From Aquabacterium sp. (GTDB taxonomy: Bacteria > Pseudomonadota > Gammaproteobacteria > Burkholderiales > Burkholderiaceae_C): 64,000 bases of DNA. The DNA lies in the NCBI RefSeq assembly GCF_016195855.1, contig NZ_JACPYU010000003.1:496001-560000 (forward strand). Direction: 5' to 3'. Positions 1 to 64,000 of this stretch are shown here, piece by piece (the stretch's first letter is position 1; the number at the start of each line of letters is the position of its first letter). Under the pieces are notes generated by a model. The model searched no databases and was not told the DNA's origin. It saw only the letters and a list, made by a program, of their open reading frames with translations. Made by a program: the position numbers and the translations under genes.

Positions 1-1
1 C

Positions 2-343
2 GTGCCCATCACGCCCTGGCACACGACCAAGAGCTTTGCGGCTGACACCGTGCCCACGCTGATCGTGGCCTGCGAGAAAGACGCCATCGCGCCGAACAAG
101 CAGCACTCGGACCCCTTCTATGCCAGCCTGAACACGGCGCTGCCGCGCGGCGAGATCGAGGTCAAGGGTGCGGACCACCTCTGCCCGCTGAGCCTGGCCA
201 AGGCCGAGTACCAGACGACCGTGGCCAAGTCCGCCATTGCCTGGCTCAAGCGCTTCCTCGATGAAGACACGCGTTACGACGCCATGGTCAAGGGCGGCAT
301 TGACGGCGGCGACTACAGCCGCTTCAACGTCACAGGCTTTTGA
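2..343 (+). CDS. PETase/cutinase-like polyester hydrolase, C-terminal fragment
   Basis: The gene is cut by the left window edge and only the last 113 residues are visible. They match the C-terminal third of the alpha/beta-hydrolase family holding cutinases and IsPETase, secreted serine hydrolases that cleave ester bonds in polyesters or lipids. Visible are the Pro-Trp at residues 5-6 (equivalent to IsPETase W185), the catalytic Asp in ACEKDAIAP (residue 27), the catalytic His in GADHLC (residue 59) and the typical AWLKRFLDEDTRY helix. Cys24 and Cys61 occupy the positions of the active-site disulfide C203-C239 of IsPETase. The cysteines of the second, C-terminal disulfide are absent. The nucleophile Ser and signal peptide lie outside the window. 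The 3' end overlaps the convergent AraC gene by 14 bases. The substrate cannot be told; a general lipase or esterase is possible. Confidence 0.8.
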   Translation: MPITPWHTTKSFAADTVPTLIVACEKDAIAPNKQHSDPFYASLNTALPRGEIEVKGADHLCPLSLAKAEYQTTVAKSAIAWLKRFLDEDTRYDAMVKGGIDGGDYSRFNVTGF

Positions 344-1196
344 GCCAGGCCCTGGGTGAGACGCCCATGCGTTGCGTGAACACCCGGGACAAGGCCGAGG
401 CGTTGGCATAGCCCAGCTCGTCGGCCACCTGCTTGAGCGAGCGGCCGCTGCGCAACTGGGCTTGCGCCAGGCTCAGGCGCCACTGGATCAGGTAGTCGGC
501 AGGCGTGTCGCCCACGGCCTGCCTGAACAGCGCGGCAAAGGCACTGCGCGACATGCCGGCGCATTCGGCCATGCTCGGCAGGCTCCAGGGCTCGCCGGGC
601 CGTTCCTGCATGGCCACCAGCACCTTGGCCAGGCGCGGGTCCGACAAGCCATGGAGCAGGCCCGCCTGCACGCCGCCCTCTTCAGGGTGGTCCAGCAGCC
701 AGCGCAGCACCTGCAGCAGCAAGACTTCAAACAGGCGATCGGCCACCAGGCGCTGGCCACAACGCACCCGCTCGGCCTCGCCAAACAACAGCGACAAGGT
801 CTGGGTCACATCGCTGACACGAGACAGCGGCAACACGATCAGCGACGGCAGGGAGCGCACCAGGGGGTGCATGTCACCGCCATCAAAAGCCAGCGTGGCG
901 CAGGTGAAGTCCGCCCCGTCCGCAGGTGCGTTGTGGAAGTCATGCGCCAAGGGCCGTGGGTAAAACAGCAGGCTGGGCTCGGTCACTTCCAGCTTGCGGG
1001 CCGCACCGCTTCGCGCCTTGTGCGTCACCGTCATCGTGCCGCGCCGCATCACATGCAGAAAGCCCAGGCCGGGCTGCGCGGCAAAGTGCGTCACACCGCA
1101 CAGCGGCCCGTTGTGGAACATGTGGGCCTGCACGCTGAAGCGCTCCAGCAGCGACGACAGGCGATCCAACTCGGGGGCGGCGGGGGCTTCATGCAT
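330..1196 (-). CDS. AraC family transcriptional regulator with N-terminal cupin
   Basis: A 288-residue DNA-binding regulator. Residues ~1-180 form a cupin-like AraC sensing domain (AraC_binding/Cupin_6 type). The C-terminal ~100 residues carry two helix-turn-helix motifs, the second in SLKQVADELGYANASALSRVF, followed by the family ending RMGVSPRAWL. It is divergent from the AhpD-like gene starting at 1397, with 200 bases between them, so that gene is the most likely target; this is inference from position. Its 3' end overlaps the preceding hydrolase gene tail to tail. Confidence 0.9.
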   Translation of the reverse strand: MHEAPAAPELDRLSSLLERFSVQAHMFHNGPLCGVTHFAAQPGLGFLHVMRRGTMTVTHKARSGAARKLEVTEPSLLFYPRPLAHDFHNAPADGADFTCATLAFDGGDMHPLVRSLPSLIVLPLSRVSDVTQTLSLLFGEAERVRCGQRLVADRLFEVLLLQVLRWLLDHPEEGGVQAGLLHGLSDPRLAKVLVAMQERPGEPWSLPSMAECAGMSRSAFAALFRQAVGDTPADYLIQWRLSLAQAQLRSGRSLKQVADELGYANASALSRVFTQRMGVSPRAWLKSL

Positions 1197-1396
1197 GGCG
1201 GCTCAGCTGTGGATGCTCGGTTGCGGACGCTCAGTTTCGGACGATTAGGTTGATTTCATGGATGAAATGCACCCAACAGTGCAACCATAAACCAGAAACT
1301 GGCCTTGTGCACAGCGATGTGCCTTCCGCCCGCCAATGCCTCACCGCATGACGCATGACCGCATCACCGGGCATTCAACCAAGGAAAGACAAGACC

Positions 1397-1942
1397 ATGA
1401 ACCGCATTCCTCTTCTGACCGCTGAACAAGCACCCACCGCCAGCCAGCCCCTGCTGCAACAGATCCAGCAAGCCTTTGGCGCCACCCCCAATATGTTCAA
1501 GGCCGTGGCCAACTCACCTGCCGCCTTGCAGGCCATGTGGGGCTTCTTCGGCGCCCTGGGCAAAGGCACGATCGAGGCCCAACTGGGTGAACAGATCGCC
1601 GTGGCCGTGGCCGACCGCAATGCCTGTGAGTACTGCCTGGCCGCGCACACCGCGCTGGGCCGCAAGGCCGGCGCCTCCGCCGAGGAGATGCGTGCCGCGC
1701 AACAAGGCGAGTCCGCCAACCCACGCACCGCTGCGGCACTGCGCTTTGCCATCAAGCTGGTGCATGAGCGCGGCCAGGTCACGGCCCAGGATGTGCAGGC
1801 TCTGCGCGATGCGGGCTTTCACAACGAGCACATCGCCGAGATCCTGGCCCATGTGGCCCTCAACCTGTTCACCAACTACGTGAACGTGGCGTTTGCGGTG
1901 CCGGTGGACTTCCCGGCCGTGCCATTGAGCCGCAAGGCCTGA
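1397..1942 (+). CDS. AhpD-like carboxymuconolactone decarboxylase family protein
   Basis: A 181-residue all-helical protein of the CMD/AhpD superfamily. The key motif CEYCLAAH (CxxC-xxx-H) is present, as in alkylhydroperoxidase AhpD where the two Cys and the His act in peroxide reduction. It probably works as a cytoplasmic thiol-dependent peroxidase or related antioxidant enzyme. The start at 1397 is chosen because an AAGGAAAG ribosome-binding site lies just upstream; the frame is open 14 codons further without a good site. It is transcribed away from the AraC regulator, a frequent arrangement for this family. Confidence 0.85.
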   Translation: MNRIPLLTAEQAPTASQPLLQQIQQAFGATPNMFKAVANSPAALQAMWGFFGALGKGTIEAQLGEQIAVAVADRNACEYCLAAHTALGRKAGASAEEMRAAQQGESANPRTAAALRFAIKLVHERGQVTAQDVQALRDAGFHNEHIAEILAHVALNLFTNYVNVAFAVPVDFPAVPLSRKA

Positions 1943-1970
1943 TCGGCTGATCAGATCCCGGCGGGGCGTT

Positions 1971-2345
1971 TCAACGCCGCGTCGGGATGCGCCAGACCAC
2001 GATCAACCCGATCAGGGCCAGACTCAAGATCAGCACCTGCAAACCGGGCCGGCCAGCCAGTCGCCAGGCCGACAGGCCCACCATCACGGTCATCATCCCG
2101 CTGGCCAGCCATTTCACTTTCAGGGGCAGCGCGTGGTGCGCCTCCCAGTCCCGCACCATCGGGCCCAGCCAGCGGTTGGACAACAACCAGGCATGCCAAC
2201 GCGGCGAGCCCTTGGCAAAGCACGCCGCCGCCAGCAACACGAAAGGCGTGGTGGGCAGGCCCGGCAGGATGGCGCCCAGCACCGCCAAGGCCAGCGACAC
2301 CCAACCCGCCAGGATCAGCGCGTAGCGGATGAAGGGGCGATGCAT
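1971..2345 (-). CDS. DUF454 (YbaN-type) inner membrane protein
   Basis: A 124-residue membrane protein matching the DUF454/YbaN family, with the signature LPGLPTTPFVLLAAACF near residue 28 and a conserved stretch SNRWLGPMVRDWEAHHALP. About three to four hydrophobic helices can be seen, two in the N-terminal half and two after the central polar loop. Function is unknown in the family. It lies 30 bases downstream of glnS on the same strand and may be cotranscribed with it. Confidence 0.85.
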   Translation of the reverse strand: MHRPFIRYALILAGWVSLALAVLGAILPGLPTTPFVLLAAACFAKGSPRWHAWLLSNRWLGPMVRDWEAHHALPLKVKWLASGMMTVMVGLSAWRLAGRPGLQVLILSLALIGLIVVWRIPTRR

Positions 2346-2375
2346 GTGCGCAGCCGGCCAGGCCTCAGCAGGTGC

Positions 2376-4187
2376 TTACTTCGCCCAGTTGCCGTCCTTC
2401 AAGCCCGTGATCTTGTTGAACACAGGTTTGACCGACGTGTGGTCCTTGCGGTCTGCCACGAAGTAGCCAAAGCGCTCGAACTGGAACTTCTGATCCGGCT
2501 GAGCCTGGGCCAGCGACGGCTCGACATAGGCCGTGACCACCTTCTTGCTGTCCGGGTTGAGGCTGGCCAGGAAGTCCTTGCCGCCCGCATCGGGCTGCGC
2601 GTCGGTGAACAAGCGGTCATACAGGCGCACTTCAGCCGCAACGCCATCGGCCACGCCCACCCAGGTGATCGCCGCCTTGACCTTGACGCTGTCTGCGCCG
2701 GGCGTGCCGCTCTTGGTGTCAGGCACCACGGTGGCCAGCACCTCGGTGACCTTGCCTTCCGCATCCTTGACGCAGCCGGTGCACTCGATCACATAGCCGC
2801 CCTTGAGACGCACCTTGTTGCCCGGGAACAGGCGCTTGTAGCCCTTGGGAGGCACCTCTTCAAAGTCCTCGCGCTCGATCCACACTTCCTTGCCGATGGT
2901 GAACGCACGGTGTGCGGGCTCGGGCATGCCTTCTGGCGGATGCGGCAGTGCCGGCAGCGAGCAGGGCTCTAGATGGCCGGCGCCCATCACCTCGTCCCAA
3001 TTGCTCAGCACCAGCTTGACCGGGTCCAGCACGGCCATGCCGCGGTGGGCCTTGTGCTCCAGGTCGTCACGCAGGGCGATGTCCAGCGTGCTGTAGTCGA
3101 TCCAGCTGTCGGACTTGCTCACACCGATGCGCTCGCAGAACAGCTGGATGGCCTCGGGCGTGTAGCCACGGCGGCGCAGGCCCACGATGGTGGGCATGCG
3201 CGGGTCATCCCATCCTTCCACCACCTTCTCGTCCACCAGTTGCTTGAGCTTGCGCTTGGAGGTGATCACGTACGTCAGGTTCAGGCGCGCGAATTCGTGC
3301 TGGCGCGGCGTGGGCTGCTTGAGCAGGCCGCCTTCGGCCAGGCGGTCCACCAGCCAGTCGTAGAAGGGGCGCTGGTCTTCGAATTCGAGCGTGCAGATCG
3401 AATGCGTGATCTGCTCCAGCGCGTCTTCGATGGGGTGCGCAAAGGTGTACATCGGGTAGATGCACCACTTGTCGCCCGTGTTGTGGTGGGTTGCGCGGCG
3501 GATGCGGTAGATGGCCGGATCGCGCATGTTGATGTTGGGCGCGGCCATGTCGATCTTGGCGCGCAGCACCATGCTGCCGTCCGGGTGCTGGCCGTCACGC
3601 ATTTCGCGGAAGCGCGCCAGGTTTTCTTGCGGCGTGCGGCTGCGGAAAGGGCTGTCCTTGCCGGGCGTGGAGAAGTCACCGCGGTTGGCGCGCATCTCTT
3701 CGGGCGTCTGCTCGTCCACATAGGCCAGGCCGGCTTCGATCAGGTACTCGGCGGCGCGGTACATGTGGTCGAAGTAGTTGCTGGCGTAGTAGAGGTGGCT
3801 CTGTGCCTGGCCATTGAAGTTGGAGCCCCAGCCAAAGCCCAGCCACTTGACGGCGTCCAGGATGGCGTCAACGTACTCCTGCTCTTCCTTCTCCGGGTTG
3901 GTGTCGTCAAAGCGCATGTGGCAGACGCCACCGTAGTCACGCGCGAGGCCGAAGTTCAGGCAGATGCTCTTGGCGTGGCCCACATGCAGGTAGCCATTGG
4001 GCTCCGGCGGGAAACGGGTGCGGATCTTGGCGGGGTCAGGCTGCCCCTGCTCGTGGTGAGCGGCGTCGCCGGGCGAGCCGGCCCAACGGCGGCTGGCGTA
4101 GGTGCCCTGCTCCAGGTCGCGGTCAATGATGCCGCGCAGGAAATTGCTGGGTTTGGCGGGGGTGTTGTCGTCTGTAGGCGCGTTCAT
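2376..4187 (-). CDS. glnS: Glutaminyl-tRNA synthetase
   Basis: A 603-residue class I aminoacyl-tRNA synthetase charging tRNA-Gln with glutamine in the cytoplasm. The HIGH-type motif is PEPNGYLHVGHAKS near residue 65 and the KMSKS equivalent is ITSKRKL in the middle of the protein, matching the VMSKRK form of GlnRS rather than GluRS. The C-terminal half forms the two anticodon-binding beta-barrels. It is longer than E. coli GlnRS (554 residues), partly from an N-terminal tail of about 55 residues. A direct glnS means this organism need not rely solely on transamidation for Gln-tRNA. Confidence 0.97.
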   Translation of the reverse strand: MNAPTDDNTPAKPSNFLRGIIDRDLEQGTYASRRWAGSPGDAAHHEQGQPDPAKIRTRFPPEPNGYLHVGHAKSICLNFGLARDYGGVCHMRFDDTNPEKEEQEYVDAILDAVKWLGFGWGSNFNGQAQSHLYYASNYFDHMYRAAEYLIEAGLAYVDEQTPEEMRANRGDFSTPGKDSPFRSRTPQENLARFREMRDGQHPDGSMVLRAKIDMAAPNINMRDPAIYRIRRATHHNTGDKWCIYPMYTFAHPIEDALEQITHSICTLEFEDQRPFYDWLVDRLAEGGLLKQPTPRQHEFARLNLTYVITSKRKLKQLVDEKVVEGWDDPRMPTIVGLRRRGYTPEAIQLFCERIGVSKSDSWIDYSTLDIALRDDLEHKAHRGMAVLDPVKLVLSNWDEVMGAGHLEPCSLPALPHPPEGMPEPAHRAFTIGKEVWIEREDFEEVPPKGYKRLFPGNKVRLKGGYVIECTGCVKDAEGKVTEVLATVVPDTKSGTPGADSVKVKAAITWVGVADGVAAEVRLYDRLFTDAQPDAGGKDFLASLNPDSKKVVTAYVEPSLAQAQPDQKFQFERFGYFVADRKDHTSVKPVFNKITGLKDGNWAK

Positions 4188-4269
4188 GCCCCGATTCTAT
4201 CGAGGGGACTGGCCCGCACGGCCGCTTGGGTATAAGGTGGCTCACATATCAGCCAGAAATCTCGCATCC

Positions 4270-5070
4270 ATGTCGAACAACCACAAGCATGACGACCGTT
4301 TGAGCAAAAAAGAGTACGAGGAGCGCCTGGAGCCCCTGCAACTGGCGCTCAACCAGATGGCCCGTTGGCTGCAACACACGGGCAAGCGCGTCCTGATCCT
4401 GTTCGAGGGCCGCGACACGGCCGGCAAGACCGGGGTGATCAACGCGATCTCCGCGTGCCTGAACCCGCGCCAGTACCAGATCGTGGCCCTGCCCAAGCCG
4501 TCCGAAGACGAAAGCACGCAGTGGTATTTCCAGCGCTATGTGCCCCACCTGCCGGCAGGCGGCCATGTCTCGCTGTTCGACCGCAGCTGGTACAACCGCG
4601 CCGGCGTGGAAAAAGTCATGGGTTACTGCAGTGACGAGCAGTACCAGCGCTTCCTCAAGCAGACGCCCGTGTTCGAAAAGCTGCTGGTCGACGACGGCAT
4701 CCTCTTGTTCAAATACTGGCTGACGGTGGACCAGACCGAGCAGGAACGCCGTTTTGCCGAGCGCCGCGATGACCCGTTCAAACGCTGGAAACTCTCGCCC
4801 ATCGACCTGATGGCACGCCAGAAGTACGAGGAGTACGGCAAGGCCCGCGACGCCATGCTGGAGGCCACCCACACCAAACACGCCCCCTGGACCCTGGTGG
4901 ACTTCAATGACCAGCGCCTGGGCCGCCTGACCCTGATCCGCCACCTGCTGGACCAGCTGCCCGACTACGCGGTGCCTGACCAATGGATCGACTTTGCCCC
5001 ACTCCCGGGCAAGCTGGCCAAGGAGAACTTCAAGGGGCCGCTCAAGCCGATCCCGCCAGCCTTGAGTTGA
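4270..5070 (+). CDS. Polyphosphate kinase 2 family protein
   Basis: A 266-residue single-domain PPK2 kinase, which transfers phosphate between polyphosphate and nucleotides. Walker A is EGRDTAGKTG (about residue 45), the Walker B region contains FDRSWYNR, and the lid segment RRDDPFKRWKLSP is typical of the family. The start at 4270 is preferred over an upstream frame extension into the glnS 5' region because family members begin with a short polar N-terminus as here. The gene is divergent from glnS. Whether it acts on NMP, NDP or both (class I-III) cannot be told by eye. Confidence 0.9.
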   Translation: MSNNHKHDDRLSKKEYEERLEPLQLALNQMARWLQHTGKRVLILFEGRDTAGKTGVINAISACLNPRQYQIVALPKPSEDESTQWYFQRYVPHLPAGGHVSLFDRSWYNRAGVEKVMGYCSDEQYQRFLKQTPVFEKLLVDDGILLFKYWLTVDQTEQERRFAERRDDPFKRWKLSPIDLMARQKYEEYGKARDAMLEATHTKHAPWTLVDFNDQRLGRLTLIRHLLDQLPDYAVPDQWIDFAPLPGKLAKENFKGPLKPIPPALS

Positions 5071-5274
5071 ATCAACGCTGAAGGGCATGCCCCCAAAAAC
5101 TTGATTTCAAACAAGCGTTTCACCATATTTGCTAGGGAAATATCACCGTTTCAAACACCCCTCATTCAGGGGTATTCGTTAAATAACAGGGTTGACCCTC
5201 TCGGGCGAGCGACTGGCCGACTTCAACAATCGGGCCCACAGCAGTCGCAACACATCGCCAGAAAGCAGTCGCCC

Positions 5275-6051
5275 ATGCTCACCACCCGCTACCAGAAGGT
5301 CAACACGCTGAGTGTCGTGGACATCGCCCGCATGCACGCCCTGTTCGAAGAGAACTACGCGTACAGCCCGCTGTCGACCTTCATCGACGACCTGGAAAAG
5401 AAGGACGGCGCCTTCATCGTGCGCAAGAAGTCCACCCAGGAGATCGTGGGGTTTTCGACGCTGGGCATCTACACCTTCGAGCTGGGCGGCAAGAAAGCCA
5501 AGGGCCTGTTCAGCGGCGACACCATCATCGACCGCAACTACTGGGGGTCGCGCTCGCTGCAGAACGCCTTTGCGCTCAAGCTGTTCTGGGAGGCGCTCAA
5601 GTCCCCCCTGACACCGCAGTACTGGCTGCTGATCTCCAAGGGCTACAAGACCTACCTGCTGCTGGCGCGCAACTTCCCAGACTTCTATCCCCAGCGCGGC
5701 GGCGCCAAACCCAAGCTCAAGGACATGGTCACCGAGTACTGTGAAGCCATGTTCCCCGGCAAGCTCGACCACGACAGCATGTTGCTGGACTTCGGTGACA
5801 ACGCCAATTGCCTGAAGGACCACGTGGCCGCCATCACACCAGAGATGCGCGCGGCCGATCCGGACATCGCCTTCTTCGAGCAGTGCAACCCGAGCTGGCA
5901 GCGCGGCACCGAGCTGCCCTGCATCGCCCTGGCCGACCTCAAGACCTTCCTGTCCGTCATCTGGCCCTTCCTGTGGAAGTCGCTGTTTGGCAAGAAGGCG
6001 GCGCCCCAGGTGGGCACGGCCCAGGCCGAAGCACAGGCGCGCCGCGCCTGA
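5275..6051 (+). CDS. Hypothetical protein, possible acetyltransferase-like fold
   Basis: A 258-residue protein I do not recognise with confidence. The N-terminal 110 residues have the layout of a GNAT domain: an early helix with LFEENYAYSPLSTF, a beta segment AFIVRKKSTQEIVGFSTLGIYTF, then GKKAKGLFSGDTIID. No convincing acetyl-CoA pyrophosphate loop is visible. The C-terminal part has a hydrophobic segment (FLSVIWPFLWKSLF), so membrane contact is possible. The ATG at 5275 is chosen because the protein-like composition starts there, with a weak GAAAG upstream; the frame is open to 5101. It stands alone between the PPK2 gene and a convergent gene. Confidence 0.6.
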   Translation: MLTTRYQKVNTLSVVDIARMHALFEENYAYSPLSTFIDDLEKKDGAFIVRKKSTQEIVGFSTLGIYTFELGGKKAKGLFSGDTIIDRNYWGSRSLQNAFALKLFWEALKSPLTPQYWLLISKGYKTYLLLARNFPDFYPQRGGAKPKLKDMVTEYCEAMFPGKLDHDSMLLDFGDNANCLKDHVAAITPEMRAADPDIAFFEQCNPSWQRGTELPCIALADLKTFLSVIWPFLWKSLFGKKAAPQVGTAQAEAQARRA

Positions 6052-6062
6052 AGCCCGCAGGA

Positions 6063-6551
6063 TCAGGCGGCGTTTTGGCCTGAATCCCGTCCTGCATCCT
6101 GGGTGGCGCCCTGTTCTGCGGGCGCTGGGTCAGGCGGCTTGCTCACACCCTCACGGGCCCGTTCGGCATAGCGGTTGAAACGCCAGGCGGTGTTGTCCAG
6201 CGTGATGCGGCGCCAGGTGGCGCGCTTCTCGGCCGGGCTCATCTCGGGCCACAACTGCACCTCGTCGAACGTGCGGCCACAGCCCTTGCACAGGTCATCG
6301 CCCTGGCTGGTCGAGCAGATCGCGATGCAGGGCGTGTCGGGCGTGGTGCCGTACCAGGCCAGCCAGGCTTCGCGGGCCGCCTGCGGCATGCTGGCCTCGT
6401 CGCACTCGCTCTCGCGGTAATAGACCATAAGCGCATAGACCTCGGCGAGCTTTTGCACCTCGGCGCACAGGCTGATGCCATCGGGCGATGGGCGCTGCTC
6501 GCGCCACCAATTGATGGCCGACTCGATGTCGGTGATGTGGATGCCAGCCAT
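6063..6551 (-). CDS. DUF3717-DUF1289 fusion protein
   Basis: A 162-residue protein with two small domains. Residues 1-60 fit DUF3717 (IHITDIESAINWWREQRPSP, then LCAEVQKLAEVYALMVYY). Residues ~70-120 fit DUF1289, a short cysteine motif domain reading PCIAICSTSQGDDLCKGCGR followed by WPEMSPAEKRATWRRI; its four cysteines suggest metal binding. The C-terminal tail is low complexity. It lies 20 bases downstream of trpS on the same strand and is probably cotranscribed. Function is unknown. Confidence 0.8.
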   Translation of the reverse strand: MAGIHITDIESAINWWREQRPSPDGISLCAEVQKLAEVYALMVYYRESECDEASMPQAAREAWLAWYGTTPDTPCIAICSTSQGDDLCKGCGRTFDEVQLWPEMSPAEKRATWRRITLDNTAWRFNRYAERAREGVSKPPDPAPAEQGATQDAGRDSGQNAA

Positions 6552-6571
6552 GCGTCTACCCGCCCGCTCGC

Positions 6572-7906
6572 TCAGCCTTTGGCCGGCTTGCTGCCCTGCT
6601 CGGCTTCATGGGCCTGCAGCGCGGCCAGGGCCGCTTCCACGGCCTCCCGCGCCACACCTTCGGCCAGGCTAACCGGGGCATCACCCAGCACCACGGCGCT
6701 GTCGGTCTTGAAGCGCTTGACCCAGCCCCCCGCCTCACGGCCTTCGGCGAAGGCCTGGCTTTGCAGCAGCAAGGCGCCATCAGCCGTGGTGAGCTTGAAG
6801 TAGAACTGGCCGTCGGCCTCACGGTATTGCTTGAACACGGGCAAGTCAGACTTGCTGGCCTGCGCCTTGGCGGCCTTGGCCTGGGGCACAGCCAGCATGG
6901 GGCGCAGGCCCACGGCATGGCGCAACTCGGCCAGCAAGGGCGTGGCCACGGCGCGGGCCTTGGCGGCACCGGCCTGCAGGATGTCTTCAATGTGCTCGGG
7001 GTGGGCCATCAGGTCAGCATAACGCTCGCGCATGGGGCCCACATGGGCATCGATCAGCTGCACCACGCGTTGCTTGGCGTCACCCCAGCCCAGGCCTGCG
7101 CGCAGATCGGCGCGAAAGGCCTCGCGCGTGGCCGCATCGGCAAAGGCGTCGTGGATGGTGACCAGGTGGGCGCTGTCCGGGTCCTTGGGCTCACCGGGCA
7201 GGCGCGAGTCGGTCACGATGCGCGCGATCGCGTCCTTCAGGGCCTTGGCGCCACCGTCGAACAAGGGCACGGTGTTGTCGTAGCTCTTGCTCATCTTGCG
7301 GCCATCCAGGCCCGGCAAGGTGGCCACACTCTCTTCGATCTCGGCTTGCGGCAGCACGAACAGCTCGCGGCCCTTGCCGAAGGTGTGGTTGAAGCGCTGG
7401 GCCACGTCACGTGCCATCTCGATGTGCTGCACCTGGTCGCGGCCCACGGGTACACGGTGCGCGTTGAACAGCAGGATGTCGGCGGCCATCAGGATGGGGT
7501 AGCAGAACAGGCCCATGGTGATGCCCGCGTCCGGGTCCTCGGCCTGGACGCCGTTGGCGTCCACCGCGGCCTTGTAGGCGTGCGCACGGTTCATCTGCCC
7601 CTTGGCCGTCACGCAGGTCAACAGCCAGTTCAGCTCGGTCACCTCGGGGATGTCGCTCTGGCGGTAGAAGGTCACGCGCTCGGTGTCCAGGCCCGCGGCC
7701 AGCCAGGTGGCGGCGATTTCAAGGCGTGAACGCTCAATGCGATCCGGGTCGTCGCACTTGATCAGCGCGTGGTAGTCGGCCAGGAAGAAAAAGCTCTCGA
7801 CCCCGTCCTCGCGGCTGGCGGCAATGGCCGGGCGGATGGCGCCCACGTAATTGCCCAGGTGGGGGGTGCCGGTGGTGGTGATACCGGTGAGAACGCGTTC
7901 GGTCAT
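6572..7906 (-). CDS. trpS: Tryptophanyl-tRNA synthetase, long betaproteobacterial form
   Basis: A 444-residue class I synthetase for tRNA-Trp. The HIGH-type motif is [12 protein letters not shown] near residue 10 and the KMSKS loop is [10 protein letters not shown] near residue 205. It is about 100 residues longer than the E. coli enzyme; the extra C-terminal part ([20 protein letters not shown]) is a feature of long TrpS forms in betaproteobacteria. The downstream DUF3717-DUF1289 gene follows closely on the same strand; purN is divergent upstream. Confidence 0.96.
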
Positions 7907-8033
7907 GGCTGGCTCGGGTGGAGATCGGACGGGAAAACAGACGGGGAAAGTGCCGAATTGTAGGTGCAGGCCCCTTTTTCCGAGGCCGAGTAGGGGCAGC
8001 GGCCAGGATGGGCCCGATTACACTCTGGGCCGC

Positions 8034-8666
8034 ATGAAAAACATCGTCATCCTGATCTCCGGGCGCGGCTCCAATATGGAAGCCATCGTGGACACCTGTG
8101 CCAGCGAGCAATGGCCTGCCCGCATCGCGGCCGTGATCAGCAACAAGGCTTCGGCCGGTGGCCTGCAGTTTGCGGCCTCGCGTGGCATCCCCACCGCCGT
8201 GGTGGACCACAAGGCCTTCGACACCCGCGAAGCGTTTGACGCCGAGCTGGCCCGCGTGATCGATGGCTACCAGCCCGACCTGGTGGTACTGGCCGGCTTC
8301 ATGCGCATCCTGACCGAAGGCTTCGTGCGCCATTTCGAGGGGCGCATGCTCAACATCCACCCCTCCCTGCTGCCGGCCTTCCCCGGCCTGCACACGCACC
8401 AGCGCGCCATCGAGGCAGGCTGCAAGCTGGCGGGTGCCACGGTGCACTTCGTCACACCGGATCTGGACCACGGCCCCATCGTCGCCCAGGCTGCCGTGCC
8501 CGTGCTGGCTAATGACACCGAAACCAGCCTGTCGGCCCGCGTGCTCAAGCAGGAGCACGTGATCTACCCGCGTGCCGTGCGCTGGTTCGTGGAAGACGCG
8601 TTGACGCTGGACCAGAACCGCGTCATGCACAAACAGGGCACCACGCAGCTGCTGATCGGCGACTAA
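8034..8666 (+). CDS. purN: Phosphoribosylglycinamide formyltransferase
   Basis: A 210-residue GAR transformylase of purine biosynthesis, transferring a formyl group from 10-formyl-tetrahydrofolate to GAR. The phosphate-binding loop GRGSNMEAI is near the start, the active site segment is NIHPSLLPAFPGLHTH (Asn and His catalytic), and the catalytic Asp lies in DLDHGPI. The ATG at 8034 starts MKNIVILISGRGSN as expected. No clear ribosome-binding site precedes it, and a -10-like TACACT lies just upstream, so the message may have a very short leader. Confidence 0.96.
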   Translation: MKNIVILISGRGSNMEAIVDTCASEQWPARIAAVISNKASAGGLQFAASRGIPTAVVDHKAFDTREAFDAELARVIDGYQPDLVVLAGFMRILTEGFVRHFEGRMLNIHPSLLPAFPGLHTHQRAIEAGCKLAGATVHFVTPDLDHGPIVAQAAVPVLANDTETSLSARVLKQEHVIYPRAVRWFVEDALTLDQNRVMHKQGTTQLLIGD

Positions 8667-8746
8667 GCGAAGCCGGCGCCCCTCTCCTGATAACCTTGGC
8701 GGCTTTGATGACGCTCGTACACGTCGTACAGGGGAAGGGAGAACAA

Positions 8747-9667
8747 ATGAAGATGAAACACTGGATTGGCAACGGGCTGACTGCGCTGGCGGTCATGGGT
8801 GCCGCCGTGTCCATGGCCTGGGCCGACGACGCGCCCACCTTGTCCCAGCAGGAACAAGCCCACCGCGCCGCCGTCGAAGAGGCGGTCAAGACCATGCAGG
8901 CCGCCCAGATCAAGGGGCCGGCTGACATCAAGCTGCGTGACCAGGCTGTGCTCAAGCTGCCCGCGGGCTATGTCTGGGTGCCGGAGCCCGCCGCGGGCCA
9001 GTTCATGAAGGCCGTGGGCAACCGCCCCGACGAGCGCGAGCTGGGCCTCATCTTTCCTGAAGCGGAAAATCAGGACTGGATGGTCGTGGCCGAGTACGAG
9101 GCCGCCGGCTACATCAAGGACGACGACGCCAAGAACTGGAATGTGGACGACATGTTCAAGAGCCTCAAGGAAGGCACAGAGGCCGCCAACGAGGAGCGCC
9201 GCAAGAGTGGCTACCCCGAGCTGGACATCCTGGGCTGGGTAGAAAAGCCCACCTACACGGAGGCCTCGCACCGCCTGGTGTGGTCCATGTCGGCCCGCCA
9301 CAAGGGTGCGCCGGCCGATGCGCCTAGCAGCATCAACTACAACACCTACGCGCTGGGCCGCGAAGGCTACATCACGCTCAACCTGATCACGAACCTGCAA
9401 GCCATCCCGCAGGACAAGGGCCACGCCCAGACCCTGCTGGCCGCCTTGAACTTCAATGAAGGCAAGCGGTATGCAGACTTCAATCAGTCCACCGACAAGG
9501 TGGCCGAGTACGGCCTGGCCGCGCTGGTGGGCGGGCTGGCGGCCAAGAAGCTGGGCATGTTTGCCCTGGCCGCGGGTTTCTTCGCCAAGTTTGCCAAGGT
9601 GATCCTGCTGGCTGGTGCCGGTGTGGCCGCCGCCGTCGGCAAGTTCTTCAAGCGCGACAAGGCCTGA
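8747..9667 (+). CDS. DUF2167 family membrane protein
   Basis: A 306-residue exported protein of the DUF2167 family. It has a signal peptide ending near MAWADD, a large periplasmic region with family segments such as IKLRDQAVLKLPAGYVWVP and ELGLIFPE, and two C-terminal hydrophobic helices (LAALVGGLAAKKLG and VILLAGAGVAAAVG). A GGGGAAGGGAG ribosome-binding site precedes the ATG at 8747. It sits 21 bases before a site-2-protease-like gene, so the two form a likely operon. Function in the family is unknown. Confidence 0.85.
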   Translation: MKMKHWIGNGLTALAVMGAAVSMAWADDAPTLSQQEQAHRAAVEEAVKTMQAAQIKGPADIKLRDQAVLKLPAGYVWVPEPAAGQFMKAVGNRPDERELGLIFPEAENQDWMVVAEYEAAGYIKDDDAKNWNVDDMFKSLKEGTEAANEERRKSGYPELDILGWVEKPTYTEASHRLVWSMSARHKGAPADAPSSINYNTYALGREGYITLNLITNLQAIPQDKGHAQTLLAALNFNEGKRYADFNQSTDKVAEYGLAALVGGLAAKKLGMFALAAGFFAKFAKVILLAGAGVAAAVGKFFKRDKA

Positions 9668-9688
9668 TCCCCGAAGGCGGCTCACCCC

Positions 9689-10414
9689 ATGCTCAAGATC
9701 CTGTTTCTGCTGTTCAGTGGCCTGAAGTTCGGCAAGCTGCTCACCACGGGCGGCACCATGCTGATCTCGCTGGTCGTGTATGCCTTCATCTATGGCTGGA
9801 AGTACGCGGCCGGCTTCATCGCCCTGCTCTTCGTGCATGAGATGGGCCACTTCATCGCGGCCCGCCAGCGCGGCCTGAACGTGGGTGCGCCCACCTTCAT
9901 CCCCTTCCTGGGGGCCTGGATCGAGATGAAAGACATGCCGCACGACGCCGAGACCGAGGCCTATGTGGGCCTGGGCGGCCCGCTGCTGGGCACGCTGGGG
10001 GCGCTGGCCTGCTACTTCCTGGCGCGCGACATGGACCACAGCGGCAAATGGCTGCTGGCCGTGGCCTACGCGGGCTTCTTCCTCAATCTGTTCAACCTGA
10101 TCCCGCTGTCGCCGCTGGACGGTGGGCGCATCACGGCGGTACTGTCACCGCGCCTGTGGCTGCTGGGTGTGCCCGTGATGGGCTTTCTGCTGTGGCGCAA
10201 CCCGCTCAACCCGGTGCTGATCTTGATCGCCATCATGGCCATCCCGCAGGTGATGAAGGCCTGGCGTTTCAAAGCGGATGACCCGGCGCATGCGGGCTAC
10301 TACGTGGCCTCGGCCGAAACCCGCCTGACCTACGCCACGGCCTACATCGGCCTGCTGGCTTTTCTGGCGGTGATGACGCACGACGTGCACGAGATGCTGG
10401 CCCTGGTTCGATGA
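9689..10414 (+). CDS. Site-2 protease family (M50) membrane metallopeptidase
   Basis: A 241-residue multi-pass protein. The zinc motif HEMGH lies in a membrane helix ([17 protein letters not shown]) and the third ligand motif is SPLDGGR, the two hallmarks of M50 intramembrane proteases. About six hydrophobic helices are seen. No PDZ domain is present, unlike RseP. It follows the DUF2167 gene by 21 bases, so the neighbour could be a substrate or partner; this is inference. Confidence 0.88.
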
Positions 10415-10435
10415 GGGTGGCTTGCAGCCAGCGCC

Positions 10436-11782
10436 TCAGTTGGTGGCGCTGATCGGCACCTCGAACCAGAAGAGGCTGCCGCTACCGGGCTGGCTGTCCA
10501 CGCCGATGCGGCCGTTCATCATGTCGACCAGGCGCTTGCAGATGGCCAGGCCCAGGCCGGAGCCACCGTACTGACGGATGGTGCTGTCGCTGGCCTTGTT
10601 GAAGGGCAGGAACAAGTGGCACAGGGCCTCGTCGGGGATGCCGATGCCCGAGTCCTGCACCTCGACGTGCAGGGCTTGCTGCCCATCGTCGCGCAGCAAG
10701 GCGCAACAGCGCACGGCCACCTCGCCTTGCGCCGTGAACTTGACCGCGTTGGCCAGCAGATTGAGCAGCACCTGCTTGACGCGCAGCGGGTCACCCACGG
10801 CTTCGATTTCGCCTTCGGGGAAGTCGCGCACCAGGGCAACGCCCTTTTGCTCGGCGATGGACGAGACCATGTCCACCGCTTCATGCGCCAGTTGCACGGC
10901 GTTGAAGCGCTGCTGATCCAGCTTTGTCGGCTGCGCTTCAAGGCGGGAGAAGTCCAGCACGTCGTTGATGATCTGCAGCAAGGTGTTGCCGCATCGGTCG
11001 ATCTGCTCGGTATACGTGCCTTGCTGCACATTGAGTTCCGTGCGCTTGAGCAAGGTCGTGAAACCCAGGATGCCGTTCAGCGGTGTGCGCACCTCGTGGC
11101 TGATCTGCGCGAACAGGCGGGTGCGGTCCAGACTGGATTGCTGCACGGCCTGCAGCATGGCCTCCAGTCTGACGGCACGCCGCTCCAGCGACAGGTTCTG
11201 GCTGTCGATCATGCGCTGGTTGGCGTCGATCTCTTCACCAAAGCGGTCGTAGGCGCGGCGCACCACCACACTCACCCCACCACCGATCAACAGGAAGCAG
11301 GCCTGCATGAGGAACATGGGGTTGTCTTCGTGCCGCATCAGCGGTGCCACCCAATGGACCTGCTGGTTCTGCCAGAGCAGCACGGCAGCGACCATGGCAA
11401 TGACCAACCAGATCAGGCCATCCACCACCCCCATGACGTGCGCCACGAACATGGGCCACCACACCAGCCACCACACGGCGGTACTGGCCGACAAGCCCAT
11501 CCACATCAAGGCCACCACCAGCCCGGCCAGGTTGCCCAGCAGCATGAGGTGGCTGCACCAGCGGATACGGGCCGGCGCCAGCCTGGACTTGAACAGTGGG
11601 TACAGCGCCAAGACCAGGGTGGCGGGCAAACCCAGCACAGCGGCGATGGCCCACTGCCCCATATACAAACCATAGGCCAGCGCGAACACGAAGTGCCCGG
11701 CCGCGGACACCAGAATCAATTCGCTGAAACGCCGGTATTTGACCCAGCCAGCGGCCCATTGCGCTGGAGGTGGTGATGCCAT
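10436..11782 (-). CDS. Membrane sensor histidine kinase, no receiver
   Basis: A 448-residue kinase. Residues ~20-175 contain about six hydrophobic helices, then a short linker and a HisKA domain with the phospho-acceptor His229 in [12 protein letters not shown], followed by HATPase_c with N box ([10 protein letters not shown]), G1 (DSGIGIP) and G2 (GGSGLGLAI). It is the third gene on the minus strand after the NCS1-kinase fusion and the LuxR-type regulator, 112 bases behind the latter, with an AGGAG site before its ATG. It probably feeds the same regulator, but that is inference from order only. Confidence 0.9.
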
Positions 11783-11894
11783 GTACTACTCCTGTGGCCT
11801 CATCAACTGGTGTCTGCTGACACAAAGCGCAAGACTAACTCAAGCTGACGCCTTCTCTCCCTTTTGTCTGATGAGGGTTTGCGAGATAACAAGC

Positions 11895-12563
11895 TCATAC
11901 GGAGATGGCGCGCGTGGCCAGGGCCGCCGCGGCAGCGCGGGTTTCCACACCCAGCTTCTCGAAGATGTGCTCCAGGTGCTTGTTGACCGTGCGGTGGCTC
12001 ATGCCCAGGATGTCGGCAATGTCGCGGTTGGTCTTGCCCTTGGCCAGCCAGCCCAGCACCTCGGTTTCGCGCGGGGTCAAGGCCGCTTCGCTCAGGCGGC
12101 TGTGGTCGGGCACAAGGCCTGTGCGCAGGGCCTTGCCATGCTGCATGACATGAATGGCCTCACGCGCCGCACGCGCATTGCGCACATGCGTGGCCAGCCT
12201 GGCCAGCACCTCTTCGATGCGCACGGGCTTGACCACATAGTCCACGCCACCGGCCTCGAAGCCCGCCACCACATCCGACGTCTCGGACAGGCCCGTCATG
12301 AAGATCACGGGGATCGCCGACCAGGCCGCGTGGTTCTTGATGCGCTGGCAGGTCTCAAAGCCGGTGAGACCGGGCATGACGCCGTCCATGAGGATGGCAT
12401 CGGGCGTGACCACGTCCAGGCGTGCCAGGGCCTGCTGGCCATCGCGCGCAACGAGCACCGCGTAGCCTTCATCGGCCAGCGCGTCACACAACATGCGCAA
12501 GGTATCGGGCGCGTCGTCCACCACCAGGACCGTGCCCTGGCTTGGTTCAAGCTTGGGGTTCAT
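11895..12563 (-). CDS. LuxR/FixJ-type response regulator, likely amide-regulon activator
   Basis: A 222-residue two-component regulator. The receiver domain (residues ~11-130) has the acidic pair in VLVVDDAPD, phospho-acceptor Asp60 in ILMDGVMPG and the conserved Lys in VVKPVR. The C-terminal HTH_LuxR domain starts with LTPRETEVLGWLAKGKTNRDIA and ends GVETRAAA. The start at 12563 gives MNPKLEPSQG and overlaps the end of the NCS1-kinase gene by 17 bases, which points to translational coupling. It is the best candidate to bind the TACGT-N6-ACGTA repeats before urtA, urtC and amiE, since LuxR-type domains bind inverted repeats as dimers; direct evidence is lacking. Confidence 0.93.
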   Translation of the reverse strand: MNPKLEPSQGTVLVVDDAPDTLRMLCDALADEGYAVLVARDGQQALARLDVVTPDAILMDGVMPGLTGFETCQRIKNHAAWSAIPVIFMTGLSETSDVVAGFEAGGVDYVVKPVRIEEVLARLATHVRNARAAREAIHVMQHGKALRTGLVPDHSRLSEAALTPRETEVLGWLAKGKTNRDIADILGMSHRTVNKHLEHIFEKLGVETRAAAAALATRAISV

Positions 12564-15500
12564 CGAGTGTGTCCTCTGCAAGATAAGGGGCGAGATACGA
12601 AACCATGGCGTCCAGCTCGAACTGCTCCAGCAGCCCGCGCAGCGTGCGCCAATGGGTGAGTTGATCGGGTGCGGCGCGGGTCCATTCGTCCAGGGCATCG
12701 TGCAGGCCCTGGATATGGCCCTTGCGCGCCAGGCGGTCGAGCTCCCAGGCTGCATCGGCAGACACGGGCGAGGCGGGCTGTGCAAACAGGTCCAGCTGCG
12801 GCACGGCGTCTGGTGCGCTGTTCTCAGCGTTGTGCTCGGCGCCCGGCGAGGCCGGATGGGCCGTGACCCAGCTCAGGCCCAACTGGGCAGACAGCGTGTC
12901 CAGCAGCTCGGACTCCATCACCGGCTTGGCCACAAAGGCCTGGCACTGTGCGGCCGCGAGGTTCTCGGGCCGGTTCTCGAACACATTGGCCGAGACCATG
13001 ATGATGGGCACGTCCTTCAAACCCGCCTGCCGGATGGCACGGGCCGTGCGCCAGCCATCCATGTCGTCCATGGTGATGTCCAGCAGCACGGCATCAGGGC
13101 AGCGCTCTTTCACGCTCTCCAGCCCCTCCTGCCCGCTGGCCGCTTCTCGGATGTCAAAGCCCAGCGGCAAGAGCATGCCCGCCAGCATCTGGCGCTGGAT
13201 GGGCTGGTCGTCCACCACCAGCAGGGTCTTGCGTGGCCCCAGATAGCCCGTGACCGGGTGGTGCAGCAAGCGCGCCGCACGCACGCCAGACTCCAGCGCG
13301 CGCGCCTCCGGCGGCGCCGCGATCTCGCGCAGATAAAGGCGCACGCTGAAGGTGCTGCCCTGCCCCATCACGCTTTGCACGCTGAGCTCGCCGCCCATCA
13401 GCTCGGTCAGCAAGTGGGTGATGGTCAGGCCCAGGCCCGTGCCGGGCTCGCTGCTGCGTCGGCCACCACTGCCGCGCTCGAAGGGCAGGAAGATGCGTTC
13501 CAGATCCTGCGGCGCAATGCCAATGCCCGTGTCCAGCACCTCGAAGCGCAGCACCTCGCGACGCGCGTCCAGCAGCAGCGTGATGCGGCCCTTCTCCGTG
13601 AAGCGCACGGCGTTGCTCAAGAGGTTGAGCAGGATCTGGCGCAAGCGCTTGGCATCGGCCTGCACCCATGCGGGCACGCGCCCCTTGGTGTGCAACTTGA
13701 AGCCCAGGCCTTTGGCCTCGGCCTGTGGCTGCACCATGCTGACCACGTCATCCAGGAACTCGCGCAAGGGCACCGGAGCGGACTCTAGCCGCAAACGGCC
13801 TGCCTCGATGCGGGCCAGGTCCAGCAGGCCATCGATCAGGCCCATCAGGTGCTCGCCACTGCGCTGGATGGTGTTGAGCGCCGCGCGCTTCTTGCCCACC
13901 ACTGGCGCGTCCTTGAGCAGGATCTGCGCATAGCCCAGGATGCTGTTGAGCGGGGTACGCAGCTCGTGCGTCATGCCGGCCACATAACGCGTCTTGGCCT
14001 GGTTGGCCGCCTCGGCCAGCTCCTTGGCCTGCTGCAAGGCCGCATCGGTGCGGCGGTGGGCGTCGATCTCCAGTTGCAGCAACTGGTTGTGCCGGTTGGA
14101 GTCGTCCTGCGCCATGCGCCGGCTCTCGGAGGCCAGCACCACCCACCAGGCACAGACAGCCGCGGCCAGCAGCATGAGCGCATAGACCTTGATGAAGGGG
14201 CCGTCCAGCCCGCCGGGCACCAGGCTGCCGTCCACCAGGCTGGGCCGCACCACACCCTCCTGGTAATAGACCACACCCAGCACAAAGGCCAGCAGGGCCG
14301 CAATCGACAGGAAGACCACGAGGTAGTGGCCCACGCGGAAGTTGATGCGCCGCGACAGTTGCGTCGGCAGCACGGCCATCAGGCCATCAGAGACCTGCTC
14401 GGCCGCTCGCGAGCGGGTCTTGCAACGGTCGTGGCAGCGCGATTCCAGCGTGCAGCACAAGGAACAGATGGGTGCATCGTAGGCCGGGCAGGTGGCCATG
14501 TCCTCGGCCTCGAAGTGGTTCTCGCACACCGAGCAACGCACCAGCTGGCCGGGCTTCCAAGGCGTGTGCGGCGCGCGTGCCAGGTAGTAGCGCCCCTGCG
14601 TGGCCCAGGCCAGCAAGGGCGACACGAGCAGCGCAATGCCCAGCGCGATGAACGAGGACCAGGCCACCAGCGCCTCACCCAGCAAGCCCGCATGGGCCGA
14701 CACGGCCACCAGCGCCGCAGACAAGGTGGCGCCCAGGCCCACGGGGTTGAGGTCATACAGATGGGCGCGTTTGAACTCGATGCCTTTGGGTGACCAGCCC
14801 ATGGGCTTGTTGACCATCAGGTCGGCCACCAGCGCGCCCACCCAGGCGATGGCCACATTGCTGTAGAGGCCCAGCACGCGCTCCAGTGCGCTGAACACAC
14901 CCAGCGTCATCAGCAACACGGCGATCAGCACATTGAAGACCAGCCACACCACGCGCCCGGGGTGGCTGTGCGTGAGCCGCGCAAAGAAGTTGGACCAGGC
15001 CAGCGAGCCCGCATAGGCATTGGTCACATTGATCTTGACCTGCGACACGATCACGAACAGGACCGTGGCACCCAGCACCCATCCAGGTGAAGAGAACACC
15101 TCGCCAAAGCCGGCGAGGTACATCTGCGTGGGCTCGATGGCCTTGTCCACCGGCACCTCGTGCTGCAAGGCCAGAAAGGCCAGGAAAGCACCGGCCAGCA
15201 TCTTGAGCATGCCAGGCACCACCCAGCCTGGCCCGGCCACCAGCACGGCGGTCCACCAGCGCACGCGGTTCTCCTGGGTCTTTTCGGGCAGGAAGCGCAG
15301 GAAGTCCACCTGCTCGCCGATCTGCACGATCAAGGCAAAGGCCACGGTCGAGGCCAGGCCAAAGGCCGTCATGTCAAAACCGTTGTGCCCCGTGCTGCGC
15401 CCAGTCAGGCCCGTGAAGGCGACATAGGCCTCGGGGTTCTTGAAGGCCACGAACAGGAAGGGGCAGATCCACAGCGACAACCACACGGGCTGCGTCCACA

Positions 15501-16029
15501 TCTGCAAGCGCGAGATCAGCGTGACGCCGTGCGTGACCAGGGGAATGATCACCAGCGAGGACACCACATAACAAAGCGGCAAGGGCCAGCTGAACACCAT
15601 CTGGATGGCCAGCGCCATGATGGCCGCCTCCAGCGCAAAAAAAATGAAGGTGAAGCTGGCGTAGATCAGCGAGGTCAGTGTCGAGCCCAGGTAGCCAAAC
15701 CCTGCGCCGCGCGTGAGCAGGTCCATGTCCACGCCGTACTTGGCAGCGTAGTAGCTGATCGGCAGGCCGGTGAGAAAAGTGATCAGCCCCACCACCAGGA
15801 TGGCCCACAGGGCATTCGTGAAGCCGTAGTTCAGCGCAATGGCGCCGCCGATGGCCTCCAGCGCCAGGAAGGACACGGCGCCAAAGGCCGTATTGGCCAC
15901 ACGCAGCTCGCTCCACTTGCGGAAGGTGCGCGGCGTGTAGCGCAGGGCGTAGTCCTCCAGGGTTTCATTGGCCACCCAGGAGTTGTATTCACGGCGAATG
16001 CGAAAGATCTTTTGCCGGGCGACGGACAC
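12547..16029 (-). CDS. NCS1 transporter-histidine kinase-receiver fusion sensor
   Basis: An 1160-residue fusion. Residues ~20-480 form a purine/cytosine permease-like NCS1 transporter domain with about 12 helices. Residues ~499-536 hold a cluster of eight cysteines (CSVC, then C, CSLCC, C, C) that looks like a zinc-binding module. Two more helices follow (~572-590, ~613-634), then HisKA with His688 in GMTHELRTPLNS, HATPase_c (NLLSNAVRF, DTGIGIA, GTGLGL) and a receiver with Asp984 in LLDITM. I chose the GTG at 16029 because GGAG lies 7 bases upstream; the longer frame starts at a TTG next to the operator without a site. Transporter-kinase fusions such as CbrA set a precedent for sensing by a transporter fold. 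The adjacent Urt/Fmd genes suggest the signal is an amide, urea or a related nitrogen compound. Confidence 0.92.
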   Translation of the reverse strand: MSVARQKIFRIRREYNSWVANETLEDYALRYTPRTFRKWSELRVANTAFGAVSFLALEAIGGAIALNYGFTNALWAILVVGLITFLTGLPISYYAAKYGVDMDLLTRGAGFGYLGSTLTSLIYASFTFIFFALEAAIMALAIQMVFSWPLPLCYVVSSLVIIPLVTHGVTLISRLQMWTQPVWLSLWICPFLFVAFKNPEAYVAFTGLTGRSTGHNGFDMTAFGLASTVAFALIVQIGEQVDFLRFLPEKTQENRVRWWTAVLVAGPGWVVPGMLKMLAGAFLAFLALQHEVPVDKAIEPTQMYLAGFGEVFSSPGWVLGATVLFVIVSQVKINVTNAYAGSLAWSNFFARLTHSHPGRVVWLVFNVLIAVLLMTLGVFSALERVLGLYSNVAIAWVGALVADLMVNKPMGWSPKGIEFKRAHLYDLNPVGLGATLSAALVAVSAHAGLLGEALVAWSSFIALGIALLVSPLLAWATQGRYYLARAPHTPWKPGQLVRCSVCENHFEAEDMATCPAYDAPICSLCCTLESRCHDRCKTRSRAAEQVSDGLMAVLPTQLSRRINFRVGHYLVVFLSIAALLAFVLGVVYYQEGVVRPSLVDGSLVPGGLDGPFIKVYALMLLAAAVCAWWVVLASESRRMAQDDSNRHNQLLQLEIDAHRRTDAALQQAKELAEAANQAKTRYVAGMTHELRTPLNSILGYAQILLKDAPVVGKKRAALNTIQRSGEHLMGLIDGLLDLARIEAGRLRLESAPVPLREFLDDVVSMVQPQAEAKGLGFKLHTKGRVPAWVQADAKRLRQILLNLLSNAVRFTEKGRITLLLDARREVLRFEVLDTGIGIAPQDLERIFLPFERGSGGRRSSEPGTGLGLTITHLLTELMGGELSVQSVMGQGSTFSVRLYLREIAAPPEARALESGVRAARLLHHPVTGYLGPRKTLLVVDDQPIQRQMLAGMLLPLGFDIREAASGQEGLESVKERCPDAVLLDITMDDMDGWRTARAIRQAGLKDVPIIMVSANVFENRPENLAAAQCQAFVAKPVMESELLDTLSAQLGLSWVTAHPASPGAEHNAENSAPDAVPQLDLFAQPASPVSADAAWELDRLARKGHIQGLHDALDEWTRAAPDQLTHWRTLRGLLEQFELDAMVSYLAPYLAEDTLDEPQA

Positions 16030-16111
16030 GAACTGGCTCCGAATGACAGGACAGCCTGTGACCTTGCAAGAAGCGATCCATGCGCGTTGCACGAGGCCTG
16101 AGTACGCCAAC

Positions 16112-16127
16112 TACGTTAATTGACGTA
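16112..16127. promoter_or_regulatory. Inverted repeat operator A, shared with urtC and amiE
   Basis: TACGTTAATTGACGTA is an inverted repeat TACGT-N6-ACGTA in the divergent region between the NCS1-kinase gene and urtA. Its reverse complement, TACGTCAATTAACGTA, differs from the sites before urtC and amiE only in the centre. It ends 133 bases before the urtA start and 83 bases before the kinase start, so one site could serve both directions. Confidence 0.75.
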
Positions 16128-16156
16128 TTCATGGAAAACCCGCTCGTCCGTACTGT
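16128..16156 (+). promoter_or_regulatory. Candidate urtA promoter next to operator A
   Basis: TTCATG starts directly after the repeat and TACTGT lies 17 bases downstream. Neither is a strong hexamer, which fits an activator-dependent promoter. The same geometry is seen at the amiE site and, with a weaker -10, at the urtC site. Confidence 0.5.
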
Positions 16157-16260
16157 TGCACCCAAGGCCGCAACAAGCGGTGCCGGGTTCCCGCAGTATC
16201 CAAAGGACCTTGCACCAAAGCGCGGCATCGGCAACCCGTTTTTGTGCAAGGAGTCCTTTC

Positions 16261-17514
16261 ATGTCGAAGACCGAAAAAGATCTGTCCCTCAACCGCCGTC
16301 GCGTCCTGCAAGGCCTGGGTGCCGTCCCGCTGATGGGCGTCACCGGCCTGAGCTATGGTGCGCCACCGGCCACCTCGGTCGTCAACACGACCAAGCTGGC
16401 CGTGACCGATACCGAGGTCATCGTGGGTCAGCTGCATTCGGCCACCGGCACCATGGCCATTTCGGAAACCGGCTCGATCCAGGCCGAGCAACTGGCCATT
16501 GACCAGATCAACGCCATGGGCGGTGTGCTGGGCCGCAAGATCAAGGTGATCAAGGAAGACGGCGCATCCGACTGGCCGACGTTTGCCGAGAAGTCCAAGA
16601 AGCTGCTGGTCAACGACAAGGTGGCCTGCGTGTTCGGCTGCTGGACATCGGCCTCGCGCAAGGCCGTGCTGCCCATCTTCGAAAAGGAAAACGGCCTGCT
16701 GTACTACCCCACCTTCTATGAAGGCCTGGAGCAGTCCAAGAACGTGATCTACACCGGCCAGGAAGCCACGCAGCAGATCATCTGGGGCCTGGACTGGGGC
16801 GCCAAGGAGAAGAAAGCCAAGACTTTCTTCCTCGTGGGTTCGGACTACATCTGGCCGCGCACCTCGATGAAGATCGCCCGCAAGCACATTGAGAGTGTGG
16901 GCAAGCTGGGCAGCGTGGTGGGTGAAGAGTACTACCCGCTGGGCAACACCAACTTCAACTCCCTGATCAACAAGATCAAGGTGGCCAAACCCGACTGCAT
17001 CTTCGCCGCCGTGGTGGGGGGCTCCAACGTGGCGTTCTACAAGCAGCTCAAGGCAGCGGGCATCACCGGCGCCAAGCAGTTCCTGCTGACCCTGTCCGTG
17101 ACCGAGGACGAAATGCTGGGCGTGGGCGGCGAGAACTTCGCCGGCTTCTACTCGTCGATGAAGTACTTCCAGTCCCTGCCCAACGACAACAACAAGAAGT
17201 TCGTTGAAGCCTTCAAGAAGGCTTATGGGCCCAAGTCGGTGATCGGCGACGTGACGCAGGCCGGCTACCTGGGCCCCTGGTTGTGGAAGGCCGCGGTCGA
17301 GAAGGCCGGCAGCTTCGATGTGGACAAGGTCGTGGCGGCCTCACCGGGCATCGAGCTCAAGACCGCGCCCGAGGGCTACGTGAAGCTGCACGACAACCAC
17401 CACTTGTGGAGCCGGGCACGCATTGCACAGGGGCAGCCAGACGGGACGTTCAAGGTCGTGGCCGAGTCCAAGGACTTGATCGAACCCAACCCCTTCCCTA
17501 AAGGCTATCAATAA
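16261..17514 (+). CDS. urtA: UrtA/FmdD-type amide or urea ABC transporter binding protein
   Basis: A 417-residue periplasmic binding protein of the type 1 (Leu/Ile/Val-like) fold. It has a twin-arginine style leader ([16 protein letters not shown]). Family segments include VGQLHSATGTMAISETG, EDGASDWPTFAEKSKKLL and FGCWTSASRKAVLPIFEK, all typical of UrtA and of FmdD, the short-chain amide binder of methylotrophs. The start at 16261 has an AAGGAG site upstream. Because formamidase fmdA and fmdB end this gene run and no urease is in the window, formamide or other short amides are as likely as urea as ligand. Confidence 0.92.
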   Translation: MSKTEKDLSLNRRRVLQGLGAVPLMGVTGLSYGAPPATSVVNTTKLAVTDTEVIVGQLHSATGTMAISETGSIQAEQLAIDQINAMGGVLGRKIKVIKEDGASDWPTFAEKSKKLLVNDKVACVFGCWTSASRKAVLPIFEKENGLLYYPTFYEGLEQSKNVIYTGQEATQQIIWGLDWGAKEKKAKTFFLVGSDYIWPRTSMKIARKHIESVGKLGSVVGEEYYPLGNTNFNSLINKIKVAKPDCIFAAVVGGSNVAFYKQLKAAGITGAKQFLLTLSVTEDEMLGVGGENFAGFYSSMKYFQSLPNDNNKKFVEAFKKAYGPKSVIGDVTQAGYLGPWLWKAAVEKAGSFDVDKVVAASPGIELKTAPEGYVKLHDNHHLWSRARIAQGQPDGTFKVVAESKDLIEPNPFPKGYQ

Positions 17515-17569
17515 ACGCCACCCAAGGCGAAGCCAGTCACGTAGTCGCACAACCCAATCCAGCAAACAC

Positions 17570-17637
17570 CGCGGAGCCGGCTTTGCCGGTCCGCTGGTGG
17601 TGCCCCCTTGAGGGGGCGGCCGGAGGCCGTAGGGGGA
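17570..17637. repeat. GC-rich intergenic hairpin repeat between urtA and urtB
   Basis: Two adjacent palindromes fill the gap: GCGGAGCCGGC-TTT-GCCGGTCCGC (17571-17594) and CCCCCTTGAGGGGG (17603-17616), followed by a GGCCGGAGGCC stem. The pattern matches REP-like elements dispersed in Comamonadaceae and related Burkholderiales. In the transcript it would form stable stems that could lower urtB expression relative to urtA or protect the urtA message. Confidence 0.65.
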
Positions 17638-17642
17638 GAGTT

Positions 17643-18557
17643 ATGTCCTTTGCTGAAATGATGAACATCGGCCTGATGCAGGGCTTTGCAGGCTTGAGCC
17701 TGTTCTCTGTCCTGCTGCTCATGGGCCTGGGTCTGGCCGTGATCTTTGGCCAGATGGGTGTGATCAACATGGCCCATGGCGAGTTCATGACCATTGGTGC
17801 CTACACCGTGTACATGGGCTCGACGCTGACGGAGAAATACGCACCGAATCTGGTGCAGGCCTACTTCCCGTTTGCCATCGTGGCGGCCTTTGTGATTGCC
17901 TTTGGTGTGGGCTGGCTGACCGAGTGGGCCTTGATCCGCCACCTCTACAAACGCCCGCTGGACACCTTGCTGGCCACCTGGGGCCTGAGCCTGGGTTTGC
18001 AACAGGTGTTCCGCACGGCCATCGGCCCCAAGGAGGTCAGCCCCACGCTGCCTGACTGGTTGATGGGCTCGTGGTCACCACATGAAGGCCTGGACATCCC
18101 CATCAACGGCATGTTCGTGATGGGCCTGACCGCCCTGGTCACCGTGCTGCTGATGATCGCGCTGTACAAGGCCCGTTGGGGCTTGCGTGTGCGCGCCACC
18201 GTGAGCAACCGCGTGATGGCCAATGCGATTGGCATCAACACGAAGCAGACCGACCGCCTGACCTTTGCGATTGGCTGCGGCATCGCCGGTGTGGCAGGCG
18301 CGGCCTTCACCACCATCGGCTCCACGGGCCCCACCAGCGGCTCGCTCTACATCGTCGACTCCTTCCTGGTCGTGACCTTCGGCGGCGCCGGCAGCTTGCT
18401 GGGCACGGTGGCATCGGCCTTTGGCATCGCCCAGACGCAGTCGATCAGCGAATTCTTCATGACGGGCTCGAACGCCAAGGTGCTCACGCTGCTCACGGTG
18501 GTGACCATCCTGATGCTGCGCCCGCAAGGCCTGTTCCCCTCGAAGGTGCGTCGGTGA
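17643..18557 (+). CDS. urtB: UrtB-type ABC transporter permease
   Basis: A 304-residue branched-chain-type permease with about eight hydrophobic helices, including the family start LGLAVIFGQMGVINMAHGEFMTIGAY and the cytoplasmic-loop segment RVMANAIGINTKQTDRLTFAIGCG. It forms the inner membrane channel with UrtC. The start at 17643 follows an AGGGGGAGAG site supplied by the end of the intergenic repeat; the frame is open further upstream but only through repeat sequence. Its end is 19 bases from the convergent PEP-CTERM gene. Confidence 0.93.
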   Translation: MSFAEMMNIGLMQGFAGLSLFSVLLLMGLGLAVIFGQMGVINMAHGEFMTIGAYTVYMGSTLTEKYAPNLVQAYFPFAIVAAFVIAFGVGWLTEWALIRHLYKRPLDTLLATWGLSLGLQQVFRTAIGPKEVSPTLPDWLMGSWSPHEGLDIPINGMFVMGLTALVTVLLMIALYKARWGLRVRATVSNRVMANAIGINTKQTDRLTFAIGCGIAGVAGAAFTTIGSTGPTSGSLYIVDSFLVVTFGGAGSLLGTVASAFGIAQTQSISEFFMTGSNAKVLTLLTVVTILMLRPQGLFPSKVRR

Positions 18558-18576
18558 CTGAGGGCGGGCAAGACCA

Positions 18577-19263
18577 TCAGGCCTTTCTGCGCCGCAGCCC
18601 GCCCCGCATCGCCAGCACCGCCGCACCAGCGACACCCATGGCCCATGCAGCCGGCTCGGGCACCGCGGTGCCGAAAGCGATCTCCTGCCGCTCGGTGATG
18701 CGCCACTCGGCATGCCCCCCGTCGCCGGGCTGTTCAGGCACCCACACCAGAGCCTGCTTCTCGATCGCGGCCAGCCCTGCGATGCTGTCCCGCCGCTCGA
18801 AAGCCTTCTCGACAAGCTCGGTGCCTTGCGGCAAGAACAGATCACTGCAGGCGCAGCTGTAGGTCAGATCGATCGTGCCGACATCCCTCTGCACATCGCT
18901 GTAGTCGATGCGGCCTCGCATACGCAAAACCGTTCGGCTGGCACCGTTGGGGAAGAGGTAGTTGTCCACCACAAAGTCTTGTGGCTGCTGGGTGCCCCAG
19001 ACCAAGGTCAGGCCATCACGCTGCTCGACCACCCAGCCCAACAAGCCCTCGGCCTGCCCCGTGAACCGGCGCCAGCTGACCCCGTCATCCTGCACCACGG
19101 TGTCGGTGGCCTGCGTTGCCAGCGGCACCACATTGACCAGCCCAAAAATGACATGCCTTTGTGCGTCGTTCGCGCTGAAACGCAACTCGAAAGCCTCAGA
19201 CGCAGTGAAGGCCAGCGCAAGCGCGCTGCCTGCAGCCACAGACAACCACCTTGATTTCTTCAT
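18577..19263 (-). CDS. PEP-CTERM sorting domain protein inside the urt gene run
   Basis: A 228-residue secreted protein. It begins with a signal peptide (MKKSRWLSVAAGSALALAFTA) and ends with the exosortase sorting signal VPEPAAWAMGVAGAAVLA followed by RRRKA, so it should be processed and linked to an exosortase/EPS system. The middle is a beta-rich domain I do not recognise, with a CAC cysteine pair. It lies on the opposite strand between urtB and urtC, so urtC needs its own promoter. Exosortase itself is not in the window. Confidence 0.85.
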   Translation of the reverse strand: MKKSRWLSVAAGSALALAFTASEAFELRFSANDAQRHVIFGLVNVVPLATQATDTVVQDDGVSWRRFTGQAEGLLGWVVEQRDGLTLVWGTQQPQDFVVDNYLFPNGASRTVLRMRGRIDYSDVQRDVGTIDLTYSCACSDLFLPQGTELVEKAFERRDSIAGLAAIEKQALVWVPEQPGDGGHAEWRITERQEIAFGTAVPEPAAWAMGVAGAAVLAMRGGLRRRKA

Positions 19264-19316
19264 GGGGCGCTCCTTGAGCCTGTTGCGGGCATGGTGACTT
19301 AGGCGAAGCCCGATGC

Positions 19317-19332
19317 TACGTCATTCAACGTA
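19317..19332. promoter_or_regulatory. Inverted repeat operator B before urtC
   Basis: TACGTCATTCAACGTA is the same TACGT-N6-ACGTA repeat as before urtA and amiE. It shares TACGTCA, AACGTA and the following TTG with the amiE site. It lies 68 bases before the urtC start, in the divergent gap with the PEP-CTERM gene. Confidence 0.75.
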
Positions 19333-19361
19333 TTGAGGCACGCGGGTCCACCCCATAACCT
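19333..19361 (+). promoter_or_regulatory. Candidate urtC promoter next to operator B
   Basis: TTGAGG starts directly after the repeat and TAACCT lies 17 bases downstream (CATAAC two bases earlier is an alternative -10). It would give urtCDE and fmdAB a promoter of their own under the same activator. Confidence 0.45.
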
Positions 19362-19400
19362 GAGCACATGCAAGCTCGTTCATCCCGCCGGAGTATGCCT

Positions 19401-20594
19401 ATGACCCCGTTTCCCTTTCTGTCACGCGCCCCAAAGCTGGGCAGCATCGCGCTGCTGGCCCTGCTGCTGATCGTCGTCTTCCCCCTCACGCTGGACATCT
19501 TCCGACTCAACCTGATCGGCAAGTACCTGACCTACGCCTTCGTGGCGCTCGGCCTGGTCATGCTGTGGGGCCATGCCGGCATCCTCAGCCTGGGCCAGGG
19601 CGTGTTCTTCGGCCTGGGTGGCTACATGATGGCCATGTTCCTCAAGCTGGAGGCGTCTGACCCCATCGCCACCAAGATCCAGTCCACACCGGGCATCCCG
19701 GACTTCATGGACTGGAACCAGCTCACGGCCCTGCCCTCCTGGTGGGTGCCCTTCAAGAGCCTGCCGCTGGCCTTGATTGCCGTGCTCGTGGTGCCCACGC
19801 TGCTGGCCTTCATCATCAGCTACGCGATGTTCAAGCGGCGTGTGGGGGGCGTGTACTTCGCCATCATCACGCAGGCCGTGGCCTTGATCCTGACCGTGCT
19901 GATCATCGGCCAGCAGGGCTACACCGGCGGGGTGAACGGCATCACCGATCTGAAGACCATGCTGGGCTGGGACATTCGCACCGACCATGCCAAGTACATC
20001 CTGTACTACGTGTGCGTGGGCCTGTTGCTGGCGGCCGTGTTCCTGTGCCGCTGGGTGCAGTCGTCCAAGCTGGGCACGCTCTTGCTGGCCATGCGCGACA
20101 AGGAAGACCGCGTGCGCTTCTCTGGCTACGACGTGGCCATGTTCAAGGTCTTCGCCTTCTGCCTGGCTGCCATGTTGTCGGCCATCGGTGGCGCCATGTT
20201 CACCTTGCAGGTGGGCTTCATGTCGCCGTCTTTCGTGGGCATCGTGCCATCCATCGAGATGGTGATCTTTGCCGCAGTGGGCGGCCGCATGAGCCTGGTG
20301 GGCGCGATCTACGGCGCCCTGCTGGTGAACTTTGGCAAGACCTACTTCTCGGAGAGCGCACCTGATCTGTGGCTGTTCCTGATGTCGGGCCTGTTCATCG
20401 GCGTGACCATGGCCTTCCCCGATGGCCTGGCCGGCCTGGTGGAGCAAAAGCTCAAGCCCTGGTGGACCAGGCGGCAGGCTGATCGCGCCGCGCAGGCCGA
20501 GCGCATCAAGGCTGCGCACGCCGCCTACCCCAATGCGCTTCCACCCAGCAAGGGCAACGGCATGCCGCCCGGCATCAGCAGCCAGCAAGCCTGA
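19401..20594 (+). CDS. urtC: UrtC-type ABC transporter permease
   Basis: A 397-residue permease of the LivM/UrtC type with about ten helices. Recognisable segments are ALGLVMLWGHAGILSLGQGV, KRRVGGVYFAIITQAVAL and SGYDVAMFKVFAFCLAAMLSA. The ATG at 19401 is chosen because GGAG lies seven bases upstream; two earlier in-frame ATGs (19368, 19395) have worse spacing. The C-terminal ~40 residues are a charged, proline-rich tail. It heads the urtCDE-fmdAB run. Confidence 0.92.
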   Translation: MTPFPFLSRAPKLGSIALLALLLIVVFPLTLDIFRLNLIGKYLTYAFVALGLVMLWGHAGILSLGQGVFFGLGGYMMAMFLKLEASDPIATKIQSTPGIPDFMDWNQLTALPSWWVPFKSLPLALIAVLVVPTLLAFIISYAMFKRRVGGVYFAIITQAVALILTVLIIGQQGYTGGVNGITDLKTMLGWDIRTDHAKYILYYVCVGLLLAAVFLCRWVQSSKLGTLLLAMRDKEDRVRFSGYDVAMFKVFAFCLAAMLSAIGGAMFTLQVGFMSPSFVGIVPSIEMVIFAAVGGRMSLVGAIYGALLVNFGKTYFSESAPDLWLFLMSGLFIGVTMAFPDGLAGLVEQKLKPWWTRRQADRAAQAERIKAAHAAYPNALPPSKGNGMPPGISSQQA

Positions 20595-20625
20595 ATCATC
20601 CAGCCATTGACGAAGGAGCCACCTC

Positions 20626-21384
20626 ATGAGTGCAGCCCCCACCAAAGCCAAAGAGTTCGTTCTCTACATCGAAGACCTCACCGTGTCTTTTGACGGCTTC
20701 AAGGCCATCGACAACCTGAACCTGTATGTGGACAAGAACGAGCTGCGCGTGATCATTGGCCCCAACGGCGCCGGCAAGACCACCCTGCTCGATCTGATCT
20801 GCGGCAAGACCAAGGCCAGCAACGGCAGCATCAAGTTCAAGGACGAAGAGCTGACCAAAAAGCCCGAGCACCAGATCGTGCGCTCGGGTGTGGGCCGCAA
20901 GTTCCAGACACCCTCCATCTACGAGAACCTCAGCGTCTTCCAGAACCTGGAGGTGTCTTTCCCGCGTGGCCGCAGCGTGCTGGGTGCACTGGGCTTCAAG
21001 TGCACCGACGAGGTCAAGGCCCGCGTGCAGGTGGTGGCCGAGGAGATCGGCCTGGCTGACAAGCTGGATACCGAAGCAGGCTTGCTGTCGCACGGCCAGA
21101 AGCAATGGCTGGAGATCGGCATGTTGCTGATGCAGGAGCCCGAGCTGCTGATGCTGGACGAACCCATCGCCGGCATGAGCGCCAAGGAGCGCGAGCAGAC
21201 TGCCGAGCTGCTCAAGCGCATCTGCAAGAACCGCTCGATGATCGTGATCGAACACGACATGGCTTTCGTGGCGCAGATCGCCTCGAAGGTGACGGTGATG
21301 CACCAGGGAAAGATCCTGGCCGAGGGGACGATGGACCAGGTCCAGAGTGATCCGAAAGTCATTGACGTCTATCTCGGCCACTGA
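20626..21384 (+). CDS. urtD: UrtD-type ABC transporter ATP-binding protein
   Basis: A 252-residue ATPase of the branched-chain/urea transporter family. Walker A is GPNGAGKTT, the Q-loop region is GRKFQTPSIYENL, the signature motif reads LSHGQKQWLEIG and Walker B is LLMLDEP followed by IAGMS; the switch His is in IVIEHDM. The LSHGQ form with QWLEIGMLL is typical of UrtD. AAGGAG precedes the start. It pairs with UrtE to energise the UrtBC channel. Confidence 0.95.
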   Translation: MSAAPTKAKEFVLYIEDLTVSFDGFKAIDNLNLYVDKNELRVIIGPNGAGKTTLLDLICGKTKASNGSIKFKDEELTKKPEHQIVRSGVGRKFQTPSIYENLSVFQNLEVSFPRGRSVLGALGFKCTDEVKARVQVVAEEIGLADKLDTEAGLLSHGQKQWLEIGMLLMQEPELLMLDEPIAGMSAKEREQTAELLKRICKNRSMIVIEHDMAFVAQIASKVTVMHQGKILAEGTMDQVQSDPKVIDVYLGH

Positions 21385-21395
21385 AGGGGATCAAC

Positions 21396-22085
21396 ATGCT
21401 GGAAGTCAAAGACCTGTTCGTGAGTTATGGCCAGAGCGAGGCGCTGCACGGCATCTCATTCGAGGCCAACAAGAATGAAACCGTGGCCATCATGGGCCGC
21501 AATGGCATGGGCAAGACCACGCTGTTCAAGAGCCTGATGGGCGTGCTGCCCACCAAGTCCGGCGAGATCAGCGTGGCGGGCCACAGTGTGGCCAAGGACG
21601 AGAGCTACAAGCGCGTGGCCTCGGGGCTTGCCTATGTGCCCCAAGGCCGCATGATCTTCCCCACTTTGACGGTGGAAGAGAACATCCAGACCGGCCTGGA
21701 GAACAGCAAGAGCAAGAAGATCCCCGATGAGATCTACGCCCTCTTTCCCGTGCTGTTCGACATGCGCGGCCGCAAGGGCGGCAACCTGTCGGGCGGCCAG
21801 CAACAGCAACTGGCCATTGCGCGAGCACTGGTCACCAACCCCAAGGTGCTGCTGCTGGACGAGCCCACCGAAGGCATCCAGCCTTCGATCATCAAGGACA
21901 TCGCCAAGGCGCTCAACGAGATCCGCAAGCTGCGCGAGATCACGATCGTGGTGTCCGAGCAGGTGCTGTCCTTTGCGATGGACGTGGCCGATCGGCTCTT
22001 CGTGATCGAAGGCGGCCGACTGGTGCATGAAACAACCCGCACCAACACCGATGCCGACCGCATCAAGGCATACCTGTCTGTATGA
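21396..22085 (+). CDS. urtE: UrtE-type ABC transporter ATP-binding protein
   Basis: A 229-residue second ATPase of the transporter. Walker A is GRNGMGKTT, the Q-loop region YVPQGRMIFPTLTVEEN, the signature LSGGQQQQLAIARAL and Walker B LLLDEPTEGIQPSI. The GRNGMGKTT and GIQPSI forms are the usual ones for UrtE/LivF. It starts 11 bases after urtD and is followed by a repeat element and fmdA. Confidence 0.95.
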   Translation: MLEVKDLFVSYGQSEALHGISFEANKNETVAIMGRNGMGKTTLFKSLMGVLPTKSGEISVAGHSVAKDESYKRVASGLAYVPQGRMIFPTLTVEENIQTGLENSKSKKIPDEIYALFPVLFDMRGRKGGNLSGGQQQQLAIARALVTNPKVLLLDEPTEGIQPSIIKDIAKALNEIRKLREITIVVSEQVLSFAMDVADRLFVIEGGRLVHETTRTNTDADRIKAYLSV

Positions 22086-22090
22086 ACCAG

Positions 22091-22158
22091 GCCCCCCAGC
22101 TTGTCGCTTCGCGCCTTCGCTACCCCCCCGTCTGGCTTGGGGCGGCCCGGCGCCAGAC
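22091..22158. repeat. GC-rich intergenic hairpin repeat between urtE and fmdA
   Basis: The gap contains GCCCCCCAGCTTGTCGCTTC, a run of seven C, and an inverted repeat GTCTGGC (22130-22136) / GCCAGAC (22152-22158) enclosing GGGGCGGCCCGG. This is another dispersed Burkholderiales-type element, related in layout to the one between urtA and urtB. It may attenuate or stabilise transcript between transporter and formamidase. Confidence 0.55.
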
Positions 22159-22190
22159 CTTTCAGCACTTACTGACACTAGGAGTTTTTC

Positions 22191-23420
22191 ATGGCTGACA
22201 CCCTGATCAAAGTCGACCTGACCCAATCGCCCACCCTGAACGAGAACATCCACAACCGCTGGCACCCGGACATCCCGATGGCCTGCTGGGTGAACCCCGG
22301 CGACGAATTCATCCTGGAGACCTTCGACTGGACGGGCGGCTTCATCAAGAACAACGACTCGGCCGATGACGTGCGCGACATCGACCTGAGCACCGTGCAC
22401 TACCTCAGCGGCCCCGTGGGTGTGAAAGGTGCCGAGCCTGGCGACCTGCTGGTGGTGGACCTGCTGGACATCGGCGCCAAGCAGGACAGCCTGTGGGGCT
22501 TCAACGGTTTCTTCAGCAAGCAGAATGGCGGAGGATTCCTGACCGAGCACTTCCCCCTGGCGCAGAAGTCCATCTGGGACATCCATGGCATGTTCACCAA
22601 GAGCCGCCATGTACCCGGTGTGAGTTACGCGGGCCTGATCCACCCGGGCCTCATCGGCTGCCTGCCCGACCACAAGATGCTGGAGATGTGGAACACGCGC
22701 GAGCAAGAGCTGATCGACTCGGCGCCCGATGTCACGGGCCTGGCCAACCCTCCCTTTGCCGGCACCGCCCACATGGGCAAGCTCACTGGTGAAGCCAAGG
22801 AAAAGGCCGCCGCCACTGCCGCCCGCACTGTGCCCCCGCGCGAACACGGCGGCAACTGCGACATCAAGGACCTGTCACGCGGCTCCAAGGTCTACTTCCC
22901 CGTGTATGTGGATGGGGCGGGCCTGTCCGTCGGTGACCTGCACTTCAGCCAGGGCGATGGCGAGATCACCTTCTGCGGGGCCATCGAGATGGCCGGCTGG
23001 GTACACATGAAGGTCACGCTGATCAAGGGCGGCATGGCCAAGTACGGCATCAAGAACCCCATCTTCAAGCCCAGCCCCATCAAGCCCGTCTACAACGACT
23101 ACCTGATCTTTGAAGGCATCTCGGTGGACGAGCAAGGCAAGCAGCTCTACCTGGATGTGAACGTGGCCTACCGCCAGGCCTGCCTCAACGCCATCGAGTA
23201 CCTCAAGAAGTTCGGCTACAGCGGCGCGCAGGCCTACTCCATCCTGGGCACGGCACCGGTGCAGGGCCACATCAGCGGCGTGGTCGACGTGCCCAATGCC
23301 TGCGCCACCTTGTGGCTGCCCACCGAGATCTTCGACTTCGACATCAACCCGACGGCCGCCGGGCCCACGAAGTTCCTGGATGGCAGCATCGACATGCCGA
23401 TCTCGCCTGACCTCAAGTAA
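22191..23420 (+). CDS. fmdA: Formamidase, FmdA/AmdA family
   Basis: A 409-residue cytoplasmic enzyme of the FmdA_AmdA family, hydrolysing formamide to formate and ammonia and, in relatives, acetamide. Family segments include IHNRWHPDIPMACWVNPGDEF, HYLSGPVGVKGAEPGDLL, PREHGGNCDIKDLSRGSKVYFPV and DLHFSQGDGEITFCGAIE. It has no sequence relation to the nitrilase-fold amidase encoded at 36867. TAGGAG precedes the start. It follows the ABC transporter genes and precedes fmdB, the order known from methylotroph and Burkholderiales amide clusters. Confidence 0.95.
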   Translation: MADTLIKVDLTQSPTLNENIHNRWHPDIPMACWVNPGDEFILETFDWTGGFIKNNDSADDVRDIDLSTVHYLSGPVGVKGAEPGDLLVVDLLDIGAKQDSLWGFNGFFSKQNGGGFLTEHFPLAQKSIWDIHGMFTKSRHVPGVSYAGLIHPGLIGCLPDHKMLEMWNTREQELIDSAPDVTGLANPPFAGTAHMGKLTGEAKEKAAATAARTVPPREHGGNCDIKDLSRGSKVYFPVYVDGAGLSVGDLHFSQGDGEITFCGAIEMAGWVHMKVTLIKGGMAKYGIKNPIFKPSPIKPVYNDYLIFEGISVDEQGKQLYLDVNVAYRQACLNAIEYLKKFGYSGAQAYSILGTAPVQGHISGVVDVPNACATLWLPTEIFDFDINPTAAGPTKFLDGSIDMPISPDLK

Positions 23421-23437
23421 GCGCCAGGAGCACGCCT

Positions 23438-23791
23438 ATGCCCACCTATGACTATGCGTGCCCGAGCTGCGGTGGCTTCGACGCCTTTCGCAGCCTGGCC
23501 CAACGCAATGACCCTTGCGCCTGCCCCGACTGCGGCACGGACTCGGCACGCGTGTTCGTGAGCGCGCCGCGGCTGGCCTGTGTGAGCAGCGACACACGCA
23601 CGGCCATGGAGACCAATGAGCGCGCGCAACACGCGCCCATGTCATCCAAGGAATACGGAGGGTATCAACGGCTCAAGCACCCTTCGGGCTGTGGATGCTG
23701 CGCGCCAGGGGCCAAGCGCAGCGCCACCGTCAAGGCGGCCAACGGGAACAAGATGTTCCCATCCAAACGGCCCTGGATGATCAGCCATTGA
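23438..23791 (+). CDS. fmdB: FmdB-type zinc ribbon protein
   Basis: A 117-residue protein with the FmdB/CxxC zinc ribbon: MPTYDYACPSCG at the start and a second pair around CACPDCG (Cys8, Cys11, Cys29, Cys32). The C-terminal half is polar and ends with a GCGCC cluster. FmdB was proposed as a regulator of formamidase in Methylophilus; it could equally help metallation. It starts 17 bases after fmdA and ends the run. Confidence 0.9.
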   Translation: MPTYDYACPSCGGFDAFRSLAQRNDPCACPDCGTDSARVFVSAPRLACVSSDTRTAMETNERAQHAPMSSKEYGGYQRLKHPSGCGCCAPGAKRSATVKAANGNKMFPSKRPWMISH

Positions 23792-23818
23792 CGGTCCCCA
23801 ATCGGGCAACTCGGCAAC

Positions 23819-24268
23819 TCAGGCAGCACGCACACCCGTGATGTAGTGCTCCAGTTGCTCGATGATGAACTGCTGCTCGGAGATGATGCCCTTGACCAGG
23901 TCCCCGATGGAGATCATGCCCAGCAGCTGGCCGTTTTCCATGACGGGCAAGTGGCGCAGGCGGTTTTCCGTCATCAGCGCCATGCACTCGTCGCTGGTCT
24001 GGCTGGGCCGCACATACATCACCGCCGAGGTCATGATCTCGCGCACCTCGGTCTCGCGGGACAGGCGGGACATGAGCGCGATCTTGCGCGCGTAGTCCCG
24101 CTCGGTGACGATGCCCACCACATGCCCGCCATCCATCACCAGCAGGGCGCCGATGCCCTTCTCCGCCATCAATACCAGCGCGTCATACACCGAGGCCGTG
24201 GGCGAGATGGTGTAGACGGTCTGGCTTTGTTTGCCTCTGAGGACTTCTGCGACTGTGGTCACGGCCAT
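23819..24268 (-). CDS. CBS domain pair protein
   Basis: A 149-residue protein consisting of two CBS domains (~15-75 and ~80-140), with segments ALVLMAEKGIGALLVMDGGHVVG and ECMALMTENRLRHLPVMENG. Such stand-alone Bateman modules bind adenosyl compounds or NAD and are common in betaproteobacteria. The ATG at 24268 (MAVTTVAEVLRG) is where similarity to such proteins begins, although a GGAG lies unusually close to it. No target is evident. Confidence 0.88.
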   Translation of the reverse strand: MAVTTVAEVLRGKQSQTVYTISPTASVYDALVLMAEKGIGALLVMDGGHVVGIVTERDYARKIALMSRLSRETEVREIMTSAVMYVRPSQTSDECMALMTENRLRHLPVMENGQLLGMISIGDLVKGIISEQQFIIEQLEHYITGVRAA

Positions 24269-24293
24269 GCTCCAGAAAGATCGCTGCACACCG

Positions 24294-24806
24294 TCACGGG
24301 AAGGCTGGCACGTTGGGCTCATGCCCTTCGAAATCCGCCTCCGGGTTGCTGGCATGCAGCAAGGCCTCGATCTCCCTGACCCGGTGATGCGGGATGTCCG
24401 CCATCAACAGGATCTTGCCGTGCGCGAGTGCGGGTGCAAAGCGCGCCAGGCGCCGACTGGGAACCGATGCCCCGATCATGCTCGCTGTCCAGGCGCCAAA
24501 CAAGGCCCCTGCCCCGGCGAGCAGGCCCACCAGGGCCGGTTTGCTGGCCTCGGCCAGCATGGGTGACACCGCGAAGATGGCGCCCGCCGCCGCCCCCAGC
24601 GCCGCACCGATACACAGCCCCCTTTGTGCAGAGCCAATGAGATCGGACGATTGCAGAGGGCTGGCCTTGTGCAGGCTCCCCAGATCCGTGCCCTCACGGG
24701 CATGGAAATGCAGGTGGCGGTGCTCGATGCGGGCCAATAACAACTCGTCCATCGCACGGCGCGCACTCGCCAGGTCGGGCAACAGCCAGTAGATTCTGTG
24801 GCGCAT
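24294..24806 (-). CDS. DUF1269-like small membrane protein
   Basis: A 170-residue protein. The N-terminal third (MRHRIYWLLPDLASARRAMDE) has a ferredoxin-like alpha/beta start, the middle carries two glycine/alanine-rich hydrophobic segments (CIGAALGAAAGAIFAV, LVGLLAGAGALFGAW), and the end contains ILLMADIPHHRVREIEALL. This layout resembles DUF1269/general-stress membrane proteins. AGGAGG lies five bases before the ATG at 24806. It precedes the CBS gene on the same strand. Confidence 0.65.
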   Translation of the reverse strand: MRHRIYWLLPDLASARRAMDELLLARIEHRHLHFHAREGTDLGSLHKASPLQSSDLIGSAQRGLCIGAALGAAAGAIFAVSPMLAEASKPALVGLLAGAGALFGAWTASMIGASVPSRRLARFAPALAHGKILLMADIPHHRVREIEALLHASNPEADFEGHEPNVPAFP

Positions 24807-24908
24807 GGTGACCTCCTGTCGGCGCAGGCACACGCACGCCACGCCGCACTTCGCTTCTACGCCTGCGTCAGCGCGCCGGCAAGAATAGCCATGAGGCGGC
24901 CAGGGTGG

Positions 24909-25487
24909 TTACTTGTCCAGCGCCGCCTTGTAGACCGACTGGCGGGGCGAGGCCATCACGCGCTGCACCATGGGCTCGAAAAAGCTCAGGGGCAGGATCT
25001 CGCCCTTGGCATCAAACGCCGGGTTGTCATAACGTTCCACAAAGGTGGCGGTGTGCGCGTAATGCGGATGGTCCTTGAACTGGTCGCGCATGTTGCGGTC
25101 CAGCCCGATGTGGTGGAAGAAGTTGTAACCCTGGAAGATGCCATGGTGCTGCACCATCCAGTGGTTGGCCTCGCTGACAAAAGGCTTGAGGATGGCCGCG
25201 GCGATGTCGGGGTGGTTGTAGCTGCCCAGGGTGTCGCCGATGTCGTGCAGCAGCGCACAAACCACGTACTCTTCATCGCGCCCGTCGCGGTGGGCCAAGG
25301 TCGCGGCCTGCAGGCAGTGGCTCAGGCGGTCGATGGGGAAGCCACCAAAGTCACCGTCCAGCAGTTGCAGGTGCGCCAGCACACGCTGCGGCAAGGCGCG
25401 GGCCATCTTCATGGCCTCGGGCATGATCAGCGCCCAGTCAGCCTGGGTGCTGTCGTCCATTCTCGTGAAGGTGGCGCGTTCGCTCAT
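24909..25487 (-). CDS. HD-domain metal-dependent protein
   Basis: A 192-residue HD-fold protein. Metal ligands expected for the fold are His57 (LSHCLQAA), the HD pair in ALLHDIGDTL, and further His residues in NHPD, NHWMVQHHG and FFHHIG. The SHCLQAATLAHRDGRDEEYVVCALLHDIGD pattern, split here by position, is close to the HD subgroup that includes diiron oxygenases such as PhnZ as well as phosphohydrolases. Either activity is possible and no phosphonate genes are nearby. It stands alone on the minus strand. Confidence 0.75.
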   Translation of the reverse strand: MSERATFTRMDDSTQADWALIMPEAMKMARALPQRVLAHLQLLDGDFGGFPIDRLSHCLQAATLAHRDGRDEEYVVCALLHDIGDTLGSYNHPDIAAAILKPFVSEANHWMVQHHGIFQGYNFFHHIGLDRNMRDQFKDHPHYAHTATFVERYDNPAFDAKGEILPLSFFEPMVQRVMASPRQSVYKAALDK

Positions 25488-25551
25488 GGGGGGCTCCGGA
25501 TTGGGTCGAAGCCCATCTTAAGCGGTGATCACCGCCGCGCAGCCCGCCCGC

Positions 25552-26004
25552 TCAACGCCCGATGACCCGGTCCATCTGCTGATCTTTCAGCGACGGCTCA
25601 TTGGGGTTGGGCCGTCCCACCAGCATGTCGCGCACATTGGGCTGGCTGCCGGTGTCGGACGCGGGCGAAGCACTGGGGCGCTGCCCCTTGACCACCGTGA
25701 CCGAGCCACCGCCCAGGGCCTGCTCGGAGCCGGGCTTCTCACAAGGGGCGTCGGTGTAGATGACGCTGCCACCCACCTTGCACTTGTGGATGCCCGAGGT
25801 GGCCTTGCGGGACACCTGCTGGGGTTCCCCTTCTTCGGCCTGGGCATTGCCGGCAGAGGGCGGTGGGTCGTTGTCGAACTTGATGGTGGGGGCGGGCGTA
25901 TCGGCCTTGCCCAAACGGCTCAGGGCACCTGAGGCCTGGTACTTCCAGGCCAGCACAAGCCCGAACGCGAGCAGCACGCCCAGCAGGTATTTTTTGGCAA
26001 ACAT
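25552..26004 (-). CDS. DUF4124-like membrane-anchored protein
   Basis: A 150-residue protein with an N-terminal hydrophobic anchor (KKYLLGVLLAFGLVLAW) and a periplasmic part containing IHKCKVGGSVIYTDAPCEKPG, which resembles the DUF4124 motif with its Cys pair. The rest is proline- and serine-rich. The start at 26004 follows AGGGAGAA. Function unknown. Confidence 0.65.
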   Translation of the reverse strand: MFAKKYLLGVLLAFGLVLAWKYQASGALSRLGKADTPAPTIKFDNDPPPSAGNAQAEEGEPQQVSRKATSGIHKCKVGGSVIYTDAPCEKPGSEQALGGGSVTVVKGQRPSASPASDTGSQPNVRDMLVGRPNPNEPSLKDQQMDRVIGR

Positions 26005-26098
26005 GACGCGGTTCTCCCTTTTTTGAAACCGCGATAGCTTACCGGCAAGCGCCCCCCATTGGCGCTGGAGCAGGTGCCTCAGGCAGGGGGGTGGCTGC

Positions 26099-26671
26099 TC
26101 AGGGGCGCGAGGCGGCAGGGGCCGACGGTGTGGCAGCCGCAGGCTGGGCCGGTGCATCCGCCAGGAATTTCAACTGGCTGTAATTCCACTTGGCGCAAAC
26201 CACGCCCTCGCTGGCCATGGCGCCGCCGTCGGCCTTGCCCCATTTGCAAGGCTGGGTCACCAGCTTGCCTGTTTTATCGTAGACGCCCGCCCCCAGCTCC
26301 TTGGCGGTCGTGGGCAAGGTGAACTGCACGTAGTGGCCCACCTTGGGTTGCTGGTCGTCCGGCACGGACACCGCCCACAGCACATCGCCACGGCCGGACT
26401 TGGCCACGTCCACAGTCAGCACCAGCAGGTGTTGCGCAAGCAGTTGGCACACATTTGCATCAGCCACACAGGGTGCAAAGCGCTCGTGTTTCTTCCAGGG
26501 ATCGACCTTGCGAATGCGACCGGTGACAAGCTGGTCAGCAAACAAGGACCAGTTCTCGACCATGTGGGCCGGTGGGACAAAAGCGGTGCTTTCGGCGGCA
26601 GCAGCGGAGCCAGTGGCGCAGGCCACCAACGCGCAGACAGCGCCCATGGACAGGGATGTGAAAAGCTTCAT
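26099..26671 (-). CDS. Hypothetical exported protein
   Basis: A 190-residue protein with a signal peptide (MKLFTSLSMGAVCALVACAT); LVAC could be a lipobox, making it a lipoprotein, or cleavage may follow SAAAA. The mature part has four more Cys (CVADANVC, PCKW, VVCAKW) that could form disulfides, and ends in a proline/alanine tail. I do not recognise the family. It is on the same strand as the DUF4124-like gene and lies 162 bases downstream of the accessory-protein gene at 26834-27580. Confidence 0.55.
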   Translation of the reverse strand: MKLFTSLSMGAVCALVACATGSAAAAESTAFVPPAHMVENWSLFADQLVTGRIRKVDPWKKHERFAPCVADANVCQLLAQHLLVLTVDVAKSGRGDVLWAVSVPDDQQPKVGHYVQFTLPTTAKELGAGVYDKTGKLVTQPCKWGKADGGAMASEGVVCAKWNYSQLKFLADAPAQPAAATPSAPAASRP

Positions 26672-26833
26672 GACGATGCGGTTGGGAGAGAGGGGGGAGA
26701 TCAAGTTCAAAAGCCATGATCTCACCAGCCTCACCGCTCAGGCTTCAGGGATTGCCTGCCCCGCAAACGCGTTAGGCGCGCTTGGCAATGTCGTCAAATC
26801 GCCCGGCATCACGGCAAAGCCGCACCTCAACCG

Positions 26834-27580
26834 TCAACGGGCATCACCGCCGTAGACCTTCTCGCGCAAGGCCTGAAGCTGGCGCTCCAGCGTGGCGGGG
26901 TCTTGCTCGGCCACGGGTGACTTCTGCCAACGGGCGACCACCTCGGCCTGCTGTCGGGCGAAGTCCTCGTTCTTGCGCTGTTCTTCCTGCAAGGCCTTGG
27001 CCTGCTCCGGGCTCTGTGTGCCTTGCAGCTGCGTACGCTGGGCTTCCACCCAGGCCTGGCGCTTGGCCGGGTCTGCCTCCAGGTCGGCGGCCACCGCCGT
27101 CAGCAACAGCGTGGCTTCACCCGAGTTGATTTCACCATTGGCGACATGGCTGGGCAGTTGCTGCACCAGTTCATGCGCCAGCCCCTGGCGCTCGACCACA
27201 TTGGGGCCGTCTTTCATCTCGCTCCACTTGCTCACTGCACGCTGAAAGCGCAGGTAGGCCACCAGCCGGTTGCGCTCTCTCGCCTTGTTGGGCTCGTTCT
27301 CCAGGGCCTTGTTGAGCGCATCCCAGTCTTCCTGGCTGAAGTCAGTCGGCCGGGTCTCGCCCACCGGGCCCTTGGGGATGAAGCCTTGGCCCTCGCTGGC
27401 GCCGGCCGCCCCCGCAGAAGGCCACATGCCATTGGGGGCGGGTGCCAGTGCCTTCTGATGCTGATCCTGCTCCGCCTGTGCCTGACCATGCCGCAACCAG
27501 ATATAGACGCCAACCGCGAGCACAGCCAGTGCCAGCAGCCAGAGTTTGGATGGGGATTTGGGGACCAGGGTGGTAGACAT
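26834..27580 (-). CDS. Membrane-anchored helical protein, possible lipase-chaperone/PlcR-like accessory
   Basis: A 248-residue protein with one N-terminal membrane anchor (LWLLALAVLAVGVYIWL) and a periplasmic part rich in charged helices, e.g. ENEPNKARERNRLVAYLRF and EEQRKNEDFARQQAEVVARW. Anchor plus extended helical body is the build of lipase-specific foldases and of the phospholipase accessory protein PlcR, but the foldase signature motif is not evident. It lies 30 bases downstream of the pectinacetylesterase-like gene on the same strand, so it may assist folding or release of that enzyme. Assignment is tentative. Confidence 0.5.
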   Translation of the reverse strand: MSTTLVPKSPSKLWLLALAVLAVGVYIWLRHGQAQAEQDQHQKALAPAPNGMWPSAGAAGASEGQGFIPKGPVGETRPTDFSQEDWDALNKALENEPNKARERNRLVAYLRFQRAVSKWSEMKDGPNVVERQGLAHELVQQLPSHVANGEINSGEATLLLTAVAADLEADPAKRQAWVEAQRTQLQGTQSPEQAKALQEEQRKNEDFARQQAEVVARWQKSPVAEQDPATLERQLQALREKVYGGDAR

Positions 27581-27610
27581 GGATCAGATCACAAACAACG
27601 GACCAGCACA

Positions 27611-28876
27611 TTAGAGCGGAATCAGATCCGACAAACCATCCGCAATGACGTCACTGAGGTAAACCCTCTGTGCCGGCGGATTCAGCTCTTCGGCACGCAG
27701 CACGGGGCCACTGCCGTCCAGCAGGTTGTCCAGGAAGACGCCCAGGGACTGGTAGCCCCGCTCCGCGATGCTGGAGCCGCCAAAGGTCAGAATCGTGGCG
27801 CAATGCGCCTGGTTGAACTTGCGCCAGTTGGGGATGTAGTAGCCCACGTTCGGGTAGGCACTCAATGCAGCCAGCCAGGGCTTGAGGTCCTGACGCCACT
27901 TCTGGTTGAGCAGCTTCAGGCGCGCGGCATCGCTGGGCGCATTGGCAATCTCGGGGAAGAACTTCTGGTACGAGAAGGCCGAGAAGACACCATCCTCCTG
28001 GAACAGGGTGTAGCCAAGGCGGTCTTGCGGGAACAGCTTGCCCAGATTGCCTTGCAGCGTGCCCAGGTTGTTGGGGTCACCCACGCCGGGGTACTTGGCC
28101 ACGATCTCGGTGACCATGCCCTTGGGGCCATCCAGCCCCCAGGCGTCGCGGATCTTGTTGTGCAAGGGCACGGAGGGGTATTGCGCCGGATCGCCATTGC
28201 GCGGTGCCACCATCAAGGGGCCGGCATCAGACAGCAAGGCCGACTTCTTGGGGCGCAGGGCCTCACGGAACATGGCGTAGTGCGCCGACGAGGCCACCCC
28301 ACCAGCCGAGAAGCCCGTGACCAGCAACTGTGCGGGCGAGCCCATGTTCACGGCCATCCAGTTGGCCACGTACTTCATGTTGTTCAGGCCCTTGTGCTCG
28401 AAGGCATAGGCCTTGGCCGGGTCCTCGGGGTTGTAGACCACGGTCTTGTTGCCGGTCTGCACGTCACCGGTGCAATAAGGCACGTAGATGATGTTCCAGC
28501 TTTGCGTCTTCACGGCCTGCAGCGGGTCCACGCGCGCCGTGAAAGGCGTGACCAGGCCCAGGTGCGCCTGGCGGTTGAAGTCCGACATGTAGTTCGATGG
28601 CACACCATCGGGGTTGACGGCGGCCAGCATGCTGCCGCCCTTGCAGCTGACACCATCCCAGCAGGCGCCGCCGCCTTCGAACATGATGACCGTCTTGCTG
28701 GTGAAGGGCGTGCGGTTGACGAAGAAGCGGTAGGGTGTGCCGTTGCCACAGGTGGCCCCGCCACCGGTTGGCGCGGTCACCGTGTCCCACTGGAAGTAGC
28801 CCGCATGGGCCAGCCCACCGATCAGGCTGCCGACCACGGCCTTGACGGCCAGAAGCGAAAAACGACTTGCTCTCAT
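27611..28876 (-). CDS. Pectinacetylesterase-family secreted hydrolase
   Basis: A 421-residue exported alpha/beta-hydrolase. A signal peptide ends near GLAHAG. The nucleophile motif is TGFSAGGVASS, the oxyanion region reads MFEGGGACWDG, and the C-terminal catalytic His is in NQAHCATI. These are the marks of the pectinacetylesterase/Notum family, which removes acyl groups from polysaccharides or proteins. Bacterial members are often annotated simply as esterases, so pectin need not be the substrate. AGAGG precedes the ATG at 28876, and it forms a likely two-gene unit with the following accessory-type gene. Confidence 0.85.
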   Translation of the reverse strand: MRASRFSLLAVKAVVGSLIGGLAHAGYFQWDTVTAPTGGGATCGNGTPYRFFVNRTPFTSKTVIMFEGGGACWDGVSCKGGSMLAAVNPDGVPSNYMSDFNRQAHLGLVTPFTARVDPLQAVKTQSWNIIYVPYCTGDVQTGNKTVVYNPEDPAKAYAFEHKGLNNMKYVANWMAVNMGSPAQLLVTGFSAGGVASSAHYAMFREALRPKKSALLSDAGPLMVAPRNGDPAQYPSVPLHNKIRDAWGLDGPKGMVTEIVAKYPGVGDPNNLGTLQGNLGKLFPQDRLGYTLFQEDGVFSAFSYQKFFPEIANAPSDAARLKLLNQKWRQDLKPWLAALSAYPNVGYYIPNWRKFNQAHCATILTFGGSSIAERGYQSLGVFLDNLLDGSGPVLRAEELNPPAQRVYLSDVIADGLSDLIPL

Positions 28877-29148
28877 CTGGAACCTCTTGTGTGTTGTCTT
28901 GGTTGTTGGGGTCTGGTGCGAAGCGCAGTCTGCGCAAGGCCCTCCAGGTGGCCAACAAGGACTAACCCGAACGGGTTATCACCAGCACTCAAACAGGGGA
29001 GAAACAAGTGTCAGACGACTTACATTCCGCACCGTTTCCCCCAGGAGAACAGCATCTACTAGGGGTTTTCTTCAATAAACACAGGGCTTCCAGATCATTA
29101 GCCTGAAAAACGTTGTTATTTTTCAAATCAACGTTTCAGGATGTCACC

Positions 29149-30639
29149 ATGAGTCAACCCAGCACCCCATCACGCCGCCGACTGCTGAGCGGCCTGACCG
29201 CCACCGCCGCCGCCACCTTGTTGCCTGCGGGCAGAGACAACCTGGCGCAAGCGGCCACGGGCTCGGGTGCAGTGGGTGACTACAGCACCGATGTGGTCGT
29301 GGTGGGCGGCGGCTACTCGGGCCTGGCCTGCGCGCGCAGCCTGGTGGCCGCGGGCAAGCAAGTCCTCCTGCTGGAGGCACGCGAACGCGTCGGGGGGCGC
29401 TGCGTGAACCAGCCCCTGCCCGCGCCCTTCAACCAATACGTGGTCGAAGGCGGCGCCGAGTTCATCGGCCCCACGCAAGACCGCATGTACAGCCTGGTGC
29501 AGCAGTTGGGCCTCCAGACCTTTGCGGCCTACAACACGGGCAAGCAGGTCAACTACGTGAACGGCAAGCGCGCGACCTACAGCGGCGTGCTGCCCTGGAC
29601 GGGCCTGTTCTCCACCGCCGAGATCGGCATCGCCATGCTGCGCATCGACGACCTGGCCAAGACCGTGCCACTGGATGCGCCCTGGAACGCCAGCAAGGCC
29701 GTGCAGTGGGACAGCCAGAGCGTGCAGACCTGGATGGACGCCAACCTGCTGACGGCCGATGCCAAGTCCCTCTTGCGCCTGGCCGTGCTGGCCCTGCTGT
29801 CGGCCGAACCGCGCGATATCTCCATGCTCTACATGCTGTTCTACATCCATGCAGGCGGCGGGCTCACCACCATGCTCAGCACAGCGGGTGGCGCCCAGCA
29901 GGACCGCATCGTGGGGGGCTCCCAGTCCATCGCACTGGGCATGGCCCGTGAACTGGGCACGCGCATCCTCTACAACTCACCGGCCAGGCAGATCAAGCAG
30001 GATGCCTATGGCATCGCGGTGTCCGGCGATGGCTTCACGGTGCGCGCGCAGCATGCCGTGATGGCCATGTCGCCCTGGATGGCCTCGCGCCTGAGTTACG
30101 AACCGCTGGACGGCCCCACGCAATACCGCATGCAGATGATGCAGCGCGTGCCCATGGGCTCGATCTGGAAGGTGCACTGCGTCTACGACAAGCCCTTCTG
30201 GCGTGATGCCGGCCTGAGCGGCCAGGTCACCAGCGACGCCTACCTGCCCAAGGTCGTGTTCGACAACACGCCGCCAGAAGCCGGTGCACCCGGTGTGCTG
30301 ATGGGCTTCATCGACGGCCAGGACGCCCGCGACGCCGTGCTGATGACACCCGAGGCCCGCAAAGCGAATGTGCTCAAGGCCATGAGCGTCTACTTCGGCC
30401 CGCAAGCCGCCACCCCGCTGGCCTACACCGAGAACAACTGGCAATCGGAGAACCTCAGCGGCGGCGGGCCCACTGGCGTCTTCCCGCCCGGCGTGCTGAC
30501 CGGCTTTGGCGCCGCATTGCGCGCGCCCATCGGCCGCCTGCATTGGGCCGGCACCGAGACATCCACCATCTGGGCCGGCTACATGGATGGCGCCGTGCGC
30601 TCGGGTGAGCGTGCGGCCAACGAGATCCTGGGGCGTTGA
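29149..30639 (+). CDS. Flavin monoamine oxidase family protein, Tat-exported
   Basis: A 496-residue FAD enzyme. A twin-arginine leader (SRRRLLSGLTATAAATLLPAG) precedes the Rossmann motif VVVVGGGYSGLACARSL and LLLEARERVGGRC. The C-terminal FAD motif is RLHWAGTETSTIWAGYMDGA, as in monoamine and L-amino-acid oxidases. It should oxidise an amine or amino acid with oxygen in the periplasm. The start at 29149 includes the Tat signal and has an AGGA upstream; the frame is open 12 codons further. It is followed by a flavin monooxygenase gene two bases after the stop codon. Confidence 0.92.
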   Translation: MSQPSTPSRRRLLSGLTATAAATLLPAGRDNLAQAATGSGAVGDYSTDVVVVGGGYSGLACARSLVAAGKQVLLLEARERVGGRCVNQPLPAPFNQYVVEGGAEFIGPTQDRMYSLVQQLGLQTFAAYNTGKQVNYVNGKRATYSGVLPWTGLFSTAEIGIAMLRIDDLAKTVPLDAPWNASKAVQWDSQSVQTWMDANLLTADAKSLLRLAVLALLSAEPRDISMLYMLFYIHAGGGLTTMLSTAGGAQQDRIVGGSQSIALGMARELGTRILYNSPARQIKQDAYGIAVSGDGFTVRAQHAVMAMSPWMASRLSYEPLDGPTQYRMQMMQRVPMGSIWKVHCVYDKPFWRDAGLSGQVTSDAYLPKVVFDNTPPEAGAPGVLMGFIDGQDARDAVLMTPEARKANVLKAMSVYFGPQAATPLAYTENNWQSENLSGGGPTGVFPPGVLTGFGAALRAPIGRLHWAGTETSTIWAGYMDGAVRSGERAANEILGR

Positions 30640-30641
30640 CC

Positions 30642-31772
30642 ATGCAGGCACCGGAGCAAACCGACACGTTCATCGTCGGCGCGGGGCCTGCAGGCCTGGC
30701 GGTGGCAGCCTGCCTCAAGCGCGAGGGCCGGTCCTTCGTGATGGTGGAGCGCCAGGCCCAGTTGGGCCACGCCTGGCGCACGCATTACGACCGCCTGCAT
30801 CTGCACACGGACAAGGCGCACTCGTCCCTGCCCCACTTCAAGCTGCCACCGCATTACCCACGCTACCCCTCGCGCCAGCAGGTGGTGGACTACCTTGAAG
30901 CCTATGCGCGGCACTTCAACCTGCACCCGCGTTGCGATGAAGCCGCCCTGGACGCACGCAGGCTTGGCTCGCACTGGGATGTCACCACGAGCCAGGGGCG
31001 CTATCAGGCACGCTCGCTGGTGGTGGCCAGCGGCTACAACAATGAGCCGCAGATCCCGACCTGGCCTGGGCAGGCGCAATACCAGGGCCAGATCCTGCAC
31101 AGCAAGCACTACCGCAATGGCTCAGCCTTCAAGGGCAAGGACGTGCTGGTGGTTGGCCTGGGCAACTCGGGCGGCGAGATGCTGATCGACCTGCACGAGC
31201 ACGGCGCCCGTCCCTGCATCGCCGTGCGCAGTCCCGTCAACGTGATCCCGCGCGAGGTCATGGGCGTGCCCTTTCTCACCATGGGCATCTTGCAGCGCAA
31301 CATGCCCGCACGCCTGGTGGACAAGCTCAACGCGCCCATCACCAATGCCATCATCGGGGACCTGCGGCCTTATGGGCTGCGCCGCCCCGCTGAAGGGCCC
31401 ATCACCCAGATCCGCGAGCAAGGGCGCGTGCCTTTCATCGACGTCGGCACCATCCAGCTGATCAAGCAGGGGCACGTCACCGTCTACCCCAACATCGAGT
31501 GCTTCACGCCTGATGGTGTGATGTTCGTCGACGGCCGCCAGCAAAAGGTGGACGCGGTGGTGCTGGCCACGGGCTTTCGGCCTGCGGTGCACCACTGGCT
31601 GCACACCACGCGCGACGCGGTGGACGAACACGGCACGCCCCGGTTCAGCGGGCAGGTGGTGGCAGGCCAGAACCTGTACTTCTGCGGCTTCTACATTTCA
31701 CCCACCGGCATGCTGCGCGAGATCGCCATGGAGGCCAAGGACATCGCCCAGGACATTGCCAGGGCGGCTTAA
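30642..31772 (+). CDS. YUCCA/FMO-like flavin-containing monooxygenase
   Basis: A 376-residue cytoplasmic enzyme. FAD motif GAGPAGLAVA lies near residue 14, the FMO-type segment YQGQILHSKHY near 155 and the NADPH motif GLGNSGGE near 175; ATGFRP near the end is also typical. The closest familiar group is the YUCCA/indole-pyruvate monooxygenase-like FMOs, but amine or ketone monooxygenases share these motifs. The ATG at 30642 comes directly after the amine oxidase stop, so the two are coupled. Because the oxidase carries a Tat signal and this enzyme does not, they may act in different compartments. Confidence 0.85.
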   Translation: MQAPEQTDTFIVGAGPAGLAVAACLKREGRSFVMVERQAQLGHAWRTHYDRLHLHTDKAHSSLPHFKLPPHYPRYPSRQQVVDYLEAYARHFNLHPRCDEAALDARRLGSHWDVTTSQGRYQARSLVVASGYNNEPQIPTWPGQAQYQGQILHSKHYRNGSAFKGKDVLVVGLGNSGGEMLIDLHEHGARPCIAVRSPVNVIPREVMGVPFLTMGILQRNMPARLVDKLNAPITNAIIGDLRPYGLRRPAEGPITQIREQGRVPFIDVGTIQLIKQGHVTVYPNIECFTPDGVMFVDGRQQKVDAVVLATGFRPAVHHWLHTTRDAVDEHGTPRFSGQVVAGQNLYFCGFYISPTGMLREIAMEAKDIAQDIARAA

Positions 31773-31929
31773 TGGCCAGATACCGAGCCGAATCGAGAGA
31801 AAAGTCGCTCATCGGCAGATCGGTGTGCTGGCCGGCATCAAGAATCAAGCGGCCAGACCGACAAACAGGAAAAGGTCGGCGCCTCGGCGCCCTGCCCTTG
31901 CGCTGCCCTGCTTTGGTCTGGTCGTCTAC

Positions 31930-33162
31930 ATGCTTTCTGCCCCGAATCCACAGCCTCATGCGCCTCTGCTGACCGAGACGGCATCGCCCCCCGCGCAGCC
32001 GCTTGGCACCAAGGCGCCGCAAGGCTCGCAGCAATCGCTCAACCAGGCCCTGATCGACACCACCTCCCGCATCATGGGTGCGATGTACGTCTACCTGGCC
32101 CTGTGGCTGGTGATCACGCTCGTCGCGGGCTTGCAGAAGACGCATCCGCAACTGGTATGGGGCACCACCATCTGGCTGGGTGCGATCGCGGCAACGCGTG
32201 CCCTGGTCGCGCACCAGCTCCACAGCCTGCTGGACCACAGCCCTGCCCTGGCGCACCGCCTCACCGTGGGCCTGGTGCTGGTCAACGGCCTGACCTGGGG
32301 CTTGCTGACGGCCGCCAGCGTCCAAATCCCCTCGTTCGAACCCATCCGGACATCCATGCTGCTGGTCAGTGTGGGGCTGAGTTCTGGCGGCACCGTGGCC
32401 ATGGCCATCAACCCGACACTCAAGGTGTGGTTCCCCGTCTCGGTGATCGCCCCGGTGGCCATCGCCACCGCCACCCACGCCTCGGACAGCAACTTCATGC
32501 TGGCCTGCCTGATGGTGGTCTACACCGTGTACGTGATGCACTCGGCCCGAACCGTGAGCCAGGACTACTGGCGGGCGCAGGAGGCCTTTCGCGCGCTGGA
32601 GCACGCCAGCCTGACCGACCCGCTGACCCAGGTGCCCAACCGCCTGCACTTCGAGCGGCAATACCAGATCGAATGGCGCCGCGCCTGCAGGTTGAACACC
32701 CGCATCGCGGTGATGATCGTGGACCTGGATCACTTCAAGCGCGTCAACGACGAACATGGCCACCCAGCCGGGGACATCGTCCTGCAGGAAGCCGCCAAGG
32801 CCATGAGCGCGGCCATCATGCGCCCATGTGATGTGCTGGCCCGCTATGGTGGTGAAGAGTTCATCGTGCTGCTGCCCGAGATCACGGAAGAAGGGGCCCA
32901 GGTTGTGGCCGAACGCCTGCGCACCCAGGTCGAGAAGCTCGAGATCGCCTTGCCATCCAGCACCATCCACATCACCTGCAGCGTGGGCTATGCCTGCCTC
33001 GTGCCTGGACATGAGCTGGACGCGGACGACATGGTCCGGCAGGCCGACCAGGCGCTCTACGGGGCCAAGACAAGCGGGCGCAACCGCTGCCAGGGGTGGA
33101 CCCTGCCCGCCACGCAGGAGGCCAGCTTGCAACCTGCCGAGACCGACGACGCCATCTTGTGA
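31930..33162 (+). CDS. Membrane diguanylate cyclase
   Basis: A 410-residue protein with about six hydrophobic helices (residues ~50-205) and a C-terminal GGDEF domain. The active site is RYGGEEF, and an inhibitory RxxD site (RPCD) lies exactly five residues before it, so product inhibition by c-di-GMP is expected. The segment LTDPLTQVPNRLHFE marks the domain start. The ATG at 31930 is taken because the upstream frame reads through a low-quality stretch behind the FMO gene. Confidence 0.92.
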   Translation: MLSAPNPQPHAPLLTETASPPAQPLGTKAPQGSQQSLNQALIDTTSRIMGAMYVYLALWLVITLVAGLQKTHPQLVWGTTIWLGAIAATRALVAHQLHSLLDHSPALAHRLTVGLVLVNGLTWGLLTAASVQIPSFEPIRTSMLLVSVGLSSGGTVAMAINPTLKVWFPVSVIAPVAIATATHASDSNFMLACLMVVYTVYVMHSARTVSQDYWRAQEAFRALEHASLTDPLTQVPNRLHFERQYQIEWRRACRLNTRIAVMIVDLDHFKRVNDEHGHPAGDIVLQEAAKAMSAAIMRPCDVLARYGGEEFIVLLPEITEEGAQVVAERLRTQVEKLEIALPSSTIHITCSVGYACLVPGHELDADDMVRQADQALYGAKTSGRNRCQGWTLPATQEASLQPAETDDAIL

Positions 33163-33251
33163 TCAGGCCTGCGGGCTCGGGCTGTGGCGTGCTGGAAATC
33201 GCTCTAACATGGCACGCCCGCTGAACACGCCATCCCTTCCCCTGGCCCCGC

Positions 33252-33857
33252 ATGAGCCTGCCCGTTCTGTACTCGTTTCGACGCTGCCCTTACGCCATCC
33301 GCGCGCGCCTGGCCTTGCGTTACGCCCAGGTACCGTATGAGCTCAAGGAAGTGGCCCTGCGCGACAAGCCGGCCGAGATGCTGGCCTTGTCACCCAAAGG
33401 CACGGTGCCCGTGCTGCACCTGCCAGATGGCCGCGTGCTGGAACAAAGCCTGGACATCATGCTGTGGGCGCTGGCACAGCGCGACCCGGATGGCTGGTTG
33501 AGCGCGGCGCCGGCCGAGGCCATGCAGGCACTGATCGATGCCAACGACCTGCGCTTCAAGCCCTTGCTGGACCGCTACAAATACGCCGAGCGCCACCCCG
33601 AACAATCACGCGAGGCCTGGCGTGCGCGCGCCGTGGACGCGCTGCTGATGCCACTGGAGTCGCGGCTGCAAACCCACCCTTACCTGCTGGCCGACCGCAT
33701 CAGCCTGGCTGACATGGCCCTGCTGCCCTTCGTGCGGCAATTTGCCCAGGTCGACCGGGCCTGGTGGGACGAAGCCGCCAAGCTGCCGGCCCTGGCCCGA
33801 TGGCTGGACCAGTTGACCGACAGTGCGCTGTTTCAGGCCGTCATGGCGCGCGCCTGA
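33252..33857 (+). CDS. Glutathione S-transferase family protein
   Basis: A 201-residue protein with an N-terminal thioredoxin-fold domain (VLYSFRRCPYAIRARLAL, then GTVPVLHLPDGRVLEQSLDI, the glutathione-binding VP and SxDI elements) and a C-terminal helical domain ending in ADMALLPFVRQFAQVD. The CPYA motif with a single Cys is of the omega/beta kind. Substrate is unknown. It follows the diguanylate cyclase by 89 bases. Confidence 0.9.
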   Translation: MSLPVLYSFRRCPYAIRARLALRYAQVPYELKEVALRDKPAEMLALSPKGTVPVLHLPDGRVLEQSLDIMLWALAQRDPDGWLSAAPAEAMQALIDANDLRFKPLLDRYKYAERHPEQSREAWRARAVDALLMPLESRLQTHPYLLADRISLADMALLPFVRQFAQVDRAWWDEAAKLPALARWLDQLTDSALFQAVMARA

Positions 33858-33879
33858 AGGCCAGTTCGCCGACAGAGGC

Positions 33880-35556
33880 TCACAAGCCCAGCCCCAAGGC
33901 CGTGGCCGTGTCCCACAGCAGGCACTGATGCTTGCTGTAGATGCCCCCCAGGTAGTTGGTCGACACCTTGGCTGCCGACAGCTGCTGCGTGGCCGCGATC
34001 ACGCTGTTGAAACGCGGCCAGTTCAGTTGTCCGCCGCCATTGGGGTCACCGGTTGCGGCAAAGCGCCCCCAGTACTGCACCATCCTCGCCGACAGGGCGA
34101 GTTGCGCAGGCGTGGCCACATCGTTGGGATCAGGGCTGGCTGGCGTTGTCGCAATGCGCGACTGGAACAGGAAAGGCAGCTCGGACGCGTGATAGGCGCC
34201 CCACGCCATGAAGGGATCAGCCACCAGCGGCGGCACCTGCTCTTCCTGGAACTCGTAGGCATAAGTCGACACATAGGCAGACAGGCTGCGCGCCGACATC
34301 TGCGAGCCGCAGGCAAACAGGGCATCGGTCATCAAGGCCGAAGCGGCCAGATCGGGCGAGCCCAGGCGCTTGCTGGAATAGTCCAGGGTGATGATGGACG
34401 CCACCGCCGCATTGCCCGCAATGCCGGTGACCAGGGCCTGGTACTCGGCTTCGGTCAAGGGTGCACCACGATGCAGGTCATACGCCAGCGCGATGAACAG
34501 CCGGCCCTCGTCCTTCGTATTGCCCACCATCATGGGCACGCGGTTGAACTTACCTTGTTTGACCAGGTCCTTGGGCGCGGCGGGCAGGATCACCCCATCC
34601 ACCCAGGGCGACAGCGCCAGCAGGCTGCTCGGGTCAGTGAAATCGATGGAAGGCGCGGCGTTGAAGACCTCGTCCGAGGACTTGCTGCGCAGGCAGGTCA
34701 ACTGCGAGGGGCCCGCAGCACAGCCCAGCTTCTGCGCCAGTGCATTGCCTGTGGCCAAGGCCTTGGCACGGGTCAAGGTGCCGGCCGTACACGGTCCACT
34801 TTGCATGATGGCGCGCTGGAACAGTCCCGCAGCCGAGGGTGACACCAGCTGCTGGCAGACGCTGATGCTGCCTGCGGACTGACCAAAGATGGTCACGCGC
34901 CGAGGATCGCCCCCAAAGCCCGCGATGTTGTGCTGCACCCAGCGCAAGGCTGCTTGCTGGTCCTGCAAGGCATAGTTGCCGGCCTGGCTCTCGGCGCTCA
35001 AGGCATCCAGTGCCAACAAGCCGAAGATGCCCAGGCGGTAATTGATGGTCACCACGATGGCGCCGGTGCTTTGCGCCAGGCGGCTGCCATCGTATTGCGA
35101 TCCGGCCCCCGTCACAAAGGCCCCGCCATGGATCCACACCATCACCGGCACGGCACTGCCAGGCTGGACGCCCGGCGGCACGTTGACATTGAGGTAGAGG
35201 CAGTCTTCGCTGGAATTCGGCACACCCGCTGGTGGCAGCGCCCCATCCTGCTTGCACGCCTGCCCGGCCTGATCAGCGACGCGCACGCCGCCCCAAGGCT
35301 GAACAGGCGCGGGCGCCTTCCAGCGCAGGTCACCAATGGGCGGCTGGGCAAACGGCAGGCCCTTGTAAACCATGCCCCCGTCCTGCCCGGCCACGCCCTG
35401 CACCCAACCCGCCTCCGTCTGCACCGAGGCAGGCGCGGCCTGGGCAGCACCTATCCAGCCTGCCGTGGCCATCATCACAGTGGCCACGCAGGCCTTCGTT
35501 GCCAGGCGCGCCTGGCGCCACAACCCATATGGCTTCATCGCTTGATCTTGCTGCAT
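33880..35556 (-). CDS. Type-B carboxylesterase, exported
   Basis: A 558-residue alpha/beta-hydrolase of the carboxylesterase/para-nitrobenzyl esterase family. A signal peptide of about 39 residues ends AAQAAP. The nucleophile motif is FGQSAGSISV, with Gln where most members have Glu (GESAG). The acid is in NTKDEGRLF and the His in GAYHASELPFLF; the oxyanion loop is MVWIHGGAF. The start at 35556 follows AGGAGA. It is divergent from the AraC gene at 35719, which may control it. Confidence 0.9.
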   Translation of the reverse strand: MQQDQAMKPYGLWRQARLATKACVATVMMATAGWIGAAQAAPASVQTEAGWVQGVAGQDGGMVYKGLPFAQPPIGDLRWKAPAPVQPWGGVRVADQAGQACKQDGALPPAGVPNSSEDCLYLNVNVPPGVQPGSAVPVMVWIHGGAFVTGAGSQYDGSRLAQSTGAIVVTINYRLGIFGLLALDALSAESQAGNYALQDQQAALRWVQHNIAGFGGDPRRVTIFGQSAGSISVCQQLVSPSAAGLFQRAIMQSGPCTAGTLTRAKALATGNALAQKLGCAAGPSQLTCLRSKSSDEVFNAAPSIDFTDPSSLLALSPWVDGVILPAAPKDLVKQGKFNRVPMMVGNTKDEGRLFIALAYDLHRGAPLTEAEYQALVTGIAGNAAVASIITLDYSSKRLGSPDLAASALMTDALFACGSQMSARSLSAYVSTYAYEFQEEQVPPLVADPFMAWGAYHASELPFLFQSRIATTPASPDPNDVATPAQLALSARMVQYWGRFAATGDPNGGGQLNWPRFNSVIAATQQLSAAKVSTNYLGGIYSKHQCLLWDTATALGLGL

Positions 35557-35718
35557 GCCTGCTGTCTCCTGGTGCTGTTGATGGGCGCATTGTGGGCAGC
35601 TGCGGGCAAGCTCGGGTTGTCATTTCCTTGCGTCCAACTATCATTTTTCAGCAGCCGAACACGCCCCTGGTGAAAGCCCCTAAGCCTTCATCGCACTGCC
35701 CACGACAGCATCCAAGAC

Positions 35719-36759
35719 ATGAGCAAAACCCCCAAGGTCCCGGCCCGCTATGTCGCGCTGCTGGTCCAGCATCTGGAAGCGCAAGGCACCGATTGCACGC
35801 AAGCGCTGGCCCAGGCCGGGATCACCCGTGCGAGCCTGCGCCACATCGATGCCCAACTGCCGTCGGATCAGATCGTCTCGGCCACGCGCCTGCTGACCGA
35901 GGCCAGTGGCGGCCAACGCGACCTGGGCATGCGCATCGGCGCCCTGATGGGCCCAGGTCAGTTGGGGGAGCTGGGCCTGGCCATGCTGAGTTGCGCCAAC
36001 ATCAAGGACAGCCTGGACCTGTGCGCCCGCTACTACGTGCTGGTGACCCCCAGCTTCTCCCTGCGCACCCGCATGCTGGGGTCGCTCTACGAGCTGTGCT
36101 GGCAACCCATCCAGGCCGTCCCCTACGATGTGATGGTCATGGCCTATGACCTGACCTTGATGAACTTTCACACCCGCATGCACAGCCTGTTGCGCGACGA
36201 CATGCCTGGCTATGACGCCTACCTGTTCTCATCGGCCCCGGCAGATCAACATCGCTACAACGCGCTCAAGCCGGCACGCTGCCATTTCGGGCAAGAGGGG
36301 CTGCCCAGCTTGCGCATCCTCATTGATGCCGAGGTGCTGTCGCGCACACCCATGCCCATGGCCCACGCCAGCGACCTGGCCGACATCCAGCGGCGCCTGG
36401 ACCTCAAGCTGCTTCACCACCTCAAGCAGGATCAGCGGGACTGGAAAGCCTGGGTCACCATGATGCTCAAGGAAGCACAAGGCCACCAGCCCACGCAGGA
36501 CGAACTCGCCGCCATCGTGAACCTGTCCGCCAGCACGCTGGCGCGCCACCTGGCGGCCCAGGACACGAGCTTTCGAGACCTGACCAACGAGATCCGACAC
36601 GAACGCGCCTGCCAGTGGCTGCAAGAAGGCCAGTTGCGCGTGGCCGACGTGGCCGACCTGCTGGGCTACACGAACCCGGCCAACTTCATCCGCGCCTTCA
36701 AGGCCAGAGCGGGCGTGAGCCCGGCCCAGTACGGCAAGGCACAGGCCAGCCGCACCTGA
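35719..36759 (+). CDS. AraC family transcriptional regulator, OruR/arabinose-binding type
   Basis: A 346-residue regulator with a long N-terminal ligand domain of the Arabinose_bd/OruR type ([18 protein letters not shown] at the start) and a C-terminal AraC DNA-binding domain ending [28 protein letters not shown]. It lies between the divergent carboxylesterase and amiE, so either could be a target; the carboxylesterase shares the promoter gap, while amiE has the TACGT-N6-ACGTA site. Confidence 0.92.
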
Positions 36760-36786
36760 CCCAAGCAAAAGCGCGACCTGATCCCG

Positions 36787-36802
36787 TACGTCAAACAACG
36801 TA
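36787..36802. promoter_or_regulatory. Inverted repeat operator C before amiE
   Basis: TACGTCAAACAACGTA is the third copy of the TACGT-N6-ACGTA repeat, about 17 kb from the site before urtC. It ends 64 bases before the amiE ATG, with its centre near -43 from the predicted transcription start, a usual place for an activator that touches the -35 region. Confidence 0.75.
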
Positions 36803-36831
36803 TTGGCCCTCGCCCCGGTGCTTTCCACAAT
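36803..36831 (+). promoter_or_regulatory. Candidate amiE promoter next to operator C
   Basis: TTGGCC starts directly after the repeat and CACAAT follows at 17-bp spacing. The weak -35 and partial -10 fit an activator-dependent promoter. Confidence 0.5.
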
Positions 36832-36866
36832 GGGCCTCGTCACAGGTTCATCCACAGGAGCGCACC

Positions 36867-37907
36867 ATGCTTCACGGCGATATCTCCAGCAGCGACGACA
36901 CCGTTGGTGTCGCGGTCGTCAACTACAAGATGCCCCGCCTGCATACCAAGGCCGAGGTGCTTGAGAACGCGCACAAGATCCGGCAGATGATCGAAGGCAT
37001 GAAGCTGGGCCTGCCCGGCCTGGACCTGGTCATCTTCCCCGAGTACAGCACGCACGGGATCATGTACGACAAGCAGGAGATGATGGACACGGCCGCCACC
37101 ATCCCCGGCGACGAGACCGACATCTTTGCGCAAGCCTGCCGCAACGCCAAAGTCTGGGGCGTGTTCTCGCTGACTGGCGAGCGCCACGAAGCGCACCCTG
37201 AAAAGGTGCCCTACAACACCCTGATCCTGATGAACCCCGAGGGCGAGATCGTCCAGAAGTACCGCAAGATCATGCCGTGGACGCCGATCGAAGGCTGGTA
37301 CCCGGGCGACAAGACCTATGTGTCTGACGGCCCCAAGGGCATGAAGATCAGCCTGATCATCTGCGACGACGGCAACTACCCCGAGATCTGGCGAGATGTC
37401 ACCATGAAGGGCGCCGAGCTGGTCGTGCGTTGCCAGGGCTATATGTACCCCGCCAAGGACCAGCAGGTGCTCATGGCCAAGGCCATGGCCTGGGCCAACA
37501 ACACCTATGTGGCCGTGGCCAATGCCTCCGGCTTCGATGGTGTCTACAGCTACTTCGGCCACTCGGCCATCATCGGCTTTGATGGCCGCACCCTGGGCGA
37601 ATGCGGCGAAGAAGACTACGGCATCCAGTATGCGCAACTGAGCAAGCGCCTGATCCGCGACGCGCGCAGCACAGGGCAATCGCAGAACCACCTGTTCAAG
37701 CTGCTGCACCGCGGCTACACCGGCATGATCAACTCGGGCGAGGGCGACAAGGGTGTGGCCACCTGCCCCTACGAGTTCTACGACAAGTGGATCAAGGACC
37801 CCGAGGGTACACGCGAGATGGTCGAGGCCCTGACCCGGCCCACCGTGGGCACCGCCGAGTGCCCGATCGAGGGCATCCCCAACGATGCCCGGCTGAAATA
37901 CGAGTAA
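36867..37907 (+). CDS. amiE: Aliphatic amidase
   Basis: A 346-residue nitrilase-superfamily enzyme that hydrolyses short aliphatic amides such as acetamide and propionamide to acid and ammonia. The length and N-terminus match Pseudomonas AmiE, and the catalytic triad falls on the same numbers: Glu59 (FPEYS), Lys134 (KYRKIMPW) and Cys166 (ICDDGN). Position 139 is Thr where the Pseudomonas enzyme has Cys. AGGAG precedes the ATG. Its promoter carries operator C, which links it to the urt/fmd block; no AmiC/AmiR-type sensor genes are next to it. Confidence 0.96.
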
Positions 37908-37926
37908 AGCGCCGCCGCCGAACGCT

Positions 37927-39120
37927 TCAGCGACTGGGCTTGCGTCGCAAGCCGAAAACCTCCATCGCCTCGATGAAGGACTCGGCGGTGCGGTCAATCA
38001 GGAAGCGCTGGTTGAAGCAGGCCTTGGCATTGGCGCGCATGTGTGCCCACCGGTCGGCTGGCGTGGTCAGCCACTGCTCGATGAGCCGCTCGGTGCCCTC
38101 TTGCGTGTCCGCATCGATGAGGCCGCCTTCCGCCTGCTGGATCTCGCGCCAGATGTTGACCTGGTTGGAGATCAGCACCGGCAGGCCGCACGCCATGGCC
38201 TCGGCCACGGCGATGCCGAAGTTCTCCTGATGCGAAGGCAGGATGAAGGCCTCGGCCGCGCGGAACGCACCCCACTTCACATCGCCACTGACCATGCCCG
38301 TCCAGGTCACCTGATCATCCACACCCAAGCTGCGGGCCAGCGCCTGCATGCGCTGCCCATACTCGTGGTCAGAAGGCCCGGCCATCACCAGTTGCACGTC
38401 GCGCACCAGATCAGGTTGACGCTGGCGCAGCGCCGCAAAGGCCTTGAACAACAGATCCGGCCCCTTCTTCTCGTGCACGCGGCCGAGGAACAGCAAGCCC
38501 TTCTTGTTCTGCAGTTGCGGGAAGCGTTCGTAGAAAGCCTGACGCTGGCGCTCGTCGTGCTGCGGCGGCGCACTGGTGCCATAGCTGATGACAAATTCAT
38601 CGCACTTGTAGAGCCAGAAAGACTGGCGCGCCAACCTGCGTTCGTCCTCGCACGTGAACATCACGGCCGTGGCATCACGCAGCACACGGTACTCGGCCCA
38701 GGGCCAGAACAACCATTTCTTGAGGTGCTTGAGCGGGTAGGTGCGCTTGAACCAGGGGTCCAGCATGCCGTGTGTGAACACGAAGTACGGTGTCTTGGTG
38801 CCCCGCAAGGCGCGCCACACGCCGAACGCGTGGTACTGCCAGATGCCATTGACGATCACGGCGTCATACCGATGGGCATTGGCTTTCAGCCACGGCACCC
38901 AGCGCGGGCTGTACTGGTAGTTGCCGATGTAGGTCGGCCCCATGGCATGGCACACCAGGGGGCAGTCCTTGACCCAGGGATCGGCCGGGTCGTCCAGCGT
39001 CAACACCTCCACCACATGGCCTTGTTGCTGGTTGACTGCCGACAGCTGCTTGAGTCCTTCGATGGGGCCGCCCTTTTTGGGATCGACCGACGAAATGCAG
39101 TGAAGAATGCGAAAAGACAT
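37927..39120 (-). CDS. Glycosyltransferase family 4 protein
   Basis: A 397-residue GT-B glycosyltransferase, probably for exopolysaccharide. The N-terminal half begins ILHCISSVDPKKGGPIEGLKQL, and the C-terminal half has LLFLGRVHEKKGPDLL and the donor-site E-x7-E in HQENFGIAVAEAMACGLPVL. It is convergent with amiE and stands apart from a full polysaccharide cluster, although an EpsE-like export gene lies 5 kb away. The sugar cannot be told. Confidence 0.88.
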   Translation of the reverse strand: MSFRILHCISSVDPKKGGPIEGLKQLSAVNQQQGHVVEVLTLDDPADPWVKDCPLVCHAMGPTYIGNYQYSPRWVPWLKANAHRYDAVIVNGIWQYHAFGVWRALRGTKTPYFVFTHGMLDPWFKRTYPLKHLKKWLFWPWAEYRVLRDATAVMFTCEDERRLARQSFWLYKCDEFVISYGTSAPPQHDERQRQAFYERFPQLQNKKGLLFLGRVHEKKGPDLLFKAFAALRQRQPDLVRDVQLVMAGPSDHEYGQRMQALARSLGVDDQVTWTGMVSGDVKWGAFRAAEAFILPSHQENFGIAVAEAMACGLPVLISNQVNIWREIQQAEGGLIDADTQEGTERLIEQWLTTPADRWAHMRANAKACFNQRFLIDRTAESFIEAMEVFGLRRKPSR

Positions 39121-39140
39121 GGGCTCAGATGAACATCAAC

Positions 39141-39710
39141 TCAACTGGCCTGCTCGGCCGAATAGCGATAGGCGGCTCGGGCGTAGCCGCGACGCGCGCA
39201 GTCCGGGCAGACCTTCTGATGCAGCTCGGCCCCGCCAAACTCGCGCAGATAGTCGTCCACCGTGCGCCAGTAGCCGTCGTTGCCCGCCAGGCGATGGCAC
39301 TGCCCGCACGCCGCCAGCTGTCCCGAGAAGGCCTCGATCTGGCGCAACAGCGCCACCTGCCTGGCCCGAAGGTAACGGATGGCTGCCACAGCCAGAATGA
39401 AGCACGCCATGCGGTTGAAGGCATTGACGTACAGGATCCAGGCGCGGCTGTAGACATGCCCGCTGTGCAGATCCGCCAGGACCCACACCGCGGTGGCCGC
39501 CACGGCCGTCAACAGGCCGGCAGCGGTTCCCAACCGCCGCGTGGCCAGGGCCACCGGCACGGTGTAGAGCAGGAAGACGGACACCTCGTAACCCGTCACC
39601 ATGTCAAGGTAGCCAACCGTCACAAGGCTGAGCGCGACCCAGGCAAGCTGGCGCACCCATCCGTCGCTTGAACGGCGACGCAGCCTCCCGTCCTTCTCTG
39701 GATTTTTCAT
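39141..39710 (-). CDS. Membrane protein with C-terminal CxxC pairs
   Basis: A protein of about 189 residues from the ATG at 39710 (the start is uncertain and the frame is open to 39782). Four hydrophobic helices come first (LAWVALSLVTVGYLDMVTG, FLLYTVPVALATRR, GLLTAVAATAVWVL, NRMACFILAVAAIRYL), of a MASE-like layout. A cytoplasmic tail has CGQCH and CPDCARRG, enough for one metal site. No kinase or GGDEF domain follows. It lies 20 bases upstream of the glycosyltransferase gene on the same strand. Confidence 0.6.
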   Translation of the reverse strand: MKNPEKDGRLRRRSSDGWVRQLAWVALSLVTVGYLDMVTGYEVSVFLLYTVPVALATRRLGTAAGLLTAVAATAVWVLADLHSGHVYSRAWILYVNAFNRMACFILAVAAIRYLRARQVALLRQIEAFSGQLAACGQCHRLAGNDGYWRTVDDYLREFGGAELHQKVCPDCARRGYARAAYRYSAEQAS

Positions 39711-39836
39711 GATGCTTGATGGAACCATCTGGACATGGTCCATATGCTGCGCCCGCGCCATGGCATGGCCGTGCCGGCGCATGATCCGAACGGATCACCC
39801 CAAACGTAAAAAACGGTATAGCAGCCGTGGCCGCGC

Positions 39837-40856
39837 TCACCAGCGGGAACGGTGGTCCTCGGTCACACCCAGCAGGCCCTCGACGCGCACGGGCGCACTG
39901 CCCTGGGTGTGCCGGACCGTGCCATGGAAGGTGCCCACAGGCTGGACATAGTGGCTGGCGGCGATCAGCATGTCCCGGTCATCGCTGCGTGCGCCCTCCG
40001 GCTGGAAGACCAGATCCAGCAGACCATCGTCGGTGCGGATGTGCCAGGGTGCCAGTGGCTGCTGCGCATCGAACTCGAAGTGTGCCGCGCCCAGAGGGAT
40101 CAACTCCCCCTTGAGCCACAACACGTTCTCCTGCCCACCAAAGTAGCCCTGCTGCAGGTTGAAGCCCACCTCAGGGCTGTGCGCGCAAGCCCAGCGCCAC
40201 GCCGTGTCGCGTGCCAGCAGGCCGTTGGAGCTGTCCAGGCAGGCCACGGCCTGTGCCAGGTCCCAGCGCTCGTCCTCGACCTCCACCCAACCACGCACCG
40301 GCAAGGCAGACGACTTCTGGGTCGCGTGCACCACGCCGCCGTCGATCGGCCCGACCGCCAGCAGAAAAGGCGCGCATTGGCCCAGGGCCATCTCCACCTG
40401 CATGGCCATGACCGGCGTCTTCACCTTCAAGCTCATGATGTCGCCGGCCTCGTGCCGCAGCGACAGCGTGGCGCCAGGGCCCCGAAAGCGCGCCTCGGCA
40501 CCTTGCACGGGTTGATCGGACACCCCGCCCGACAAGCCAGGCAGCCCATCCTGCGCCCAATCGGCCATCACGCGCTTGCGCAAGCGGTCAAAGACATAGG
40601 CAAAGGCCGTGACGCTCCAGCCCAGATCCACGATGGCCATGCCCACGTAGACCTCGCCGGAGCCAATCCCCACATACTGCCAACGCTTGTGGTGCAGGCG
40701 CTTCCACAGGCAGGAGCGGCTGTAAGCCCCGTCCAGAGTGGACCAATCGATCTCGTCAATGCGGCCTGCGTAGCGACCATGCAAGGGCTCTCCGGACTCC
40801 ACCACACGCCGGGGCACGCCAGGCAATGCCAGGGCGCGGGCAGCCACAGCCGTCAT
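39837..40856 (-). CDS. DUF2804 family protein
   Basis: A 339-residue protein that fits DUF2804, with the segment LWKRLHHKRWQYVGIGSG near residue 50 and repeated tryptophan-rich beta strands after it. No signal peptide is seen. The ATG at 40856 overlaps the stop of the AraC gene by four bases (ATGA), so the two are translationally coupled. The family has no known reaction; the beta-rich build suggests a lipid- or carbohydrate-related protein. Confidence 0.65.
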   Translation of the reverse strand: MTAVAARALALPGVPRRVVESGEPLHGRYAGRIDEIDWSTLDGAYSRSCLWKRLHHKRWQYVGIGSGEVYVGMAIVDLGWSVTAFAYVFDRLRKRVMADWAQDGLPGLSGGVSDQPVQGAEARFRGPGATLSLRHEAGDIMSLKVKTPVMAMQVEMALGQCAPFLLAVGPIDGGVVHATQKSSALPVRGWVEVEDERWDLAQAVACLDSSNGLLARDTAWRWACAHSPEVGFNLQQGYFGGQENVLWLKGELIPLGAAHFEFDAQQPLAPWHIRTDDGLLDLVFQPEGARSDDRDMLIAASHYVQPVGTFHGTVRHTQGSAPVRVEGLLGVTEDHRSRW

Positions 40857-41851
40857 GCCTCGGCCTTGAGCTGATGCCGACGCCACTGCGCAGGCGCCAG
40901 GCCCGTCCAGGAGCGGAACGCACGGGTGAACGCGCTTTGTTCGGAGTACCCCAGCAGCAAGGCGATCTCGGCCAGATCCAGCTTGGCATCGCGCAGATGC
41001 CCCTCGGCCAGGTGCTGGCGGGTGTTGTCCAGCAGTTGCTGAAAGCTCGTGCCCTGCTCGGCCAGGCGCCGCTGCAAGCTGCGCGGGCTGGTGTGATGGG
41101 CCTGGGCCAGCGCGGCCAATGAGGTCTTGCCTTCGCGGATCAGCGGCACCAGTGTCTTGCGCCAGGCATCCACGATGGCCGGCACGGCCGCCACCTGCTG
41201 CAACAGGGCTTCGGCCTGCTGGTCCAGCAAGGACAGCAAGGCGGGATCGGACTTGCGCAAAGGCAAGGCCAGGTACTCGTGCGCAAACACCAGGCGGGTG
41301 ACAGGTGAGCCGAACACCACGTGGCCACCGAAGAAGTCCTCGTAGGGCTGGGTGTTCAAAGGCGCGGGGTTGACGAAGCTGACCGATTGCACGGGCCAGT
41401 AGCGCCCGGTCATGTCACGCGCCAGTTGCACCAGCGAGGCAATGGCCGTTTCATCCACCAGCGCACCGGGGCGGCCCCGCTCGACGCCCCACTCGATGGC
41501 CACCCCCTCGGGCGTGTCCGTGATCCTGGCCGGGTTCACGTCGTAAACCGAGGCGTGATAGCGCTCCAGCCGCTGCAAGGCCTCGGCCAATATGCCGCAT
41601 GCCAGCGCGGCGTAACCGACCACGCCAAAGTGGCGGGGGCTGATGCATTCCGCAATGCGCAAGGCCAGTGCTGGCCGCTTCTCGTGGGCATCCACCCGGC
41701 GCAGCCAGGTCTGCCAGTCACTCATGGGCACGAAATGCTGGGACTGATCGGGGCGTGGGGCGCCCAGCACCTGCACAGGATCGAGCCCCTGGTTCTCCAG
41801 GTACTCATAGAGCAGCAATGCATACGATGCGGCGACGCGGTTTTCAGCCAT
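40853..41851 (-). CDS. AraC family transcriptional regulator, OruR-like
   Basis: A 332-residue regulator with an Arabinose_bd-type N-terminal domain (SYALLLYEYLENQGLDP, then a conserved PRHFGVVGYAALACGIL) and the AraC DNA-binding domain at the end (LAEIALLLGYSEQSAFTRAF, then TGLAPAQWR). The start at 41851 (MAENRVAAS) has GGTGAAG upstream; the frame is open 16 codons further. It is divergent from the sterol-desaturase-like gene and coupled to the DUF2804 gene, either of which could be its target. Confidence 0.9.
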   Translation of the reverse strand: MAENRVAASYALLLYEYLENQGLDPVQVLGAPRPDQSQHFVPMSDWQTWLRRVDAHEKRPALALRIAECISPRHFGVVGYAALACGILAEALQRLERYHASVYDVNPARITDTPEGVAIEWGVERGRPGALVDETAIASLVQLARDMTGRYWPVQSVSFVNPAPLNTQPYEDFFGGHVVFGSPVTRLVFAHEYLALPLRKSDPALLSLLDQQAEALLQQVAAVPAIVDAWRKTLVPLIREGKTSLAALAQAHHTSPRSLQRRLAEQGTSFQQLLDNTRQHLAEGHLRDAKLDLAEIALLLGYSEQSAFTRAFRSWTGLAPAQWRRHQLKAEA

Positions 41852-42030
41852 GGGTACTTCACCAAGCAGACCCATGATGATGCCCAGCGCGGGCCACATT
41901 GCCCATTCGGGCTACACGGGATCCGTTACACGTCAATTTGGCGCAAAAGGTCAAGAAACTGACCATAAAGATCAAGCCAGAAAACCTCAAACGGATCAAG
42001 ATCAGTCCGGTTTCCCCAAGCCTCTGATCC

Positions 42031-42993
42031 ATGCCTGATCTCGACAGTTTCCGCACCGTGGCCATGAACTGGGTCGCCCAGACCGATCTGAAGGACTGGA
42101 CGCTGGTCTTGCTGTCACCGCTTTTTTTCCTGACCGTGCTGGTGGAATGGCTGCGTTTTCGACGCGCTGACAAGCAGCGCAGCACCCCGATCTACGACCT
42201 GCGGGACTCCATGGACAGCATGACGCTGGGCGGTGTCTACACCTTCCTGGACGTGCTCATCGTGTTCGCCCTGGTGCTGCCCGCCATGGAATGGGCCCAT
42301 CAGTTTCGCCTCACAACCATCGCCATCACACCCTGGACGTTTGCCGCGCTCTACCTGGGTGTGGAGTTCTGCTACTACTGGTTCCACCGCGCCAGCCACC
42401 GCATCCGCTGGTTCTGGTGTGCACACGTGGTGCACCATGCCTCCGAGCACATGAACTTCACCACCGCCATGCGCCAGAGCTGGCTCTACAGCTTTGCAGG
42501 CAACTGGTTGTTCTACACGCCCATGGTGCTGCTGGGCTTCGAGCCGCGCTGGGTGCTGTTTGCCCTGTCGCTGAACCTGGCCTACCAGTTCTTCGTGCAC
42601 ACGCAGTGGGTCCACAAGCTGCCCCGGCCCATCGAGTTCATCTTCAACACGCCCTCGCACCACCGCGCTCACCACGGCCGCAACCCGCGCTACATCGACA
42701 AGAACTACGGCGGCACGCTGATCGTGTTCGACCGCCTGTTCGGCACCTTTGTGGAAGAGGTCGAAACTCCGGATTACGGCCTGGTCCGCCAGGTGCACAG
42801 CCACAACCCCATCTGGCTGACCATCCACGAATGGGTGGCCATGGCCCGCGACATGCTGCGCCCCGGCCCCCTGAATCAGCGCTTGCGGCACTTGTGGGCA
42901 CCACCCGAGTGGGAGCGGGCCACCAGTACGCGGGATAATCCCCCCCATGCACCCGAACGCTCTTCTCGACCTCACCACGCAACTCGTCCGTGA
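42031..42993 (+). CDS. Sterol desaturase/fatty acid hydroxylase family protein
   Basis: A 320-residue membrane diiron protein. The three histidine boxes are visible: HRASH, HVVHHASEH and HHRAHH, with a further NYGGTLIVFDRLFGTF typical of bacterial sterol-desaturase-like enzymes. Four or more hydrophobic helices surround them. It should hydroxylate or desaturate a lipid chain in the inner membrane. Its C-terminal 15 residues overlap the start of the next gene by 47 bases in another frame. Confidence 0.9.
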   Translation: MPDLDSFRTVAMNWVAQTDLKDWTLVLLSPLFFLTVLVEWLRFRRADKQRSTPIYDLRDSMDSMTLGGVYTFLDVLIVFALVLPAMEWAHQFRLTTIAITPWTFAALYLGVEFCYYWFHRASHRIRWFWCAHVVHHASEHMNFTTAMRQSWLYSFAGNWLFYTPMVLLGFEPRWVLFALSLNLAYQFFVHTQWVHKLPRPIEFIFNTPSHHRAHHGRNPRYIDKNYGGTLIVFDRLFGTFVEEVETPDYGLVRQVHSHNPIWLTIHEWVAMARDMLRPGPLNQRLRHLWAPPEWERATSTRDNPPHAPERSSRPHHATRP

Positions 42994-44212
42994 GGTTCTC
43001 AAGCTCGACGCCCCGGCCGACAGCATCGTTTCCTACTTTTTCCGCCAGCACAAGGCCCTGGGCCAGCGTGAACGCCACGCCCTGGCCGAGACGGCCTACG
43101 CCGTGCTGCGCCAGCGCCTGCTGTGGGCGCATCTGGCCCAATCCGGCCACGGCCCCATGGAGCGCCGCCTGGCCCTGCTGGCCTGGCAGGGTCAACCCCA
43201 CGTCCTGAAAAACGGCATCACGACCGATGAAGGCCAGTGGCTGGAGCGCACGGCCATGATCGACCGCAGCACCCTGCAGGACAAGCTGCGCCACAACCTG
43301 CCCGACTGGATCTCCAACAGCCTGCGCGAGCAACTGGGCGCCGAGGAGTTCTGGCAACTGATCGAGACCTTCTCGGCCGGCGCCCCGCTGGACTTGCGCG
43401 TCAACGCCGTCAAGGCCAAGCGCGAAGCCGTGCTGGAGAACCTGGTGGCCGCCGGCATCCCGGCCGTGCCCACGCCTTATTCGCCCATCGGCATCCGCAT
43501 CGAAGGCAAGCCTGCCCTGCAGAAGATGTCGATCTACACGGATGGCCATGTGGAAGTGCAGGACGAAGGCAGCCAGTTGCTGGCCCTGTTGACCGGCGCC
43601 AAGCGCGGCGAAATGGTGGTGGACTTCTGTGCGGGCGCCGGCGGCAAGACCCTGGCCCTGGGCGCCATGATGCGCAACACCGGCCGCCTGTACGCCTTTG
43701 ACATCTCCGGCCACCGCCTGGAAAACCTCAAGCCCCGCCTGGCGCGCAGCGGCCTGTCCAATGTGTACGCCACGCAGATCGCCCACGAGAACGACGACCG
43801 CATCAAGCGCCTGCGCGGCAAGATCGACCGCGTGCTGGTGGATGCGCCCTGCTCCGGCCTGGGCACGCTGCGTCGCAATCCCGACCTGAAGTGGCGCCAG
43901 AGCCCCAAGGCCATCGAAGAGTTGCAGGTCAAGCAAAAAGCCATCCTCAACAGCGCGGCACGCCTGCTCAAACCTGGTGGCCGGCTGGTCTATGCAACCT
44001 GCAGCCTGATGCCGGCCGAGAACGAGGTCGTCGCCAATGCCTTCACGGCGGAACACGAGGATTTTGTGCAGCTCGATGCCCGCGAGAAGCTGGAGCAAGC
44101 TGGCGTGACGCAGGCCGAATCGCTGGTCACGGCGGCAGGCCACTTGAGACTGTGGCCTCACCGGCACGCCACCGACGGTTTCTACGCGGTGGCGTGGGAG
44201 AAGAAAGCCTGA
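42947..44212 (+). CDS. RsmB/NOP family RNA m5C methyltransferase
   Basis: A 421-residue SAM-dependent RNA methyltransferase of the NOL1/NOP2/Sun family. An N-terminal helical NusB-like part is followed by the Rossmann domain: VVDFCAGAGGKTLAL (SAM site), DAPCSGLGTLRRNP (catalytic-loop Cys) and VYATCSLMPAENE (second Cys). These two Cys are the m5C catalysis pair. It overlaps the end of the desaturase-like gene. It probably modifies rRNA or tRNA; without comparison I cannot say whether it is RsmB itself. Confidence 0.88.
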   Translation: MHPNALLDLTTQLVREVLKLDAPADSIVSYFFRQHKALGQRERHALAETAYAVLRQRLLWAHLAQSGHGPMERRLALLAWQGQPHVLKNGITTDEGQWLERTAMIDRSTLQDKLRHNLPDWISNSLREQLGAEEFWQLIETFSAGAPLDLRVNAVKAKREAVLENLVAAGIPAVPTPYSPIGIRIEGKPALQKMSIYTDGHVEVQDEGSQLLALLTGAKRGEMVVDFCAGAGGKTLALGAMMRNTGRLYAFDISGHRLENLKPRLARSGLSNVYATQIAHENDDRIKRLRGKIDRVLVDAPCSGLGTLRRNPDLKWRQSPKAIEELQVKQKAILNSAARLLKPGGRLVYATCSLMPAENEVVANAFTAEHEDFVQLDAREKLEQAGVTQAESLVTAAGHLRLWPHRHATDGFYAVAWEKKA

Positions 44213-44242
44213 GGCTTCAGGCCTTCTTGATCAGGGAAGCAT

Positions 44243-45061
44243 TTAGAAAATGCTTTCCTTCACGTAGATGACGTCGCCAGCCTGCATCTTGTCGTTCATG
44301 TCGGGCTGAATGACGTTGACCTGACCGGTGTTCTCGTCACGACGGTGCACACGGATGCCGCGCTGCGTACCACGCAGCGTCAGGCCACCACCGGTGGCCA
44401 GGGCCTGCAGCAAGGTCATGTCGCGCTGCATGGCTTGAGGGCCAGGGCGCTGCACTTCACCGTAGATGTAGATCATGGGGGCACGGTCCACCCAGATGTT
44501 GTCGCCATTGGCCAGGACCAGATCTTCCACAGGGTTCTTGGCAGCAAAAACGCGAGGAAAGTCGATTTCCTTGCGGAAGGCCTTGCCATCACGCGTGCCG
44601 GTCACCACCACGATGTCGGTGCCGCCACCGTTGACGATGCCGCCAGCCTGCGCCAGCACTTCACTGAGCTTGTTGCCGCCAGCGCCTGCACCCAGCGCAT
44701 ACCGACCGGGCTTGAGGACCTGCCCCAGCACCGACACCAGGTTGGCTTTCATGTCCATCACCAGGATGGAGACCTGCGGTTGCTTCAGGAAGTTGCCATC
44801 CCTCAGGCCGTTGGCCAGCTTTTTCTCGGCATCCGACACGCTCAGGCCACCCAGCTTGATCACGCCCAGCAAGGGGTAGGAGATGGTGCCGCTTTCATTG
44901 ATACGGGCATCCAGTTGCAGGTCCGGGTTCTGGAACACAAAGATCCGGATCTGGTCGCCCGCACCCAGCACGTAATCGTTCTGAGCCGCATGGGCGTTCA
45001 AACCGACTGCCAGGAACATGGTGGCCAGCATCCACCGAGCCATGTCACGCATCCACTTCAT
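44243..45061 (-). CDS. EpsE/Wza-like polysaccharide export protein
   Basis: A 272-residue exported protein of the Poly_export/SLBB family. A signal peptide ends GLNAHAAQ, and the export domain begins YVLGAGDQIRIFVFQNPDL. One SLBB domain follows (VLGQVLKPGRYALGAG) and a second at IYIYGEVQRPGPQAM. It fits the EpsE group of methanolan-type exopolysaccharide systems. No lipobox Cys is visible, unlike Wza. It stands without its usual wzc/epsF partners, which may be elsewhere. Confidence 0.88.
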   Translation of the reverse strand: MKWMRDMARWMLATMFLAVGLNAHAAQNDYVLGAGDQIRIFVFQNPDLQLDARINESGTISYPLLGVIKLGGLSVSDAEKKLANGLRDGNFLKQPQVSILVMDMKANLVSVLGQVLKPGRYALGAGAGGNKLSEVLAQAGGIVNGGGTDIVVVTGTRDGKAFRKEIDFPRVFAAKNPVEDLVLANGDNIWVDRAPMIYIYGEVQRPGPQAMQRDMTLLQALATGGGLTLRGTQRGIRVHRRDENTGQVNVIQPDMNDKMQAGDVIYVKESIF

Positions 45062-45241
45062 ATGAAAAGGTCCTCTGGTAAAAAATTGGCGCGCGCCCCG
45101 GATGGGGGTGCAAAACGCTGATTGCGCAATGTATCACCCAGGCATGACCGTCTTTGTCACAGTCTGGGGACGGATGCAACAGGCTGCGGTAGATCCGGCT
45201 GACGGCCCAAGGTTCCCCAGGGCAAGCCCTGATCTGAACGA

Positions 45242-47623
45242 TCAAAGCGCGGCGATGCTGGTGCGGTCCAGATAGGCCGGCACGTCGGTACCCGGCATGG
45301 GGCGTGCGATCAGGTAGCCCTGCACATCATCACACCCCAGGGCCCGCAGCATGACCAGTTGCTCGGCGGTCTCGATGCCCTCGGCGGTGGTCTCCAGGCG
45401 CAGCGCCCTGGCCAGGCTGATGATGGCCGTGACCACCGCCTGCGCCCCTTGATCGCTGTCGAGCGAGCGCACGAACATGCCGTCGATCTTGAGCTTGTCC
45501 ATCGGGAAGCGGCGCAGGTAGGCCAGCGAGGAATAGCCGGTCCCGAAATCGTCCATGGCCACGCGGATGCCGCGGCTGCGCAGTGCCACCAGCGTGGCCT
45601 GCGCCCCGTCGTGGTCTTCGATCAGGGCGGATTCGGTGATTTCCAGCTCAAGGCGCTCGGGCTCCAGGCCGCTCTCCAGCAGGGCCTCGTCCACCAGGTC
45701 GATGACCGAGGAACTGCGGAACTGCACGGCCGACAGATTGACCGCCACGCGCAGGCCAGAGGGCCACTTGGCTGCGGCCTTGCACGCCTCGCGCAGCACC
45801 CAGTTGCCCAGCAGCACGATCTGCCCGGTCTCCTCGGCCACGGGAATGAACTCGCCAGGGCCGATCAGACCGCGCTCGGAGTGCTGCCAGCGCACCAGAG
45901 CCTCGAAGCCGATCACCTCGCTCGTGTCCAGGCGCATTTGCGGCTGGAAGTACAAGGTGAACTGCTTGGCCGTCAGGGCCTGCCCCAACTCGTGCTGCAG
46001 CCGCACGCGGGCCCGCGCGCTCTCGGCCATCTCCAGGTCGAAGAAGCGGTAGGTATTGCGGCCGGCCGCCTTGGCCGCGTAAAGCGCCAAGTCTGCACAT
46101 TGCAGCAGGGACTGGGGGTCGCGCCCATCGCGCGGGGCCAGCGCCACGCCAATGCTGGCGCGCACCTCGACCATGGCATCGTCCAACTGACAAGGCTCGC
46201 TGAGCAGCACCACCAAGCGCTCAGCCAAAGCCGCCGCCTCCTCGTGCGTGGCATAGCGCCAACTCAACAGCGCAAACTCGTCGCCACCCAGGCGCGCCAG
46301 CATGTCACCCTCGACCACACAGCCCTTGAGCCGTGCGCCCACGCGGCGCAGCAACTGGTCGCCCACGCCGTGGCCCAGCGAATCATTGATGTTCTTGAAG
46401 TTGTCCAGATCCAGGAACAGCAGCGCGCACGGGCGGCCGGGCGTGGTCGGATCGGCCGCCAGCTTGCTCAACTCGGAGCTGAAACGGTGGCGGTTGGCCA
46501 GGCCGGTCAGCGCATCGAAGTTAGCCAGCCGGGCCAACTCATCGCGTGCACGACGGGTGTGGGTGATGTCCGAGCCCACGCCGCGCCAACCAGCCGAGCG
46601 CCCGGTCTCGTCCAGCAAGGGCTTGGCCGTGAGCGACCAGCAACGCAACTCATGCCCCACCTCGACCGGGATTTCCAGATCGCGAAATGGCTGCCCCATG
46701 CGGATGCAGGATGTCAGCTGTGCCAGGGCCTTGCTGGCCTCCTCGTCATCGGGCGGCAGCATCGTTGACACCAATTCGATGAAGGAGCGCTGCAGCAACT
46801 GCTTGGTCGGCATGCCAAAGGTCTGCGCCAGGCGCGCGGACACGTGCCGCAGGTGCCCGGTGGGCGAGATTTCCCACAACCAGTCGGAGGCGTGCTCTTC
46901 GAAATCACGCAGCAGCAGGTCGATCAGCTGCTTCTGACGCTCGGTTTCCGCCTCGGCACGCAGCCGACTCATGAAAACGCGCCCATTGGTGAAGCTCACC
47001 CCGCTCATGATGGCCATGTAGACCACCAGGGCGATCATCAGCGCCTGGCTGGTCGCGTAATTTGACTGCAACAGACCGACCACGCAGGTCAGGCACATGG
47101 TGATCACATAGGCCAAAGCGGCCGGCACCATGGGGCTGAGCATGAAGGCCCCGCCGCAGATGGTCCCCACCACCACCGTGGCCACCAGCATGGCACCGTT
47201 GTGATCGGCACTGGGGAACACCACCAGCGGCAGCACGGACCACAGCGCAGCAAAAAAGATCACATGCCCGACGATGATGTGGTGTGCGGTTTTGGTCGCC
47301 AGCACACGGGCCCCGTTGGTCAGCAGCATGCGCCACCAGACGGCCGCCACCGGCAGCCCGGAGATCACGAAGAAGCTCCACAGCGACAGGCCCAGCTTGT
47401 CGACCTTGCCCCAGAACACCCAGCAGATCACCAGGGTGTTGATGGCGTTGCCGGTCATGATCAAGGGCAAGAGGCGAATCAGCGCCTGAATCTGGCGCCC
47501 ACGGAAATACGCAGCCTGCGGCCCATCCACCGCCTCGCGCGGGATCACTTCGCAGAGCAAGTCGTCAAGCCGCTGCCTGATCGTCAGGGTCAGATTTTCT
47601 TTGGAGAGAGACATCCCCGCCAT
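45242..47623 (-). CDS. Membrane PAS-GGDEF-EAL c-di-GMP protein
   Basis: A 793-residue signalling protein. About six hydrophobic helices (residues ~45-210) are followed by a PAS domain (SDWLWEISPTGHLRHVSARL), a GGDEF domain with a canonical LGGDEFALL site, and an EAL domain with GFEALVRWQ, ELEITESAL and DDFGTGYSS. Both active sites look intact, so it could make or break down c-di-GMP. Two starts, 47623 and 47614, are possible. Confidence 0.92.
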   Translation of the reverse strand: MAGMSLSKENLTLTIRQRLDDLLCEVIPREAVDGPQAAYFRGRQIQALIRLLPLIMTGNAINTLVICWVFWGKVDKLGLSLWSFFVISGLPVAAVWWRMLLTNGARVLATKTAHHIIVGHVIFFAALWSVLPLVVFPSADHNGAMLVATVVVGTICGGAFMLSPMVPAALAYVITMCLTCVVGLLQSNYATSQALMIALVVYMAIMSGVSFTNGRVFMSRLRAEAETERQKQLIDLLLRDFEEHASDWLWEISPTGHLRHVSARLAQTFGMPTKQLLQRSFIELVSTMLPPDDEEASKALAQLTSCIRMGQPFRDLEIPVEVGHELRCWSLTAKPLLDETGRSAGWRGVGSDITHTRRARDELARLANFDALTGLANRHRFSSELSKLAADPTTPGRPCALLFLDLDNFKNINDSLGHGVGDQLLRRVGARLKGCVVEGDMLARLGGDEFALLSWRYATHEEAAALAERLVVLLSEPCQLDDAMVEVRASIGVALAPRDGRDPQSLLQCADLALYAAKAAGRNTYRFFDLEMAESARARVRLQHELGQALTAKQFTLYFQPQMRLDTSEVIGFEALVRWQHSERGLIGPGEFIPVAEETGQIVLLGNWVLREACKAAAKWPSGLRVAVNLSAVQFRSSSVIDLVDEALLESGLEPERLELEITESALIEDHDGAQATLVALRSRGIRVAMDDFGTGYSSLAYLRRFPMDKLKIDGMFVRSLDSDQGAQAVVTAIISLARALRLETTAEGIETAEQLVMLRALGCDDVQGYLIARPMPGTDVPAYLDRTSIAAL

Positions 47624-47798
47624 TCAATCCAATGTGGATAACCCAATGGGAATCGGCATTTAACCCCGGAACTTGATATCGCCAGACGAAATGGCGCAGC
47701 CTGATCGTGAGGCTTCCGCGGCATCGCACACACCTGTCCCAGTAATTTGGTGCGTCATTTGGCTTACCATCTCCGCCCTTGCTGAGCGAAAAACCATC

Positions 47799-50111
<2,313 letters not shown>

Positions 50112-50131
50112 GCACCTTTGACCGAAACAAG

Positions 50132-50174
50132 AACGGCGTAAACTGGTTTGCCAGTCACGCCGTTTGTTTTTGTG
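50132..50174 (+). terminator. Rho-independent terminator after maeB
   Basis: An outer stem AACGGCGT / ACGCCGTT encloses an inner stem ACTGG-TTTG-CCAGT, followed by TGTTTTTGT. It sits 20 bases after the maeB stop and separates it from the convergent type VI cassette. Confidence 0.8.
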
Positions 50175-50319
50175 CTCAGACTTGCGGTACGTGAACCCAA
50201 GTCGTCTCTTGTCCATTCAATTGAGGCAGCACATCTCCCTTGTTGCACGTGACATGCTGGCCCAAGTCATCGCGAGATGCCCAGCGTCCGGCCAGTGGCG
50301 CCGCCCAGGAGCGCCTGAT

Positions 50320-51372
50320 CTATTGAGGCAAGTCCAATGACCAAATGGTCTCACCGTAGTCTGACTCCACGCGAGGCATGATCTCACCCTGCTCAAAATG
50401 GCGTTGTGCTTCAGCAGCTGGGGTGAACCACCATCCCGTACGTGGACAAGGCTGACCTGCCGGGCAGCGTAGGCGCGCCGACGGAGAGGCCGCGACACCG
50501 GCCTGATCAGCCTCGACATCGTCAACCGGCAAGCGGTATAAAACCTCCTCGGCGGGTACAGAGCCATCTCGATAGCGGGTGTCTTCCCACAGGAGTCGCC
50601 AAAAAATGCTGCTCGTTTGCATGGTCTGCTGGGTTGCAGCCAATGGTCCAAACTCAGGGCTCGCGTTCATCACAGGCACTTGCCCCTTGATGAAGTACTC
50701 CATTCCGCCAACGATTCGCCCATTGCAATCCACTTGTTCGTAGATGCCATCTTTTGGAGCGTGCTTACCCTGGGAGAAATACACATCCCACAAAGGTTCT
50801 GGGAGACTTGTGTTCAAGCCTTGCTGTCGCAACTGAGCAAGAAAACCTCTGATACCAGGTCGAGACTGGCGCAGCGCGTAATAACTCACGCCGTGTCCTG
50901 AAGCCATCGCGGCATCGTGCGCCCGGTAGTAGCGCTCAACCAACTGCAATGGCCATCCTTGCACGCGAGCAATTTCATCTGCCTTGCCCCACCATTCGTA
51001 TCGGCGCTGAACCAGCCCGGTGTTGACTTTGTTCAGCCATCCTTCTGATGAGGTCTGGCTGAAGACGCTACGGTCACCGGAACGCAACGCGGCCAGGCCA
51101 CGCTCGTAATTGACTTGGTCGTCAGCGATGTACTTGTACGTTTGGATGTCTGACTCATACGGACTATCCTGGGACCGAAGCCACCCTTCAAAGTCTTGCG
51201 CGAACTCACTCCACAAGCGTGCGTTATCTGCAATAGCGGTATAGGAAGTATTTCGCTTGAGCCACCAAAACAATGCTTGACGCTCTCCGTCATCAGGCTG
51301 CACAAAAGATGCCGGACCATTAGGTCGCAGGGGGGGCTTTGTCCCACCAAAAAGCGTTGGAATGAACTTCAT
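50320..51372 (-). CDS. Putative T6SS immunity protein (Imm71/Imm72-like)
   Basis: A 350-residue soluble protein, last in the vgrG cassette. The C-terminal part (PCPRTGWWFTPAAEAQRHFEQ, then SDYGETIWSLD) resembles the end of Imm71/Imm72 immunity proteins that accompany polymorphic toxins; this is from memory of the pattern. There is no signal peptide, so it would act in the cytoplasm or bind the toxin before export. Its start overlaps the preceding effector gene by four bases (ATGA). Base composition looks lower in GC than the window average. Confidence 0.6.
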   Translation of the reverse strand: MKFIPTLFGGTKPPLRPNGPASFVQPDDGERQALFWWLKRNTSYTAIADNARLWSEFAQDFEGWLRSQDSPYESDIQTYKYIADDQVNYERGLAALRSGDRSVFSQTSSEGWLNKVNTGLVQRRYEWWGKADEIARVQGWPLQLVERYYRAHDAAMASGHGVSYYALRQSRPGIRGFLAQLRQQGLNTSLPEPLWDVYFSQGKHAPKDGIYEQVDCNGRIVGGMEYFIKGQVPVMNASPEFGPLAATQQTMQTSSIFWRLLWEDTRYRDGSVPAEEVLYRLPVDDVEADQAGVAASPSARLRCPAGQPCPRTGWWFTPAAEAQRHFEQGEIMPRVESDYGETIWSLDLPQ

Positions 51373-52802
51373 TTTCTCGCGCCTTGCCCTGCATAGCGTT
51401 TACTTTGATCTTCGTCGTTTGCAAGGCGCTCCGCACGAGCCGCCCCGGCAAGCTTCACATTGCCTGCGGCATAGCCCACACCTTCCAAGTCAGTCCAGCC
51501 AGTCTTACCACTGCGCACAATCCATTCAACGGCATTTTGAAAACCGTCGGACCATGAAGCCAAGTTGAGTTGTGTCATGCCACCGGGCAAATACTGACCT
51601 GAATTCTTTATTCCAAACTGCTCGGCAGCTTTACCCTCCCAAGCGTTGACCACATGCCCAGGCTTGACCCGACAAATACTAAATCTACCATTGACGCTGA
51701 ACTCCTCCAACACGGCAAGCAACTCACGCCATTGCTTGCCATTCTTCAAGACTTCCCTCCAGTTAACCTCAGTCACGCCGTGCGGCAAACGGACCCACCA
51801 CGCACCATTGATGGTTTTGGAATCCTCTAAGTGAATGCGCAGCAAGTATTCACCTTCCTTGACCGTGCTGGCCTTTATGGCTCCTGAATATGCAGCGATC
51901 GCGGTATAGGCCTCTTTTTCCAGGGCGGTAGGCCCCTTGCCATACATCAGATCGGGATAACCATCCTTGAACGTATAGATCCTGGCGATCGCATCTCTAT
52001 CTGCTTGAGTTGCTCTGTCGCCAGCTCGCGCAGGGTTTTGCTTCCAACCGCCATGAGCACTTGCCTTGGCTGAAACTTGACTCTCTTCAGCCAGCCTTGC
52101 TTCCGCCTCGCGAGTTATCGTCTTGGTCCCTGGCACAGCCGTATGCCACTCACCGCGATACACCAATTGCTGCAATCGCTGAAGACGCGCATGCAACTCT
52201 TTGACGCCCTCCGGGATTCTCTTGGCACCAGCTTCCTTCAGCTTCTTGAAGCCTGCGATCCATCCATCCAATCGCGCCACCATGGATGTCGGAAGCACGC
52301 CACCCATCTTCAACTTGATGCGAGCCATTACCGCAATCATGGTGTCCACAAATGCGTTGAAACGCTGTAGCACTTGGCCTTGGTACTTCAGAACATCAAG
52401 TTCTTTGAGCCACTTCACTGCATTGCCATGTCCGACGCGATTCAGGAAAGTGATGACCTCCTCCAACACCTTCGCGTCTTTGGCTACATCAGCTGTCACA
52501 CGAAGCGCCAAACGCCCAACACCTTTGATAACACCACCAATCACCGGAATCAGCGCAAATACGAAAATGACGAGCAACAGCCATTGCATCTTGTCTTCGC
52601 GCTTTTTCTCGTCACCAGCCAACCCCAAAGAAATGGCGATCAGGTCTCGCGCGGCGGTCACATCGCCTACCAACGGCACCATGCCAATGGCGGCATCCGT
52701 GATGATCTGACTGAGATCCATTTTCTCGTTAAACGCGCCTTGGACCGTGCCCCACATCCAGTCCATCACGTCCAGGGCTATGCGCTTGGCTTCCGTACTC
52801 AT
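51369..52802 (-). CDS. Putative T6SS effector with N-terminal membrane-helix domain
   Basis: A 477-residue protein between vgrG and the putative immunity gene. Residues 1-110 have WMWGTVQGAFNEKMDLSQII followed by GMVPLVGDVTAARDLIAISLG and a hydrophobic stretch (WLLLVIFVFALIPVIGGVIKG), a layout used by several T6SS effectors for loading or membrane insertion. The middle is helical. The C-terminal ~190 residues, from DRATQADRDAIARIYTF, look like a separate toxin domain with a conserved-looking SGQYLPGGMTQLNL. I cannot name its activity. It has four-base overlaps with both neighbours and visibly lower GC than vgrG. Confidence 0.65.
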   Translation of the reverse strand: MSTEAKRIALDVMDWMWGTVQGAFNEKMDLSQIITDAAIGMVPLVGDVTAARDLIAISLGLAGDEKKREDKMQWLLLVIFVFALIPVIGGVIKGVGRLALRVTADVAKDAKVLEEVITFLNRVGHGNAVKWLKELDVLKYQGQVLQRFNAFVDTMIAVMARIKLKMGGVLPTSMVARLDGWIAGFKKLKEAGAKRIPEGVKELHARLQRLQQLVYRGEWHTAVPGTKTITREAEARLAEESQVSAKASAHGGWKQNPARAGDRATQADRDAIARIYTFKDGYPDLMYGKGPTALEKEAYTAIAAYSGAIKASTVKEGEYLLRIHLEDSKTINGAWWVRLPHGVTEVNWREVLKNGKQWRELLAVLEEFSVNGRFSICRVKPGHVVNAWEGKAAEQFGIKNSGQYLPGGMTQLNLASWSDGFQNAVEWIVRSGKTGWTDLEGVGYAAGNVKLAGAARAERLANDEDQSKRYAGQGARK

Positions 52803-55800
52803 GCCTGAGCCCCCCTGCGGCGTTCAATCAATTGATCGAGTTCTGACTCGGTCGGCTGGTCTGATAACTTGGCAGGATTGTCTGCAGCATCAAGCCTGCT
52901 CCAAGCGCGCCCATCAGGTTCAAAGCGAACCTCGACTGGCCCTGGAGGAACGGCGCTGAGCTCGACCTTACCGCTCGCATCCGTTACACCACGGCGAACA
53001 CTGCCATCGCCCAACTTGGCCTCATACCTAGCAGCCTGAACAGACTCCCCATCGTGATACTCCCGCGTCACGATCACATCTTGCGGAGGAATACTGGACG
53101 CACCGGTCGGCAACGCCATCAAACTAGCCGAGCCCCCGCCCCCACTCCCCCACGCGTGCGCAGCCCCCTTTACCGTCCACGTCCCCGGGCAAGTGAAGGT
53201 GATGTCGCCGCCCTTGATCACGATCTGGCTCTGGCCTGCGGTGAGGGTGATGCTGTCGCTGGCCTGGATGCGGATTTCATCCGTGGTGCTTTGAACCGTC
53301 AGGTCCTTGTCTGACCAGATCTGCTGGGCATCGGTGTGGGCGCGCAGGCTCAGTGCCGCGTTGGCGGTGATGGCCTTGATGCCGCCCGAGTGGGTGTAGA
53401 GGCTGGTGGTCTGGCCGCTGACGCTGCTGAGGGTGTGCGTGCTGGTGAGCTGGGCGTCGCCTTGCGTGGTCAGGCTGGTGTCCTGGCCGCTGAACAGGCT
53501 GAAGCTGGTGGGGGTCACGAAGGCCGCGGTGGCGGGGGTGTCCACGTGCAGCAGCGGCTTGGCGAAGCGCTCGACGGGGTCACTCAAGGTGCGGCCCTTG
53601 GCTTTCCTGGCTTCGTGACCTTGCACGGCGCCGCTGTACTTGCCTTGGGCTTGTGGGTCCATGGCATCGGCGTGTTGTTGCAAGGCTTGCTGACCGTCGT
53701 GGCTGGCCAGGCCTTGGGCACCCTGCTGGCGAGCACTTTGGCTCAAGGCATCACCCAGCTGGCGTGCGGCCTTGAGTTGGCCCACGGCTTCGGCGGCATC
53801 CATCTGGGTGCTGTTGACGCTGGCGCCTTGCCCGCTGCGGGCGGTGGTGCTCATGAACAGGCCTTCGCCCGCGCGCAGCGTGGCCCAGCCGTCGGTGTGG
53901 CCGTAGAAGCCTTCACCCAGCCACTGGCCGCGCTGGGCGTTGCCACTGCCGCCCTGCCCGCTTTGCTGGATGATGCGGCCCAGGGTCAGCTCGTTCCAGC
54001 CGGTGGCGGCGCTGTGGCTGGCCAGGCGCATGCGCAGCTGGCCAGTGGCGTCGTCCACCAGCCATTGGTTGGCGCCTTGGTCATCAAGATGCGGGTGGTG
54101 CCAGCCGGAGACGGTGCCAGGGTGGTTGGCGCCCGCGTCCACGCCTGCGGGCCAGGGCAGATCGTGCTGGCCGTTGTGCAACTGGCCCACCACCACGGGG
54201 CGGTCGATGTCACCGTCAAGCCAGTCCACCAGCACTTCGGTGCCGGCACGGGGTGTGAAGACGGCGCCCCAGTTGGGGCCGGCCACGCCTTGGGCCACGC
54301 GCACCCAGGTGCCGCTTTGTGCATTGCCGGGGGCATGGCCGGTGTCGGCACCAGACAAGGTCTGGGGGGCGCTGAGGGCGCCGGCCAGCGGGGCCTGGCC
54401 GCGTTGCCAGGCGAACTGGATGCGGATGCGGTTATCGCGGTCTGTGGTCAGCGGTTCGCCTTCGTTGGCCATGACCACGGCGGTTTGCAGGCCGGGGGCC
54501 GTGGGTTGCCGCTGCGGCATGGGCACCAGGCGGGCCACGGCGGGCACGGCGTCAAACCGGTTGCGGTAGCTGCCTTGCTCCACGTCCGTGCTTTGCAGGA
54601 TCTGCGCGGCCTGGCTGCCCAGGTTGTTGGCGGCTTCGTGCGTGATGCGGGTGGCGCAGAACGCGTTGTCTGCGCCGATGCCAAGACTGGACGAATACAG
54701 GCTGTGTTCGGTCAGCTGGAAGGTGGCCGCAGGACGCAGGGCGCGCACGGCGCTTTGGCCGCTTGCATGCACCTGATCCAGTTGGTGCGCGGCCATGAGC
54801 GCCTGGGCACGGGCGTCTGCCGTCTGGCTGCTGGCGGGCTGGGCGGTGCCCACGCGGCCGTCTGTAAAGCGGCGCTCGCCCTGGCCGATGTAGTGCTCCA
54901 GCACAGGCTGCTGGCCCAGTGCGATGTCAGCCCCGCTGCTCGCGCTGACACCGGCCAGTTGGCGCTCGTCCCAGGCGGCCAATGTCACGGCGTTGGTGCC
55001 GACATGCTGACCCACGCTCCAGGCCGTGATCGTGTCTTGCGCGAAACCTGCCCCCAAGCCGGAAGCCAGGCCAGAGAGCCCCACTGCACCCGCCACGCTG
55101 GCGAGCAAGCCGCCGCCCGCGCCACCGCGCAGGTCCGGCTTGCCAAAGCGCAAGGCGCCCAGGTCAGGCCGCGGTGCGTTCTGGTCGAAGATCACCAAGG
55201 TGTGTTTGGCCGCACGCGGCCCCGCCACGGCGCCTTCGGCCACGCCGTCATGCTCCAGGCGCCAGCTCCAGCCTTCGCGGGCCATGAGGCGGGTCACGAA
55301 CTGCCAGTCGGTCTCGCGGAACTGCGTGGTGATCTCGTGCACCGGCCCCGGGTCGGCCACGTCCAGCTTGAAGTGGGCCTGGGGGTAGGCCGAGAGCACG
55401 CTGCTGATGATGTCGACGCTGGTGGCATCCTGGAAGATGCGGCTGTCGCGGCGTTGTTTGAGCCAGTGCGTGAAGCCGTACAGGGTGATGCGGAACGCGC
55501 CCGCGCCACCATCGCTGCCCAGTTGGGCCACCTGGCCGGCGTAACCGTGCCAGTTGCGCCAGCTGCCATCGGCCTGCATCAAACGCAGGGTGACTTGCTC
55601 GCCGGTCAGGGCCTTGAGCTCCAGAAAGGCGCTGGTGCTGATGCAGTCGATCTCGGCGTGCAGGGGCTCGTCGGCGTGCACGGCCTCGGTCAACTGGAAG
55701 CGCGAGACCACCAGCGTGCCCGATGCCATGGCGGATTCAAGCTGGATCAGGCGCGTGGCCTGGCCAATGCCCAACGCGGCTTTGAGGCGGGACAGCAGTT

Positions 55801-55843
55801 CAGCATCCAGGCCGGATAGGCCACCTGAAAGCGGGAAATTCAT
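52799..55843 (-). CDS. vgrG: Type VI secretion system tip protein VgrG
   Basis: A 1014-residue spike protein. Order: N-terminal gp27-like domain (TGEQVTLRLMQADGSWRNWHGY, IFQDATSVDIISSVL), gp5/OB-fold region (NRIRIQFAWQRGQAP, then WVRVAQGVAGPNWGAVFTPRAGTEVLVDWLDGD, split by position), the T6_Vgr/DUF2345 region and a beta-helix with SDKDLTVQSTTDEIRIQASDS. After the core, residues ~925-1014 add a small domain (REYHDGESVQAARYEAKL, GVTDASGKVELSAVPPGPVEV) resembling a transthyretin-like fold that could hold the effector. The effector gene overlaps its stop by four bases. No other T6SS structural gene is in the window. Confidence 0.93.
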   Translation of the reverse strand: MNFPLSGGLSGLDAELLSRLKAALGIGQATRLIQLESAMASGTLVVSRFQLTEAVHADEPLHAEIDCISTSAFLELKALTGEQVTLRLMQADGSWRNWHGYAGQVAQLGSDGGAGAFRITLYGFTHWLKQRRDSRIFQDATSVDIISSVLSAYPQAHFKLDVADPGPVHEITTQFRETDWQFVTRLMAREGWSWRLEHDGVAEGAVAGPRAAKHTLVIFDQNAPRPDLGALRFGKPDLRGGAGGGLLASVAGAVGLSGLASGLGAGFAQDTITAWSVGQHVGTNAVTLAAWDERQLAGVSASSGADIALGQQPVLEHYIGQGERRFTDGRVGTAQPASSQTADARAQALMAAHQLDQVHASGQSAVRALRPAATFQLTEHSLYSSSLGIGADNAFCATRITHEAANNLGSQAAQILQSTDVEQGSYRNRFDAVPAVARLVPMPQRQPTAPGLQTAVVMANEGEPLTTDRDNRIRIQFAWQRGQAPLAGALSAPQTLSGADTGHAPGNAQSGTWVRVAQGVAGPNWGAVFTPRAGTEVLVDWLDGDIDRPVVVGQLHNGQHDLPWPAGVDAGANHPGTVSGWHHPHLDDQGANQWLVDDATGQLRMRLASHSAATGWNELTLGRIIQQSGQGGSGNAQRGQWLGEGFYGHTDGWATLRAGEGLFMSTTARSGQGASVNSTQMDAAEAVGQLKAARQLGDALSQSARQQGAQGLASHDGQQALQQHADAMDPQAQGKYSGAVQGHEARKAKGRTLSDPVERFAKPLLHVDTPATAAFVTPTSFSLFSGQDTSLTTQGDAQLTSTHTLSSVSGQTTSLYTHSGGIKAITANAALSLRAHTDAQQIWSDKDLTVQSTTDEIRIQASDSITLTAGQSQIVIKGGDITFTCPGTWTVKGAAHAWGSGGGGSASLMALPTGASSIPPQDVIVTREYHDGESVQAARYEAKLGDGSVRRGVTDASGKVELSAVPPGPVEVRFEPDGRAWSRLDAADNPAKLSDQPTESELDQLIERRRGAQA

Positions 55844-55992
55844 GACAACTCACCTGACGGACTTTTTAGGTATAGCTTTTGATTGTCCATGGAGCCCACG
55901 AGCCGCCCCGCCCCGCTTGCGAGGGGATATTGCAAGCAGTTGTATCCCCCCACGCCAGACGGTGCTTCAGGGTGGCGGCTAGACTGGCCGCC

Positions 55993-56892
55993 ATGTCTGC
56001 TGCAGCCACCCAACCGTCTCCCCATCCATCTGTGTTGCAAGGCTACCTGGCCGCACTGGGTACGGTGTTCATCTGGGCAGGCTTCATCCTGATCTCGCGC
56101 CTGGGCGGCAAGACCTCGCTGACGGGCTGGGATATCGTGGCGCTGCGCCTGGGCACGGCCTCGCTGTTTCTGCTGCCCTTCTCGCTCAACTTCCCGGCAG
56201 GCACCTGGCGCGACAAGCGCATGTGGACCATGGCCTTGACGGGTGGCCTGATCTTTCTGGTGCTGGTTTATGCGGGTTTCAAGCGCGCGCCGGCAGCCCA
56301 TGGCGGCATCCTGCTACCGGGCATGCAGCCCTTTCTGGTCACGGCCCTCGCCTGGTTGCTGATGGGCGCCCGGCCCTCGCGTTTGCGGCTTTTCGGTCTG
56401 ATCCCGATTGCGGCGGGCGTGGCTTGCGTGGCCATGCCGCAGATCCTGGGCGCCCACGAGGGCCCGAGCACCCTGGCGGGTGACGCCTTGCTGTTGGGTG
56501 GCTCGCTGGCCTGGGCGATCTACAGTGTGCTGGTCAAGAAGTGGGCGGTCGATGCCTGGTTGCTCACGCGCTTTGTGGCGCTGGCGTCCTGCCTGGTGTT
56601 CATGCCGGTGTACCTGGCTTTCCTGCCCAAGGGCCTCGACCAGGTACCGATGTCGATGCTGCTGTTGCAGGGGCTGTATCAGGGCCTGGGGCCGACCATC
56701 GTGGCCATGCTGCTGTTCTTGCGCGCGGTGGCCATCCTGGGTGCCGAGCGCACAGGGGCCATGGTGGCGCTGGTGCCCGTCATGGCGGGACTGGGGGCCG
56801 TGCCGCTGCTGGGTGAGCCACTCACCGGCTGGTTGATTGCCGGTCTGCTGCTGGTGTCGGGCGGGGCCTTCTTGTCGGCCCGCTTGAAGTAG
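55993..56892 (+). CDS. EamA/DMT family transporter
   Basis: A 299-residue inner membrane protein with ten helices arranged as two EamA repeats (start YLAALGTVFIWAGFILISRL; second repeat ALLLGGSLAWAIYSVLVKKW). DMT transporters export metabolites or amino acids. The start at 55993 gives the compact N-terminus usual for the family. Substrate is unknown. It is convergent with the EAL-CBS-GGDEF gene, with only three bases between them. Confidence 0.9.
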   Translation: MSAAATQPSPHPSVLQGYLAALGTVFIWAGFILISRLGGKTSLTGWDIVALRLGTASLFLLPFSLNFPAGTWRDKRMWTMALTGGLIFLVLVYAGFKRAPAAHGGILLPGMQPFLVTALAWLLMGARPSRLRLFGLIPIAAGVACVAMPQILGAHEGPSTLAGDALLLGGSLAWAIYSVLVKKWAVDAWLLTRFVALASCLVFMPVYLAFLPKGLDQVPMSMLLLQGLYQGLGPTIVAMLLFLRAVAILGAERTGAMVALVPVMAGLGAVPLLGEPLTGWLIAGLLLVSGGAFLSARLK

Positions 56893-56895
56893 GCC

Positions 56896-58710
56896 TCAGC
56901 CCACGCACTGATCGACGTAGATCCCGGTCGCCAGTTGCTTGGCCTTGTGCTTGGCTGCGGCGGCGGCGGTTGCCACTGACTCGGCACGCGTGAAATCGCC
57001 AGGCGAGACGCGCATCACGCCCGCGGACAGCGTGGTCATCGGGAAGAAGCGCTGAACGCCATCGCGGTCCTCCGCCTCGATGCCACCGCGATCACGTGCG
57101 GCCTCGTCAAAGAGCTGGCAGGCTGCGGCGTTGAAAGCGGCCACGGCGGCCTCGATGCGCGGCAACCAGTCCTCACTCTGGAACAGGATGACGAAGTCAT
57201 CGCCGCCGACATGGCCGATGAAATCGCGCCGCACATCGCAATGCGCCACCAGGGTGTTGGACAGCAGGCGGATCATCTCGTCACCACGCCAGTAGCCGTA
57301 GTAATCGTTGAAAGGCTTGAAGTGGTTGAGGTCGGCGTAGCAGGCCACGAACGAAGCCCCACTGCCAAGCAAACGCGCGATGTGCATCGTCAGCGGGATG
57401 TTGCCGGGCAGGAAGGTCAAGGGGTTGGCATGGCGTGCGGCCTCGATGCGCAACTCGGTCACCGCCCGCACCAGGCGCTCGCCGGTGCCCATGCCGAGGT
57501 ACAGCCCATCCTTGGTGAGGATGAAGCCTTCGGTCAGGTAACGCTGGTCTTCCGAGGTCAACACATCAGTGAGTTCATCCAGGCCGATGTGCGCCTCCAG
57601 CTGCATGGGCTGCGTGTTGGCGAACAGCAGGCAGGACTTGTGGTCGTACAACTCTTTGAAGTAGGCCTTGGCGTAGTGGTTGAAGAAGGCTTGCCGGTTG
57701 ATGAGACCGATGGGCTTGCCTTCCTTGACCACAGCCAGGGCCTTGAGCGTCTCGTCATCCTGAAAGCGCTGGGCCACCTGCCGGTGTGTGGCCTCGGCGT
57801 GCAGCGGCGTCACACGCACCATGATCTCGCCCACCGTGAAGTCACTGCGCCCGCTGCGTGTCTTGCTGGGCAGCACCGATATCTCGCTGCTGGCGATCAC
57901 GTCCCGGGCTGCGGGCAGCAGGCTGCACACCAGATCGGCCTGGGGGCGCCCCAGCAGGTAGCCCTGCCCCAGCTCGATGCCGAGGTCACGCAACACGCGC
58001 AGCTCTTCTGGGGTCTCCAGGCCCTCGGCCACCATCTGCGTGCCGAAGGTCTCGGCGATGCGCTTGAGCGCGGTGATGGTCTGCACCTTGTCCGGGTGCG
58101 AGGAGATGTCCTTGGCGAAGTACTTGTCGATCTTGACGTAGTCCGGCTTGAGCTCGGCCCACAGGCGCAGGCTGGATCGGCCATCACCAAAATCGTCGAG
58201 TGCCAGTTGCACGCCGTATTGCCGAAGGGCCCCCACCGCTTGCTGAAGGCGAGGCAGGTTCTCGACGCGCTCGTGCTCGGTGAGCTCCACCACCAGGCGC
58301 GCGGTGGCGATCCGGTGGTCCTTGATCAGGCCCAGAATGCCGTGGGCCACCGGGTGCGCCATCAAGGCCGCCAGCGAGCTGGCGCTGAGGTTGACCAGCA
58401 GGCGCCCCTGCATGCCTTGCCTGGCCCAGTTCATCAAGGCCAGCTTGACGCAGTGCACTTCCAGATCGAAGTTGACGTCTTGTTCGCGGGCGGCGGCGAA
58501 CAGCGCATCAGGCGCGCCCAGCGCGTGCCCCTTGGGGCCCCGGACCAGGGCCTCGTACCCGAACACCTCGCCATCGTGCAGACGGCCCAGTGGCTGAAAG
58601 TGCGTGGTCAGCAGACCGCAGGCCATGATGTCCTGCACAGTCATCAACTGAAGGTCGGCGCAACCTTCAGTGTCTTGCCCATAGGCTGTGTAATGCGCCG
58701 AAACCGTCAT
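56896..58710 (-). CDS. EAL-CBS-GGDEF c-di-GMP signalling protein
   Basis: A 604-residue soluble protein. The EAL domain comes first (YEALVRG, NLSASS, ELTEHE, DDFGDGRSS, AEGLET, GQGYLLGRP), and all usual catalytic residues seem present. A CBS pair follows (residues ~300-420; DFTVGEIMVRVTPLHAEATH). The GGDEF domain is last, with HVGGDDFVILF, so the Glu of GGDEF/GGEEF is Asp here. This order suggests a phosphodiesterase or a dual enzyme controlled by a nucleotide through CBS. It has no membrane helix. Confidence 0.9.
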   Translation of the reverse strand: MTVSAHYTAYGQDTEGCADLQLMTVQDIMACGLLTTHFQPLGRLHDGEVFGYEALVRGPKGHALGAPDALFAAAREQDVNFDLEVHCVKLALMNWARQGMQGRLLVNLSASSLAALMAHPVAHGILGLIKDHRIATARLVVELTEHERVENLPRLQQAVGALRQYGVQLALDDFGDGRSSLRLWAELKPDYVKIDKYFAKDISSHPDKVQTITALKRIAETFGTQMVAEGLETPEELRVLRDLGIELGQGYLLGRPQADLVCSLLPAARDVIASSEISVLPSKTRSGRSDFTVGEIMVRVTPLHAEATHRQVAQRFQDDETLKALAVVKEGKPIGLINRQAFFNHYAKAYFKELYDHKSCLLFANTQPMQLEAHIGLDELTDVLTSEDQRYLTEGFILTKDGLYLGMGTGERLVRAVTELRIEAARHANPLTFLPGNIPLTMHIARLLGSGASFVACYADLNHFKPFNDYYGYWRGDEMIRLLSNTLVAHCDVRRDFIGHVGGDDFVILFQSEDWLPRIEAAVAAFNAAACQLFDEAARDRGGIEAEDRDGVQRFFPMTTLSAGVMRVSPGDFTRAESVATAAAAAKHKAKQLATGIYVDQCVG

Positions 58711-58834
58711 GCTTGCTCCCGAGGTGATGCGGCCTTATCGGAGGCATCACTCGGGCACTTGAATGAACTTTTTATGACAGTTCAGGGCATTGCGGACAGC
58801 CCGCTGCAGCGCTCACCCACCGATCACAAGCCGG

Positions 58835-59989
58835 TCACAAGCCCATCTGCTTGGAGATGATCTCGTTCATGATTTCGTGCGTGCCGCCACCGATCGACAG
58901 GATGCGGTTGTCGCGGTACAGGCGCTCGACCACGGACTCGCGCATATAGCCCATGCCGCCGAAGATCTGCACGGCTTCATAGGTCACGAAATCGGCCACA
59001 TCAGTGGCGAAGTTCTTGGCCATGGACACCTCCTGGATGGCCGTCTTGCCTGCCTGCATGCGGGCCGCCACGCGGTAGGCGTATTCGCGGGCCACGTCCA
59101 CCTTGGTGGCCATCTCGGCCAGCTTGTGACGGATGACCTGGTGTTTGCTCAAGGGCTTGCCGAAGGCGACGCGGTCCTTGACGTAGTCCATGCAGGCTTC
59201 CAGGGCCATCTGCGCGGTCATGTAGGCCATCACGGCCAGGGCCAGGCGCTCGGCCTGGAAGTTGGCCATGATCAGCATGAAGCCGGCGTTCTCGGGGCCG
59301 ATCAGGTTGCCCACAGGCACGCGCACATCTTCAAAGAACAGCTCGGCGGTGTCCGAGGCCCACCAGCCCATCTTCTGCAGATTGCGCCCGACGGTGAAGC
59401 CTGGCGTGCCCTTTTCGATCAGCAGCAGGGACACGCCGGCATAACCTTCGCCGCCCGTGCGCACGGCCACGGTGTAGTAGTCGGCGCGCACGCCAGAGGT
59501 GATGAAAGTCTTGGAGCCGTTGACGACGTAGTGGTCGCCATCGCGCACGGCCCGGGTACGCAGGTTGGCCACGTCGGAGCCGCCACCTGGCTCGGTGATG
59601 GCCAGCGCGGCGATCTTGTCACCGGCCAGCACGGCGGGCACCACGCGCTGCTGCACCTCGGGCGATGCGCCGCGCCACACAGGTGGGATGCCGATGTCCA
59701 GCGAGCCCAGGCTGGCCACCAGGCCACCCGAGGTGCTGCGCATCAGCTCTTCACTCACAGCCAGCTTCAGGAAGACGTCATCGGGGCTGCTGCCACCCAG
59801 GTGTTCCGGATGGCCGATACCCAGGATACCCAGGTCGCCCGCCTTCTTGTACAACTCGCGGGGGAAGGTGCCGTCCTCTTCCCATTGCGCAATGTGGGGT
59901 TTGATTTCCTGCTCGACAAAGCGGCGCGCGGTGGCGCGGGCCATGTCATGGGTCTCGTTGAAGTACGACACGAAGGGGCTGGCACTCAT
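58835..59989 (-). CDS. Acyl-CoA dehydrogenase
   Basis: A 384-residue FAD enzyme for alpha,beta-desaturation of acyl-CoA. Family segments are ALAITEPGGGSDVANL, YVVNGSKTFITSGVRAD and the C-terminal QIFGGMGYMRESVVERLYRD with GGGTHEIMNEII. The start at 59989 has AGGAGA upstream. It is divergent from an SDR gene over a gap holding a LiuR-like palindrome, which suggests a role in branched-chain, acyclic terpenoid or fatty acid breakdown. The exact chain is unknown. Confidence 0.93.
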   Translation of the reverse strand: MSASPFVSYFNETHDMARATARRFVEQEIKPHIAQWEEDGTFPRELYKKAGDLGILGIGHPEHLGGSSPDDVFLKLAVSEELMRSTSGGLVASLGSLDIGIPPVWRGASPEVQQRVVPAVLAGDKIAALAITEPGGGSDVANLRTRAVRDGDHYVVNGSKTFITSGVRADYYTVAVRTGGEGYAGVSLLLIEKGTPGFTVGRNLQKMGWWASDTAELFFEDVRVPVGNLIGPENAGFMLIMANFQAERLALAVMAYMTAQMALEACMDYVKDRVAFGKPLSKHQVIRHKLAEMATKVDVAREYAYRVAARMQAGKTAIQEVSMAKNFATDVADFVTYEAVQIFGGMGYMRESVVERLYRDNRILSIGGGTHEIMNEIISKQMGL

Positions 59990-60075
59990 GGGATGTCTCC
60001 TGTGACGGTTGCCGTCTAGGGGCAACCCTGTTTGCATGCCCAATACTACAATCAATTTACCAAGACGACCACCAA

Positions 60076-60090
60076 TTGACGTAAACGTAA
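60076..60090. promoter_or_regulatory. LiuR/MerR-like palindrome between acyl-CoA dehydrogenase and SDR
   Basis: TTGACGTAAACGTAA is an imperfect inverted repeat in the divergent gap, similar in form to MerR-family LiuR sites of betaproteobacterial acyl-CoA pathways (recalled pattern TTGACGT..ACGTAA). It differs from the TACGT-N6-ACGTA operators in half-site spacing. No MerR regulator is encoded in the window. Confidence 0.5.
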
Positions 60091-60154
60091 GGCGCCGCTA
60101 AAGTCGGCACCATCCGTTTTCCATACCATCCAGATTCCGAGGACGACACCCATC

Positions 60155-61033
60155 ATGAGCGCGCAACAGCATTACGACAGCATCTTCCGCCCCGGCCTGT
60201 TCGCCGGCCAGGTCCATGTGGTCACCGGTGGCGGCAGCGGCATCGGCCGTTGCGTGGCGCACGAGCTGGCGTCCCTGGGCGCCACGGTGGTCATCACGGG
60301 CCGCAATGAAGAGAAGCTGGCGCGCGTGGTCGCCGAGATCACCGAAGATGGCGGCAAAGCCGATTCAGCCGCCTTCGACATCCGCGATGAAGACCAGGTC
60401 AAGGCGGCGGTGGCGGCCATCGTGGCCAAGCACGGCCAGATCCACGGCCTGGTGAACAACGCGGGCGGGCAGTTCCCCTCGCCGGTGTCGGCCATCTCCA
60501 AGCGCGGCTTTGAAGCGGTCGTGGCCAACAACCTGACCGGCGGTTTTTTGATGATGCGCGAGGCCTACAACCAGAGCATGGCCAAACACGGCGGCTCGGT
60601 GGTGAACATGACGGCCGACATGTGGAACGGCATGCCCGGCATGGCGCACTCGGGCGCAGCACGTGCCGGCATGGCCAACCTGACCAAGACGGCGGCCTAC
60701 GAATGGGCGGCATCGCATGTGCGCGTCAATGCCGTGGCGCCTGGCTGGATCGCCTCCAGCGGCATGGACGCCTATGGCCCGGCCATGGCCCCCATGATCC
60801 GCGTGCTGAAAGACAACCTGCCCGCCAAGCGCCTGGGGCTGGAGGCCGAAGTGTCCTCGGTGATCTGCTTCCTGTTGAGCCCGGGTGCGTCCTTCGTCAC
60901 CGGCATCACCGTGGCCATTGACGGCGGCGCGCCGCTGCACAGCCCGGTCATGCCCACGGCCAACCACGCGGGCGCCCCCAGCTACGACGGCTTCCACCGC
61001 TCGTCGGTGCCCAAGGTCTTGCAGGACCTGTGA
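60155..61033 (+). CDS. SDR family oxidoreductase, dienoyl-CoA-reductase-like
   Basis: A 292-residue NAD(P)-dependent reductase. The cofactor motif is TGGGSGIG (residue ~24) and NNAGGQ lies at ~101. The usual Tyr-x3-Lys is not present; the site reads HSGAARAGMANLTK, like the HAGSAKA segment of peroxisomal 2,4-dienoyl-CoA reductases with Arg170 at the Lys position. It is therefore more likely an enoyl/dienoyl-CoA or related reductase than a standard alcohol dehydrogenase. It is divergent from the acyl-CoA dehydrogenase and probably works in the same pathway. Confidence 0.88.
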   Translation: MSAQQHYDSIFRPGLFAGQVHVVTGGGSGIGRCVAHELASLGATVVITGRNEEKLARVVAEITEDGGKADSAAFDIRDEDQVKAAVAAIVAKHGQIHGLVNNAGGQFPSPVSAISKRGFEAVVANNLTGGFLMMREAYNQSMAKHGGSVVNMTADMWNGMPGMAHSGAARAGMANLTKTAAYEWAASHVRVNAVAPGWIASSGMDAYGPAMAPMIRVLKDNLPAKRLGLEAEVSSVICFLLSPGASFVTGITVAIDGGAPLHSPVMPTANHAGAPSYDGFHRSSVPKVLQDL

Positions 61034-61148
61034 TCGACTGCTACCAGCGCCCCGTCGGCAGCCGTCAGCAAGACCGCACGCCCGTCAGGTGAATGGCGGG
61101 CTCTCTAGAATCGGTCGCACCGTTGTCTGACTTTCGCAGTGGGGTGTC

Positions 61149-61901
61149 ATGTCGATTCGCCTGGCGGCCTTGACCCTGGCCCTGATCCTGTTGTGTGCAC
61201 AAGCCGAAGCCGCCCGTGTGATCGGCTATGTGCGTGACACCGCCACGCAGCGCTACCTCTACACCGAGGTGCATGAACAGAACCTGGCGCCGGATGGTGC
61301 CGTGCAGACCGGCGTCACCACGTACTTCGATGCCCAGGGCCGCGAGATCGCCCGCAAGACGCTGGACTACCGAAGCAACCGCACGGTGCCCATCTACCGC
61401 ATGGACATCCCGGCCGTGCGTTATGCCGAAGGCATCAGCAGCAACAGCCCGCAGGCCCTGGTGTTCAAACGCGATGGCGACAAGGAAGAGCGCAAGGCCC
61501 TGCCGCTGGACGACGGCCTTGTCGCCGCAGACGCTGGTTTCAACCAGTTGCTGCAAGACCAGCTGGACACGATCCGCAAGGGGGAGACCGTCAAGTTCGG
61601 GCTGATCGTGGCGGGGCACACCAACCGCTATGGATTCAGGGCGAAGAAAGTGGACGAACAGCGGGTCGATGGGCAAACGGTGCTGCGCGTGCTGGTCGAG
61701 CCCGACTCCTTGCTGCGTCTGGTGGTGCCGGCCATTGCCCTGAGTTATGACCTCAAGACCAGGCGGCTGCTGAGTTACCAGGGCGTGTCCAACATCATCG
61801 ACCCGGACACCAGCAAGGTCTACAAGCTCATCAGCATCAGCTATGGCGGCGTGCCGCCGGCTGACGCACGCCTGCCGGCCATCGCCGTCGAGGCCCGCTG
61901 A
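61149..61901 (+). CDS. Hypothetical secreted protein
   Basis: A 250-residue protein with a signal peptide (SIRLAALTLALILLCAQAEA) and a beta-rich mature part (RVIGYVRDTATQRYLYTEVH, KFGLIVAGHTNRYGFRAKKV, LLRLVVPAIALSYDLKTRRLLSYQGVSNI, split by position). It resembles DUF6134-type periplasmic proteins in general layout, but I do not assign it. It is the first of two secreted genes on this strand. Confidence 0.6.
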   Translation: MSIRLAALTLALILLCAQAEAARVIGYVRDTATQRYLYTEVHEQNLAPDGAVQTGVTTYFDAQGREIARKTLDYRSNRTVPIYRMDIPAVRYAEGISSNSPQALVFKRDGDKEERKALPLDDGLVAADAGFNQLLQDQLDTIRKGETVKFGLIVAGHTNRYGFRAKKVDEQRVDGQTVLRVLVEPDSLLRLVVPAIALSYDLKTRRLLSYQGVSNIIDPDTSKVYKLISISYGGVPPADARLPAIAVEAR

Positions 61902-62054
61902 GGGCTTGCGAAACGGCGCAAGGGGGCTGGATGCGGCACGCGTCGCCAAAAGTCCCCCTGCAGCGGCCGCCTTTTGCGCGGGCTCAAACCCCGGGGCCTT
62001 GCGCGACTTAAGCTGCGCGGACCCGGGGCCCCACCCTCGGGATGGAGACACCCC

Positions 62055-62756
62055 ATGGCCACCACCTTGCGCACGATGATCTCGGCAATCAGCCTCGCCT
62101 GCCTGGCCCTGCCCGCGCACGCTGGCAACGAGTGGGAGCCAGTCCGGCAAGGCCAGGGGCGTGAAGACATCAGCACCTGGGTGCGCAGCGTGGATGGCAT
62201 GGCCGTCAAGGCCTTCAAGGGCGTGACCGAGGTGCACCAGACCACCTTGACCGTGCTGGCGCTGCTGGCCGACATCCCCGGCCTGAGCAACTGGGTGTAC
62301 CAATGCCAAAGCGGTGTCCAGCCCGACAAGTACAGCGCCGACCACACCTACGCGCGCTTCAAGGGCATCTGGCCCGCGTCCGACCGCGATGTGCTGTTCC
62401 GCTCGACCGTGACGCAACAAGCCGATGGCTCGGTGTTGGTGGATTCACAGCAGGTGGAGGGCTACCCGCCGCAAGACGGCTTCGTGCGCATGCCCTATCT
62501 GCACAACACCTTCCGCCTGGTGCCGCTCAAGGGCCAGTGGACGCGGGTGGAATTTGAAACGCAGGTTGACCTGGGTGGCCTGGTGCCCACCTGGCTCGCC
62601 AACGCGGTGTCAACCAAGGCGCCACTGGTGACGCTGGAGGGGCTCAAGGCGCAAGTGGGCCAGGCCCGCTATCAGATCAAGTCGGTTCAGGAGCTGCCTA
62701 CCTACTATCACACGGGCAAGCTCATCGACTTGCCCGCATCGCACCTGCAGCCTTGA
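62055..62756 (+). CDS. START domain-like secreted protein
   Basis: A 233-residue exported protein. A signal peptide (TMISAISLACLALPAHA) is followed by a START/Bet v1-like fold, seen in the segments VYQCQSGVQPDKYSADHTY, ASDRDVLFRSTV and VEFETQVDLGGLVPTWLAN. Such bacterial START proteins bind lipids in the periplasm. The ATG at 62055 gives the signal peptide at the N-terminus. It follows the hypothetical secreted gene by 153 bases. Confidence 0.75.
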   Translation: MATTLRTMISAISLACLALPAHAGNEWEPVRQGQGREDISTWVRSVDGMAVKAFKGVTEVHQTTLTVLALLADIPGLSNWVYQCQSGVQPDKYSADHTYARFKGIWPASDRDVLFRSTVTQQADGSVLVDSQQVEGYPPQDGFVRMPYLHNTFRLVPLKGQWTRVEFETQVDLGGLVPTWLANAVSTKAPLVTLEGLKAQVGQARYQIKSVQELPTYYHTGKLIDLPASHLQP

Positions 62757-62796
62757 AGCACCTGCAGACCTGAGCAACCTTAGAGGCCTGGCAGCA

Positions 62797-64000
62797 TCAG
62801 GCTGCGACCAAGGTGTCGATGCCAGCGAGCACCTGGTTGATCTCGCGCGACAACTCACCCAGCCCGCGCTCGATGACCTCGCGTGAGGCATGCGCCTGCA
62901 AGTCCGCCCTCAATTGCTGACAGGCCTGCGACACACCCAGGGCGCCCAGGGTGGCGGCCACGCTGTGCATGGTGTGCAGCATGCGTTCAACCGTGCCCTG
63001 GTCACCACGCTCGTAAGCCAGGCGCCAGTCACGAATGAAGTCCCGCTCGCGCTGCGCAAACATCCGCAGCATGCGCATGTACAGCGCGTCGTTGTTGAGC
63101 GTGCGTGCACGGCCCAGTGCCATGTCCAGGCCAGGCAGGCTCATCATGTCCTGCGCCACCGTGTCCTCGGGCACCCCGGCCTTGTCCGTGCCCCGCGCAC
63201 CGGCCCATCGGCTCAACGCCCGGTACAGGTCCTCCACATCAATGGGCTTGGCCACATGGTCGTTCATGCCGGCCGCCAGGGCCTTCTCGCGGTCGCCCAG
63301 CATGGCATTGGCCGTCATCGCGATCACGGGCAACTCGCGCCAGGCGGGGTTCTCGCGGATGCGCCGGGTGGCGGTGTAGCCGTCCATGCCGGGCATCTGG
63401 CAGTCCATCAGCACCATGTCGAAGCTTTGCTCGCCCAGCATCTGCAGCGCACTGTGCCCATCCTTGGCCACGGCCACCGTGATGCCCACGCGCTGCAGCA
63501 ACTCGACGGCCAGTTCCTGGTTGATCTCATTGTCTTCGGCCAGCAGCACACGCACACCGGACAGGCGTGCCCGGTGATCCGGCAAGGCCAGCTTGACCTC
63601 GCGTGTCACGGTCATCACCTTGTCTGCCGTGGGCAGCAAGGCACGCTGGCAGGCGTCGTACAGCGACGAAGGCGTCACCGGCTTGGTCAGCACCGCCTGC
63701 ACCTGCACCTGCTCCTGGCGCATGCGCCGCAACACCTCGTCGCGGCTGAAGGCCGTCACCATCAACACCTGGGGCCTGTCGTGCCCTGCCAGCGCCAGGC
63801 GGCGTGCGCAGCTCACACCGTCCAGCCCGGGCATCTTCCAGTCCAGCAAGACAAGCTGGAAGGGGCGGCCGGCATCACGCGCGTCGTTGACCATGCGCAG
63901 GGCCTGCTCGCCATCATGGGCCTCGTCCACCTGAAAGCCCATGCGCGCGGCCATGTTGACCAGCACCTGCCGCGCCGCGGCGTTGTCGTCCACCACCAGC
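62797..64000 (-). CDS. Hybrid sensor kinase C-terminus: receiver-receiver-HPt (cut by window edge)
   Basis: The 5' part is outside the window. The visible ~400 residues comprise a first receiver (LVVDD, LLDWKMPG), a second receiver from about residue 145 (VRVLLAEDNEINQ, MVLMDCQMPGMDG, VAKPIDVED) and a C-terminal HPt domain with the phospho-acceptor His in HTMHSVAATLGALGV. This is the end of a BarA/EvgS-like phosphorelay kinase. The sensing and kinase parts cannot be judged. Confidence 0.9.
   Translation of the reverse strand, partial: LVVDDNAAARQVLVNMAARMGFQVDEAHDGEQALRMVNDARDAGRPFQLVLLDWKMPGLDGVSCARRLALAGHDRPQVLMVTAFSRDEVLRRMRQEQVQVQAVLTKPVTPSSLYDACQRALLPTADKVMTVTREVKLALPDHRARLSGVRVLLAEDNEINQELAVELLQRVGITVAVAKDGHSALQMLGEQSFDMVLMDCQMPGMDGYTATRRIRENPAWRELPVIAMTANAMLGDREKALAAGMNDHVAKPIDVEDLYRALSRWAGARGTDKAGVPEDTVAQDMMSLPGLDMALGRARTLNNDALYMRMLRMFAQRERDFIRDWRLAYERGDQGTVERMLHTMHSVAATLGALGVSQACQQLRADLQAHASREVIERGLGELSREINQVLAGIDTLVAA

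Follow-up and report, generated by a model that had tools for sequence, protein, structure and literature searches.

Genes of the cluster and the predicted sensor fold

The window, meaning the whole 64-kb stretch of DNA that was analyzed, contains on its forward strand genes for an ABC importer with a urtA-type binding protein (16261..17514; NCBIfam TIGR03407), the permeases urtB (17643..18557; TIGR03409) and urtC (19401..20594; TIGR03408), and the ATPases urtD (20626..21384) and urtE (21396..22085), the last two being reading frames named by sequence and operon order. They are followed on the same strand by fmdA for a formamidase (22191..23420; NF045496), fmdB for a zinc-ribbon protein (23438..23791; TIGR02605) and, farther downstream, amiE for an aliphatic amidase (36867..37907; NF009802), which is adjoined by a gene for an AraC-type regulator (35719..36759, forward strand; Pfam). 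Between urtB and urtC, a PEP-CTERM-type protein gene is located on the reverse strand (18577..19263; weak match to Pfam PF07589, just below the cut-off); it was not counted in the regulon, and in most relatives urtB and urtC adjoin. The UrtA, UrtB and UrtC models were matched over cut-off. Since both UrtA copies of the genome pass, the model cannot separate urea from amides. The first urt set forms an operon with the formamidase gene, and the second copy lies near urease; the cargo of the importer with urtA at 16261..17514 is probably short-chain amides.

The reverse strand encodes a LuxR/NarL-type response regulator (11895..12563) with a REC domain (PF00072, E 8.6e-27), a C-terminal GerE domain (PF00196, E 1.8e-19) and the recognition helix SHRTVNKHL, which we propose as the operator-binding activator. 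Next to it lies a gene for a hybrid sensor kinase (12547..16023, reverse strand; Pfam and structure model) with a membrane domain, a Cys-rich stretch, HisKA, HATPase and REC. Its start codon is uncertain (GTG at 16023, with the frame open to TTG at 16110). This divergent gene (12547-16023/16110) as the sensor is a part absent from an earlier sequence-only reading of the locus. A second membrane histidine kinase is encoded behind the regulator (10436..11782, reverse strand; Pfam) and adjoins it in some, but not all, loci of the genus.

The membrane domain of the hybrid kinase had no match in Pfam at E values up to 10 and none in a sequence search against the PDB, and a search of the Aquabacterium genome with Transp_cyt_pur (PF02133) gave no match with an E value of 1 or less. 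Among the matches that Pfam reported for the kinase there was no STAC domain. The membrane domain was modeled with AF2 using 73 alignment rows (pLDDT 85.5; pTM 0.87); an earlier model from 12 near rows reached a pLDDT of only 44.8 and was not used. Foldseek comparison of the model with the PDB returned the NCS1 proteins CodB (E 2.5e-10) and Mhp1 (E 5.8e-10) as the top five matches (TM up to 0.77 by target). SLC5 members (5nva, 5nv9 and NIS) showed the same fold type at lower scores, and an SLC5 identity was rejected because CodB and Mhp1 outscored these structures. The prediction for the membrane domain is thus a fold of the NCS1 type (CodB/Mhp1); if this is true, NCS1 joins the transporter folds serving as kinase sensors.

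Operator sites, promoters and conservation

The window has exactly three copies of the pattern TACGT-N6-ACGTA, all on the forward strand: at 16112..16127 (TACGTTAATTGACGTA), upstream of urtA and divergent from the sensor kinase gene; at 19317..19332 (TACGTCATTCAACGTA), upstream of urtC; and at 36787..36802 (TACGTCAAACAACGTA), upstream of amiE. The sequence-only reading had given these coordinates and letters, which a sequence check reproduced, and open reading frames with Pfam/NCBIfam matches bore out the genes it had placed behind the sites (urtA-urtB, urtCDE-fmdAB and amiE, respectively). A genome-wide motif search revealed the same three copies and no others (29 contigs, 4,875,293 bases; Aquabacterium group), all before urtA, urtC or amiE. 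Dinucleotide shuffling of the window (100 shuffles) yielded a mean of 0.00 sites, and by a hand estimate the chance that three random points in 4.88 Mb fall within 20.7 kb is about 5e-5. The raw site count is no evidence, since the pattern read backwards, used as a control, turns up no less often: it likewise has three sites in the Aquabacterium genome and 132, versus 69 operator sites, in the sum over 42 genus genomes. It is the position and conservation of the operator, not its number, that support the case.

TACGT and ACGTA can pair, and compared with shuffled sequences, folding is slightly favored at site 1 (z -1.78) and site 3 (z -2.44), as would suit RNA hairpins or terminators. However, site 2 folds no better than shuffles (z 0.07), which led us to reject the hairpin reading. 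Furthermore, the operator lies upstream of the -35 box and would be outside the transcript of its own promoter, and the inner letters are unpaired in most amiE copies. Hairpins or terminators are therefore extremely improbable, and we treat the palindromes as operators.

Directly behind the operators are candidate forward-strand promoters of urtA (16128..16156; TTCATG, 17 bp, TACTGT), urtC (19333..19361; TTGAGG, 17 bp, TAACCT) and amiE (36803..36831; TTGGCC, 17 bp, CACAAT), the first supported by its sequence and conserved geometry and the others by sequence and comparison with relatives. A plain sigma-70 scan of 15900-19500 detected no promoter, and conservation across relatives was used instead. 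In a set of 64 promoters less than 75% alike, each picked because its operator is exact, TT comes next in 55, and NANNNT begins at operator position 40 (17-bp spacer) in 58, the next-best offset reaching 11; the stricter TANNNT is found there in 29/64. The suggested geometry, with a -35-like hexamer at the next base and a -10 hexamer 17 bp later, was right. As judged from these sequences, operator, -35-like TT and -10 after 17 bp form one conserved unit. The -35 and -10 hexamers are poor, as expected at activator-dependent promoters.

Conservation was analyzed in loci fetched by the kinase domain, independently of the operator (best 80 of 574 relatives; no repeated loci). Within 450 bp before the kinase gene, the operator was exact in 74/80 loci and had one mismatch in 4/80, and 2/80 loci are cut off; two control patterns were found in 0/80. 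Upstream of urtA, it was exact in 103/107 rows and had one mismatch in the remaining 4; these rows include repeats (85 distinct exact sequences), loci L092 to L108 (17) being duplicates of 17 genus loci. The other 41 genus genomes contain 66 sites: 30 precede urtA, 22 amiE and 2 urtC (at 57-152 bp from the start), and the remaining 12 have other locations. An operator upstream of urtC was found only where urtB and urtC are split, namely in the window, L066 and L078 (and the repeat L104). When amiE lies 14-502 bp behind fmdB, it has no operator (14/14); when it is at least 414 bp from fmdB or elsewhere, it has one (30/30, a tally that includes repeats and comprises 22 genes retrieved through the operator, the one in the window and 7 retrieved independently of it). 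Seven of 31 genus amiE genes lack an operator even if one mismatch is allowed. In eight regulator-less genus genomes without amide operators, amiE is absent too; they may simply have lost the cluster.

At the order level, the operator was found outside the kinase-regulator cluster in 6/21 genomes (G043, G066, G085, G157, G206 and G224). Class-wide, 9/17 fetched kinase loci have no exact or one-mismatch operator, and three of these (L232, L239 and L245) have an RTVNKH regulator. L236 contains a second kinase-regulator pair with RTVNKH and no operator of its own, and L199 (RTVNKHM) and L201 (RTVNKHL) have neither an operator nor urt genes in view.

Another local regulator could bind the palindrome: the AraC-type gene (35719-36759) is directly upstream of operator 3, and FmdB has been termed a positive regulator of formamidase (PMC13209695). 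However, only 3/22 genus amiE loci have an AraC relative (70% identity or more) next to amiE, and in Pfam FmdB is a zinc ribbon with no helix-turn-helix. Both candidates were rejected on these grounds; moreover, the NCS1-kinase/LuxR pair accompanies the operator in nearly all kinase-fetched loci (best 80 of 574). Binding by such a neighbor is highly improbable, and comparison with relatives supports the regulator at 11895-12563, which the sequence-only reading had favored, as the likeliest binder.

A urease-side twin and its recognition helix

In the same genome, urease and a second urt set are accompanied by a paralog of the kinase-regulator pair. This urease-side pair, with altered helix and operator, is newly described here. 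The recognition helix of the twin regulator reads SPATVKKQ, versus S[HP]RTVNKH of the amide type, and the second urtA carries TACGCCANNTGGCGTA, which differs from the amide operator (T type) by one symmetric base change and is the only such site in the genome. The altered operator (C type) is TACGCCA-NN-TGGCGTA and was located in five loci upstream of the second urtA, at a distance of 94-131 bp; its summed sites number 33, versus 51 for the reversed control.

Among 101 distinct regulators with RTVNKHL, 92 were paired with an exact T type operator, 6 with a one-mismatch T type and 3 with none, and no C type was found. The 29 distinct regulators with ATVKKQ comprised 25 with the C type, 4 with none and 0 with the T type, so that cross-over between helix and operator types was absent among 130 distinct regulators. 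Without operator-fetched loci, 69/78 RTVNKHL regulators had the T type, 6 had one mismatch and 3 had none, and the ATVKKQ counts were unchanged. RTVNKH also accompanies the T type in L188 and L195 (operator-fetched; urtA 40-41%) and, among kinase-fetched loci (urtA 37-47%), in L238 (exact) and in L241 and L242 (one mismatch each). By this sequence comparison, the operator type follows the helix rather than the cargo. In a tree of the membrane domain, ATVKKQ forms one clade with one change; since it arose once, the helix-operator switch counts as one event, not many.

The sequence-only reading had postulated one activator-driven amide/urea regulon. Its single activator-driven regulon is well supported by the comparisons above, but the regulon more probably serves amides than amides and urea together, as the sister system near urease and a second urt set has its own operator; the three sites thus seem to make up an amide regulon, with urea left to a distinct twin. 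We consider it reasonably likely that a duplicated system with an NCS1-like sensor split into amide and urea lines, insulated by one symmetric operator base (TACGTCA to TACGCCA) and a few helix changes (RTVNKH to ATVKKQ). If so, NCS1-fold domains would sense urea and short-chain amides directly, both as parts of kinases and as importers standing alone. In L234, a relative of the sensor membrane domain that lacks the kinase is encoded directly upstream of fmdA-fmdB-amiE, and another such relative lies beside urease genes in L246. Between the amide and urea twins of one genome, operator and recognition helix have changed in concert, and this natural pair makes the specificity and insulation of paralogous two-component systems testable with very few base or residue swaps.

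Proposed regulation and related systems

We regard as highly likely the whole scheme in which an NCS1-fold kinase and a LuxR/NarL regulator acting on a 16-bp palindrome run the amide genes, with the urea twin acting on the C type. From the computed operator, promoter geometry, conservation, predicted fold and helix-operator correspondence, we infer binding, activation, phosphotransfer and ligands as follows. TACGTYR-NN-YRACGTA would be the operator of the response regulator 11895-12563. The NCS1-fold membrane domain of the hybrid kinase 12547-16023 would sense a short-chain amide, and the sensing kinase would drive phosphorylation of the regulator, a dimer of which would occupy the palindrome directly upstream of the -35 box (about -51 to -36). 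There it would recruit RNA polymerase to the weak promoters of the importer (urtAB, urtCDE), formamidase (fmdAB) and amidase (amiE) genes. The duplicate pair would run the urea importer via TACGCCA-NN-TGGCGTA, its changed recognition helix providing insulation. For many Burkholderiales, in which Urt clusters are labeled urea importers by family models, this offers a full regulon for the use of amide nitrogen that is open to testing from sensor and regulator through operator and promoters to targets.

The closest precedent is CrbS/CrbR of Pseudomonas fluorescens, with an SLC5/STAC hybrid kinase, a LuxR-family regulator and the ACTU motif (PMC5715377). In both systems, a LuxR-type regulator is paired with a hybrid kinase that carries a transporter-type domain. 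The CrbR site is an imperfect palindrome that spans -52 to -36 and abuts an RpoD promoter (PMC5715377), and the position of the amide operator, deduced from promoter conservation, equals this reported position; the action of the regulator is inferred here. CrbS/CrbR activates genes using the sensed nutrient, as proposed for the amide system. In contrast, CrbS has SLC5 and STAC domains, whereas the amide sensor has a predicted NCS1 fold and a Cys-rich stretch, and the nutrient is acetate rather than, probably, amides (PMC5715377).

The palindrome might instead be a repressor or general nitrogen-control site with the two-component system merely nearby, given that the amide cluster is a nitrogen-scavenging one and that a palindrome adjoining -35 could block RNA polymerase. 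This is very unlikely: a genome should contain more than three sites for general nitrogen control, the operator changes along with the recognition helix of the LuxR/NarL regulator family, the poor -35 and -10 boxes resemble those of activated promoters, and the location is that from which CrbR works (PMC5715377). Activation by the LuxR/NarL regulator is preferred.

RpuS/RpuR of Sinorhizobium fredii resembles the amide system in its transporter-fused kinase, LuxR-type regulator and uptake-operon target, but it has an SLC5/STAC sensor, an imperfect direct repeat instead of a palindrome, and a link to pyruvate; the terms NCS1 and nucleobase are absent from the main text of that report (PMC9100948). 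GrtK/GrtR, an ammonia system, was set aside as a parallel (PMC12918730). Of the proteins encoded in the window, ten were scanned with Pfam, and neither AmiC nor AmiR (ANTAR) was among them. In the AmiC/AmiR system, the antiterminator AmiR binds RNA and AmiC serves as the sensor. AmiC/AmiR shares with the amide system the amide-dependent control of an aliphatic amidase but differs in acting by antitermination. In Pseudomonas, it controls amiE in an amide-dependent manner (PMC13209695). Pseudomonas veronii has a urtABCDE-fmdAB-amiE cluster, and its Urt was suggested to carry formamide (PMC13209695); in Ectopseudomonas guguanensis, a second urtABCDE is adjoined by a two-component pair of the LuxR family (PMC13296017). 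The gene sets are the same as here, and the available text of these two reports describes no operator, sensor fold or regulon. The open-licence literature, as far as its accessible text goes, yielded no account of the amide operator or of an NCS1-fused kinase, which leaves their absence unproven.

Twelve of the 66 genus operators lie away from urtA, urtC and amiE. Seven of them adjoin no amide gene of the query set among the neighbors listed. Those in L081 and L084 lie beside a gene that by eye is recQ, followed in L084 by a porin-like gene. The sites in L034 and L071 have a common thioesterase-like neighbor at a similar distance, and that in L054 lies inside a longer GC-rich palindrome resembling a terminator.

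Operator sites and promoter geometry at urt and amiE

The palindromic operator TACGT-N6-ACGTA was confirmed in the window at 16112, 19317 and 36787, where the sequence-only reading had located it 5' of urtA, urtC and amiE, and a whole-genome pattern search of the 4.88-Mb genome found these three exact sites only. A reversed control pattern also gave three sites, and summed over 42 genomes of the genus the operator had 69 sites versus 132 for the control. Since the control equals or exceeds the operator count, the number of sites is unremarkable, and it is their place that counts as evidence. Outside the own genome, the genus (41 genomes) has 66 sites, of which 54 were located 57 to 152 bp 5' of urtA (30), amiE (22) or urtC (2), and the remaining 12 elsewhere. 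In four genus genomes, operator-like palindromes (TACGTCAAATGACGTA and kin) were seen at a like position (L034:8591, L071:8640, L081:1057, L084:8543), adjoining recQ by eye and followed in L084 by a porin-like gene; perhaps they place an amide porin in the regulon, or they may instead form a hairpin.

The proposed promoter layout, a -35 element abutting the operator and a 17-bp spacer, was borne out by 64 promoters that are less than 75% alike downstream and all carry an exact operator. TT immediately follows the operator in 55 of them. For NANNNT the favoured start is position 40 (58 promoters; runner-up offset, 11/64), and the stricter TANNNT was found there in 29. With this spacing, the operator spans about -51 to -36 relative to the inferred start site. 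According to the parts of the CrbR report considered here (PMC5715377), CrbR, a LuxR-family regulator that works with a hybrid kinase fused to a transporter, requires an imperfect palindrome spanning -52 to -36, immediately 5' of an RpoD promoter. The operator, directly 5' of its promoter, has the same geometry, from which we infer that it would act in activation.

In most relatives, urtABCDE-fmdAB is a single run with one operator 5' of urtA. In the window and in two further loci (L066, L078), urtB and urtC are split by differing stretches, and at each split an operator is present 5' of urtC. In the window, the separating stretch holds an opposite-strand PEP-CTERM-type gene (18577-19263); the two genes adjoin in close relatives, e.g., L046. 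All 14 amiE genes located 14 to 502 bp behind fmdB lacked an operator of their own, and all 30 located at least 414 bp behind fmdB or elsewhere had one, the distance ranges overlapping slightly (414 bp with, 502 bp without). Those 30 comprise 22 operator-fetched cases, the window, and seven found through the kinase (L103, L122, L124, L130, L147, L151, L171). A direct search of the genus retrieved 31 amiE copies in 30 genomes, with an exact operator at 20, a one-mismatch operator at four (G001, G020, G035, G036) and neither within 400 bp at seven (G002, G008, G016, G017, G031, G032, G038). Therefore, amiE belongs to the regulon often, though not always. A diverged amidase (54 to 56% identity to amiE) in L036, L044 and L087 has its own operator, TACGTCAATCGACGTA read towards the gene.

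Co-occurrence of the operator with the regulator and its sensor kinase

Across the genomes compared, the operator is accompanied by the LuxR/NarL-type response regulator (11895-12563) and the hybrid histidine kinase with a membrane domain (12547-16023). The regulator was detected in 34 of the 42 genus genomes: 32 came within an E cut-off of 1e-45, and G014 and G020 carry diverged copies. Of these 34, 33 show an exact site at one or more of urtA, urtC and amiE; only G035, a genome 82% complete, does not, and its amiE has a site with one mismatch. The eight regulator-less genomes have no exact site at these genes. Because amiE is missing there as well, plain loss of the cluster may account for this.

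Since the genus regions had been fetched by operator, loci were re-fetched by the kinase's membrane domain. Among the best 80 of 574 relatives (17 repeating genus loci; titles include Aquabacterium, Variovorax, Polaromonas, Rhodoferax, Rhizobacter, Methyloversatilis and Acidovorax), an exact operator was present within 450 bp 5' of the kinase in 74 and a one-mismatch operator in four (L119, L130, L157, L169); in two, the upstream region was lost at a contig end. Two control patterns occurred in none of the 80 within the same distance. Over all loci, repeats included, 103 of 107 urtA genes (at least 50% identity; 85 distinct sequences) had an exact operator within 450 bp, and the other four (L066, L119, L130, L157) had one with a single mismatch.

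In the order, TACGTYRNNYRACGTA was found in 21 of 200 genomes, clustered with kinase and regulator in 15. In the class, the kinase domain was detected at E up to 1e-60 in 17 of 369 genomes and, with the own genome set aside, 17 loci were fetched from 16 genomes. An exact operator was present in six (L230, L233, L234, L236, L238, L240), a one-mismatch operator in two (L241, L242) and neither in nine (L231, L232, L235, L237, L239, L243-L246). Judged by the recognition helix, an RTVNKH regulator is present in L232, L239 and L245, yet the operator is absent; L235 has ATVKKH, L237 has RTIEKH, and no regulator of this type was seen in L231, L243, L244 and L246. L237 (5500-6100) combines a close urtA (81%) and fmdA (77%) with an RTIEKHL helix and has no exact or one-mismatch TACGT-N6-ACGTA; its regulator likely recognizes a different operator.

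Sequence searches gave no name for the sensor membrane domain. A structure predicted from 73 rows (pLDDT 85.5, pTM 0.87) matched CodB and Mhp1 best, so the model points to an NCS1 fold. On this predicted fold, membership of the SLC5/STAC family fails; an SLC5/STAC-like mode of working may nonetheless apply. Relatives of the domain without a kinase exist. In L234 (10830-15224), an open frame of 617 codons with the same Cys-rich tail is located directly 5' of fmdA-fmdB-amiE, and the intergenic region holds an operator. The relative in L246 (9089-14469) has 540 residues and adjoins ureG and ureC (named by eye). By association, these neighbourhoods support urea or amides as probable ligands, and the kinase-less relatives are possibly amide and urea importers.

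The comparison across relatives supports and extends the earlier reading of one regulon with the LuxR-type regulator as likely binder. Most likely, the amide regulon would be read by this regulator together with the predicted NCS1-fold sensor kinase. A second membrane histidine kinase (10436-11782) follows the regulator in some members of the genus but not in others, and it might also signal to this regulator.

A probable urea twin system and its shifted operator

The own genome encodes a second, paralogous pair of predicted NCS1-fold kinase and LuxR-type regulator (contig C27, 47.3-51.8 kb; 48% identity, 57% in the receiver). Within this region (C27:38485-61653, loci L172 and L229), the pair sits between urease genes, which NCBIfam names as ureA, ureB, ureC and ureG, and a second urt set. 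In that set, the four genes run against NCBIfam were named urtA, urtC, urtD and urtE, and a further gene stands in urtB's place. Its recognition helix is SPATVKKQL versus SHRTVNKHL in the window regulator. Upstream of the C27 urtA, TACGCCACATGGCGTA is followed by TT and, at the same spacing, by CACACT. This C-type operator, TACGCC-N4-GGCGTA, has one site in the own genome and 33 sites in 31 of the 42 genus genomes (reversed control, 51, summed); the window contains no TACGC-N6-GCGTA.

Helix and operator were tallied over distinct regulators, with the operator sought within 9 kb. Of 101 RTVNKHL regulators, 92 had the T-type operator TACGT-N6-ACGTA, six had it with one mismatch and three had none: L110 and L111 are truncated, and L201 shows no urt genes nearby. 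Of 29 ATVKKQ regulators, 25 had the C operator and four had none (L205, L219, L224, L228); for L219 and L224, the C-type search of genomes placed the site just beyond the fetched stretch. No cross-over was seen among these 101 and 29 regulators. With operator-fetched loci excluded, 78 RTVNKHL regulators remained (69 T, six one-mismatch, three none), and the ATVKKQ counts were unchanged.

L188 and L195, both operator-fetched, have a urea-like Urt (urtA 40 to 41%), an RTVNKH helix and a T operator. The kinase-fetched L238 (urtA 47%, exact operator), L241 and L242 (urtA 40% and 37%, one mismatch) agree with them. In these loci, the operator goes with the helix and not with the cargo. The urea twin would be kept insulated by its shifted operator. 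In a quick membrane-domain tree, where some placements of the long branches L182, L188, L195 and L196 are unsure, the 16 ATVKKQ rows form one clade (SH-aLRT 99) and one change is needed; the helix-operator switch thus appears as a single evolutionary event.

Six regulators have other helices. RTVNKHM (L199), RTVHKHL (L175) and GPRTVDKHL (L213) had no operator within 9 kb, RTISKHL (L182) goes with a T operator, and the two RTVDKHL regulators (L178, L210) have a one-mismatch T operator. The RTVDKHL sites (L178:11453, TACGTTAGATTGCGTA; L210:12007, TACGTCAAATCGCGTA) combine one T half and one C half, possibly reflecting an intermediate specificity.
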